A stretch of DNA of 39,026 nt from an uncultured Lewinella sp. GTDB taxonomy: Bacteria; Bacteroidota; Bacteroidia; Chitinophagales; Saprospiraceae. Location: NCBI GenBank assembly GCA_937949535.1, contig CALEDI010000082.1:1-39026 (forward strand). Direction: 5' to 3'. The notes beneath the pieces were generated by a model. The model saw only the letters and a list, made by a program, of their open reading frames with translations. It did no database searches and was not told where the DNA came from. This document shows positions 1 to 39,026 of this stretch, piece by piece; the first letter of the stretch is position 1, and every line of letters starts with the position of its first letter. A program made the translations under genes and the position numbers.

Positions 1-146
1 CTCACAGTACGAGGTACATATTTAGTCCTATACAAACCATCTTGCACCCTAGGAATTACGAGTTCTTTACGTGGCGAAAAAGTTCGCCTGTCGAGTTGGG
101 CAGCAGAGTTCATCGGAGGTGTAAAATTACGGGCCTAACTGTTTTC

Positions 147-172
147 GTAAACTTATGTATATTCCGTAGACT
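147..172 (+). repeat. 26-bp dispersed repeat, copy 1
   Basis: This copy matches 24 of 26 positions with the copy at 3935-3960. The core ACTTATGTATA also occurs inverted at 3695-3713. It lies in non-coding DNA. Function is unknown; it looks like a small interspersed intergenic repeat. Confidence 0.7.
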
Positions 173-320
173 AGAGGTACTCAACTCAATTGCTGTTTCC
201 ACACTTGGCCGTTTGGTCTCTGAACCCTGAACGCTGATTTCTAAAGTTCTAGCTTCGTTAATCTACCGGAGAGTCTTTAATCTGTTATGCCTTCGGGAAG
301 GTTAAGCCCCCCGTACTTTC

Positions 321-328
321 TATCTTTG
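321..328 (+). promoter_or_regulatory. Bacteroidota -7 promoter box TATCTTTG
   Basis: TATCTTTG fits the TAnnTTTG element recognised by the Bacteroidota primary sigma factor. It lies about 117 bp upstream of the chosen start of the solute-binding lipoprotein. No good -33 TTG partner was identified, so the call rests on the -7 element alone. Confidence 0.45.
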
Positions 329-444
329 CCCCACCAACTCCATTGCGCTCAGCAGGCCATGGATTGTTGATCTATTGTATGCTTTGCGGAGCAACGGCCC
401 ATTTTGTGCTCATCAAGCGTGCCCTCCCCCCCAACAAACCAACC

Positions 445-1545
445 ATGAAGTCTTTACTACAACTATTTGTCGCCTTTGTCCTCATCGTTAGCTTCGCCGC
501 CTGCGGCGGCGATAAAGCCACTACAACTGGTAGCAGCGGTGGGGTTAAAGCAGGCCCCGGAACGATTACCCAGTCAGCGAGCAACACCGTAAAGCTGATG
601 ACTTGGCGCTACTTGCCGCAGGATGCACAGGTCATCAGCGACTTTGAGACCAAGTTCGGCGTGAAGGTTGAGGTGGAAGTTCGGCCGATGGTGAAGATCA
701 TCGGGGATGCCGTAGATGGTAAACGGATTGACGCCGATGTGCTCATCGTGCCTACCCTCGAAGACGCCGCTAGGCTGAGGGGCTTCAACGCCCTGCAGCC
801 CTTCTTCGTTGAAGCCTTCACCAACGGCAACGTAGGCGACCGCTACCTCGACAACGAAGGCTACTGGGCTGGGCTAACGCGCTGGACGATGGCGACCGTC
901 TACAACCCCAACGCCGTCACCTCTGAGGAAGCGGGCAGCTATAAAGGCATTGTTAAAGCAACTACCCGAAACATCCGCCTAGGCGTAGCGCATCCGGATA
1001 GTTCGGGCTTGGCGGGCGTAGTTGCTGGTTTGCACCTCAACCTCAACCCCAGCGCCGCGCAGCTTTGGGCGAAGACGATTTACGAACGCTCCAGCGGCGG
1101 CCTACAAGGATCAGACCAAGACCAAATGAACCGCCTCCTAGCGGGCCAAATTGATATGGCCTTCGTGAGCCAAGGCGCAGCGGTGCGGTGGTTCCTGAAC
1201 GGAAACCCCCAGCACTTTGCGGCAGCAAAAGCTTGGCGTGTACGCTTACCGCATACCGAAGCGACCAACATCAACTTCTTCAACATGACCTGCGTCACGA
1301 TGCCAGCCAACAGCCCCAACCGCCAACTTGGCCTGCGGCTAATCGACTATTTCTATGACGAAAAGGTACAGGAGGTCCTCACCAGTGCTTGGTTTGAGTA
1401 CCCCTGTGAGTCCTTCGCCGAAACCGAGGCTTATTTGTATGGCTTCCCAGACAACATCGGCAATAAAATATCTGGCGAAGACATCGATAAAAACCTAGGT
1501 AATGCTTGGGCGATCATTAACGATATCGCCGCAGGAAGGGAGTAA
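445..1545 (+). CDS. Extracellular solute-binding lipoprotein (ABC importer type, Fe(III)-like)
   Basis: This 366-residue protein looks like a family 1 periplasmic solute-binding protein of the iron(III)/AfuA-FbpA kind. The chosen start gives a signal peptide ending in a lipobox (SFAAC, Cys20), so the mature protein should be lipid-anchored; an upstream in-frame ATG at 343 would add an improbable leader. After a Ser/Gly-rich linker come KLMTWRYLPQDAQVISDFE, typical of the first strand and helix of these proteins, a DADVLIVP segment near the hinge, and a later LLAGQIDMAFVSQGAAVRW segment. Ligand identity is inferred only from family resemblance. No ABC permease or ATPase gene lies beside it, so it must work with a transporter encoded elsewhere or act as an orphan binding protein. 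A divergent role in an organic-ligand uptake system cannot be excluded. Confidence 0.75.
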   Translation: MKSLLQLFVAFVLIVSFAACGGDKATTTGSSGGVKAGPGTITQSASNTVKLMTWRYLPQDAQVISDFETKFGVKVEVEVRPMVKIIGDAVDGKRIDADVLIVPTLEDAARLRGFNALQPFFVEAFTNGNVGDRYLDNEGYWAGLTRWTMATVYNPNAVTSEEAGSYKGIVKATTRNIRLGVAHPDSSGLAGVVAGLHLNLNPSAAQLWAKTIYERSSGGLQGSDQDQMNRLLAGQIDMAFVSQGAAVRWFLNGNPQHFAAAKAWRVRLPHTEATNINFFNMTCVTMPANSPNRQLGLRLIDYFYDEKVQEVLTSAWFEYPCESFAETEAYLYGFPDNIGNKISGEDIDKNLGNAWAIINDIAAGRE

Positions 1546-1626
1546 AAGCTTATCGTAAAGGGCGCAACATTCGTCATCGTAACTACCCTTCAATACTGTT
1601 CCCCCCTTGCCCTTTACCCTCGCCCA

Positions 1627-1643
1627 GCACCTGCGGCCGCGCC
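1627..1643 (+). repeat. 17-bp NotI-containing motif, exact copy 1
   Basis: Exact GCACCTGCGGCCGCGCC, in the 211-bp gap between the solute-binding lipoprotein and the M1 peptidase. Three other exact copies occur in the window (6518, 30905, 33134). No gene reads through it. Confidence 0.9.
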
Positions 1644-1756
1644 CTAAGACTACGACTAAGCGCACACCAAAAGACCGCACGATTCAGTTCAACGTAAGAC
1701 ACCGTGCCCAAACCTTACTTTTTACGTTTTTCTACTAAATAACAATCTACTCTAAT

Positions 1757-3592
1757 ATGCGCATTTTACTTTTTTCAGTTTTTCTTCTCTCCGCCGTCAG
1801 CCTCGCTGCCCAGCCCGACCGCTGGCAACAACGGGCCGAATACACGATGGAGATCGACATGAACGTCAAGAAAAACCAGTACGCCGGCACGCAAACCATA
1901 AAGTACTACAATAACTCCCCAGATACGCTCCATCAGGTATTTTACCACCTCTACTTCAACGCCTTCCAGCCCGGAAGCATGATGGACGTCCGCAACCAGA
2001 TGTTGCCCGATGCTGATCGTCGCGTGGGTGACCGCATCACCAACCTCAAGCCCGACGAGGTGGGTTATATCAACCCCAAGGTGCTTAAGTACAACGGTGT
2101 CGCGCAGGCGTTTTACGTACAGGGAACCGTGATGGAAGTTCGGTTAGCCCAACCGATCATGCCGGGAACTTCGGCCTCTTTCCAGCTCGAATGGGATGCA
2201 CAGGTACCCCTACAAATTCGCCGTAGCGGCCGAGACAATGCCGAAGGCATTGAATACAGCATGGCCCAGTGGTTCCCCAAAATGGCTGAGTACGATTACC
2301 AAGGCTGGCACGCCGACCCCTACATCGGCCGCGAGTTTTACCACATCTGGAGCGACTTCGACGTCAAGATCACCATCGACCGCGACTACGTGATCGGCGG
2401 AACGGGCTATCTCCAGAATGCTCAGGAAATTGGCTACGGCTACGGCCCAGACCCGAGAAAACGCAAGAAAAAAATCACCTACCACTTCAAAGCGCCTAAA
2501 GTAGGCGACTTCATGTGGGCCGCAGACCCCGACTACCGCCACACCAGCCTGAAACGGGCCGACGGCACCACGATGCACTTCTTCTACCAAGAAGGCGAAA
2601 AAACCACTACCAACTGGGAAAACCTACCCAAGGTGATGGACGAGGCCTTCAACTTCATCAACGCTCATTACGGCCAGTACCCTTACGAGCAGTACAGCTT
2701 CATCCAGGGCGGAGACGGCGGCATGGAGTACCCGATGGGTACGCTCATTACCGGAGAGCGGAGCTTCCCGAGTCTGGTCGGGGTATCCGTACACGAACTG
2801 ATGCACAGCTGGTACCAGCACCTACTAGGAACCAACGAAGCGCTTCACCCCTGGATGGACGAAGGCTTCACCAGTTGGGCTACTGCCGATGTGATGAACC
2901 ACCTCCGCATGAAAGGCCTCCTCGGTGGAGACGTAGTAGACAACCCCTTCGCCCGCACCTACAACGGCCTGCGCAATTTCCGCACCAGCGGCCGCCAAGA
3001 GGCCCTCAGTACGCACTCCGATCATTACGCAACCAACGCCGCCTACGGCGTAGCAGCCTACACCAATGGCGCCGTTTACCAAGAGCAACTTCGCTACATC
3101 GTTGGCGAAGATGTACACCAGCGCATCATGCTCCGCTACTTCAACGACTGGGCCTTTAAGCACCCGAACCCCAACGATTTTATCCGTATTGCGGAGAAGG
3201 AGTCTGGCTTCGAGCTTGATTGGTACAATGAGTACTTCATTAACTCCGTCAACTACGCCGACTACGCGGTAAAAAGCGTAAACGAAGGCAAAGGCAAAAC
3301 CACTAAGGTTGAGCTGGAGAAGATCGGGCGTATGCCGATGCCGCTCGAAATACTGGTCACGATGAAAAACGGTGATGAGAAGTGGTACTACATCGCGCCC
3401 CAAATCATGCGCGGCACCAAGCAGCGACCAGGATACGCTGCCAACTGGAAGGTCCTCCAAGATTGGGGCTGGGTTTACCCAACCTACATCTTCACGGTGG
3501 ATGCGCCGAAAGACGACGTAAAGTCGGTCATGCTCAACCCTACCGGCCGTATGTTTGAAGACAATATGGAGAACAATACTTGGAAGTATTAG
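1757..3592 (+). CDS. M1 family zinc metallopeptidase, secreted
   Basis: This 611-residue protein is a gluzincin aminopeptidase of the M1 family. It opens with a Sec signal peptide (cleavage near SLAAQ, residue 19). An N-terminal beta-domain is followed by the catalytic domain with HELMH at 346-350 and the third zinc ligand Glu369, exactly the HExxH-x18-E spacing. A GGMEY segment near residue 321 replaces the usual GAMEN exopeptidase motif that binds the substrate amino terminus; the Glu is kept. The protein is expected to trim peptides in the periplasm or outside the cell. It is shorter than the roughly 850-residue PepN enzymes and resembles the compact Bacteroidota secreted forms. It is flanked upstream by the 17-bp repeat and downstream by a strong hairpin at 3630, suggesting a single-gene transcript. 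Peptidase identity is near certain; the natural substrate is not visible. Confidence 0.92.
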   Translation: MRILLFSVFLLSAVSLAAQPDRWQQRAEYTMEIDMNVKKNQYAGTQTIKYYNNSPDTLHQVFYHLYFNAFQPGSMMDVRNQMLPDADRRVGDRITNLKPDEVGYINPKVLKYNGVAQAFYVQGTVMEVRLAQPIMPGTSASFQLEWDAQVPLQIRRSGRDNAEGIEYSMAQWFPKMAEYDYQGWHADPYIGREFYHIWSDFDVKITIDRDYVIGGTGYLQNAQEIGYGYGPDPRKRKKKITYHFKAPKVGDFMWAADPDYRHTSLKRADGTTMHFFYQEGEKTTTNWENLPKVMDEAFNFINAHYGQYPYEQYSFIQGGDGGMEYPMGTLITGERSFPSLVGVSVHELMHSWYQHLLGTNEALHPWMDEGFTSWATADVMNHLRMKGLLGGDVVDNPFARTYNGLRNFRTSGRQEALSTHSDHYATNAAYGVAAYTNGAVYQEQLRYIVGEDVHQRIMLRYFNDWAFKHPNPNDFIRIAEKESGFELDWYNEYFINSVNYADYAVKSVNEGKGKTTKVELEKIGRMPMPLEILVTMKNGDEKWYYIAPQIMRGTKQRPGYAANWKVLQDWGWVYPTYIFTVDAPKDDVKSVMLNPTGRMFEDNMENNTWKY

Positions 3593-3629
3593 CGTCTGGT
3601 CGTCAGATAGGCCAGTAGTCTGGTAGTCG

Positions 3630-3658
3630 CTGCCGCACGGGGATGTCTCGTGCGGCAG
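3630..3658 (+). terminator. Hairpin terminator after M1 peptidase
   Basis: CTGCCGCACG and CGTGCGGCAG form perfect 10-bp arms around a 9-nt loop, 37 bp after the peptidase stop. The following TTGCTGTTTATT is only moderately T-rich, so it is a probable rather than certain intrinsic terminator. Confidence 0.6.
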
Positions 3659-3694
3659 TTGCTGTTTATTACGTAGCGCTTCGATGGAGGCTAA

Positions 3695-3713
3695 GGAATA
3701 TACATAAGTTGAC
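3695..3713 (-). repeat. 26-bp repeat family, partial inverted copy
   Basis: Read on the minus strand, this 19-bp stretch matches the first 19 positions of the copy at 147 with one mismatch. It lies 221 bp from the oppositely oriented copy at 3935-3960. Confidence 0.6.
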
Positions 3714-3721
3714 ATGACCAC

Positions 3722-3775
3722 AAAACCCCACCCCCAGCCCCTACCCCATTGGGGAGGGGAGCAAAACCGCTGCGG
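3722..3775 (+). repeat. C-rich ~55-bp repeat, copy A
   Basis: The unit runs AAAACCCCACCCCCAGCC, a C-rich run, a CCCC/GGGG mini-hairpin, GGGAGGGGAGC and an AAACCGCTGCGG-type end. The same order of blocks is seen inverted at 3861-3915 and directly at 30782-30838. Copies A and B face each other and could base-pair through their outer C-rich/G-rich ends. Confidence 0.65.
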
Positions 3776-3860
3776 CTGCCGCCTTCGCTAAATCGTTGGT
3801 AACTGCTGTTGTTATCCTTTAGAGACAAATTTGGGCCGTTACGACCAATTTCGCCCAAAA

Positions 3861-3915
3861 ACGCATTGCGTTTTCACAAGCTCCCTCCCTCACGGGCAGG
3901 GTTGGGGTGGGGTTT
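3861..3915 (-). repeat. C-rich ~55-bp repeat, copy B (inverted)
   Basis: On the minus strand this reads AAACCCCACCCCAACCC, a central C/G hairpin, GGGAGGGAGC and GAAAACGCAATGCG, the same block order as copies A and C but diverged in the tip. It is non-coding. Confidence 0.65.
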
Positions 3916-3934
3916 CAGCACTCAACTGCCCCAT

Positions 3935-3960
3935 GTAAACTTATGTATACCCCGTAGACT
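3935..3960 (+). repeat. 26-bp dispersed repeat, copy 2
   Basis: This copy is identical to the one at 147-172 except for two bases near the centre. Its last four bases begin the REP-like hairpin at 3957-3996. Confidence 0.7.
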
Positions 3961-3996
3961 TGTAATCCGACTATATGCTAGGTCGGACTACAAGTC
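3957..3996. repeat. REP-like inverted repeat
   Basis: GACTTGTAATCCGAC (3957-3971) pairs with GTCGGACTACAAGTC (3982-3996), one mismatch in 15 bp, around a 10-nt loop. There is no T-run, so it is more like a repetitive extragenic palindrome than a terminator. Confidence 0.65.
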
Positions 3997-4115
3997 CTTC
4001 ACCGATCAAAAAACATTAACCCAAGAAGCAACGTTTCTCCCCGCCACGGTATCAAACCCACGAAGAGCACGTTTACACCAACCAAGGTCTTTTGAGAGAT
4101 CATCGCCATTCATGC

Positions 4116-5333
4116 ATGAAGTTATTACTGCTGACCAAGAAGTTTCCCTACCCGCTAAAAGACGGCGAGAGCCAAGCCATCCACGGTTTGAGCAAGAGCC
4201 TAAGCGAGCTGGGCTGTGAGGTCAGTCTGCTGGCAATGAACACCCGTAAGCACTTCTTCGCCGGTACGGAGCTGCCCGAAGCGATGGCCCACTACCGCGA
4301 GGTACGGACCGTCAATGTAGACAACACCATCAGCCCTTTCGATGCCTTCGGCAACTTGGTGCGCGGCACGTCTTACCACATCAGCCGGTTCGATATACCG
4401 GAGTACCACGCCGCGCTGGCCAAATGGTTGGCGGAGGAAGCCTTCGAGGTTGTCCAGTTAGAGACCCTCTACCTTTCGCCCTACGTGCCTACCATCCGTC
4501 GTCATTCTTCGGCGCAGGTCGTGATGCGGAGCCACAACGTAGAGCATGAAATCTGGGAACGGTGCAGCGCCAACATCAGCTTCGCCCCCAAACGCTGGTA
4601 CCTGCGCCACCTAACGCGCCAGCTCAAAGACTACGAAACCGCCCAACTAAACCAGTACGACTTGCTGCTGCCCATCACGGAGCGCGACGGCAAACGTTTC
4701 GAGCGTATGGGCTTCCGGGGCGAGCGCCACATTCTCCCCATCGGCCTGGATACCGTCTGCGGAGAGCCGACCTACGAGAGCTTCCGAAAAGCGCCTAACC
4801 TGCACTTCATCGGTTCGTTAGACTGGCTGCCCAATCTGGAAGGTTTGCAGTGGTTCCTCAACGATGTTTGGCCGGAGATGCACCGCCGTTTCCCCGAGAT
4901 CGAGTTCCACATCGCTGGCCGGAACATGCCGGAGAGCTTGCAGCAACTGCGGATGAAGAACGTCGTTGTCCACGGCGAAGTAGACTGCTCCTGCACCTTC
5001 GTTTCTGCGCACAGTATCAGCATCGTGCCGCTGCTGAGCGGCGGCGGGATGCGGGCCAAAATCTTGGAAGCGATGTCTTTGGGCCGGGTCGTGATTTCCT
5101 CCTCCATCGGCCTAGAGGGCATTTCGGCGAAGCACCGCCGCGACCTCTTCGTGGCCGATACGCCCGCCCAGTTTGTCGAAGCCGTAGCCGATTGTTTGGC
5201 CCGGGGCCGTAAGCTGGAACGGATTGGCCGCGCAGCGGCAACGCGCTTTCATAAGAAGTATGACCGGCGGGTATTGGCGGGTAAATTACTGGAGCGGTAC
5301 CATAAGTTGGTGGAGGCTGCGGAGGTAGTTTAG
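4116..5333 (+). CDS. GT4-type glycosyltransferase
   Basis: This 405-residue cytoplasmic protein has the GT-B fold of glycosyltransferase family 4. The N-terminal Rossmann half begins LLLLTKKFPYPLKDGE, a segment typical of acceptor-side glycine loops. The C-terminal half has FIGSLDWLPNLEGLQWF, FHIAGR, and the donor-binding GGGMRAKILEAMSLG with the EX7E-type Glu (about residues 308-323). It should transfer a sugar from an NDP-sugar to a lipid, polysaccharide or protein acceptor. The start at 4116 is preferred over the in-frame ATG at 4092 because it places the first beta-strand directly at the N-terminus. The next gene, an EEP-fold enzyme, begins 31 bp downstream. That gene has its own promoter-like box, so co-transcription is possible but not certain. 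Sugar and acceptor cannot be predicted from the sequence. Confidence 0.85.
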   Translation: MKLLLLTKKFPYPLKDGESQAIHGLSKSLSELGCEVSLLAMNTRKHFFAGTELPEAMAHYREVRTVNVDNTISPFDAFGNLVRGTSYHISRFDIPEYHAALAKWLAEEAFEVVQLETLYLSPYVPTIRRHSSAQVVMRSHNVEHEIWERCSANISFAPKRWYLRHLTRQLKDYETAQLNQYDLLLPITERDGKRFERMGFRGERHILPIGLDTVCGEPTYESFRKAPNLHFIGSLDWLPNLEGLQWFLNDVWPEMHRRFPEIEFHIAGRNMPESLQQLRMKNVVVHGEVDCSCTFVSAHSISIVPLLSGGGMRAKILEAMSLGRVVISSSIGLEGISAKHRRDLFVADTPAQFVEAVADCLARGRKLERIGRAAATRFHKKYDRRVLAGKLLERYHKLVEAAEVV

Positions 5334-5352
5334 GAGGGTTTCCAGAATCCCG

Positions 5353-5360
5353 TACCTTAG
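5353..5360 (+). promoter_or_regulatory. Promoter-like box directly before an ATG
   Basis: TACCTTAG lies four bases before the ATG at 5365. It resembles TAnnTTTG with two changes. If active, transcription would start at or very near the start codon and give a leaderless mRNA. A similar arrangement precedes lnt (23819) and the gene starting at 31726. Confidence 0.35.
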
Positions 5361-5364
5361 CCCA

Positions 5365-6462
5365 ATGCTACGCAAACTCTTCAAATTCCTCGGCTACATC
5401 GCCCTCTTTTTCGTGCTCTACATCGTAGGCTTCTTGGTATTCGGTACGCTGACCGACTGGCAGCCCGAGGGCACCCAAACCATCACGGAAAGCAACGGCC
5501 AAACCGCCGCCGAACCCATCATAAACGACTCCATCATTAGCCTCATGACGTGGAACGTTGGCTACGGCGGCATCGGGGATAAAGACTTCTTCTTCTACAA
5601 CCAAGCCGCCGGTTTCTGGTGGACGAAGCCCGGCACCGTGCGCATGAGCGAAGAGCGGGTGAAGAGCAACGTTGTTGGGCAGGAAGTTACGCTGAAGGGC
5701 AACCCGGCCGACATCTATCTCCTGCAAGAAATAGACACCGCCGCCCGCCGAAGCCACTACACGAACCAACTGGCGGTAGCGCGAAAATCTCGGCCAGATT
5801 ACGCGGCGCACTTCGCCGCCAACTTCAAGAGCAAGCGGGTACCGCTGCCGATTTTTCAGCCTTGGGACCATTACGGGGATGTCGTTGGGGGGCTCGTCAG
5901 TCTGTCCCGTTTTCAGCCTACTTCGGCGGAGCGGATCCAGCTGCCGGGGGAGTATGGTTGGCCGACCAAGCTGTTCCAACTAGACCGGTGCGCGCTGCGG
6001 CAGGTGATACCGGTGCGCGGCGGCAAGGAGCTGGTGGTATACAACGTACACTTCTCCGCTTACGACGCCGACGGCAACATCCGGAAGCAGCAGATGGCGA
6101 AGATCAAGGAACTCATCTTGGCCGACTACGAAGCAGGACGGTACGTAGCGGTAGGGGCAGACTGGAACCAGATGCCGCCGGGTTTTGACTGGTTCAGTAT
6201 GAACCCGACCGTGCGGACAACACAGCTGCCTTTTGCCATCGATTTCGAGTTCATGCCTCCGGGCTGGCAGTACGCCTATGACCCAACGGTGGGTACCAAC
6301 CGGTCTAGCGCAGCACCGTACGATAAGTTCAAGACACGGCGTAAGGTGATCGATTTTTTCCTGCTTAGCCCGAACCTGCGCATCAAAAAAGTGCAGGGCA
6401 TTGAGCAGGAATTCCGATACAGCGACCACCAACCGGTTTATGTGGAGGTGGAGTTGCTTTAG
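5365..6462 (+). CDS. Endonuclease/exonuclease/phosphatase-fold protein, membrane anchored
   Basis: This 365-residue protein carries one N-terminal hydrophobic segment (about residues 5-27), then a full EEP (DNase I-like) domain. Visible motifs are LMTWNVGYGG (about 60-69), LLQEID with the metal-binding Glu (about 121-126), YNVHFSAYD, GADWNQMP with Asp266 and Asn268, and YSDHQPV with the catalytic Asp354-His355. All the family's catalytic residues seem present. EEP enzymes hydrolyse phosphodiesters or phosphomonoesters in nucleic acids, inositol phosphates or sphingolipids; the substrate cannot be told here. The anchor suggests the catalytic domain faces the periplasm. It follows the glycosyltransferase by 31 bp, so a link to envelope glycolipid metabolism is possible but inferred. 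Confidence 0.85.
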   Translation: MLRKLFKFLGYIALFFVLYIVGFLVFGTLTDWQPEGTQTITESNGQTAAEPIINDSIISLMTWNVGYGGIGDKDFFFYNQAAGFWWTKPGTVRMSEERVKSNVVGQEVTLKGNPADIYLLQEIDTAARRSHYTNQLAVARKSRPDYAAHFAANFKSKRVPLPIFQPWDHYGDVVGGLVSLSRFQPTSAERIQLPGEYGWPTKLFQLDRCALRQVIPVRGGKELVVYNVHFSAYDADGNIRKQQMAKIKELILADYEAGRYVAVGADWNQMPPGFDWFSMNPTVRTTQLPFAIDFEFMPPGWQYAYDPTVGTNRSSAAPYDKFKTRRKVIDFFLLSPNLRIKKVQGIEQEFRYSDHQPVYVEVELL

Positions 6463-6468
6463 AGATGT

Positions 6469-6507
6469 ATACTTGGCTCGGCCACCCTAGGTGACCGAGT
6501 CAAGTAT
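6469..6507. terminator. Long imperfect hairpin after the EEP gene
   Basis: ATACTTGGCTCGG (6469-6481) pairs with CCGAGTCAAGTAT (6495-6507) with one G-T pair. The loop holds an inner CACC/GGTG stem. It sits 6 bp after the stop. It lacks a T-run and is followed at once by the 17-bp motif, so it may protect the 3' end or be a REP-like element. Confidence 0.5.
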
Positions 6508-6517
6508 AGTTGTAGGT

Positions 6518-6534
6518 GGCGCGGCCGCAGGTGC
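6518..6534 (-). repeat. 17-bp NotI-containing motif, exact copy 2
   Basis: Exact GCACCTGCGGCCGCGCC on the minus strand, between the EEP gene and the DUF6503-like lipoprotein, 10 bp after the hairpin at 6469-6507. Confidence 0.9.
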
Positions 6535-6566
6535 AGGGGGAGCTAAGAACGTTCAGGCCGCCAGAT

Positions 6567-6612
6567 GCAACAGCGGTAGCCTGAGTGCTGTTCGCTGAAT
6601 CCTGAACACTGA
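6567..6612 (+). repeat. GCAACAGCGGTA/CTGAACACTGA repeat
   Basis: GCAACAGCGGTAGCCTGA (6567-6584) recurs with one difference at 23745-23762. It is followed by CGCTGAATCCTGAACACTGA (6593-6612), related to runs at 219, 23758 and 30949. All copies are intergenic. Confidence 0.55.
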
Positions 6613-6645
6613 CGCCTACAACATTGCACCTTAAAGCCCATCTTT

Positions 6646-6663
6646 GCACCCGCGTTCAGCGCC
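6646..6663 (+). repeat. Diverged 17-bp motif near a promoter
   Basis: GCACCCGCGTTCAGCGCC keeps both ends of the 17-bp motif with an altered, one-base-longer middle. It overlaps the end of CATCTTTG, a possible -7 box, about 50 bp before the lipoprotein ATG at 6696. Confidence 0.45.
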
Positions 6664-6695
6664 CTGAACATACTACCATAAAATAAAAATCCAAC

Positions 6696-7583
6696 ATGAA
6701 GCCATTCACTTACCTCCTTTGTCTTTGCCTCCTCGCCTTCGCCTTTGCCTGCGAGACCAGCCCCAAAACCGATGCGGAGGGGATGAAAACCGAAGCCGAC
6801 AACCCGAAACCCGGCGAGAAATTCATGAAAGACGGCAAGAAAACCATCATTCTGGAAGCACAGCCCTTGCCCGTAGGCAAGTCTGGCATCTACCCCGCCG
6901 CCGAGGGCTTCAACGCCGAAGGATCAGACAATAAAGCCATTCGCCTAGCAGACAGCATCGTGAAGTACCACGGCGGGTGGGATGCCTACGCCAATACCCG
7001 GTATTTCACATGGAACTTCTTTGGTGCTCGTACCTTGCTCTGGGACAAGCTCGGAAACCGCGCCCGCATCTCTATGCAAAACGACAGTACGGTCTACCTC
7101 GTAAACTTCGACGACCCCGACAATCTGCAAGGCAAAGTGAAGAAGAACGGCGTAGAAGTAACCGACTCCGTAGCCCTCGCGGCCGACCTCCAGAAAGCCC
7201 ACGGAATGTGGATCAACGACAGCTACTGGCTCGTGCACCAATTCAAACTGAAAGACAGCGGCGTAACCCTCAAATTCGGCGGAGAAGTACGCACCGACCC
7301 CCAAGCCATCCGCCCAAGTTACATCCTAGACATGACCTTCGAGCAAGTAGGCAACACGCCCCAAAACAAATACCGCCTCTACGTAGACAAGATTACCTGG
7401 CGGATCAATACGTGGCAGTTTTTCCGCGATGCCAACGACGCCGAGCCCGCCATGGAAACCCCCTGGAATGGCTACCGACCCTACGGCAAGCTACTCCTGT
7501 CCGGAGACCGGGGCGGGCGGTTTCAGTTGAGTGCTATTGGGGTGATGACAGAGATGGCAGACCGGAGGTTTGTGGAGTTTTAA
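6696..7583 (+). CDS. DUF6503-like lipoprotein
   Basis: This 295-residue protein starts with a lipoprotein signal (lipobox AFAFAC, Cys19) and a charged linker. The body carries the features I associate with the DUF6503 family: ADSIVKYHGGWDAY near residue 85-98, a TWNFFGARTLLWDK strand, and alternating aromatic strands such as YRLYVDKITWRINTWQFF. The fold is probably a half-open beta-barrel related to LolA/LolB-like lipid-binding proteins, which is inference. Members are anchored in the periplasm or outer membrane and have no assigned reaction. The A-rich leader before the ATG is usual for Bacteroidota. It stands alone: a hairpin and repeats lie upstream, and the next gene is convergent. Family assignment is from memory of motifs and would need a profile search. 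Confidence 0.6.
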   Translation: MKPFTYLLCLCLLAFAFACETSPKTDAEGMKTEADNPKPGEKFMKDGKKTIILEAQPLPVGKSGIYPAAEGFNAEGSDNKAIRLADSIVKYHGGWDAYANTRYFTWNFFGARTLLWDKLGNRARISMQNDSTVYLVNFDDPDNLQGKVKKNGVEVTDSVALAADLQKAHGMWINDSYWLVHQFKLKDSGVTLKFGGEVRTDPQAIRPSYILDMTFEQVGNTPQNKYRLYVDKITWRINTWQFFRDANDAEPAMETPWNGYRPYGKLLLSGDRGGRFQLSAIGVMTEMADRRFVEF

Positions 7584-7655
7584 GAGAAGTAGGGGTATAT
7601 CACAAGGTTAAGAGCTTGAGGTGCGTCTGCCCCCAAAGCTAAGCAAAAAGCAATG

Positions 7656-8366
7656 TCATTTAGGGGAGTCCACTCTTATGATTTGATAGGTAACCGGGAT
7701 TACGCTCTTTTCGTAACCATTTTTCAAAAAGAACGTAATTATTTCTTCAGAAGTAACATCCGTTCGCGATAGCTCTTTAGACAAAAAATAGGGCGCAGAT
7801 TGTGATATAGTCTGGTTGTAGTAGTAATGAGCAAGAATTTTCTGCCCCTGAGAATTGGTTACATTCGATATTGAGTAATTCTCCATTACCCCATCCAAGT
7901 TTCGTATAGGTAAACCGGGGATAAAAAGATGAACTACTTCTTCGTGAATAACTTGAGAAATACTAGCAGTCAACTTGTTTTCAACCGACATCTTTCGGAT
8001 AAGATCGTTAATAGCAATATTCTGGTAATCGAACATTGACAACTTCACAGGTATCTCTTTGACGGAGTTTGATATTTCTGCCGAATAATAGCGAGGTGAT
8101 TCTTGCTTTATCAAAGCGTTAATAGATGTGAGTTTACCAAGCTGTCGAGGCAAGACATGTTGCAACTGTCCGGTAACAGAAAATCCGCCCAAGAAGGAAA
8201 CCTCATCTAAAATGTTAGAGCTCTCTAATGAATCTTCGATTGAGAAGTTAATGTTACCAATTTCGTCATTATTCTGAGCGAGTAAAGACATTGTAGTAGA
8301 TAGTAACAGCAAAGACCCTATCATTCGATATAGAATAATATTGAGCTTAGTTTGATTGGAATTCAT
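7656..8366 (-). CDS. AT-rich exported protein of unknown function
   Basis: This 236-residue protein is not recognised. It starts with a charged segment and a hydrophobic core ending SLLAQ, a plausible signal peptidase I site near residue 30, so it is probably exported. The rest is polar with repeated Ile/Ser/Asn-rich strands and no Cys in the mature part. Two sampled 60-base lines inside the gene are about 33-35% GC, far below neighbours, where lines above 55% are common. Codon use with many ATA, TTA and AAT codons also differs. It is convergent with the DUF6503-like gene and lies upstream of, and co-directional with, nothing obviously related. The base composition points to recent acquisition, though a small, weakly constrained lineage-specific gene could look similar. 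Confidence 0.65.
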   Translation of the reverse strand: MNSNQTKLNIILYRMIGSLLLLSTTMSLLAQNNDEIGNINFSIEDSLESSNILDEVSFLGGFSVTGQLQHVLPRQLGKLTSINALIKQESPRYYSAEISNSVKEIPVKLSMFDYQNIAINDLIRKMSVENKLTASISQVIHEEVVHLFIPGLPIRNLDGVMENYSISNVTNSQGQKILAHYYYNQTISQSAPYFLSKELSRTDVTSEEIITFFLKNGYEKSVIPVTYQIIRVDSPK

Positions 8367-8428
8367 TTGTTTGGGTATTGTATCGTTGCCTTAGCTTAGG
8401 GTCGCCTACACTTTGCCACTACAACCCC

Positions 8429-11092
8429 CTAAAACCCAATCCGTTTCCGCTGAATGGAAAGCTCCTTGGTATCCAGCTTGAGGTGTTCAACATCTGCTTT
8501 CAGGATGCGGACGGCTTTGCTTTTGCCAGCTTGGCCAGCTACACCAGCAGATTGGCGAAGATCATGGCGGCGGACGACATCCCCGACGATTTTGCGGACG
8601 GAGCGGGCGTTGCCGAAGAAGGCATCGCGGTATTTGTACAAGAACTTGAGGTAGGCCTCCAAGTGCTTTTCGGCAGCGGGGGTGAGTTGTGCGCCTTGCT
8701 CGACGAACATCCGTTGGGCGATTTCGAGCAATTGGCTTGGCTCATAGTCTTCGAAGCGGAGGGTTTTATCGAAGCGGCTGCTGAGGCCGGGGTTGGCCTT
8801 CAAGAACACGTCCATATTGTCTGGGTAGCCCGCTACGCAGACGAAGAACTCGCCTCGGCGGTCTTCCATTCGTTTGAGTAGGGCTTGGATGGCCTCGTCT
8901 CCGAAGTCTCCGCGCTGGGAAGATTTTTGGGTGAGGGCGTAGGCTTCATCGATGAAGAGTACGCCGCCGATGGCTTCCTCTACTTTTTTGGCGGTCTTTT
9001 CGGCTGTTTGGCCTACGTAGCCTGCTACCATTCCTTGGCGGTCGGTTTCAACGATGTGGCCTCGTTCTAGGATACCGAGGGCGTTGTAGAGCTTGGCCAA
9101 GATGCGGGCGACGGTGGTTTTGCCCGTTCCGGGGTTACCGATGAGGACGGTATGGAGGTGGAAGGTATTGAGGACATCTCGTCCGATTTGGCGGTAGTAA
9201 CGCACCAGGCTTACGAGATCGTGCAACTGTTGTTTGATGCTCTCCATCCCGATGAGGGCATCGAGTTCTTTGAGGGCTTCGGCCAGCAGCTCGTCGTTGA
9301 CGGGGATGGCGGGCTTGGCTTTCTTCTTGAGGCCCTCAATTTTGTTGACGTCTTCGAGCTCGATGGTGCTGAGCTGTTCGTTGGTTAGTTTGCTGGCTCC
9401 GCCAGCATTCATGAGGCGTAGGCCCATCTGCACCTTTGCCTTTTCGATGAGGTCGTGTACGTAGCGGGCGTTGCCGAAGGTTCGGTCTCGGGTGCGGAAG
9501 GCGCGGGTGATAATTTCGTCTATACGGGCTTTGGCGGTTAGGGTGAGTTCTACGCCGAGGCCTTCGGAGGCATAATCGGCGATGGTGCTCAGCTCCTGCG
9601 GCATGAAGTCTTGGAAGTTGTAGTTGTGTTTGAATCGGGACTTCAGGCCGGTGTTGCTGTCTAGGAAGCGTTTCATTTCATCGGGGTAGCCAGCGACGAT
9701 GACGGCGAGGTCTCCCGGGCCGTTGCTCATTTCTTTGACGAGGATTTCGATGACCTCGCGGCCGAAGTCTTTGCCGTCGTCGTTGCTGCGGGCCAGGGCG
9801 TAAGCTTCGTCGATGAAGAGCACGCCACCCCGGGCTTTATCAATAACGTCTCTGGTTTTGGGGGCGGTTTGGCCGATGTATTCGCCAACCAAGTCTACGC
9901 GGTCAGCGATAACGGTGTGCCCGCTGGAGAGGAGGCCCATCTTCCGGTATAGTTTGCCCATCATTCGGGCTACGGTGGTTTTGCCTGTTCCGGGGTTACC
10001 GATGAAGATGGAGTGCACGTCCATGCCTTTGTCCATGTCGAAGCCGCGTTTCTGGCGCAGTTGTAGGAAGCGGATGTAGACGGCGTGTTCGTTGATCTGT
10101 CGTTTTACCTCATGGAGGCCGGTGAGGGCGTTGAGGCGAGCCATGATCTCGTCGAAGCTTTCATCGGCTTCTTCGTTGGCTGGGGCCAATACCATCGTGT
10201 TTTCGCGGCTGGGTAGGTAAACGGCAGGGGAACCGGGGACGGCCTCGTCGTCTACTACAAAGGGGATGCTGGCGATCAGGCGATCGAGGAAGACGATGTC
10301 TGCGGTGTAGCTGTTGCTTCGCCAGAGGTTTGGCGTTGCGGCACCCCATCCGGCGGTGATTTTGATGGTTTGCTGGTCTTTACGAACATGGTGAAGGCGG
10401 ACGACTTGGCCTTTGAGTTCCCGCGCTTGGTTGTGGAACTTGGTGAACAGCTCTAGGTGCCATTCTTCTTCTGGCTGAAGGTTGCGGAAGGTTAGTTCGA
10501 GGTAGACGTAGCGGGTTTCTTTGACGGCGAACTCGCGGAGGTAGACGCGGTCGTCTTCGGTTACATCATCATAAGGCCCTTCGTAGAGGCGGGCGGAGAT
10601 GGGTTCGATGTATTTTTCTACGGATTCTTTTATTTCCCAATCGTCGTCTAGCGGGTCTGGAGTATTGTCGTGGGGTTCGATGACATAAAAGTACTTGCTC
10701 CCAACCTTTTGCCCATCGATGTAAGCTTCCCAGAAGTAGGTGCCTCGTTTCCAGAAGGTACCTTTTTTCTGGTTCCCCCACCCTTCTCGGAGGTATACGA
10801 CGTTGTCGAACTTGCTCACCTCTTTTTCGATGGCAAGGCTGCACATTTCGGTGCGGACCTGGTTTTCGATGTTGAAGCACTTCAGCTCTACGCGGAGCGA
10901 CCAGTCTTCGAGGTCGAAGTTTTTATTGTAGAGCGAAAGCTCGGTATACATGTAGGCCGTCTCGAACCGGTCAAAGACTTGGCGGTACTTCTTTACGTTC
11001 TCCCAGAGGTATTCTGTGGAGTTGTAGACCTTAAGTTCTTTAAACTTATAGGGCGGGGTGGAGGTATCGGCTGGTTCCTTACTGGTGGTCAT
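8429..11092 (-). CDS. Double CbxX/SpoVK-type AAA+ ATPase with paired N-terminal beta-domains
   Basis: This 887-residue cytoplasmic protein has four parts. Residues about 15-135 and 150-280 are two related beta-rich domains, each ending with a GWG...W/Y...V strand pattern. Two AAA+ modules of the CbxX/CfqX/SpoVK/EccA type follow. The first has Walker A GNPGTGKT at 365-372 and GGVLFIDEAYAL; the second has the same Walker A at 652-659 and GGVLFIDEAYAL again. Both keep the family's pore-region GYIGQT/GYVGQT-like segment and the GNAR arginine motif, so both look catalytically competent. CbxX-type ATPases remodel protein complexes (Rubisco activase CbxX, ESX-secretion EccA); the partner here is unknown. 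The gene is divergent from a small helical protein and a large exported protein, across 257 bp. ATPase assignment is firm; a shared role with those neighbours is inference. Confidence 0.9.
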   Translation of the reverse strand: MTTSKEPADTSTPPYKFKELKVYNSTEYLWENVKKYRQVFDRFETAYMYTELSLYNKNFDLEDWSLRVELKCFNIENQVRTEMCSLAIEKEVSKFDNVVYLREGWGNQKKGTFWKRGTYFWEAYIDGQKVGSKYFYVIEPHDNTPDPLDDDWEIKESVEKYIEPISARLYEGPYDDVTEDDRVYLREFAVKETRYVYLELTFRNLQPEEEWHLELFTKFHNQARELKGQVVRLHHVRKDQQTIKITAGWGAATPNLWRSNSYTADIVFLDRLIASIPFVVDDEAVPGSPAVYLPSRENTMVLAPANEEADESFDEIMARLNALTGLHEVKRQINEHAVYIRFLQLRQKRGFDMDKGMDVHSIFIGNPGTGKTTVARMMGKLYRKMGLLSSGHTVIADRVDLVGEYIGQTAPKTRDVIDKARGGVLFIDEAYALARSNDDGKDFGREVIEILVKEMSNGPGDLAVIVAGYPDEMKRFLDSNTGLKSRFKHNYNFQDFMPQELSTIADYASEGLGVELTLTAKARIDEIITRAFRTRDRTFGNARYVHDLIEKAKVQMGLRLMNAGGASKLTNEQLSTIELEDVNKIEGLKKKAKPAIPVNDELLAEALKELDALIGMESIKQQLHDLVSLVRYYRQIGRDVLNTFHLHTVLIGNPGTGKTTVARILAKLYNALGILERGHIVETDRQGMVAGYVGQTAEKTAKKVEEAIGGVLFIDEAYALTQKSSQRGDFGDEAIQALLKRMEDRRGEFFVCVAGYPDNMDVFLKANPGLSSRFDKTLRFEDYEPSQLLEIAQRMFVEQGAQLTPAAEKHLEAYLKFLYKYRDAFFGNARSVRKIVGDVVRRHDLRQSAGVAGQAGKSKAVRILKADVEHLKLDTKELSIQRKRIGF

Positions 11093-11349
11093 TTCAGTAA
11101 AGTAAAGACTTTAAAAAGAGCTGTGCAAGAAAGCGGCTAAAAACGGACTGCGTTTTTTGTAGACTCCTTCCGTATTCACACTTAAGTACTTCCCAAATGC
11201 GTTATCTTTCCGGCCCATTATTGTTTGAGGACACTGGTTTTGTTAACGTTTCTGGATGCAGTTCGTACTAAATTGAGCGGATACAGGCCCGTTGCGAAGT
11301 AACCTCTCCTCTCCCACCTTTTCCATATTCTACACACAAGACATTCCCC

Positions 11350-12009
11350 ATGAATTTTCGTGAGAAACTGTTGGCCGACGTCACCAGTATTTGCCAACAA
11401 CTTTACGAACGCCGCCTAGCACTCGTAAAAACCCAAGCGTTGGTTAGTGAAAACGCCAAACAGGACGCCATCGGGCTGGTATTGAAGCTCAACCGCTTGC
11501 GTGAGATCGACCCGTTCCCCGAAGAGCAGGATACGGACATGACCGCGCTGGACAAACTGAAAGCAGACATTGCTGACGCAGACGGCGACCAGTTCGTTGT
11601 TCAGGAACAACTGATGAACTGGGTTAAGGGGTTTCCCCCCCAACCGGAAGCGGCTACCGCTACTGGTGCCGTTGCGGCACCTCCCGCAGCACCACCCCCA
11701 CCGATCAATCAACGCATGATCGACAACTTGACCACTTTTCGGAAAACGATTGACCGGACGCGGCTCAACCTTATGCTGAAGGGCGACCCCGCCGACTTAA
11801 ACGCCTACACCTCCGCCCGAAACGCCTTCACGCTCGCTCGGGCAGTGTACGATGAACGCCTTAAGCTCAACCAAGTAACCGCTACCAATGCGGACTGTGC
11901 GGAGGTAGAGCAGGTACTCACCCCCGCAGTTCGGGATGCGAGCGGAGCGACCTTTCCCGGGGCCATTCAAGCGGGGGCAGATTTCATCTCCGCCAAGCTG
12001 TTTGCCTGA
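11350..12009 (+). CDS. Small helical protein with Pro/Ala linker, unknown function
   Basis: This 219-residue protein is not recognised. It has no signal peptide or membrane segment, so it is predicted cytoplasmic. Residues 1-93 are amphipathic helices rich in Leu, Lys and Asp; residues about 96-118 form a Pro/Ala linker (AAPPAAPPPP); residues 119-219 are helical again. The two-helical-domain plan with a flexible hinge suits an adaptor or substrate of a remodelling ATPase. It lies between the AAA+ gene, which diverges from it, and the large exported protein 130 bp downstream on the same strand, so it may be co-transcribed with the latter. A TATCTTTC box at about 11203 could be its promoter. 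It is a real gene by codon pattern and length, but the function is open. Confidence 0.65.
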   Translation: MNFREKLLADVTSICQQLYERRLALVKTQALVSENAKQDAIGLVLKLNRLREIDPFPEEQDTDMTALDKLKADIADADGDQFVVQEQLMNWVKGFPPQPEAATATGAVAAPPAAPPPPINQRMIDNLTTFRKTIDRTRLNLMLKGDPADLNAYTSARNAFTLARAVYDERLKLNQVTATNADCAEVEQVLTPAVRDASGATFPGAIQAGADFISAKLFA

Positions 12010-12062
12010 ATATTACCGATCATTGCGCTTGCTACGGCGCCGGAAAGAGAGATTTGAGATAC

Positions 12063-12070
12063 TACGTTTG
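12063..12070 (+). promoter_or_regulatory. Bacteroidota -7 box TACGTTTG
   Basis: TACGTTTG fits TAnnTTTG exactly and lies 70 bp before the ATG at 12140, in the 130-bp gap after the small helical protein. A convincing -33 TTG at normal spacing was not found. If active, the large exported protein has its own promoter. Confidence 0.4.
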
Positions 12071-12139
12071 TATACATACCGCCTTTTATATCTTCTGTTG
12101 TTAAGGCCTGAACGCCTTGCTTCATCCATCATCCTTACT

Positions 12140-15100
12140 ATGAAAAAGTTTTCCTCGTTTCTTTCCTTGCTCTTTGTCCTTCTTCCTTGCACCTGCGTCA
12201 GCGCCCAAAACATCGGAGCCGACCTAGCGCGTATTGTGCGCCATACCGAATCTGCGCGTGAGGTCGGTACAGCCACCAAGAACCCTTCTTTAGACACGAT
12301 CGTACTGACGTTGGCCTATTATGGTGGTATGCCCGATATGGACAAGGTCAATGCGTTGCTGTCTGGCTCGGAGTTGCTGGTTCATTACGCCGGCAACCCC
12401 GCCATCAGGGGGTATTTGCTTGACGAGGAGCTTGACGTTTTGCTAGAGGCCTATACCCCTCCGGCGGGGCTAAGTATTCCCGCCTCGATGGCCGCCGAAG
12501 GGCGGGCGAAGTTTCTGGAAAAACTAAGCGGAGCAGAGCTTTTTAGCCGAGACGGGGCCATTGACCTGCGAAAAATCCACGATACCTACGCCGCTCCTGC
12601 CCCGTCAGACATCAGCCTAAAAGCGGCCGCCGCCGCCGCTGCCCAATCAAGCCCAGGCGGGATATCCACCGCAAACCTAGTCGGCAACGCACTGGCTGGT
12701 TTGTCTGACTGGATCAGCCGCCGTGCCCAGGAAGAACTCACATACACCTTCCTGACCAACCTCCGAGACGACCTGCAACGCAACAACCTCAACTACCTCT
12801 TCCCCAAAACGAGCGAGTTCTTGCCTACGCTAGACTTGCTGAGCTACAAATCCATCCTGCCCAGCATTCGGAAAGCCTTCCTAGAAGACCTCAATGCGCT
12901 GGCTTTTAACCTCGGCAATTACCTAGACAACCGCAAAACCGAGACCTTTCGGGACCCGACCATCTACAATGTCTTCCTAATTTACCGCATTCTGGACCTG
13001 CAAATGCGGGACGTGAGCTTGGCCGAAATCTTGTCTTACACCTACGGCGAGTTGGAGCGTACCCGTATAGATACCCGTCGCCTAATTGATCTTCGTATGG
13101 CGGGGGTAGACACCTCCAGCGCCAGCTACAAAAGCATCGTTGATGCCTTCAACGGCCTTATGCTAGCAACCGATGAGCTGAACGCAAACTTTGAAAAAGC
13201 CCAAGACAACCTGAGTACCCAGCAGTTTGACCCACTGCTAACAAAAATGCAGGAGGCCACGCTGTCTGAAAAACAGATGAACAGCTTGCTCGGCCAAATC
13301 AGGGAGGTATACTCGCCCATCAACGACGCCATACTCCCCCTAAAAAACAATTACCGAGAGAACGGCACCAGCCCCCCGCCAAGCGGCATCGTAAAGTCTT
13401 GGCTGAACGGCCAAGAAGCCTACAAATACTACGAAGCTTACCCCAGCCTGACGCGCTACGACGAGTTGTTTGGCGAAGCAAAAACGGTACTCTCCCCCGC
13501 AGAACTCCGCGCGGCTGGCCTAACGGCCGTTCGGGAAGTACTCGCTAACCGGAACAAGCTGGATGGGTACAATAGCCTGATGCAAAAGATGTTTGATGCG
13601 CGGGAAGAACTCATCCAACTAGACCTAGCGGTAACCAAAAACAAAAACCTAGTAGCACGCGAAAAACTGACACAGGAAAAACGCCTACAACAACTGAAAC
13701 AAGACCTTGAAGAAGAGCTGAACTTCAGGTCTGCGCCAGCCCTCAGGATGCTTAGAAGTCTTGCTGAAGAAATCGTTTCACTAGATACGCCAGCGGCGAA
13801 GGAACAGATTAAGTCTGTAGAAATTCGGCTACGGGAGTTTGTTGTCAACGAAGAAAACTCGAACTCTCCGCTCTGGCAAAAAATGCAGGCGAGCCCCAAG
13901 CAAGCCGCCTACTTTCCGCCCCTCCAACAACGGCTTGACAACGTACAACTAGCGTATGATGACCTGCACGCAGCCATGACCGACTACACAGCGAACACCG
14001 CCGATAGCCTAGTAAGGTCTTACTACAACCTCTCTACTTTTGAAACCGTATTCGGGATTGCCCAACAGGTTTTCTTCCTGCTCTCCACGGGGGAAGATCG
14101 CCAACCCTTCGTGAGCAACCGCCAACTGGCAGACTTCCAGACCAACGCCACCGCGCGCAAGCTTTTTGCTGGCCTCGGCCGAGAGCGTTTGGCGCGGGTT
14201 CCAGACCTAGCAAACGCCACCAGCCAGCGAGACGCCAGCGGGCGCGTACTAAAAGCAGGAGCTTTTTCTAGCACCGGCATAACCGACTTCCTCCTCGACT
14301 TCGGTTTATACCTCGCCGATTTTCAGTACGCGACCTTCAGCCCAGACCTTGAAAAACTCGACGGCCGCGCCCGCCAACGGGTAGCAGCGGTAGACTTCAT
14401 CACCAAGACCCTTTCCACACTACTGGAAGCTCCAATCCTTAATTCTAGCGCAGGCGAAGCCATGAGCCTGGCGCAGAAGTACCCAACCTTCGCCAACGTC
14501 CCGGCGGTAAACCGAGAGCTCAATAAGCTCTTCCGGCAGAGCCGAACGGGGGAATACCGCTACGCGATGGAGAACTTGCTGGAACTCATCAAGCTGTTCA
14601 ACATCGTGCCTACGGCGCGTGGTAGAGAGAAAAAACTGATTGCACGGCGAGACAAACTGCGCAAGTTGATCTACGAAAACGTAGTAGAGAACGAGTCCAA
14701 TATGAGCAACATTGGTCTCGCCCTGCCCAAAGGAGACCGTTTGCCACTGGTAGGAAACAACGACCGCGACAAGCTACTGCTGGCGCGTTATGAGACCGAA
14801 CGCAACACCCCAGGAATAAGCACTTACGCCCGTACGGATGCCGACAATAGTATCCGAGACTTGAAAATTCGCCGCATTCAGGAAGAACTCTCTCGGGTTC
14901 AGACGAAGATAAAGAAACTCAACCCCGAACGCACTGACCAGTTCCGGGCAAAGCTCTTCCGCTACGGCACCTTCATGGCCGACGTGGCGAAGGCCAACAC
15001 CTCCAATGAGTTCGAGACAGCGATCAATTCCATCGCGCTGCCGGTAGGCAGCTCACAGATCAAGCGCAACCGGGCGAGCAGTTTGGAGTTGGGGGCGTAC

Positions 15101-15556
15101 TTCGGCGCGGCGCTTAGCCGCGAGCGGCTGGTGCTCCCACCCGGCATCTCTGCTCCGGAGTTGGAGGAAGATGCCTTCGGGGCGGCTCTTTTTGTACCCG
15201 TTGGGTTCAGCTACAGCCGCAACATCGGGGGCAGCAAATCCATCACGCTCTTCGGTTCCCTACTCGATCTCGGAGCTTTAACGGCTTTTAGGCTCGAAAG
15301 CAGGAACAATGATGTGGATGGGGCAACGGTAGAGCGGCTACCACAATTTCGGCCCGCCAACGTGATCGCGCCCGGTTTGCATTTGATGTACAACTTCCCC
15401 AAATCGCCCTTCACCCTCGGTTTTGGGGTTCAGGATGGGCCGAGCGTTCGTAAGTTCACCCTCGCTGGGCAAAACCAAGTCCGGGATGCGCGCAGTACGC
15501 GGGCCATGCTTACGCTCAGTGTGGATGTGCCTATTTTTCGGTTTTTTAATAAGTAG
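12140..15556 (+). CDS. Large exported helical protein with probable C-terminal outer-membrane barrel
   Basis: This 1138-residue protein is not recognised. The start at 12140 is chosen because it gives a clean Sec signal peptide (MKKFSSFLSLLFVLLPC..., cleavage near SAQ, about residue 23); the open frame extends upstream to 11936 but that part overlaps the preceding gene. Residues about 25-940 are mostly helical with a poly-Ala stretch near residue 157 and coiled-coil-like charged segments such as LTQEKRLQQLKQDLEEEL. The last ~190 residues alternate polar and hydrophobic residues (LELGAYFGAALS, FVPVGFSYSRNIGG, APGLHLMYNFP) and end in strand-like DVPIFRFFNK, suggesting a small outer-membrane beta-barrel. 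The signal-peptide codons contain a diverged 17-bp repeat. The MFS gene starts 17 bp downstream. A periplasm-spanning, outer-membrane-anchored scaffold is the best guess. Confidence 0.65.
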   Translation: MKKFSSFLSLLFVLLPCTCVSAQNIGADLARIVRHTESAREVGTATKNPSLDTIVLTLAYYGGMPDMDKVNALLSGSELLVHYAGNPAIRGYLLDEELDVLLEAYTPPAGLSIPASMAAEGRAKFLEKLSGAELFSRDGAIDLRKIHDTYAAPAPSDISLKAAAAAAAQSSPGGISTANLVGNALAGLSDWISRRAQEELTYTFLTNLRDDLQRNNLNYLFPKTSEFLPTLDLLSYKSILPSIRKAFLEDLNALAFNLGNYLDNRKTETFRDPTIYNVFLIYRILDLQMRDVSLAEILSYTYGELERTRIDTRRLIDLRMAGVDTSSASYKSIVDAFNGLMLATDELNANFEKAQDNLSTQQFDPLLTKMQEATLSEKQMNSLLGQIREVYSPINDAILPLKNNYRENGTSPPPSGIVKSWLNGQEAYKYYEAYPSLTRYDELFGEAKTVLSPAELRAAGLTAVREVLANRNKLDGYNSLMQKMFDAREELIQLDLAVTKNKNLVAREKLTQEKRLQQLKQDLEEELNFRSAPALRMLRSLAEEIVSLDTPAAKEQIKSVEIRLREFVVNEENSNSPLWQKMQASPKQAAYFPPLQQRLDNVQLAYDDLHAAMTDYTANTADSLVRSYYNLSTFETVFGIAQQVFFLLSTGEDRQPFVSNRQLADFQTNATARKLFAGLGRERLARVPDLANATSQRDASGRVLKAGAFSSTGITDFLLDFGLYLADFQYATFSPDLEKLDGRARQRVAAVDFITKTLSTLLEAPILNSSAGEAMSLAQKYPTFANVPAVNRELNKLFRQSRTGEYRYAMENLLELIKLFNIVPTARGREKKLIARRDKLRKLIYENVVENESNMSNIGLALPKGDRLPLVGNNDRDKLLLARYETERNTPGISTYARTDADNSIRDLKIRRIQEELSRVQTKIKKLNPERTDQFRAKLFRYGTFMADVAKANTSNEFETAINSIALPVGSSQIKRNRASSLELGAYFGAALSRERLVLPPGISAPELEEDAFGAALFVPVGFSYSRNIGGSKSITLFGSLLDLGALTAFRLESRNNDVDGATVERLPQFRPANVIAPGLHLMYNFPKSPFTLGFGVQDGPSVRKFTLAGQNQVRDARSTRAMLTLSVDVPIFRFFNK
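12189..12205 (+). repeat. 17-bp motif variant inside signal-peptide codons
   Basis: GCACCTGCGTCAGCGCC differs from the consensus at three central bases and encodes part of CTCVSA at the signal-peptide end of the large exported protein. The match to the Omp85-gene copy at 25800 (opposite orientation) is 16 of 17. Confidence 0.6.
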
Positions 15557-15573
15557 CCCCGGAGCTCCTCTCC

Positions 15574-16761
15574 ATGCAATCACTCCGCTTAATTCTCAGC
15601 AACCGCCGCTATCTCGCCCCCGCTTGGGTCTTTGCCTCCATCAACATCCTGATCGGGACTTGGGCGCTTTACATTCCTTCCGTTAAGCACAAACTCGGCC
15701 TAGACGACGGCGCGCTCGGCTTGGCCTTACTGGCCTTTTCCATTGGGCTTTTACTAACCATCCCTGTTTCTACAGTTATCATTCGGTGGTTGGGGCTGGG
15801 GCGCACAACCATCTTGGCCCTATGCGCTTTCTCGGTCGCAATGTTGGGTCCGGTGCAGGCCGATAGCTTCTCCGTGCTTTGTGGCCTTTTGTTCGTGGCG
15901 GGCACGATGACCTCACTGACCGACATCGGGATGAACGCCCTCGTCTCCGAACTAGAGAAGGAAGACGAGCAGCACTTCATGTCGGCTGCTCACGGTTTTT
16001 TCAGTATGGGAGGTGTTATTGGAGCGGGCATCGGTAGCCTCATCATTGGTTGGTTTGCCGCGCCGGTTTGGCACATGGCGGCGGTAGCGGCCTTCGTTGT
16101 GGGGACGAACCTCTACCTCTGCGGCACTTACCGCAAGCGGGTCAGCGCCGAGGCAGAAAAGGAAGAAGGAGGCTTCAAGATTGGTCTTTTGCGCCCCTTG
16201 TTTGGCTTGGCGGTGCTCAGTTTCATGATCATGGGCAGCGAGGGGGCCATTGAGCACTGGAGCAAGCTGTACATGCTTGATGTGGTCAAGATCTCATCCG
16301 ATAAGCTCGCGGGCTTCGGCTTCGTAGCTTTCTCGACGACGATGATGCTGGGGCGTTTTTGGGGAGACGGCGTTTCCCGCCGCTTCGGCCCTCTGAAAAT
16401 CATCATGGGCGGAACCTTGCTGGCCAGCCTTGGTTTTGTGGCAGTGCTTAGCGGAGTTTATAGCGTGGCGTTGCTGGGTTTTGCGCTGGTTGGGCTTGGT
16501 TTTTCGGTCATCATTCCGGAGTTGTTCCGGCTGGCAGGGAAGACGAAAGGCGTGTCTTCTTCGGAAGGCATCGCGGTGGTGGCGGGGCTGGGCTACGTTG
16601 GTTTTTTGGGCAGCCCGGCGCTGCTGGGTTTCCTGTCTAGCATCAGCAGTTTGCGGCTCAGTTTTATGGTTTTGCTGGGCTTTGCGCTCACGGCGTTTTT
16701 GATTGCGGGGTTCTTGGGAAGGGGAGTAAGGGAGAAAAGGACTAAGGGGGGAAGGGAGTAA
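15574..16761 (+). CDS. MFS transporter (YbjJ-like)
   Basis: This 395-residue integral membrane protein has about 12 hydrophobic segments in two groups of six, split by a charged loop near residue 190-205 (RKRVSAEAEKEEGG). It has the major facilitator superfamily look: a Gly-rich first half, RWLGLGRTT in the cytoplasmic loop after helix 2, and DIGMNALVSELE in helix 4-5, a segment shared with the YbjJ/fucose-permease-like branch. It begins 17 bp after the large exported protein, so the two may share a transcript, but a functional link is not evident. Substrate is unknown; sugars or small organic compounds are possible. The C-terminus runs into a lysine/glycine-rich tail (RGVREKRTKGGRE) encoded by a GGGAAGGGAGTAAGG-type purine-rich repeat, which may be a recent extension. 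Confidence 0.8.
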   Translation: MQSLRLILSNRRYLAPAWVFASINILIGTWALYIPSVKHKLGLDDGALGLALLAFSIGLLLTIPVSTVIIRWLGLGRTTILALCAFSVAMLGPVQADSFSVLCGLLFVAGTMTSLTDIGMNALVSELEKEDEQHFMSAAHGFFSMGGVIGAGIGSLIIGWFAAPVWHMAAVAAFVVGTNLYLCGTYRKRVSAEAEKEEGGFKIGLLRPLFGLAVLSFMIMGSEGAIEHWSKLYMLDVVKISSDKLAGFGFVAFSTTMMLGRFWGDGVSRRFGPLKIIMGGTLLASLGFVAVLSGVYSVALLGFALVGLGFSVIIPELFRLAGKTKGVSSSEGIAVVAGLGYVGFLGSPALLGFLSSISSLRLSFMVLLGFALTAFLIAGFLGRGVREKRTKGGRE

Positions 16762-16779
16762 GGGAAAAGGAGTAAGCTT

Positions 16780-17934
16780 TTACAACTCAAACACCGGTAA
16801 AACATAGTGCGTACTGCGCCCCGCCCCTTGGCGTACCAGCGCACCTATGCTAGCCAGTTGGCTAAGGTCTCGCGAAGCCGTGGCGTAGGAAACCTTGTTG
16901 ATGTTGGCGTATTTTTTCGTAGTCATCCCCCCAGCAAAACCCTTCGGGCCGGCAGCGAACATTTTCCCGATGGCCTTCAATTCCTTCGGGCTCAACTCGG
17001 CTTCATAACGGTCGTAAAAGCGTGCTTTGCTCAGTGTCAGGTCAATAGTCTTGCGCCCAAGATCAAGGCCAAGCAGACAAACATCAAGGAAATAACTGAG
17101 CCATTTGGTAAGGTCTAGTCGGTAAGACCCCGTTTGCAGTGCTTCGTAGTAAGCCGACTGTTTTTGAATAATCGCGTAAGACAAACTAAACGGCAACGGA
17201 AGGCCTAGGTCTTGCGCTAGTGACTTTTCCGCAATGATGCGCCCCAGCCTTCCGTTTCCATCCTCGAAAGGGTGGATGCTCTCAAACCAGAGATGCGCAA
17301 TTCCTGCACGAAGGGGCGATTGAAAAAGGTGGCCGTATGCAACGCGGCTTGTAGTGTTGAACCATGCCAACCATTGCTTCATTTCCTGCGGCACAACAGA
17401 AGATGGCGGGGCCTCGAAGTGTATCTTTTGCTGGCCATAAGCTCCGCTTACGATCTGCATCGGGTCATCTCCGGTTCTCCATGCGCCCTTTCCAACAATG
17501 TCGTTGCGGTGCGCAAGCAATAGCTCATGCCATCCAAAGAGCGAAGACGATGTTAGGGCGTCATCGTAGGTCTTCCGGTTCTCTGCCATTAAGCGCCCCA
17601 GGTTTTCCGCCCGATAATCACTGACGTGGCGTTGCTTAATTTCAGGGTAGAGGTTATTGAGGATAGAAGACTTAAGCTCTTCAACCGAAAAACGAACGCC
17701 CTCAATCTGAGAATTGTAAAGTGCCTCAGTTGCTAGGTTATCCGCAATCAAATCATAACGCAACTCGTCCGAAAAGCTCGTCATCCGGCCAGAGAGGAAC
17801 GAAACTTCTTCGGCATAACGGTGCAGTTTATCTTCAATTACAGACAAATCAAAGGTAAACTCAGGCCAGTCTTCTTGTTGCCAATTGTAGCGCATGAGGC
17901 GATTAGAGGGGTTAATCACCTCAAATGTACGCAT
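16780..17934 (-). CDS. Fic family protein with DUF4172 N-terminus and winged-helix tail
   Basis: This 384-residue protein is a Fic-domain enzyme, most likely an AMP transferase. The N-terminal RYNWQQEDWPEFTFD segment matches DUF4172. An inhibitory-helix motif follows at 74-79 (NSQIEG): Glu78 and Gly79 are kept, but the usual Ser/Thr four residues before the Glu is Asn. The catalytic loop HPFEDGNGRLGR starts at His221 and is complete, with the upstream GxxHLWFESIHPF context. The last ~60 residues (KKYANINKVSYATASRDLSQL...) look like a winged helix, suggesting DNA binding and self-regulation. Class II Fic proteins carry the inhibitory helix in the same chain, so no antitoxin partner is expected and none is seen. 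It is convergent with the MFS gene. Its target could be a cellular GTPase, gyrase or itself. Confidence 0.9.
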   Translation of the reverse strand: MRTFEVINPSNRLMRYNWQQEDWPEFTFDLSVIEDKLHRYAEEVSFLSGRMTSFSDELRYDLIADNLATEALYNSQIEGVRFSVEELKSSILNNLYPEIKQRHVSDYRAENLGRLMAENRKTYDDALTSSSLFGWHELLLAHRNDIVGKGAWRTGDDPMQIVSGAYGQQKIHFEAPPSSVVPQEMKQWLAWFNTTSRVAYGHLFQSPLRAGIAHLWFESIHPFEDGNGRLGRIIAEKSLAQDLGLPLPFSLSYAIIQKQSAYYEALQTGSYRLDLTKWLSYFLDVCLLGLDLGRKTIDLTLSKARFYDRYEAELSPKELKAIGKMFAAGPKGFAGGMTTKKYANINKVSYATASRDLSQLASIGALVRQGAGRSTHYVLPVFEL

Positions 17935-18037
17935 TTTTTGAGGCGATTAGGGTGTTTGATGCGTTTGCCCTAGCTTAGTTGAGCGCTTTGCGCAGAACTT
18001 GACCTGCGTTCAACGCACAGCACCTCCAACCAACCTT

Positions 18038-18054
18038 GCACCCGCGTCCGCGCC
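18038..18054 (+). repeat. Diverged 17-bp motif upstream of ackA-pduL
   Basis: GCACCCGCGTCCGCGCC differs from the consensus at two positions and is preceded by CCTT as in other copies, then followed by CAAAAAAA. It lies 93 bp before the kinase ATG and could be in its leader. Confidence 0.55.
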
Positions 18055-18146
18055 CAAAAAAAGCCCCTCTCCCTACAACGAAAGCCTACAAATGAACCCT
18101 AATTTCTGCCCCGCGTTATCCCGTCGAACTTCTAAACCACCCTTCC

Positions 18147-19961
18147 ATGCAAATCCTCGTCATCAACGCCGGTTCTTCCTCTGTAAAAGCTGCCGTAATC
18201 GACCCAGCAACCGGCAAGCGGAGCTTGGAGATGAACGCTGATCGGCTACTAGACGCGCCTGTTGTTGCGTTCTCCGACGGCACCAAGATCGAACTGGAAA
18301 GCAAAGGCCCTGAGCGCGCCATCGCCGTATGCCTAGAAGCCCTGAAAGACAAGCTGAAAGACACCCCGATTGCGGGCGTAGGCCACCGCGTTGTGCATGG
18401 CGGCGAAGATTTTGACCGCGCCGCCCGCATAGACGAAGCGGTAGAAACGAAGATTGAAGCCCTCAAAAAACTCGCTCCCCTACACAACCCCATCAACCTG
18501 CGCGGCATCCGCGCAGCTCGGCAGTTGTTCCCGGATGTAGACCACTTCGCGGTCTTCGACACCGCCTTCCACCAAAGCATGCCGCGCCGCGCCAAAACCT
18601 ACGCCCTCCCCAAAGACCTGATGACCGAGCACGGCATCCGCCGCTACGGTTTCCACGGCACCAGCCACAAATACGTGGCCGCTACCGCCGCCCGCCACCT
18701 CGGCGCACAGCCCAAAGACCTCCGCCTCATCACCTGCCACCTCGGCAACGGCTGCTCGGTGGCCGCCATCGAGTTTGGCCGCTCCGTAGAAACAAGCATG
18801 GGCATGACGCCCCTCGAAGGCCTCGTGATGGGGACCCGCTCGGGCGATCTCGACCCCGGCATCCTACCCTACCTCCACGAACAGGCAGGGCTTAACGCTA
18901 AAGAAATTGACGACCTCCTGAACCGCCAAAGCGGCCTCGCCGGTCTCTCCGGTGTAGGCAATGATATGCGGACCATCCTCGATGAATCCACCAAAGGCAA
19001 CGCCGATTGCCAGCTAGCCGTACAGGTCTTCACCCACCGACTACGGAAGTACATCGGGGCCTACGCCGCCATCATGGGCGGCGTCGATGCGATCGTTTTC
19101 ACCGGAGGCATCGGGGAGAACAGCCCCGTGATTCGCCACCGGGCGAGCCAACGGCTCGGCTACCTCGGCGCCATCATCAATGAAGACAAAAACGCTACAG
19201 CGAAGCTCTCCCAATCAGCACCCGTCGTAGATTTCAGTATGCAGCACAGCCGGGTGAAACTGCTGGCCGTCCGGACCGACGAGCAGCTCGCCATCGCTCG
19301 TGAATGCGGCAAGATGATTGAAAAGGCCGATACGGTCAATACCCTCCCGACCATCCCTGTTGCGATCTCTGCCCGCCACATCCACCTACGCCAAGAAACC
19401 GTAGACGCGCTCTTCGGCGAAGGCCACGAACTGAAAGTAAGGAAGTGGCTCAGCCAGCCGGGGCAGTTTGCGGCCGAAGAAACCGTTGCCGTAGTTGGGC
19501 CGCGCAATACCATTGAGCGCGTCCGCGTCCTTGGCCCAGTACGGAGCAAAGACCAGTTGGAAATTAGCCGGACGGATGAGTTTTTCCTCGGCATCGACGC
19601 GCCCGTCCGTGAGTCGGGCAAGGTAGAAGACACCCCCGGCTGTAAACTGATTGGCCCAGCCGGTGAGTTTTTGCTCGAAGACGGCGTGATCTGCGCCTGG
19701 CGGCACATCCACATGACGCCAGAAGACGCGGCGGTTTTCGGTGTTCAGGACCGCGACGTTGTGGAAGTCGCCGTTGGTAGCGGAGAGCGTAGCCTGACGT
19801 TCGGCAACGTCCTCATCCGCGTCTCTCCGAAGTACAAACTGGAGATGCACATCGATACCGACGAGGGCAACGCCGCCGAGATCAATACCGGCGAAGAAGG
19901 GGTGTTGCAGGAAACCTCGGGTTCGGGTACGTTACGAAAGCGGCGGGTGGTTGCGGGGTGA
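18147..19961 (+). CDS. ackA-pduL: Acetate kinase fused to PduL-type phosphotransacylase
   Basis: This 604-residue protein joins two consecutive enzymes in one chain. Residues 1 to about 395 are acetate kinase: INAGSSSVK with Asn7, VGHRVVHGG, FDTAFHQSMP with the catalytic Asp, YGFHGTSHKYV, GTRSGDLDPG with the catalytic Arg, FTGGIGENS and VRTDEQLAIA are all present. Residues about 403-590 are a complete PduL phosphate acyltransferase: PVAISARHIHL near 404-414, RHIHM at 519-523 and HIDTDEGNAAEI from His568, which hold the His metal ligands. Together they interconvert acetyl-CoA, acetyl phosphate and acetate with ATP synthesis or use, in the cytoplasm. No microcompartment-type N-terminal targeting helix precedes the PduL part and no shell genes are nearby, so it is probably a housekeeping pathway. 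The direct fusion may channel acetyl phosphate, which is inference. Confidence 0.93.
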   Translation: MQILVINAGSSSVKAAVIDPATGKRSLEMNADRLLDAPVVAFSDGTKIELESKGPERAIAVCLEALKDKLKDTPIAGVGHRVVHGGEDFDRAARIDEAVETKIEALKKLAPLHNPINLRGIRAARQLFPDVDHFAVFDTAFHQSMPRRAKTYALPKDLMTEHGIRRYGFHGTSHKYVAATAARHLGAQPKDLRLITCHLGNGCSVAAIEFGRSVETSMGMTPLEGLVMGTRSGDLDPGILPYLHEQAGLNAKEIDDLLNRQSGLAGLSGVGNDMRTILDESTKGNADCQLAVQVFTHRLRKYIGAYAAIMGGVDAIVFTGGIGENSPVIRHRASQRLGYLGAIINEDKNATAKLSQSAPVVDFSMQHSRVKLLAVRTDEQLAIARECGKMIEKADTVNTLPTIPVAISARHIHLRQETVDALFGEGHELKVRKWLSQPGQFAAEETVAVVGPRNTIERVRVLGPVRSKDQLEISRTDEFFLGIDAPVRESGKVEDTPGCKLIGPAGEFLLEDGVICAWRHIHMTPEDAAVFGVQDRDVVEVAVGSGERSLTFGNVLIRVSPKYKLEMHIDTDEGNAAEINTGEEGVLQETSGSGTLRKRRVVAG

Positions 19962-19976
19962 GCACCTCCGGTGCGA

Positions 19977-20849
19977 TTACCACGTACGAAGCGCCCCATC
20001 GTAAAAAGTATACTCCGCCGTTCGGAGTGTTTCTCCGAAGTCTTCGCTGAGGTTATACCATGGGTTTCCGTCAGTATACTTTGGGTTGACAAGTACGTGA
20101 ATATCCTGCGCAGGCATGTAGCTTTGGGCGAGTAAGACGGCAATTTCTCCCGTTTGAGGGTCAACGGCCTTATCGACCACAATGACCGCGTGGCCGGGGC
20201 TACCGCCTTTGATGAGTACATCACCGACTTCGATGTCTTCGTTTTTCTGGGGCGTTAGTTCGTGCACCAGCGAGGCGGTGCCAGCGAAGCTAAAAACCAT
20301 AACGAGGTATTTATGGTAGGCGGCTTTGCTTGGAGTGGGGCCGCTGCTGGGCATCCAGTTTACCTTATTCCCCTTCACTTTAATCCTTTCTCCGTTTCGC
20401 CAGCGGGCGTATTCTGCGTTGAAGCCGCTCACGAAATTGAAGTGGATGTCTGAAAACCGCTTTTGCGCGAACAGGTAATCTGCGCGGAGGCGCATTACGG
20501 CGTCGGCGCATTGTTGCAGGTCTCGTTCCCCAACGGATACGTCTAGCACAGCGGCGTGGGCGTTCTGGTTGTACTTTAATTCGCCGTTGAACAGGCGCAC
20601 TTTCGTACCGTGTGGTTTTAGTGGTTGGTGCTGTAGGTAGTGGCCAAATTTGTGCGCTTCGTATTCTGCTCTAACGAAGCCTTCGGGCGGCAAAAAACGC
20701 TCAGCAACCGTCTTCCCGTCCGGATTTAGCCAGGGTGAGCTGGCCGCTTGACCGACATCTACCGTCGTCGGTTCCGAAGTATTGGAGGTGGCGGGGCCGC
20801 AGGTGCAAAGCAAGGTAAATAGGAGCAAGGTGAAGGCAGGGCGGGTCAT
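19977..20849 (-). CDS. DUF4846-family exported protein
   Basis: This 290-residue protein begins with a signal peptide whose end reads LLCTCGPA (Cys15 and Cys17). Neither Cys has an ideal lipobox, so lipidation is possible but unsure. The mature part fits DUF4846 as I know it: RFLPPEGFVRAEYEAHKFGHYL near residue 51-72, ADAVMRLRADYLF, then RWRNGERIKVKG and VFSFAGTASLVHEL, and a GDVLIKGGSPGHAVIVVDKAV stretch carrying a His that may be catalytic, reminiscent of NlpC/P60- or transglutaminase-like folds. No reaction is established. It is convergent with ackA-pduL across 15 bp containing a short GCACC/GGTGC hairpin. The signal-peptide codons contain a near-exact 17-bp repeat. Confidence 0.75.
   Translation of the reverse strand: MTRPAFTLLLFTLLCTCGPATSNTSEPTTVDVGQAASSPWLNPDGKTVAERFLPPEGFVRAEYEAHKFGHYLQHQPLKPHGTKVRLFNGELKYNQNAHAAVLDVSVGERDLQQCADAVMRLRADYLFAQKRFSDIHFNFVSGFNAEYARWRNGERIKVKGNKVNWMPSSGPTPSKAAYHKYLVMVFSFAGTASLVHELTPQKNEDIEVGDVLIKGGSPGHAVIVVDKAVDPQTGEIAVLLAQSYMPAQDIHVLVNPKYTDGNPWYNLSEDFGETLRTAEYTFYDGALRTW
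20790..20806 (-). repeat. 17-bp motif variant inside DUF4846 signal peptide
   Basis: On the minus strand GCACCTGCGGCCCCGCC, one mismatch from the consensus. In the gene's frame the preceding T completes codons for CTCGPA. The CocE/NonD gene has the identical 17-mer at 38233. Confidence 0.8.
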
Positions 20850-20897
20850 TGGGTTCAGGGTTTTGGTTTTTTAACGATGAGTTGTTTAGGGATGGTA

Positions 20898-21065
20898 TTG
20901 ATTCATAATGAAGGCTTCTACGTCATCGGTTTCCTCTACCCCGTTGTACCGAAGGGCAAGGCGCGCATCCGCGTACAACTCTCGGCTGGGCACGAGACGG
21001 CGCATCTGGGCAAAGCGATTGCGGCTTTTGTTAAGGTTGGGAAGGAACTGGAGGTGGTTGGATAG
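20898..21065 (+). pseudogene. kbl: C-terminal remnant of glycine C-acetyltransferase (Kbl)
   Basis: A 55-codon stretch ending in TAG encodes EGFYVIGFLYPVVPKGKARI, followed by RVQLSAGHETAHLGKAIAAF and VKVGKELEVVG. This is a close match to the last residues of 2-amino-3-ketobutyrate CoA ligase, a PLP enzyme of threonine degradation about 397 residues long. Nothing resembling the other ~340 residues, including the PLP lysine, precedes it; the upstream bases belong to the start region of the divergent DUF4846 gene. An ATG at 20877 opens the same frame, but the product would be non-functional as an enzyme. The simplest reading is a deletion or rearrangement remnant left between two genes. Confidence 0.8.
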
Positions 21066-21258
21066 GGTGGGATTGACAGGCTTTATGCAATACGCTCAAC
21101 TCTTCATTTTCACCGGATTAATCACCAACGCTAAGCCTTACTCCGAAAGTAATAGATCTAAAGTTGAGACATGAACTAAGGGACGCCTCGATAAATAATG
21201 AAAATCGCGCCGGAGGCGCTCAACCCAGTGTTTGCGCCAAATGGGAGCCCGTTTTGCT
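21066..21258. other. Gap after the Kbl remnant
   Basis: This 193-bp stretch separates the Kbl remnant from the sulfatase stop. I see no gene, promoter box or clear hairpin in it. Confidence 0.5.
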
Positions 21259-22698
21259 TCATTGCACCTGCGCGCCGTCGCCCTCCTCCTCCGCAGGCCT
21301 AAACGGCGGGCGTTTTTCTGCATCCATTTCGGCTTGCAGGCGTTCGATGAGTGCTTTCATTTCGGCGGTTTTTTCCGGAAACTTATCGGCTACATTATAC
21401 TTTTCGGCGGCGTCTCCTTGGAGGTCGTACAACTCTAGGCCGGTGCTTTCGTAGCCGTAATCTCCGCGCTCGCCGTCGTCTCCTACCTTGGTTACAAAGC
21501 GGAAGCTGTGCGGCACATGGAGCTTCCACTTGCCCACCCGAACGGCATCTAGGTTGCCGGAACGATAGTAACAAAAGGGTGCGTTATTTGGCGCGCGCGC
21601 AGGATGCCGAAAATCGGTAAAGAGTTCGGATACATCCTGGCCGTCGAGCTTTCTATCGGGCAATTCCGCTTCGCTAAGCGCAGCAAAAGTGGGCAAAACA
21701 TCCGTTAACGACGCTACCCGATGGCTGATGTTTCCGCCCTCAATCTCCGCCGGCCAGCGGGCAATCATCGGTACCCGCATACCGCCTTCGTAGGTAGTAC
21801 CCTTGCCTTCTCGGAACGGCCCCGCCGAGCCCGCTTGGTTGCCGTAGGTAAGCCACGGCCCGTTGTCTGATGTGAAGATCACCAGCGTGTTTTCGTCCAA
21901 TCCGAGCGTCTTCAGCTCCGCCAGTATTGTCCCGACGGAGCCATCAATTTCCTCCACCACATCAGCGTAAAGCCCCTGCTTGCTGAGGTCTACGTAAGCA
22001 TCGCCCACGAAAAGCGGGATGTGCGGCAACGAATGGGCGAGGTAGAGGAAGAAGGGCGTGTCCTTGTTTTCGCGGATAAACTCGACAGATTTTTCCGTGT
22101 ACCAGCCCGTAAGCAAGGCTTGATCTGGGTTGTAGGCGACCGTTTTCTCGTTGTCGTAAACGGGTAGGTCAGGGTAGCCCGCCTCGGGCAGCATATCGTT
22201 GCTGTAGGGCAGTCCGAAAAAGCTGTCGAATCCGTGGCGAGTCGGCAGGGTTTCCTTCCAGTGGCCGAGGTGCCATTTGCCGACCATCCCGGTGGTGTAG
22301 CCTGCCGTTTTCAGGACTTCGGGCAGGGTTGTTTCTTCGGGGTTTAGGCCATACTGCTTATCGGCGGTCCATGATGGGCCGGGAGGCCCGATGACGTCGG
22401 GGATACCGACCCGTGGGGGGTAGCAGCCCGTCATTAGTGCTGCTCGGCTCGGCGAGCAGGAGGGGAAGGCGTAGAAGTTGGTCATTTTGAGGCCTTCGGC
22501 CGCCATGCGGTCTAGGTTGGGCGTATGAATACGGGTGGAGCCGTAGCAGCTCAGGTCTCCGTAGCCGAGGTCGTCGGCCATGATGAAGATCAGGTTGGGC
22601 TGGGTGGGCGGTGCTTCCGAAGAAGGCGTTGGCTCGGCGCAAGAACTGATCGTCAAGAGAAGGGAACAAAGCGATAAGAGGTGGTTGAAACTGGGCAT
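21259..22698 (-). CDS. Formylglycine-dependent sulfatase, lipoprotein
   Basis: This 479-residue protein is a type I sulfatase of the arylsulfatase/alkaline phosphatase superfamily. A lipoprotein signal ends at Cys20 (LTISSC). NLIFIMADDLGYGD carries the calcium-binding Asp pair (42-43), and CSPSR at 81-85 is the formylglycine maturation motif, so Cys81 is the catalytic residue after oxidation. GKWHLGHW and a later FTSDNGPW supply further active-site residues. It should remove sulfate esters from polysaccharides or glycans, at the cell surface or periplasm, and needs a maturase encoded elsewhere. No PUL-type SusC/SusD pair is close, so the substrate is unclear. The final codons (GDGAQVQ-stop) lie on a diverged 17-bp repeat, so the last residues may be a recent addition. 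Confidence 0.92.
   Translation of the reverse strand: MPSFNHLLSLCSLLLTISSCAEPTPSSEAPPTQPNLIFIMADDLGYGDLSCYGSTRIHTPNLDRMAAEGLKMTNFYAFPSCSPSRAALMTGCYPPRVGIPDVIGPPGPSWTADKQYGLNPEETTLPEVLKTAGYTTGMVGKWHLGHWKETLPTRHGFDSFFGLPYSNDMLPEAGYPDLPVYDNEKTVAYNPDQALLTGWYTEKSVEFIRENKDTPFFLYLAHSLPHIPLFVGDAYVDLSKQGLYADVVEEIDGSVGTILAELKTLGLDENTLVIFTSDNGPWLTYGNQAGSAGPFREGKGTTYEGGMRVPMIARWPAEIEGGNISHRVASLTDVLPTFAALSEAELPDRKLDGQDVSELFTDFRHPARAPNNAPFCYYRSGNLDAVRVGKWKLHVPHSFRFVTKVGDDGERGDYGYESTGLELYDLQGDAAEKYNVADKFPEKTAEMKALIERLQAEMDAEKRPPFRPAEEEGDGAQVQ
21264..21282 (+). repeat. Diverged 17-bp motif at the sulfatase 3' end
   Basis: GCACCTGCGCGCCGTCGCC keeps the GCACCTGCG half and a GCC end with two extra bases. It overlaps the last codons of the sulfatase, which is on the minus strand, and encodes GDGAQV. 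Confidence 0.4.
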
Positions 22699-22803
22699 TA
22701 CGAGGCTGTTGTTGGTGACATCATCTGGTTGTTGGAGGGGTTAATGTTACGGAATTTGTTGGTGGGTTGAGCGATGGCTGGGCTTTGTGCATGTGTTGGC
22801 CGT

Positions 22804-22920
22804 GCTAAGGCTGGAAGCCTTAGCCTGGTTTACGAAGCCCTACGGGCTGCACGCCTAACAGCCCGTAGGACTTCGTATTTCAGGCTACGGCTACGGCCGT
22901 AGCCATTGGAAGCCTTAGCC
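22804..22920. repeat. Cluster of three strong hairpins between sulfatase and recO
   Basis: Hairpin 1 is GCTAAGGCT/AGCCTTAGC (22804-22824). Hairpin 2 pairs TACGAAGCCCTACGGGCT (22831-22848) with 22860-22877 at 17 of 18 positions. Hairpin 3 is GGCTACGGC/GCCGTAGCC (22883-22904). GGAAGCCTTAGCC at 22813 recurs at 22908, which lets the outer parts pair as well. This is a divergent region, so the cluster is not a simple terminator; it resembles a composite REP element. Confidence 0.7.
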
Positions 22921-22987
22921 ACAAAACCGAACCCCACCACCACCCGTTTACCACACGGGCCTCCGCCCTCAGAACGCCCCTTTCGCC

Positions 22988-23713
22988 ATGCTAATAGAAA
23001 CCCGAGCCCTCATCCTCCGCGCCATCAAATACGGTGACTCCAGCCTCATCTTGGAAACCTACACCGAGGCGAAGGGCATCCGGAAGTACATCGTTGGGGG
23101 CGTGCGCAAAGCCCGCAGCCGGACGCCCGCAAGCTTGGTACAACCGATGAACCTCGTAGACCTCATCGCCTACGAGCGCGAGGGCAAAGACATGACCCGC
23201 CTCAAGGAAGTGCGCCCAGCGCACATCTACACCCGCCTCCCCTTCGATGTCTACCGAGGCACCGTCGGCTTATTCATGCTGGAGGTAACCCGCAACGCCA
23301 TCCGCGAAGCGGAAGAAAACCCCGCTATGTTCAGCTTCCTCTACGAAGCCTTCCGGCTGCTGGATACTACCGAAGGCCCCATCACCCACTTCCACCTCCA
23401 TTTCCTGCTGGAGTTCACCGCTCACCTAGGCATGCTCCCCGCCGGAAACTGGACAGAAGCTACGCCGCTCTTCGACCTCAAAGAAGGCTCCTTCACTACC
23501 GATCACCCCGGCCACCCTGAATACCTCGACGAAGAACAAGCCGCCCTGATGTATGCCCTCCTCCACGCCCGCCACGACGAGCTAGACCGCATCACTTCCT
23601 CCCGCCAACAACGCAACCAACTCCTCGTAGAACTCATCCGCTACTACCGCTACCACATCGAAGGGATGCGGGAGATCAACTCGTTGAAGGTACTGCGGGA
23701 GGTGATGGGGTAG
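22988..23713 (+). CDS. recO: DNA repair protein RecO
   Basis: This 241-residue cytoplasmic protein is RecO. It starts MLIETRALILRAIKYGDSSL, the usual first strand of the N-terminal OB-fold, continues with LETYTEAKGIRKYIVGGVRKARSR, and then a helical C-terminal domain (YRGTVGLFMLEVTRNAIREAEENP, LHFLLEFTAHLGMLP). RecO binds single-stranded DNA and SSB and, with RecR, loads RecA in gap repair. The four-cysteine zinc finger found in some RecO proteins is absent, as is common in Bacteroidota. Length is normal for the family. It is preceded by a hairpin cluster and followed directly by a repeat hairpin that begins at the last base of its stop codon, so it is probably transcribed alone. Confidence 0.93.
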   Translation: MLIETRALILRAIKYGDSSLILETYTEAKGIRKYIVGGVRKARSRTPASLVQPMNLVDLIAYEREGKDMTRLKEVRPAHIYTRLPFDVYRGTVGLFMLEVTRNAIREAEENPAMFSFLYEAFRLLDTTEGPITHFHLHFLLEFTAHLGMLPAGNWTEATPLFDLKEGSFTTDHPGHPEYLDEEQAALMYALLHARHDELDRITSSRQQRNQLLVELIRYYRYHIEGMREINSLKVLREVMG

Positions 23714-23769
23714 GGTTCAGGTTGCAGGTTGCAGGTTGCTTAACGCAACAGCGGTAACCTGAACCCTGA
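23713..23769. repeat. Hairpin repeat at the recO 3' end
   Basis: GGGTTCAGGTT (23713-23723) and AACCTGAACCC (23756-23766) are perfect 11-bp arms. Between them are three GGTTGCA-like units and GCAACAGCGGTAACCTGA, shared with 6567-6584. It could act as a transcript end, but there is no T-run. Confidence 0.6.
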
Positions 23770-23818
23770 TTACGGAACGCTAATCAATGTAATCTTCCCA
23801 GAAACCATCAATCTAATT

Positions 23819-23826
23819 TACCTTCG
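23819..23826 (+). promoter_or_regulatory. Promoter-like box directly before lnt
   Basis: TACCTTCG lies four bases before the lnt ATG at 23831. It fits TAnnTTTG with one change. If used, the lnt mRNA would be leaderless. Confidence 0.4.
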
Positions 23827-23830
23827 CCCT

Positions 23831-25606
23831 ATGCGTTTACCTCAACCCCGCCGCCTAGCGTTCATCTTCTTAGCCATCGCTGCCGTCATCGGCGGGTCGA
23901 TGTATTGGCGTGCGCAGCAGGAGGAGCTTTGGGGATATGCGCCGCTGCTACTGTATATGTTTTTGTTTGGGGCTTACTTCTTGTTGCGCAACCATCCGCG
24001 CAAGGGTTCGCCAAAACCGGGCTATCGGTTGCCGCTTTACGCTGGCCTGCTGCTGGGGGTTGGCTTTGCGGGAGACATCGGTCTTTCCCCTACCCTATTC
24101 GTAGGTTTTGTGCCGCTGTTCTTGCTGTACCGCAAGCTGCGGGAACGCGATGCGGGCTACGGCGAGGTGTTTCGCCATGGCTTTACGGCCTTTTTATTGT
24201 TCAATATCTGGACGACGTACTGGGTCACCAACACCGGTTTTGGGGCGGGCTTCTTCGCCATGCTAGCCAACAGCGCGCTGATGTGTTTGCCTTGGATGGC
24301 GTTTTACTGGACGGGGCGGAAATCGCCCAAGGTCGCCTTCCTCGCCTTCGGCGCGTGCTGGGTTGCCTTCGAGCACCTCCACTACAACTGGGGCCTCAAC
24401 TGGCCGTGGCTCACGCTGGGCAACGGCTTGGCCAACTGGCCGTCCCTGATTCAGTGGTATGAGGTCACGGGCGTGCTCGGTGGTTCGGTCTGGATATTGG
24501 GGTGCAATTACCTCGTTTTTAAAACCTTCTTTGCACCCGCTGCCGAGCCCCAAAAAACACCAAGCCTAAGCAAAATACTGCCCTTGGCTGCGCTTTTCCT
24601 GCTCCCGCTTGCGGGTTCCTTGGTAAGGTTTTACACCTACGCCGCGCCCAGCGCGGAAACGATTACGGTTGGTGCCATCCAGCCCAATTTTGAGCCGCAC
24701 TTCGAGAAGTTCTCGGCGGGCGGAGAACCGGCCGTCATCGACACGTTCGTCCGGCTCAGCAAAGCCGCCCTCGCCGCTGGGCCGCTAGATTATCTCGTAT
24801 TTCCGGAGACCAGCTTTAGCAATTTCGAGGAAGATCGGCCCCTCCTGAACGGCCCGATGCGCATCTTGCAGGCCGAGTTGGCAAACACTAGCCTCGGCTA
24901 CCTCATCACGGGCTATTCCGGCTACCACGCCTTTCAGGCCGGGGAAACCCTCAGCGATGCCGTGCGGATCCTCGACCGAGGAAACGGAACCACCTTCCGC
25001 TACGAAGCCCTCAACGCCGCCCTCCAATTGGACCTAAAAAGTAAGGAAACCCAACACTACCGCAAGGGCGTTTTCGTGCCCGGCGCGGAGTCTTTCCCCT
25101 TCCGCGATGCCCTCTTTTTCATGGAGCCGCTAGTGGCCAGCGTCGGCGGAACGGTTGCGGGCTTAGGTACCCAAGAACGGCGCACGCCCTTCGTTTCGCC
25201 GAAGGCGAAAATCGCCCCCGTGATCTGCTACGAATCTGTGTTTGGGGAATACTTCACCGACTATATCCGCGAGGGCGCGCAAGCCATTTTCGTGATGACC
25301 AACGACGGCTGGTGGGCCAATACGGCCGGCCACAGACAGCACCTTTACTACAGCAGTTTGCGCGCCATCGAGACTCGGCGGGCGGTTGTGCGCTCGGCCA
25401 ACGTCGGGGCCTGCGCCTTCATCGACCAGCGCGGCCAAATCTTAAGCAGAACCGCTTACGACGAAGCCGGTTTCCTACGCGGCGAGATGCGGCTCAACGA
25501 CACGATCACGCCCTACGTCCGCTTCGGAGACATCCTCTCGCGGATCGCGCTGCTGCTGGCGGGGATGGTTTTACTCAGCAATTTGGCGCGGAGTTTGCGG
25601 AAGTGA
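23831..25606 (+). CDS. lnt: Apolipoprotein N-acyltransferase
   Basis: This 591-residue inner-membrane enzyme adds the third acyl chain to lipoproteins. The N-terminal half has about eight hydrophobic segments, including GWNWPWLTLGN-like GLNWPWLTLGNGLANWP, a recognised Lnt signature. The nitrilase-type periplasmic domain begins near residue 285 and carries the triad Glu326 (FPETSF), Lys412 (HYRKGVF) and Cys466 (VICYESVFGEYF), followed by FVMTNDGWW. All catalytic residues are present. A last hydrophobic segment closes the protein. It is at the long end for the family because of the loop at residues 230-250, whose codons overlap a weak match to the 17-bp motif. Several lipoproteins in this window would be substrates. 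A hairpin array separates it from the Omp85 gene. Confidence 0.93.
   Translation: MRLPQPRRLAFIFLAIAAVIGGSMYWRAQQEELWGYAPLLLYMFLFGAYFLLRNHPRKGSPKPGYRLPLYAGLLLGVGFAGDIGLSPTLFVGFVPLFLLYRKLRERDAGYGEVFRHGFTAFLLFNIWTTYWVTNTGFGAGFFAMLANSALMCLPWMAFYWTGRKSPKVAFLAFGACWVAFEHLHYNWGLNWPWLTLGNGLANWPSLIQWYEVTGVLGGSVWILGCNYLVFKTFFAPAAEPQKTPSLSKILPLAALFLLPLAGSLVRFYTYAAPSAETITVGAIQPNFEPHFEKFSAGGEPAVIDTFVRLSKAALAAGPLDYLVFPETSFSNFEEDRPLLNGPMRILQAELANTSLGYLITGYSGYHAFQAGETLSDAVRILDRGNGTTFRYEALNAALQLDLKSKETQHYRKGVFVPGAESFPFRDALFFMEPLVASVGGTVAGLGTQERRTPFVSPKAKIAPVICYESVFGEYFTDYIREGAQAIFVMTNDGWWANTAGHRQHLYYSSLRAIETRRAVVRSANVGACAFIDQRGQILSRTAYDEAGFLRGEMRLNDTITPYVRFGDILSRIALLLAGMVLLSNLARSLRK
24533..24549 (+). repeat. 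Weak 17-bp motif match inside lnt
   Basis: GCACCCGCTGCCGAGCC differs from the consensus at three positions and, like the copy at 18038, is preceded by TT and followed by a C-rich then A-rich run. It encodes APAAEP in a loop of Lnt. It could be chance. Confidence 0.3.
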
Positions 25607-25614
25607 AGAAGCTA

Positions 25615-25735
25615 CCCCGTACTTATACGGAAGACAAACTACAGGCGTAGTACACCACAACAATCGCCCCGTACTTATACGGAAGTAAAACTACACCTGT
25701 AGTAAGTTGGCAATCACCCCGTACTTATACGGAAG
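25615..25735 (+). repeat. Three-copy hairpin array between lnt and the Omp85 gene
   Basis: CCCCGTACTTATACGGAAG occurs exactly three times (25615, 25667, 25717), 52 and 50 bp apart. Each copy contains a CCGTA/TACGG stem with loop CTTA. The first two spacers also hold a second small stem (CTAC/GTAG and CTACA/TGTAG). The array fills most of the 167-bp gap and ends about 38 bp before the next ATG. Confidence 0.85.
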
Positions 25736-25773
25736 TACAACAGCACCGCCCCACCCAACGTTCCCAACAAACA

Positions 25774-27513
25774 ATGTGGCGATTACTACTACTTTTCTGG
25801 GCGCTAACGCAGGTGCAAGGCTCCGTTGAAGGGCAAAGCTCCTTGGCCCTAAACGTAGTCGCTACCGATTTCGAATGGAAGGACAACACCCCCGTCTTCC
25901 CCGACTCGGCCGCCATCCTTGCCTACCTCCAAGATTGGATCGCCGAGGCCCAGCGTAAAGCCTATTGGGAAGCCTCCGCAGACAGCCTTTACCGTTCTGG
26001 CCAAGCCAGTTTCACGGCGGTGCTCCACCGGGGCGAAGCCTACGCTTGGGCGGGCCTAACACCTCCGGAAGATGAGGATGTCCGCCGCTGGCTCCGTCGC
26101 TCCGGTTTCCGAGAACGCCGCTTCGCCGCTGGGCGGCCGCTGCAACCCGACGAATGGAACGGCATCCGAGACAGTACGCTAGTCCGGGCCGCCAATGCGG
26201 GCTACCCCTTCGCGGCCATCGGCCTCGAAGACGTCTCGCTGAGCGAAACCGGCGCGCTTTCGGCCAGCATCGCGCTGAACACCGGCCCGCTCGTCCGCGT
26301 CGGGGAAGTGCGCGCGCCGGAGCGCGTGCGCGTGCGGCCCGCTTTTTTGCAGCGTTACCTCGGCTTGCAGGAAGGCGAAGTTTACCGCGAGCAACGGGTC
26401 CGCCGGATGGCCTCCAGCCTCCGCCAACTCCCCTACCTGACCATGAAGGGCAACCCACGCATCAGCTTTCAAGACAGCCTCGCCTTCTTCGATCTACCGC
26501 TGGAGAAACGAGCGGCCAGCCGGTTCGACTTCGTCATCGGTGTACTCCCCAACTTCGCCCAGACCGGCAAACTCCTCATCACCGGAGAGCTCAACGGCGA
26601 GTTGCAAAACGGCTTCGGGCAGGGCGAACGCATCGCCGTTCGGTTCGAGCAACTCCGGCCGCAGACGCAGGAACTGGAGCTGGGCTTAGAATACCCCTTC
26701 CTCTTCGGCCTACCCTTCGGCTTCGAGGGCGAGCTAGACCTGTACCGCCGAGACACCTCCTTCCTCAACCTCAACTGGAAGCTCGCCGCCACCTACCTCC
26801 GCGAAGGCAACGATCGCCTCTCCGCCTTCTGGGAAAACCGCCGCACCATCGTACCGGGCCAAGACCTCAGCCAGGTATCAATAGGCGGGAACTTACCCGA
26901 CACCCTCGGCGTGGCGCGCTCTTTCTTCGGCCTTCAAGGCCGCCGCAAACGGACCGACCGCCGCTTCAGCGCGCGGCGCGGCTACACCCTCGATGTTAGC
27001 GCGGCGGCGGGTTTCCGCCGCCTGCCCGCCATCGCTGGCCTCGACCCCGATGAGCGGACCTCCGCCCAAGCACAACTCCAAGCCGCCGCCGAACTCTACC
27101 TCGACCCGATTCCGGGAACGGTTATCTATTTCCGCCTCAAAGGAGCGGGCATTTTTAGCGGCGAAGACCTGCTGCCCAATGAGCAATTCCGCATCGGCGG
27201 CGCGCGGCTCCTTCGGGGCTTCGACGAGCAATCCGTCTTCGCCCGAGATTACGCCGTGCTCACGACCGAGTTTCGTTTGCTGCTTGGCGGCAATGCCTTC
27301 CTGTATGGTTTCCTCGATGCGGCCCGCGTCAACTCCCGCGATAAAAGCAGGCCCGCTCTGCCGATTGATTATCCGCTCGGCTTCGGCGCAGGCATCAATG
27401 TGGATACGCAGGCGGGGGTGTTTGGGCTTAGCCTTGCCTTGGGCAAGAGTAATGGGATACCGCTGATGCTGGATGCACCGAAGGTGCATTTGGGGTACGT
27501 GAGTGTTTTTTAG
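25774..27513 (+). CDS. Omp85/BamA-family outer-membrane protein
   Basis: This 579-residue protein looks like a member of the Omp85 superfamily. A signal peptide ends near residue 20. Residues about 25-245 are POTRA-like (AANAGYPFAAIGLEDV, LNTGPLVRVGEVR, YLGLQEGEVYREQRVRRMASSLRQLPY), which is the classic POTRA strand-helix-strand series. The rest is a beta-barrel with many alternating strands, and ARLLRGFDEQSVFARDYAV (about 476-494) is the LRGF-type motif of loop 6. It ends in aromatic VSVF, a barrel-insertion signal. Omp85 proteins insert or export outer-membrane proteins or lipids. At this size with two to three POTRAs it is closer to TamA or FhaC-like proteins than to full BamA, so a specialised role is likely. 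It follows lnt and faces porQ. Confidence 0.85.
   Translation: MWRLLLLFWALTQVQGSVEGQSSLALNVVATDFEWKDNTPVFPDSAAILAYLQDWIAEAQRKAYWEASADSLYRSGQASFTAVLHRGEAYAWAGLTPPEDEDVRRWLRRSGFRERRFAAGRPLQPDEWNGIRDSTLVRAANAGYPFAAIGLEDVSLSETGALSASIALNTGPLVRVGEVRAPERVRVRPAFLQRYLGLQEGEVYREQRVRRMASSLRQLPYLTMKGNPRISFQDSLAFFDLPLEKRAASRFDFVIGVLPNFAQTGKLLITGELNGELQNGFGQGERIAVRFEQLRPQTQELELGLEYPFLFGLPFGFEGELDLYRRDTSFLNLNWKLAATYLREGNDRLSAFWENRRTIVPGQDLSQVSIGGNLPDTLGVARSFFGLQGRRKRTDRRFSARRGYTLDVSAAAGFRRLPAIAGLDPDERTSAQAQLQAAAELYLDPIPGTVIYFRLKGAGIFSGEDLLPNEQFRIGGARLLRGFDEQSVFARDYAVLTTEFRLLLGGNAFLYGFLDAARVNSRDKSRPALPIDYPLGFGAGINVDTQAGVFGLSLALGKSNGIPLMLDAPKVHLGYVSVF
25800..25816 (-). repeat. 17-bp motif variant inside the Omp85 signal peptide
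   Basis: On the minus strand GCACCTGCGTTAGCGCC, three mismatches from the consensus and one from the copy at 12189. It runs against the gene and encodes ALTQVQ. Confidence 0.6.
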
Positions 27514-27530
27514 GGCCGACGTATAACACG

Positions 27531-28583
27531 CTACCGCTTCCCTAACCCAAAGTCTAGTCCCAACTGGTTTACGCCGCCGCCGAGGTGGTAAGTAGTTCGG
27601 CCGTAAGCGACGGAAAAACGCTTGGTACGGAAGGCAAAGCCAAAAGAATAGCCAGCTCCGCTGCGGAAGTCGGTAAGGCGCAACTCTCGGCGCAGGCCGT
27701 GGTTGTAACCCGCGCGCAAGCGCAGGTTGCGCTTTTTACCAATCATCAGTTCTCCGTTGAGTACGAAGTGGCGGGCCAAGTTGTCGATGAATACCGCACC
27801 GGCTCCGCGCTGGGTTTCTTCTTCTCCGAAGGCGAGGAAGATGGACTCATCTTCGGCGTCGGGGTCGTCGTACAATACGTTCCACCGGTCTAGGTAACGG
27901 TAAATGATACTGAACCGAAACGGCAGGTAGCGCAGTTGTTTGTTGATGCCAACCTGTAGCTCGAAGGGTAAGGGCTCAAAGCCACTTGTTTCGTCGTACT
28001 TACTGATCTGCCGCCCTGCGTTGCGCGCAAGAAAGGAGATACCGAAGAGGCCGGAGGTGTCTTTATAGTGTACCGCCAAGTCAACCCCCAAACCAACGCT
28101 GTTGTAGCCTGCTAGCTGTGAGGAAACGACCTTGAGGTTGGCCCCTACGCTCAGGCGGTTCTCGAAGTTGCGGGCTGCGCCCGCATGCAGCGCAAAGTCG
28201 GAGGCGGAGAACGTCCCGAGGTCTTGTCCCGTATCGTCTCTGCGCACCAAGTCTCCGCCGTAGCTGGCGTATTGCAGCCCGCCTTGGAGGGTCAGTTTTA
28301 GCTTATCCGAGTGGTGGCCGTAGGCCAGCGAACTGTTGGTGATGCCTGCGGGGTGAAAAGCATGGCTGAGGGCCGCGCGCTGGTGCATGAGCGGGTTCAA
28401 TAGGCTGGGGTTCCGGGCCGCTAGGCTCAGGTCATCGTCCATCAGGGCAATGTGGTGCCCCCCCATTCCGGCCACCGTAGCCGAGTTCGGCAGGTTCAAG
28501 AATTCATAGGCAGAAACGCCGCCAACCTGCGCCTTGAGGCCGCACGAACAAGCAAAGAAGAGGAGGAAAAGGTAGTTTCGCAT
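27531..28583 (-). CDS. porQ: Type IX secretion system protein PorQ
   Basis: This 350-residue protein is PorQ, part of the outer-membrane attachment complex with PorU, PorV and PorZ that anchors type IX cargo. It has a signal peptide (cleavage near LKAQ, residue 19), then the PorV/PorQ opening YEFLNLPNSATVAGMGGHHI and DDDLSLAARNPSLL, and the rest is beta-barrel-like with alternating strands (LRLRAGYNHGLRRELRL, GAGYSFGFAFRTKRFSVAYG) ending in LGLDFGLGKR. The PorU, PorV and PorZ genes are not in the window. It is convergent with the Omp85 gene across 17 bp. PorQ shows that this organism has a type IX system, so proteins with C-terminal sorting domains should exist elsewhere in the genome. Confidence 0.9.
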   Translation of the reverse strand: MRNYLFLLFFACSCGLKAQVGGVSAYEFLNLPNSATVAGMGGHHIALMDDDLSLAARNPSLLNPLMHQRAALSHAFHPAGITNSSLAYGHHSDKLKLTLQGGLQYASYGGDLVRRDDTGQDLGTFSASDFALHAGAARNFENRLSVGANLKVVSSQLAGYNSVGLGVDLAVHYKDTSGLFGISFLARNAGRQISKYDETSGFEPLPFELQVGINKQLRYLPFRFSIIYRYLDRWNVLYDDPDAEDESIFLAFGEEETQRGAGAVFIDNLARHFVLNGELMIGKKRNLRLRAGYNHGLRRELRLTDFRSGAGYSFGFAFRTKRFSVAYGRTTYHLGGGVNQLGLDFGLGKR

Positions 28584-28640
28584 CGTAGGGGGGAAGGTTC
28601 GATGGTTAGACGGGACTTGCTGTGTAAACGTGGCTTGGGT

Positions 28641-29153
28641 TTACTTGAACCAAGAAGCATACTTCAAATACGCTCCCGCAATCCGCTCGATGGTGTCCTT
28701 CCGTTGGGCGGGGTCTAAGTCCTTGATCTTTTTTGCCGGAATACCCGCGTAGACGGAGTTGGCCTCGCAGCGCATATTGGCCGGCACTACCGCTCCGGCA
28801 CCAATGATGACGTTGGGCTCAATGATGGCGTTGTCCATCACGATGGCGCCCATCCCGATCAAGACCGAGTCCTGAATGGTACAACCATGAATGATGGCCC
28901 GGTGGCCAATACTGACGTCGTTGCCGATCAAAGTAGCAGCCCGCTCGTAGGTTCCGTGGATGACGACGCCGTCTTGAATATTGACGCGGTCTCCGCAAAC
29001 GATGGCGTTCACGTCTCCGCGCACCACGGCGGTGTACCAGACGGAGCAATCATCGCCTAAGACGACTTCTCCGATAAGGGTAGCGTTTTCGGCCAGGAAA
29101 CAGTTGTTGCCAAAGGTAGGGATGTTGCCGCGGACGGGTACGATTAGAGGCAT
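28641..29153 (-). CDS. Gamma-class carbonic anhydrase-like hexapeptide protein
   Basis: This 170-residue protein is a left-handed beta-helix of the gamma-carbonic anhydrase/PaaY/YrdA family. The start MPLIVPVRGNIPTFG is the usual N-terminus; a longer in-frame extension is out of family. Zinc ligands are His66, His84 and His89 (VVIHG and IGHRAIIHG), with Arg45/Asp47 (VRGD) and Gln60/Asp61 also kept. The acidic catalytic loop of the methanogen Cam enzyme is absent, so it belongs to the CamH-like branch; carbonic anhydrase activity is plausible but many family members lack it. It lies 71 bp downstream of the aldo/keto reductase on the same strand and may share a transcript. Confidence 0.85.
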   Translation of the reverse strand: MPLIVPVRGNIPTFGNNCFLAENATLIGEVVLGDDCSVWYTAVVRGDVNAIVCGDRVNIQDGVVIHGTYERAATLIGNDVSIGHRAIIHGCTIQDSVLIGMGAIVMDNAIIEPNVIIGAGAVVPANMRCEANSVYAGIPAKKIKDLDPAQRKDTIERIAGAYLKYASWFK

Positions 29154-29224
29154 GGTATAGTAGTGTAGTTCGGTAGTAATGTAGTTGCTGCCGCTAGGGG
29201 CAGAACGGTAATGTTTGGAGTTAG

Positions 29225-30142
29225 CTATGCCACTTCGTGGCCAACGGCGGCTTCGAGGATGGCGAACCAGTCTTGGGTTTCTAGGTCGAGTTCGAGGGCG
29301 AGGCGCGTAGCGCCTAGGCGGCTTTTCTTGGTGGTCCCCACAACCGGAATCGGCCCAACGGGGTGCTTGAGCAACCAAGCCAACAAGATTACATCTTCGC
29401 CGACATCGCCGTATTTTTTGGCCAAGTTTTTCACCGTATCACGTAGGCGCAAAACGGAAGTAGACTCGCTCTTGAAGTATTGAGCGCCGCCGAGCGGGCT
29501 CCAGATCATCGGCCTTATGTTGGCGCCGAGGAGTTGATCAAAAGTACCATCGTAGAAACAATCGGGGTGCAGGGGATGGCATTCTACTTGGTTGGTAACC
29601 AAAGTGACCGACTGGCTCAGGAGCTGGAATTGGCTTGGGGTGAAATTGCTTACGCCGAAGGCGCGGACCTTTCCGGATTGCTCCAGATGAGCAAAAGCTT
29701 CAGCGACTTCGGCGGGGTCCATCAGCGGGCTGGGGCGGTGGAGCAGGAAGACGTCTAGGTAGTCGGTATGGAGGTTTTTCAGGCTCCGCTCGGCGGAGGC
29801 GATGATGTAGTCTCGGCTCAGGTCGTAGCTTTTCAGGCGGTTGTCTGGTCGGCGGCTGGTTTCCAGCCGGATGCCGCATTTGGTGATGAGTTCCATTTGG
29901 GCGCGGACGCTGGTGCCCAGTTCGTTTAAGGCACGGCCAAAGACCTCTTCGGTGGCGTAGTGTCCGTAAATATCGGCATGGTCGAAGCTCGTGATGCCAA
30001 GATCAAGGCAGTGGCCGATCATCTCCGCCATTTTGGGCGCGGGGAAATCACTGCCCCACTCGCCCCAAGTCATCGTTCCCGCAACGATGCGCGAAAGGGA
30101 AGGGCCGCTAGGCGAAAGTTGTACCTGATCTACTTTTGTCAT
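29225..30142 (-). CDS. Aldo/keto reductase, YdhF-like
   Basis: This 305-residue cytoplasmic TIM-barrel enzyme is an NAD(P)H-dependent aldo/keto reductase. The tetrad is Asp54 (FDHADIYG), Tyr59, Lys88 (LITKCG) and His135 (LLHRP). Cofactor-site segments GVSNFTPSQF and IPVVGTTKKSR near the C-terminus are present. The order IVAGTMTWGEWG, HADIYGHYATEE resembles the YdhF branch of AKR proteins. The start at 30142 is preferred; an upstream in-frame ATG at 30205 would add 21 low-complexity residues. It lies upstream of the gamma-carbonic anhydrase-like gene. The physiological carbonyl substrate is unknown. Confidence 0.9.
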   Translation of the reverse strand: MTKVDQVQLSPSGPSLSRIVAGTMTWGEWGSDFPAPKMAEMIGHCLDLGITSFDHADIYGHYATEEVFGRALNELGTSVRAQMELITKCGIRLETSRRPDNRLKSYDLSRDYIIASAERSLKNLHTDYLDVFLLHRPSPLMDPAEVAEAFAHLEQSGKVRAFGVSNFTPSQFQLLSQSVTLVTNQVECHPLHPDCFYDGTFDQLLGANIRPMIWSPLGGAQYFKSESTSVLRLRDTVKNLAKKYGDVGEDVILLAWLLKHPVGPIPVVGTTKKSRLGATRLALELDLETQDWFAILEAAVGHEVA

Positions 30143-30299
30143 TGGTCGTTGAGCTTTTGGGGCAAACGTTTTTAAGGGCGGTGAAGATCGTTGTTTGTTG
30201 GCCAAATTTAGTGCTTAATCGTTAGAGTAGCTCCGGCCGAGGCTTTCCAAGCCGAGTCAACCAGCGGAGCCGCTCAACCCACTAATCAATATTTCGCCT

Positions 30300-30307
30300 T
30301 ACGTTTG
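30300..30307 (+). promoter_or_regulatory. Bacteroidota -7 box TACGTTTG
   Basis: TACGTTTG is an exact TAnnTTTG match, 24 bp before the ATG at 30332, a normal leader length. No clear -33 TTG was found at the usual spacing. Confidence 0.45.
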
Positions 30308-30331
30308 GGCTACCACAAAACCACCAAGCCA

Positions 30332-30709
30332 ATGAAATACCTCCACCTCGCCGTAGCGGCCCTCTTCGCCCTCTGCGCATACTGGCAACTCAACGACCCC
30401 GACTGGAACAAGTGGGTAGCCGCCTACGGAGTCGTTGCCTTCATTGCCATCCGGACGTTTTTTGGCGGCCTAAGGCCCATCGTCCCCTTGCTCCCTACCC
30501 TGGTGCTCTTCGGCTGGTGGACGAGTTACGTGCCCGAGTTCGTACAATGGATCAACGACGGCATGCCCACCATCACCGGCTCCATGAAGGCCGAAGCTCC
30601 GCACATAGAACTCACCCGAGAGTTTTTCGGCCTAATGATCTGCTGGGCAACGCTCGGGCTTTACACTTGGAGGGCTTGGAAAGCTCCCCAGCCCTCAAAG
30701 GAGGAGTAA
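30332..30709 (+). CDS. TMEM220-family small membrane protein
   Basis: This 125-residue protein has about four hydrophobic segments and the opening KYLHLAVAALFALCAYWQLN-DPDW that marks the TMEM220 family (a conserved W-QxNDPD motif). It is placed in the inner membrane. The function of the family is unknown in bacteria and eukaryotes. The start at 30332 is preferred over an in-frame ATG at 30305 because it gives the family's usual N-terminus and leaves a normal leader after the -7 box at 30300. It is divergent from the aldo/keto reductase, and its 3' side faces a repeat-rich gap and a convergent membrane gene. Confidence 0.8.
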   Translation: MKYLHLAVAALFALCAYWQLNDPDWNKWVAAYGVVAFIAIRTFFGGLRPIVPLLPTLVLFGWWTSYVPEFVQWINDGMPTITGSMKAEAPHIELTREFFGLMICWATLGLYTWRAWKAPQPSKEE

Positions 30710-30781
30710 AAGCGTATAGGAAGGGGCGGCCCCCATGCCCTAAAACTAGGGTGTGTAATGTGTAATGTATTCTCTCCACGT

Positions 30782-30838
30782 AAAACCCCCTCCCCAAACC
30801 CCTCCCCACGGGGGAGGAGCTTATAAAAACGCTGCGCG
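30782..30838 (+). repeat. C-rich ~55-bp repeat, copy C
   Basis: It follows the same block order as copies at 3722 and 3861: AAAACCCCCTCCCC, a CCCCACGGGGG tip, GGAGGAGC and AAAACGCTGCGCG. Non-coding. A short ACACCCTAG-type inverted pair (CTAGGGTGTGTAAT at 30747 and ATTACACACCCTAG at 30875) flanks it. Confidence 0.65.
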
Positions 30839-30904
30839 TTTTGATGATGTTCGGCGGACTAATTTATAGGCAGATTACACACCCTAGCCCTAAAACCCTT
30901 CCCT

Positions 30905-30921
30905 GCACCTGCGGCCGCGCC
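30905..30921 (+). repeat. 17-bp NotI-containing motif, exact copy 3
   Basis: Exact GCACCTGCGGCCGCGCC, in the gap between the TMEM220-family gene and the convergent membrane gene. It is followed at 30949 by a CCTGAACACTGA repeat that runs up to the stop of the membrane gene. Confidence 0.9.
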
Positions 30922-30961
30922 TTCTACTCGTACCTTCGCAAGCAGCAGCCTGAACACTGAA

Positions 30962-31726
30962 TCACGGCGTCCGAACCGCCAGCCGCAAGGCCCGCCCCCA
31001 CACAAGTACTTGGCCGCCGTACACGCACAACCAAAACAACAACACCGTGAAGCTGAGTGCCTGCGTACCTACATACCATGCTCTGCTTCCCAGATCAGTG
31101 AATAGGTATTTCAAGGCCAATACGTCGGCAATAGAGAGGATGGCGTAGGCGAGGATAAAGAGCAGCACCCCTTTCAGCAATTTGCGCAAATACCACAGCA
31201 ACCTCGGCAAGCTGCGCCGGTTCAGCAACGCCCGTTTGCGCCGAAGATAAAGCACGCTGAAGAGTACGTAAAGCGGCCACCCCATCAAGAATAATGCTTG
31301 CTCCAGCCCTCCGTAGAAGGGGTTGTAAAAATACCGCCCAGCCTCGTGCCTAAAAGCAGGAACGAGCCAAATGAGTAGAAAATACAGCGTCTGTCCTATC
31401 GGTAACGTAAGGTGCTTTATGTCTGTAAGCCGAAAGCGGTAAGCAGGGTAAAGGCTGATTTTTACGTGGCTAAACAAGAGCACCGGGAGCCAAAGGCTAA
31501 AATAGATGGGCAAGTAACGCAACCACGGGTCGGTCTCCAACCAACCACCAAAGTCTAACGCAAAATGCAATTGGGTAAAGCCCGAAAGCAACAGCAGCGT
31601 GCCGTAAAGCCGGTTTGCGCGCCGTTCACCAGACTGCTTCAGGAAAAATAGGGCACCAATAGACAAAGCCGCAACAATGGCAACAGCCATAAACAAAAGC
31701 GGAATAAGTACTGGTAGAGCGGGCAT
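30962..31726 (-). CDS. Seven-helix membrane protein, possible truncated sensor/regulator
   Basis: This 254-residue protein has about seven hydrophobic segments with short loops (for example IVAALSIGALFFLKQSGERR, YFSLWLPVLLFSHVKISL, LLIWLVPAF). The plan resembles the N-terminal membrane half of Bacteroidota AraC-family regulators, where seven helices precede a helix-turn-helix domain, but no DNA-binding domain follows. The stop lies inside a CCTGAACACTGA repeat, so loss of a C-terminal domain is possible. The function is unassigned. A strong -7 box lies four bases upstream of the ATG. It may also be a complete small membrane protein of unknown role. Confidence 0.55.
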   Translation of the reverse strand: MPALPVLIPLLFMAVAIVAALSIGALFFLKQSGERRANRLYGTLLLLSGFTQLHFALDFGGWLETDPWLRYLPIYFSLWLPVLLFSHVKISLYPAYRFRLTDIKHLTLPIGQTLYFLLIWLVPAFRHEAGRYFYNPFYGGLEQALFLMGWPLYVLFSVLYLRRKRALLNRRSLPRLLWYLRKLLKGVLLFILAYAILSIADVLALKYLFTDLGSRAWYVGTQALSFTVLLFWLCVYGGQVLVWGRALRLAVRTP

Positions 31727-31730
31727 AACA

Positions 31731-31763
31731 CAAAGGTAGGGTGCAAAAAGGTTAGCACGACAA
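31731..31763 (-). promoter_or_regulatory. Strong promoter with leaderless start
   Basis: On the minus strand TACCTTTG (31731-31738) fits TAnnTTTG exactly, with TTG (31761-31763) 22 bp upstream as a -33 partner. Only four bases separate the -7 box from the ATG at 31726, predicting a leaderless or nearly leaderless mRNA. Confidence 0.6.
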
Positions 31764-31894
31764 GTGATGGAGCTAGTGCAAAAAAATTACCGGCCCTTCA
31801 GTTAAGAAGTTCCGGTATCAAAAGCTAGTAATCAAATAAATTTCAGGAATCAAATACTTCTTTATGGGCTTTAGGGTTTATTCCATTTTTTAGG

Positions 31895-32890
31895 CTATTT
31901 ACTGGAAATCTCTAATGAACCATTCTTGATCTGGCGCAAGCCACTCTTCAGGTACTTACAGATTTCTTTCTTGCTGTCTTCGGTTAGGCCATCGAAGTTT
32001 GCAACCTGGTTGAGCAGGGTGTCTTTTAGGCTCACCAAGTGATCGGCAGCATCGTCGAAGTTGGGCGCATCGGCAAATTCCCAAATCAGAATACGGTCAG
32101 TAACCCTGTTCTGGTTGAGGTGGCTCATCCCTTTGGCGTAGCTGGCGTTTACGAGGCCGGTGTAATCGAAGTCGTAAGGGACAAAGACGTTTTGGCCGTC
32201 GGCTTCGGTAATCATTTTAAGGTTCCGCACCATGCGGGTGCTGTAGTCGATGTTACCAATCATGAACTGAAACAAGGCGACGGTTTCGGCGTTGGCTACG
32301 TTGCTAAGCGGCATATTGTAGCAGTCGTTGCAAGCTTTGGCTTCGAGGCGGTTCTTCATTTCGTCGACGTCCTCAATGAGGATAGCGTAGCTGGTGGTCG
32401 TGCTACCGTCGGCAGTGTTTACGTAGGTGATGGTTAGGAGCTGGGTGCGGAAGCTGGCTTCGTTATTGACGGTGCGGTAGAGTTCGTAGACGAGTTGCTC
32501 GCGGAGCAGGGCGTCTTGGCCAGCTTCGTCGTTGGTGCAGTGGGTTACCAGTTTGAAGTCGTTGTGGGTATTAAGGCCAGCGGCGCGAAGGCCAGCTTTC
32601 TTGAAGCGTAGTTTCAGCGGGGGCATCGCGCAGGTCTTGCGGCGGAACTTCCCTCGGACGGCAACTTCGAGGTCAAGGACTTCACCGTTCTGAATTACTT
32701 GGGCAGGCATGAAGTCTACCTTTCTGCGGTATACTTCTAAGCTGTCGAAGTTGACGTGTAGCTCAATGTTGGTGTTGTTCTCCGCCATCCAGCGGTCGAA
32801 GATGCTGCTTCCCACTTTCTCAGTGCTAGAAGCAAAAATAGTACAGCTAATAAGAAGACTGTAAAGAGAAGTGAGGAAGAAGCGTTTCAT
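31895..32890 (-). CDS. CotH-like secreted protein
   Basis: This 331-residue protein has a signal peptide (cleavage near IFASS, residue 21) and features of the CotH kinase-like family. These are VRGKFRRKTCAMPPLKLRF near residue 79-97, FKLVTHCTND, LLREQLVYELYRTV, YAILIEDVDEMKNRL, QFMIGNIDYSTRM and VPYDFDYTGLVNASYA. The DFD-type segment parallels the metal-binding part of the kinase fold. CotH proteins phosphorylate secreted proteins, but many Bacteroidota homologues are uncharacterised, so activity is unproven. It is probably exported to the periplasm or surface and stands alone on its strand. Its upstream region carries a 20-bp-periodic direct repeat that could regulate it or the divergent GntP gene. 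Confidence 0.7.
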   Translation of the reverse strand: MKRFFLTSLYSLLISCTIFASSTEKVGSSIFDRWMAENNTNIELHVNFDSLEVYRRKVDFMPAQVIQNGEVLDLEVAVRGKFRRKTCAMPPLKLRFKKAGLRAAGLNTHNDFKLVTHCTNDEAGQDALLREQLVYELYRTVNNEASFRTQLLTITYVNTADGSTTTSYAILIEDVDEMKNRLEAKACNDCYNMPLSNVANAETVALFQFMIGNIDYSTRMVRNLKMITEADGQNVFVPYDFDYTGLVNASYAKGMSHLNQNRVTDRILIWEFADAPNFDDAADHLVSLKDTLLNQVANFDGLTEDSKKEICKYLKSGLRQIKNGSLEISSK

Positions 32891-33022
32891 GATCTTTTAT
32901 ATTGATGGGTCTGTTTTAAGAGACTCGCTTTTTATTAAATGGTTGCACTTAGTGAGGGTGTTTTATTCCTCTTGTGCTTTGATGAATCAAATGTCGGGGT
33001 AGCAGGTCGTCTCAAAAAAATC

Positions 33023-33059
33023 GTTCGACGAATGCTTGTCCAGTTCGACGAATGCTTGT
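33023..33059 (+). promoter_or_regulatory. Tandem direct repeat, 20-bp period
   Basis: GTTCGACGAATGCTTGT occurs at 33023-33039 and again at 33043-33059, exactly 20 bp apart, about two helical turns. A diverged, inverted GTTGAACG follows at 33066. This geometry suits a dimeric regulator, such as a LytTR-type protein, binding one face of the DNA. It is 133 bp upstream of the CotH-like start. Confidence 0.5.
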
Positions 33060-33133
33060 TTTTGTCGTTGAACGGGCGTGACTTTATACCCCTTTACCGT
33101 CTAATCAGCCATTTTTGAGCGTTCTCAGAAGTT

Positions 33134-33150
33134 GGCGCGGCCGCAGGTGC
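33134..33150 (-). repeat. 17-bp NotI-containing motif, exact copy 4
   Basis: Exact GCACCTGCGGCCGCGCC on the minus strand, in the divergent CotH-like/GntP promoter region. Confidence 0.9.
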
Positions 33151-33364
33151 GGAGTAAGTTAAACGGCAATAATAGCTGTGCTAGGATCGTGCCAAAAACT
33201 TTTAACACTGCTTATCAGTTACTTACACCTTAAATTTATTCTTCACCTGTCCGATTCTGAACGCTTGGGTGTACGGTATTGGGAGGCATTGGGGCATATC
33301 ACGGCGGCGGAATTGTATTACAACTCCCCATTCCCCCTACATTTACCCTCCCAACCCATTGATT

Positions 33365-34687
33365 ATGCTCTCCGGACTCTCCCTCTTACTCGCCATTGCC
33401 GTAGCGGTCGTTTTTCTGATTGTCAGTAGCAGTAAGCTCAAATGGCATCCGTTTTTCGGGTTGTTGGCTGCGGCGGCGGGGCTTGGTTTGGTAATTGGAC
33501 TGGATTTGCCGACGGTCACAGGTTTGCTGAAAGAGGGCTTCGGGGGGCTCATCGGGGCGGTGGGTTTGCTCATCGTTTTAGGCAGCGTTATTGGGGTGAG
33601 TCTGGAGCGCTCCGGCGCTGCGCGCCGGATTGCCGACCTCCTGATCGGCAACGGCAGTCACCCAGGGCTGCGGCTGGTGGTGCTCGGGGCCGTCATCTCC
33701 GTACCGGTGTTTTGCGACAGCGGTTTCATCATCTTGGCGGGTTTGTTGCCTGCGCTGGCCCTGCGGGCCGGCAGCAAGATCGCTCCGTTGGCCCTCAGCT
33801 TGGCTGGGGGGCTGTACCTCACGCATACGCTCATCCCCCCAACGCCGGGGCCACTGGCCGCAGCGGCCAACTTGGGCGCAGACGAGTTCGTCGGTACCAT
33901 CATGCTCCTCGGCGCAATCGTCAGCCTGCCGGTCATCTTCGTTACCTGGAAGGCCAGCGGTTGGCTGGGCAACCGAATCAGCGCCGTGCTCCCTGCCCAG
34001 CCCGAGGGCGAAGACGCGCCTCCCCTCCCCTCTTTGCTTCAGAGTTTGTTGCCGCTCTTGGTCCCCATCCTCCTCATCGGCTTGGGCTCGGTCTTGAAAC
34101 TCGCCACAGACGGCATCGGCACCGAGGCCTATATACTATGGTTGTGTGACCCTACCGTTGCGCTGGCTTTGGGTTGTGTCCCTGCTTTGTTGCTCCCCTC
34201 CTCCGGAACGAAGGCCAGCTGGATTGGGGACGGACTGGCCCTAGCCGGCCCCATCCTGATCATCACGGGTTTGGGCGGCGCCTTCGGCGCCATCCTGAAG
34301 GCGTCCTCTTTGGCCGACGATGTTGCGCTGTGGGCCGGCGAAGCGGCCCTCTCCCCTACCGCGCTGCTTTGCCTCGGCTGGGCCGTGGCGGCCCTGATGA
34401 AGACGGCCCAAGGCTCAAGCACCGGCGCACTAGTGATCGCCTCCGGCATCATCGCGCCGCTGCTGCCGCTGGCGGGCTTCGAGTCCGCTACCGATCTGGC
34501 CCTCATGACGCTCGCCATCGGCGGCGGCGCAATGACGGTTAGCCACGCCAACGATTCCTACTTCTGGGTCGTCACTCGTTTCTCTGGCATCGAGGTGGCA
34601 GATGCTTACCGGAGCTATACGCCGCTTACGGCAGTGATGGGGGCTACGGTTTTGGTGGTGGTGGTTTTGTTGGGGTGGGTGATTTAA
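33365..34687 (+). CDS. GntP-family gluconate/organic-acid:H+ symporter
   Basis: This 440-residue inner-membrane protein has about 12 hydrophobic segments and matches the GntP family. FGLLAAAAGLGLVIGL and EGFGGLIGAVGLLIVLGSVIG near the N-terminus, PVFCDSGFIILAGLLPALA with the conserved C-D-S-G-F, and LTHTLIPPTPGPLAAA are family signatures. Members take up gluconate or related sugar acids, some D-serine. The start at 33365 is preferred over an in-frame ATG at 33269, which would add 32 non-family residues. No gluconate kinase or sugar-acid genes flank it, so the substrate is uncertain. It ends 6 bp before the convergent ATPase gene. Confidence 0.9.
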   Translation: MLSGLSLLLAIAVAVVFLIVSSSKLKWHPFFGLLAAAAGLGLVIGLDLPTVTGLLKEGFGGLIGAVGLLIVLGSVIGVSLERSGAARRIADLLIGNGSHPGLRLVVLGAVISVPVFCDSGFIILAGLLPALALRAGSKIAPLALSLAGGLYLTHTLIPPTPGPLAAAANLGADEFVGTIMLLGAIVSLPVIFVTWKASGWLGNRISAVLPAQPEGEDAPPLPSLLQSLLPLLVPILLIGLGSVLKLATDGIGTEAYILWLCDPTVALALGCVPALLLPSSGTKASWIGDGLALAGPILIITGLGGAFGAILKASSLADDVALWAGEAALSPTALLCLGWAVAALMKTAQGSSTGALVIASGIIAPLLPLAGFESATDLALMTLAIGGGAMTVSHANDSYFWVVTRFSGIEVADAYRSYTPLTAVMGATVLVVVVLLGWVI

Positions 34688-34693
34688 CATAGG

Positions 34694-36142
34694 TCATTCC
34701 CCAACAAAAAGCGCATCCATCGTAATGGATTGATCTACGGTGCTGCGGCTGTGCGCGTTTTCCGTGATCGGGAAGGTCTGGATTAGGGTTGTCTGGATTT
34801 GCTTTCTCGTCTTGGTTGCGGCCTTAAACAGGGTAACTTTCCGGCGAAGGGCTTCCATACCTGCTTTGTCTAAGAGGAAGTCTTCGGCGTAGAACTTGAT
34901 TTCGCACAGGTTGATTACGTGGTCGTTGCGGTCGATCAGTAAGTCTATCTGCACTCCGGGGATTTCTGGAGTCGAGCGGTGGAGGTAGGTAGAAGCCTCT
35001 GAGTACAGTCCTCCGATGCGGAGGGCCGTCCGGATCTGGTCTACGTGCTTAAGGCAGATATTTTCAAAAGCGTACCCACTCCAAGACTTCCAAGTCTGTG
35101 TTTGGCTGAGGCGTTGCCAGCTTCCTTTGCCTTCGTTGCGGCGCGCCTCAATGAATTTCAGGTAGAAGTAAGAGTACTCATCGGTCAGGCGATAACGAAC
35201 ATCTCGCTTTTTCTTTCCGAAATCGTAGTAGCCCGTGATGAAGCCAGAGCTCTCCAGTTCGTCCAGTATTTTGCTTGCGCCGCCGCCATCAGACAAGTCA
35301 CTTGCGCGTAAGAGTTCTTTCCGCCCCAACCCGCTGCGCACTTCCGCCAACGACCTGATTACGCTTACGTGGCGGTCAGCATTGTCGAACAAGGCAAAGT
35401 ACAGGTTGTCGAACTCAGATTTTAACAGGCCTCCTTCGGCAAAGCAAATAGCGTCGATGTTCTGCACTGCGCTCAAGCCCGGCACTACTTCTTTCAGGTA
35501 ATGCGGGATGCCCCCCATAGCCATATAGAGCTGTAGCACGGGGTAACGGTCCATTCGGACACCACGACTGTGCAAAAATGCTTCTGTTTCACTCAGTTTA
35601 AAGGGCTTTAGAAATACACGCTTGGTGATTCGATTATACAGCCCACCTCGGTTCCTGACTACTTTATTGATCATCCAAGACGCAGCCGAACCACAAATTA
35701 CCACCACGATGTTTCGGCGAGACGCCCAACTGTTCCAAAACAAACCGAAGGCACTCAGAAAACCAGACCTCGCGGTAGCAATCCAGGGGAGTTCGTCAAA
35801 GAAGATCACCTTCTTTTTTGCGTCGGTTTGCCCTTCTAGGTATTTGATGAGCAACTGAAACGCCGCCTGCCAATCTTTGGGTACCGCAACCGGCAAAGTA
35901 GTGTTTGCGTACTGGTTCAGTTGGTCCGCAAAGTTTTGTAGCTGTCGGGTTTTGCTACTGTTCTGCAAGCCCGTCATTTCAAAGGCCAATTGCGCTCCGT
36001 AGGCTTCTCTGATCAAATAGGTTTTCCCTACTCTGCGCCGACCAATGACCGCCACCATCTCCGCTTCTGGGCTATTGTAAGCCCTTCTCAAAACCGTCAA
36101 TTCTTCCTGACGGCCAACAAACTTTGTCTCTGAAACCTCCAT
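34694..36142 (-). CDS. ATPase_2/DUF234-type ATPase with PD-(D/E)XK-like C-terminus
   Basis: This 482-residue protein starts FVGRQEELTVLRRAY, the usual entry of the ATPase_2 (archaeal-type P-loop) family. Walker A is GRRRVGKT (34-41), Walker B is KVIFFDELPW (111-120) and the sensor strand is VICGSAASWM (148-157). A helical/winged region follows (SDGGGASKILDELESSGFI), then a C-terminal domain with IDLLIDRND and EIKFY. Asp400, Glu414 and Lys416 fit the D-x(n)-E-x-K core of PD-(D/E)XK nucleases, as known for DUF234. No activity is established for the family; roles in DNA handling or defence are speculation. The coding strand is preceded by a 54-bp-periodic array of palindromes ending 33 bp before the ATG, which could be a target or operator. 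It is convergent with the GntP gene. Confidence 0.85.
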   Translation of the reverse strand: MEVSETKFVGRQEELTVLRRAYNSPEAEMVAVIGRRRVGKTYLIREAYGAQLAFEMTGLQNSSKTRQLQNFADQLNQYANTTLPVAVPKDWQAAFQLLIKYLEGQTDAKKKVIFFDELPWIATARSGFLSAFGLFWNSWASRRNIVVVICGSAASWMINKVVRNRGGLYNRITKRVFLKPFKLSETEAFLHSRGVRMDRYPVLQLYMAMGGIPHYLKEVVPGLSAVQNIDAICFAEGGLLKSEFDNLYFALFDNADRHVSVIRSLAEVRSGLGRKELLRASDLSDGGGASKILDELESSGFITGYYDFGKKKRDVRYRLTDEYSYFYLKFIEARRNEGKGSWQRLSQTQTWKSWSGYAFENICLKHVDQIRTALRIGGLYSEASTYLHRSTPEIPGVQIDLLIDRNDHVINLCEIKFYAEDFLLDKAGMEALRRKVTLFKAATKTRKQIQTTLIQTFPITENAHSRSTVDQSITMDALFVGE

Positions 36143-36174
36143 AATAAGTTGTTGTAAGGATACATTTTAGGGCA

Positions 36175-36336
36175 GTTACAGCGGATTATCAAAATGCATA
36201 TTCCGCTGCAACCATTCAAAAATACGCCCTTGCAGCGGATTATCCAAAATCATAAGCCGCTGCAACCGCCTCAAAAAAGGTAGTTACAGCGGATTATGCA
36301 AGCTTATATCTCGCGGTAAGTCTGTGAAAGATGTAC
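36175..36336 (-). repeat. 54-bp-periodic palindrome array upstream of the ATPase gene
   Basis: GTTACAGCGGATTAT or a close relative starts at 36175, 36229 and 36283, exactly 54 bp apart. In units 1 and 2 an inverted copy (TTCCGCTGCAAC at 36201, AAGCCGCTGCAA at 36254) follows, giving stems; unit 2 pairs 13 of 14 bp. Unit 3 keeps only the first arm well. The array lies on the promoter side of the ATPase/nuclease-like gene. Confidence 0.85.
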
Positions 36337-36414
36337 CACGGATGGTTTCAGGATCTGGAGATAGGGCACTACCCAAAGGCAGCGGAACCCTCACGGCCTG
36401 AAGGCCGGGCAACC

Positions 36415-38289
36415 CTACCTCACCACCGGAATACGCACAACACTAGGATACTCCGCTGAGTGGTGGACCATATTTTGGGCCACTACGCCTTTGCTTTCGT
36501 CGTAGTTCCGGCCACCGGTGTTCAGGTTGCGGCCGAAGCGGGGGAAGTTGGAGCTGGAGACTTCGATGCGGATGGAATGGCCGGGCTTGAAGTAGTTGGC
36601 CGTAGACATTGGCGTGAGGTCCACTTTATAGACCTTGCCTTTCTCCATGAAGACTTCCTTATCGTAGCCTTCGCGGTAGCGGACGCGCTGGATGGTTTCG
36701 TCGAGGTTGTAGGCGGTTCCGTCTGGGGCTACGTCGATGAGTTTGACGGTGAAGTCGGTGTCTTTTGCGTCGGAGCTGACGTAGAGGGTGGTCTCGATGC
36801 TACCGGCGATCTCGACGCCGTCGGCGAAGGGTTCGGTGGTGTAGACGAGGATGTCGTTGCGGGTTTCCATGATGCGCTGATCGAAGGCGCCGCCTTTGAC
36901 GGCGTTGCCGGTACAGCAAACATTGCCGCCGTAGCTGGGTACGGGGTTCATGGGGTCGTAGAAGAAGCCGTCGGGCTTGTCCGTTGCGGGGGCTGTGTTG
37001 CTGAGTCGGCCGTTGCCGTGGAGGGTGTTTGCGCTGCCGTCGGAGTCGAGGTAGAAGGTCTGCATTTGGGCGGCTGGCGGAGGCCAGGCGGTGCTGGTTT
37101 TCCATTCATTGCTCCCCATAACATAATACTGCACCCGCGGCCGCGCCACCTGCTTCTCCCCTTTCAGGTGTTGGGCAAAAAAGGCTTCGATCTGTTCTTG
37201 GTAGTTGAGCCGCGCATCGCCAACGGAACGCTCGCCAACGATGGTGTTTTCGGTTGCCCGCGTGTACGCGCAGTGTAGCGTTGGGGCGATGACGAGGAAC
37301 TGCTCGTCTCGCATCGCCTCCGTCGTCGCGTTCTTACGCACGTGGTTGAAGAGGGCGAGGTTGGGGCTGATGGAGACGTCGTACCAACTCGTGAACCAGA
37401 AGGCGGGCACGTCGAAGGGCATATCGTCGTGGTAGAGGCCGCCTTCATACCACGCTTTGCTGCTTGGGGTGCGGGTTACCATTTCTTCAAAGATGCCCTT
37501 GGGGCCGTTTTGGGCCCTGATGATGTCTTGCAGCGGCAGGGTTTTCAGGCCGTCTTCCCATTCCACTTTCGGGTATTCCGGGGCCATATCGTGAAATCGC
37601 TGGATGCGCAGCAGGTCTTCGCGCGTTGCGCTTGCGGGGATGCGGGGCCGCATGGGGTCGTGTTGGACGCTGTAGAGCCAGGCGATGAACAACATCTGGG
37701 TTGCGCCGCCTCGGTACCAGTTGCCCTGCTCCTGAAACTGTCCGATTTTGCCGACGCCCGCTCCGTAGCCCTGCGGCACAATGGCCTTGAGGGCGGGGTG
37801 GCCGAGGGCCGCGACGGCCATCTGCCATTCGGCGGTAGACGAGCAGCCGAGTAGGCCGATGTTGCCGTTGCTCCAGTCGCGGTCGGCCAGCCAAGTGAAG
37901 GCGTCGGGGCCGTCGGTGGTTGGCGTGCCAAGGATGTCCCAATCGCCCTCGCTGTAGTAGCGTCCGCGTTCGTTTTGCACTACGTAGGCGTAGCCGGCTT
38001 TCACCCAGTCGAGGGCGCGCTGGTAGGTGCGGGAGCGTTCTTTTCCGTCTACCCAGCCGTTCATCTGGTAGGGCGTCCGGCTCAGGATGATGGGTACTTT
38101 TTTGTCGGTTTTGGGCCGGTAGATGTCGGTGGCGAGGCGGATGCCGTCGCGCATCGGGGCCATGTGTTTCTGCTCGATGTGGGCGATCTCGGCCAGTTCG
38201 AGGTAGGCGGGGCTAGACTGGGCCGCTATTTGGGCGGGGCCGCAGGTGCAAAGTAGGAGTAAGAGGAGCAGGGGGAGGAGTTGGCGCAT
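36415..38289 (-). CDS. CocE/NonD-type alpha/beta hydrolase (X-Pro dipeptidyl-peptidase-like), secreted
   Basis: This 624-residue protein has a signal peptide (the stretch [17 protein letters not shown], cleavage near AAQ24). It has the CocE/S15 plan: an alpha/beta hydrolase core with [14 protein letters not shown] near 46-59, the nucleophile Ser150 in [12 protein letters not shown], and a C-terminal jelly-roll domain ([36 protein letters not shown]). In this branch the nucleophile motif reads G-C-S-S instead of G-x-S-Y. Members cleave X-Pro dipeptides, esters such as cocaine, or glutaryl amides, so the substrate is unknown. It is probably periplasmic or surface exposed. The codons of the signal peptide and one internal site carry 17-bp motif copies. 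It is divergent from the DUF4058 gene. Confidence 0.88.
37131..37147 (+). repeat. 17-bp motif variant inside the CocE/NonD gene
   Basis: GCACCCGCGGCCGCGCC differs from the consensus at one position, in the body of the minus-strand hydrolase gene, where it encodes ARPRV. It runs opposite to the gene. Confidence 0.65.
38233..38249 (-). repeat. 17-bp motif variant inside the CocE/NonD signal peptide
   Basis: On the minus strand GCACCTGCGGCCCCGCC, identical to the copy at 20790 and one mismatch from the consensus. With the preceding T it encodes CTCGPA. Confidence 0.8.
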
Positions 38290-38422
38290 TGGTATTCTGG
38301 TATTGGTTGTGGTTGGGGTTGGGGAAGGTAGGCTATTTTTGGAAACGAATAGGTGAGGCTCAACTATTTAGTGGCGTCCCTACGTTTCCTATTCGTATCT
38401 TGTTGCTAAAGTTTGCGCCGTA

Positions 38423-39026
38423 TGAAAAGTCCATTTCCGGGAATGAACCCTTTTATTGAAGGCTATAAGTGGCCGCCTTTTCATGTTTCAATGATCGTTT
38501 ATATGCAAGAAGCATTGATCGATCAGATTCCTGAAGGCTTTATTTTGGAATCTGAAACAACGCTTTACATAGAAGAGGACAGCTTTAGGGAAAAAAGAAG
38601 TTATCGTCCTGACATATCGGTGTTTAACGAACCCCGTGAATCATTCACCGCTCCGAGCCGGACGGCAACGCTTACACCACCAGACCAACGCCGTAAAAAG
38701 CTGACCACCAAGCTTCGCTCACTCCAAATTTTCGATAGTGAGCGCAAACAACTAATTACATCCATCGAGCTACTCTCTCCTACTAATAAAATAGGTGAAG
38801 GCTTGGTCAGTTATCGGAAAAAACGCCGCGAAATGCAGCTCGCGGGCATCAATATTGTGGAAATCGACTTACTGCGTGGTGGTGAACGGGTAGATGCCGC
38901 TAGTGATCATGAAACGACTTACCTCGTTGAGGTGATAGAAGAATCCAATGAAGACATCTTAGAATGGCACATAGGCTTACTTGATCCTCTGCCGACAGTT
39001 CCCGTGCCCTTATCAGCAGGTATCCC
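38423..39026 (+). CDS. DUF4058-family protein, N-terminal part (runs off the window)
   Basis: The first 201 residues are visible; the gene continues past the end. The protein starts MKSPFPGMNPFIEGYKWPPF, the hallmark opening of DUF4058. RPDISVF and ITSIELLSPTNKIGEG, then INIVEIDLLRGGERV, match the family's conserved strands. The D...E-L-L-S-P-x-N-K arrangement resembles the Uma2/PD-(D/E)XK fold, so a nuclease-like fold is possible, which is inference. Sampled composition is about 40% GC, lower than most of the window, which suggests a mobile history. The ATG follows a TAAAGTTTG run by six bases, a weak promoter-like arrangement. The family has no assigned reaction. Confidence 0.8.

What the first reader, a model, noticed from the sequence alone, without database searches (positions are those of the whole stretch)
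1627..38249. Dispersed 17-bp motif containing a NotI octamer, on both strands
GCACCTGCGGCCGCGCC occurs exactly four times (1627, 6518, 30905, 33134), all between genes and in both orientations. A given 17-mer is expected about 4.5e-6 times in 39 kb on two strands. About nine diverged copies (6646, 12189, 18038, 20790, 21264, 24533, 25800, 37131, 38233) raise the density to roughly one per 3 kb, like DNA-uptake sequences, Chi or HIP1. The inner GCGGCCGC is palindromic. Possible roles are a recognition signal for uptake, recombination, methylation or chromosome organisation; none is shown by the sequence.
Basis: partly seen in the sequence, partly recalled or inferred. Interest (0 to 1): 0.78.

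Follow-up and report, generated by a model that had tools for sequence, protein, structure and literature searches.

The report
Oriented genome-wide DNA signal in Neolewinella
Hundreds of copies of a 17-letter DNA word are scattered through this bacterium and its genus, spelled slightly differently in different species and rarely repeated nearby in the same direction, which points to an unknown directional process, perhaps uptake of the species' own DNA, that reads it.

Summary
GCACCTGCGGCCGCGCC occurs 384 times in the window's genome (word read backwards: 0), in 20 of 21 genomes of the genus and in 0 of 39 outside it. Record titles suggest Neolewinella.

The unit is a core ACCnGCG-N4-CGCC with semi-conserved flanks; the NotI palindrome is incidental. 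Species use dialects: G001, without the exact word, has 288 copies of TACCTGCGCNCCGNCGCC. Copies are enriched between genes, yet also kept inside genes in several frames with rare codons.

New: neighbours alternate in orientation (86/116 and 86/112; 0 of 5000 permutations). Same-strand pairs under 2 kb number 3 and 4 against 29.8 and 33.2 expected; opposite-strand pairs are not depleted; E. coli Chi lacks this exclusion.

Best reading: a directional, sequence-specific signal kept at DNA level, most like a DNA-uptake sequence. This is not proven: I see no convincing type IV pilus ATPase in the genus and competence is untested. A Chi-like role stays open. A REPIN-like mobile origin is unlikely but not excluded: divergent pairs with a preferred spacing exist.

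The parts
1627..1643 (+). exact copy, between ORFs
6518..6534 (-). exact copy, between ORFs
12189..12205 (+). family copy GCACCTGCGTCAGCGCC in a signal-peptide-like start (CTCVSAQ)
18038..18054 (+). family copy GCACCCGCGTCCGCGCC between divergent ORFs
20790..20806 (-). family copy GCACCTGCGGCCCCGCC in a signal-peptide-like start (CTCGPAT)
21264..21282 (+). possible 6-base-spacer form ACCTGCGCGCCGTCGCC, as in congener G001; may be chance
25800..25816 (-). family copy GCACCTGCGTTAGCGCC, antisense in a signal-peptide-like start
30905..30921 (+). exact copy, between ORFs, next to another dispersed repeat
33134..33150 (-). exact copy between divergent ORFs
37131..37147 (+). family copy GCACCCGCGGCCGCGCC, antisense inside an ORF
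38233..38249 (-). family copy GCACCTGCGGCCCCGCC in a signal-peptide-like start (CTCGPAQ)

Best explanation
SHOWN: a genus-wide, asymmetric, bipartite DNA word (ACCnGCG, 4-6 bases, CGCC, with semi-conserved flanks) is present in 150 or more copies of one spelling or another in 18 of 21 genus genomes. It is kept at DNA level inside and outside genes, both strands are used about equally, and copies of the same orientation rarely lie within about 2 kb of each other while copies of opposite orientation do. INFERRED: a protein or complex binds the word in double-stranded DNA and acts on the DNA to one side of it over a few kb. Copies arise and spread because DNA that carries them is favoured (molecular drive), so that a second copy in the same direction close by adds little. 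The most likely process is preferential import or recombination of the species' own DNA: the word works like a DNA-uptake sequence, but with a direction and without type IV pili. The reader protein is unknown.
For: Abundance and genus restriction. Dialects with hundreds of copies each, including a changed spacer in G001. Conserved flanks around a degenerate centre, as a protein-binding word would have. Enrichment between genes together with copies in both orientations and five or six reading frames inside genes. Retention at orthologous coding sites with unfavoured codons: GCACCTGCG in 7 of 9 orthologs of one protein, with GCA 5-16% of Ala and CCT 6-15% of Pro codons. Same-orientation copies at orthologous places in 12 of 52 comparisons against 5 of 103 for shifted positions, with species-specific letters at the kept sites. 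Alternation and same-strand exclusion in three genomes and in the diverged G001 spelling. ComEC in 20 of 20 genomes; another member of the Bacteroidota, Riemerella, is naturally competent with machinery described as unique (PMC8459023, abstract).
Against: No competence data for any Neolewinella and no known receptor. ComEC is also in the five outgroups searched, so it does not discriminate. For H. influenzae USS the passages read say that orientation does not affect uptake (PMC1939737), so the exclusion rule is not predicted by the known systems. No convincing PilB/PilT-type ATPase. Divergent pairs with a preferred spacing of about 60 bp are not explained. At the orthologous places compared, 40 of 52 had no same-orientation copy within 200 bp. 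Three of 21 genus genomes (G003, G006, G010) have few copies of the forms tried.
Confidence: 0.48

Rival explanations
1. A Chi-like polar signal for DNA-end processing: a helicase/nuclease that meets the word in one orientation is switched or stopped, so that each strand needs a copy every few kb for repair and self-recognition.
For: Direction-specific exclusion and a mean same-strand gap of about 7 kb; density in the range of Chi (89 Chi sites in 350 kb of E. coli, against 113 sites in 384 kb of G005); no bias along one chromosome would suit a signal needed in both directions.
Against: E. coli Chi itself shows the opposite of exclusion: 51 same-strand pairs under 2 kb against 23.1 expected, same-strand gap CV 1.36. 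Known Chi sites are short words of about 5-8 bases (recalled); here 17 bp plus flanks, a degenerate centre and spacer changes between congeners. RecBCD/AddAB were not searched for.
Confidence: 0.2
2. Binding site of a nucleoid-associated, chromosome-organising or global regulatory protein.
For: Enrichment between genes, in two of three genomes most clearly between divergent genes (21 of 49 and 24 of 78 against 25% and 17% of intergenic bases; G005 13 of 63 against 20%); underdispersed spacing.
Against: About half of the copies lie inside genes, often deep in them; no preferred direction relative to genes (49 with, 57 against); frequent turnover between congeners; hundreds of sites changing spelling together is hard to explain by regulation.
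Confidence: 0.17
3. A short mobile repeat (REPIN- or MITE-like) moved by a RAYT or other transposase, decayed to single words.
For: Divergent pairs with short spacers: 11 with 45-88 bp against 3 convergent pairs with 13-36 bp and no direct pairs under 100 bp, 7.8 pairs of all kinds expected; seven of the G002 places listed begin divergent pairs with 59-68 bp spacers. RAYT-type genes (Y1_Tnp) in 20 of 21 genus genomes. Seventeen of 33 RAYT loci have some copy within 3 mismatches, and three (L171, L182, L195) are bracketed by divergent copies, two of them closely.
Against: The RAYT loci examined for repeats carry other repeats of their own (L170, L171, L183). G018 has 341 exact copies and no Y1_Tnp hit (95% complete, 880 contigs). 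Most sites are single. Copies at orthologous places keep the core while flanks and centre change, and copies inside genes align with few or no inserted codons at MetRS and the membrane protein; the IleRS loop is longer in species with the word. Same-strand exclusion over 2 kb is not a known feature of REPINs (recalled).
Confidence: 0.1
4. Recognition site of a methyltransferase or restriction-modification system.
For: Bipartite form with a spacer; NotI octamer in the own spelling.
Against: Central bases vary within one genome and between congeners; long degenerate flanks are conserved. No methylation data and no search for such genes here.
Confidence: 0.05

Closest known systems
DNA uptake sequences of Neisseriaceae (DUS) and uptake signal sequences of Pasteurellaceae (USS)
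   Same: Hundreds to thousands of copies of a short non-palindromic word with extended flanks, both strands, intergenic excess with copies in permissive coding sequence, and dialects that follow phylogeny (PMC3630211, PMC1939737, PMC2397512, passages)
   Different: Bacteroidota; no convincing type IV pilus ATPase found; strong same-strand exclusion, whereas USS orientation is reported not to affect uptake; close inverted pairs here have about 60-bp spacers rather than the 0-14 bp of terminator-type USS pairs (PMC7811141 passage); uptake not tested
Chi recombination signals
   Same: Oriented, genome-wide, similar density
   Different: Chi is a short word (recalled) and in 350 kb of E. coli shows same-strand clustering, not exclusion
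REP/REPIN elements of RAYT transposases
   Same: Hundreds of extragenic copies, some as inverted pairs (PMC3116915 seen only as a search listing)
   Different: No REP-type hairpin seen in the 17-mer by eye, copies in genes, change of spelling in place, no consistent linkage to RAYT genes
HIP1 of cyanobacteria
   Same: Very abundant short word of unknown role (recalled)
   Different: HIP1 is an 8-bp palindrome (recalled); this word is asymmetric with flanks and dialects

Membership tests
DNA uptake sequence (DUS/USS) | Strong genomic over-representation of one short asymmetric word on both strands | tested here: met
   384 exact (180/204), reversed word 0; 18 of 21 genus genomes with 150 or more copies of some spelling
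DNA uptake sequence (DUS/USS) | Dialects among relatives | tested here: met
DNA uptake sequence (DUS/USS) | Located in permissive places, intergenic excess, copies in coding sequence in several frames | tested here: met
   (home-made ORF caller)
DNA uptake sequence (DUS/USS) | Indifference to orientation | tested here: not met
   Same-strand pairs under 2 kb 3 vs 29.8 and 4 vs 33.2; opposite-strand 32 vs 29.7 and 34 vs 33.2. Not measured in Haemophilus or Neisseria here, so whether their words share this is open
DNA uptake sequence (DUS/USS) | Type IV pilus machinery with a pilin receptor (ComP-like) | tested here: not met
   PF00437 in 15 genus genomes: only partial hits of about 19-25.5 bits in long frames, six marginally over the curated cut-off, judged not to be pilus ATPases; one full hit (417 bits) only in outgroup G035. 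Pilins were not searched
DNA uptake sequence (DUS/USS) | The word increases DNA uptake or transformation | not testable with these tools
   needs an experiment; ComEC present in 20 of 20 genomes including outgroups
Chi | Short word read by RecBCD/AddAB from one side | not tested
   enzyme genes were not searched; length of the word argues against
Chi | Spatial statistics like E. coli Chi | tested here: not met
REPIN | Linked to a cognate RAYT gene flanked by the same repeat | tested here: inconclusive
   3 of 33 RAYT loci bracketed by divergent near-copies; RAYTs examined carry other repeats; G018 has copies without a Y1_Tnp hit
REPIN | Inverted pairs at short preferred spacing | tested here: inconclusive
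   11 divergent pairs with 45-88 bp spacers, but most of 377 sites are single
HIP1-type palindrome | Palindromic core | tested here: not met
   The palindrome exists only in the GCC spelling; other spellings lack it

The most novel reading that the evidence does not exclude
A new kind of genomic signal: an oriented, dialect-forming word in Bacteroidota whose copies obey a same-strand exclusion rule, read by an unknown machine that works in one direction over about 2-3 kb (polar self-DNA uptake or self-recognition without type IV pili).
Probability: 0.35. Interest if true: 0.92.

Novelty: new variant of a known kind. Interest (0 to 1): 0.78.

Why it matters
Self-recognition words with dialects are known to me only from Neisseriaceae and Pasteurellaceae, where pili are thought to read them without regard to direction. 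A comparable word in Bacteroidota, with a directional footprint visible in sequence alone, would give a handle on an unknown DNA-handling machine and let the drive-versus-selection debate about uptake sequences be tested in an independent lineage with many dialect species. The same-strand exclusion test can be run on any other dispersed motif.

Tried and rejected
RAYT/REPIN origin: tested with PF01797 in 21 genomes and by scanning the 33 loci returned for the word; poorly supported but not excluded, see rivals. Transcription terminators: convergent regions hold 26 of 190 assignable intergenic sites, below their share of intergenic bases in each of three genomes (6 sites at piece ends were left out). 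Replication-strand bias: none in one genome, G013. An all-plus listing for G019 was recognised as truncation of the list, not strand bias (totals 427/421). Comparison upstream of gyrB: I first took L154 as an ortholog; its protein reads as ParE, so only L145 and L054 are compared there. Searches aligned wrong frames because loci are not strand-oriented and were replaced. Of 21 alignments, several do not reach the word, and L033 (a single-copy genome) aligns to a place without it. Base composition near sites: the up/down skew pattern is what genes pointing away from the sites would give; a residual oriented GC skew of about +0.01 stays positive after regression on coding strand in three genomes (about 3.8, 1.6 and 2.3 standard errors) and is not used. 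Gapped-word search in G003, G006 and G020 gave no clear spelling except a weak G001-like one in G006. Control 8-mers for alternation: only 2 in G013 (0.50) and 22 in G005 (mean 0.479, sd 0.106, maximum 0.70; they may include pieces of the word, not checked), so not relied on. G019 was too small a sample for alternation (10 of 12; 608 of 5000 permutations reach it). Direct-repeat deletion as a cause of the exclusion was set aside on recalled rates, not tested. Viral contigs: 62 stretches, at most 2 copies each, not followed. Literature: the listings showed no report of this word or of an uptake sequence in Bacteroidota in the held open-access library. PMC1939737, PMC3630211 (with abstract), PMC7811141 and PMC2397512 were seen as passages, PMC8459023 as outline and abstract, the REPIN papers as listings.
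Full report
WHAT IS THERE. GCACCTGCGGCCGCGCC is present four times exactly in the window at the stated places, and 12 times with up to 3 mismatches against 0.33 expected. In the own assembly (G000, 4.09 Mb, 335 contigs, 88% complete) it occurs 384 times, 180 forward and 204 reverse, while the word read backwards occurs 0 times. Among 60 genomes (the own, 20 of the same genus, 39 of the family or order) exact copies occur in 20 of 21 of the genus, from 1 to 641 copies, and in 0 of 39 outside it. The name Neolewinella for the window's genus is an inference from this listing.

THE UNIT. In 386 kb of the own genome, sites by number of mismatches are 43 (0), 25 (1), 25 (2), 18 (3) and 32 (4); the reversed word gives 0, 0, 0, 7 and 57. 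The 68 sites with 0 or 1 mismatch show further conserved positions: A at -10, C at -8, C at -4, pyrimidine at -2, T at -1, C just after the word and then an A-rich stretch. With a 37-column weight matrix 117 sites were found in 460 contiguous kb of congener G013 and 113 in 384 kb of G005, with 0 and 2 in the reversed sequence; the matrices were trained partly on the same sequence.

DIALECTS. GCACCNGCGNNNGCGCC gives 768 sites in the own genome, 175 or more in 16 of 21 genus genomes and 3 to 35 in the other five; 5 of 39 outside genomes have 1 to 5. The preferred letters differ: centre GCC in the own species (45 of 77); GCA in G013 (55 of 95); C at position 6 with ACC or TCC commonest in the listing of G019. 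G017 has 1 exact word but 151 matches to TGCACCTGCGNNNNCGCC, and the 16 listed all carry C at position 13. G008 is enriched in a CGGCCCCGCC form. G001 has no exact word but 288 copies of TACCTGCGCNCCGNCGCC, reversed control 0, while the other 35 genomes of that search have 0 to 12. So 18 of 21 genus genomes hold 150 or more copies of some form; G003, G006 and G010 do not, with the forms tried.

MAINTENANCE AT DNA LEVEL. With a home-made ORF caller (codon-usage scored, not a standard gene finder), intergenic sites are 51 of 91, 81 of 172 and 64 of 101 in G000, G013 and G005, against 18.2, 38.1 and 19.1 expected from the non-coding share. Inside genes both strands and five or six reading frames occur, giving bland peptides such as APAAAP, GAAAGA, CTCGRAQ or WARPQVQ, often in linkers or signal-peptide-like starts. 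In tandem intergenic regions the word points with the genes 49 times and against them 57 times. Three coding sites were compared across genomes. MetRS: CGCAGGTGC is exact in 12 of 21 genus genomes, one letter or one dialect step away in four (G001, G004, G009, G016), absent in five (G005, G010, G013, G015, G019) and in 3 of 3 outgroups. IleRS: GGCGCNNNNGCAGGT in 7 of 20 genus genomes with a match (G009 had none), one letter off in G005, absent in 3 of 3 outgroups; the loop is longer in the species with the word. An unnamed membrane protein: GCACCTGCG in 7 of 9 orthologs, absent in G019, one letter off in G007. The codons involved are unfavoured: in seven genomes counted, GCA is 5-16% of Ala and CCT 6-15% of Pro codons. 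Over the stretches held, a same-orientation copy lies within 200 bp of the orthologous place in 6 of 21, 2 of 11 and 4 of 20 comparisons (G000-G013, G000-G005, G013-G005), against 5 of 103 for positions shifted by 1.5 kb; in the reverse directions 5 of 19, 3 of 15 and 3 of 28. Most sites therefore turn over between these congeners. In the four G013-G005 pairs G013 has A and G005 has C at position 12, the commonest letter of each; in the six G000-G013 pairs G013 has A in four.

THE ORIENTATION RULE. Consecutive sites differ in orientation in 86 of 116 neighbour pairs (G013) and 86 of 112 (G005); permuted labels give 58 and 57 on average and none of 5000 permutations reaches the observed number; in pieces of G000 it is 62 of 86 (1 of 5000); G019, 10 of 12, is too small to tell. 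It is not only a matter of close pairs: 55 of 75 and 51 of 67 neighbours 1-6 kb apart differ. The cause is exclusion of the same orientation: same-strand pairs under 2 kb number 3 and 4 against 29.8 and 33.2 expected, opposite-strand pairs 32 and 34 against 29.7 and 33.2. Same-strand gaps have CV 0.66, 0.48 and 0.50 (G013, G005, G000) against 0.91, 0.83 and 0.76 after permutation, with means near 7 kb. E. coli K-12 Chi in 350 kb gives 41 of 88 differing neighbours, 51 same-strand pairs under 2 kb against 23.1 expected, and CV 1.36. Counts per 10 kb are underdispersed: variance 1.45 and 1.37 for means 2.54 and 2.92. No strand bias along the 4.17-Mb contig of G013: 43 plus, 52 minus over 25 stretches.

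UNEXPLAINED: DIVERGENT PAIRS. In 1.79 Mb of held sequence (which includes contig loci of a few other genera) with 377 sites, pairs under 100 bp are 11 divergent (spacers 45-88), 3 convergent (13-36) and none direct, with 7.8 of all kinds expected. Among the 66 G002 places listed, seven divergent pairs have spacers of 59-68 bp. This preferred spacing resembles REPINs and is not predicted by the uptake reading.

WHAT IT MOST LIKELY DOES. Uptake words of Neisseriaceae form dialects that follow phylogeny (PMC3630211, abstract and passages); uptake words show an excess outside genes while many lie in coding sequence (PMC1939737, PMC2397512, passages). These features were found here. Two are different. 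First, for USS the passages say that orientation has no effect on uptake; here same-direction copies exclude each other, which I read as the footprint of a process that acts to one side of the word over roughly 2 kb. Second, ComEC is present in 20 of 20 genomes searched, outgroups included, but in the 15 genus genomes searched for PilB/PilT/GspE-type ATPases there are only partial hits of 25.5 bits or less (six of them marginally over the curated cut-off), against 417 bits in outgroup G035. Any uptake machine would therefore be of another type, as the transposon screen in Riemerella suggests for another member of the Bacteroidota (PMC8459023, abstract). A Chi-like role fits the direction but not the length, the dialects or the spacing statistics of E. 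coli Chi. A mobile origin is poorly supported: the RAYT loci examined carry other repeats, G018 has 341 copies but no Y1_Tnp hit, and letters change in place; against this stand the divergent pairs and three of 33 RAYT loci bracketed by divergent near-copies.

LIMITS. Genomes are drafts. Gene calls are mine. Ortholog comparisons use the stretches held (386 kb of G000, 900 kb of G013, 384 kb of G005). The exclusion test could not be run on Haemophilus or Neisseria, so I cannot say that their words lack it. In mending the report the REPIN rival was raised to 0.10 after the recount.

Noticed in passing
window 30741-30881; L006, L028, L030, L147, L149, L162, L166: Part of another dispersed repeat family of about 100-200 bp lies right beside the exact copy at 30905.
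   Followed up: no
window 25615-25754 and 36171-36319: Three ~50-nt tandem repeats beginning CCCCGTACTTATACGG, and three 54-nt tandem repeats around (T)GCAGCGGATTAT.
   Followed up: no
window 147-172, 3688-3716, 3932-3960: Repeated inverted element GTAAACTTATGTATA..CCGTAGACT at three places.
   Followed up: no
L161 (G000:C4), IleRS gene: The isoleucyl-tRNA synthetase of the own genome contains an inserted stretch that looks like a DUF559-type endonuclease domain (recognised by eye, not searched).
   Followed up: no
L183, L170, L171: RAYT-type transposase genes of the genus sit inside arrays of their own repeats, e.g. 16 copies of a 67-68-nt unit in G005; the L170 repeat TCGCGCCGGAGGCGCTCAACCCAG also occurs just upstream of window 21264.
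   Followed up: partly
L095, L109, L113, L119, L121, L127 (N. lacunae): In N. lacunae the word often abuts a second dispersed element ending in CTCCCCCCTTCGGGGGG..CGGGGGGGA.
   Followed up: no
G013:C14:1260001-1280000, 1460001-1480000, 3260001-3280000 (L317, L318, L327): Three of 25 stretches have 0 or 1 site where the others have 3-6; their GC skew is 0.026, 0.051 and 0.093; possible islands.
   Followed up: no
G013 and G005 contiguous stretches, within 4 kb of sites: Mean GC rises by about one percentage point towards the sites (0.574-0.576 at 2-3.5 kb upstream, 0.586-0.587 within 1.5 kb downstream; one far bin at 0.580), as recombination-linked GC bias or lack of sites in AT-rich islands would give.
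   Followed up: partly
L401, L404, L405, L409, L410 (viral contigs): Five viral contigs carry two exact 17-mers in the same direction about 3.6 kb apart, probably one phage family.
   Followed up: no
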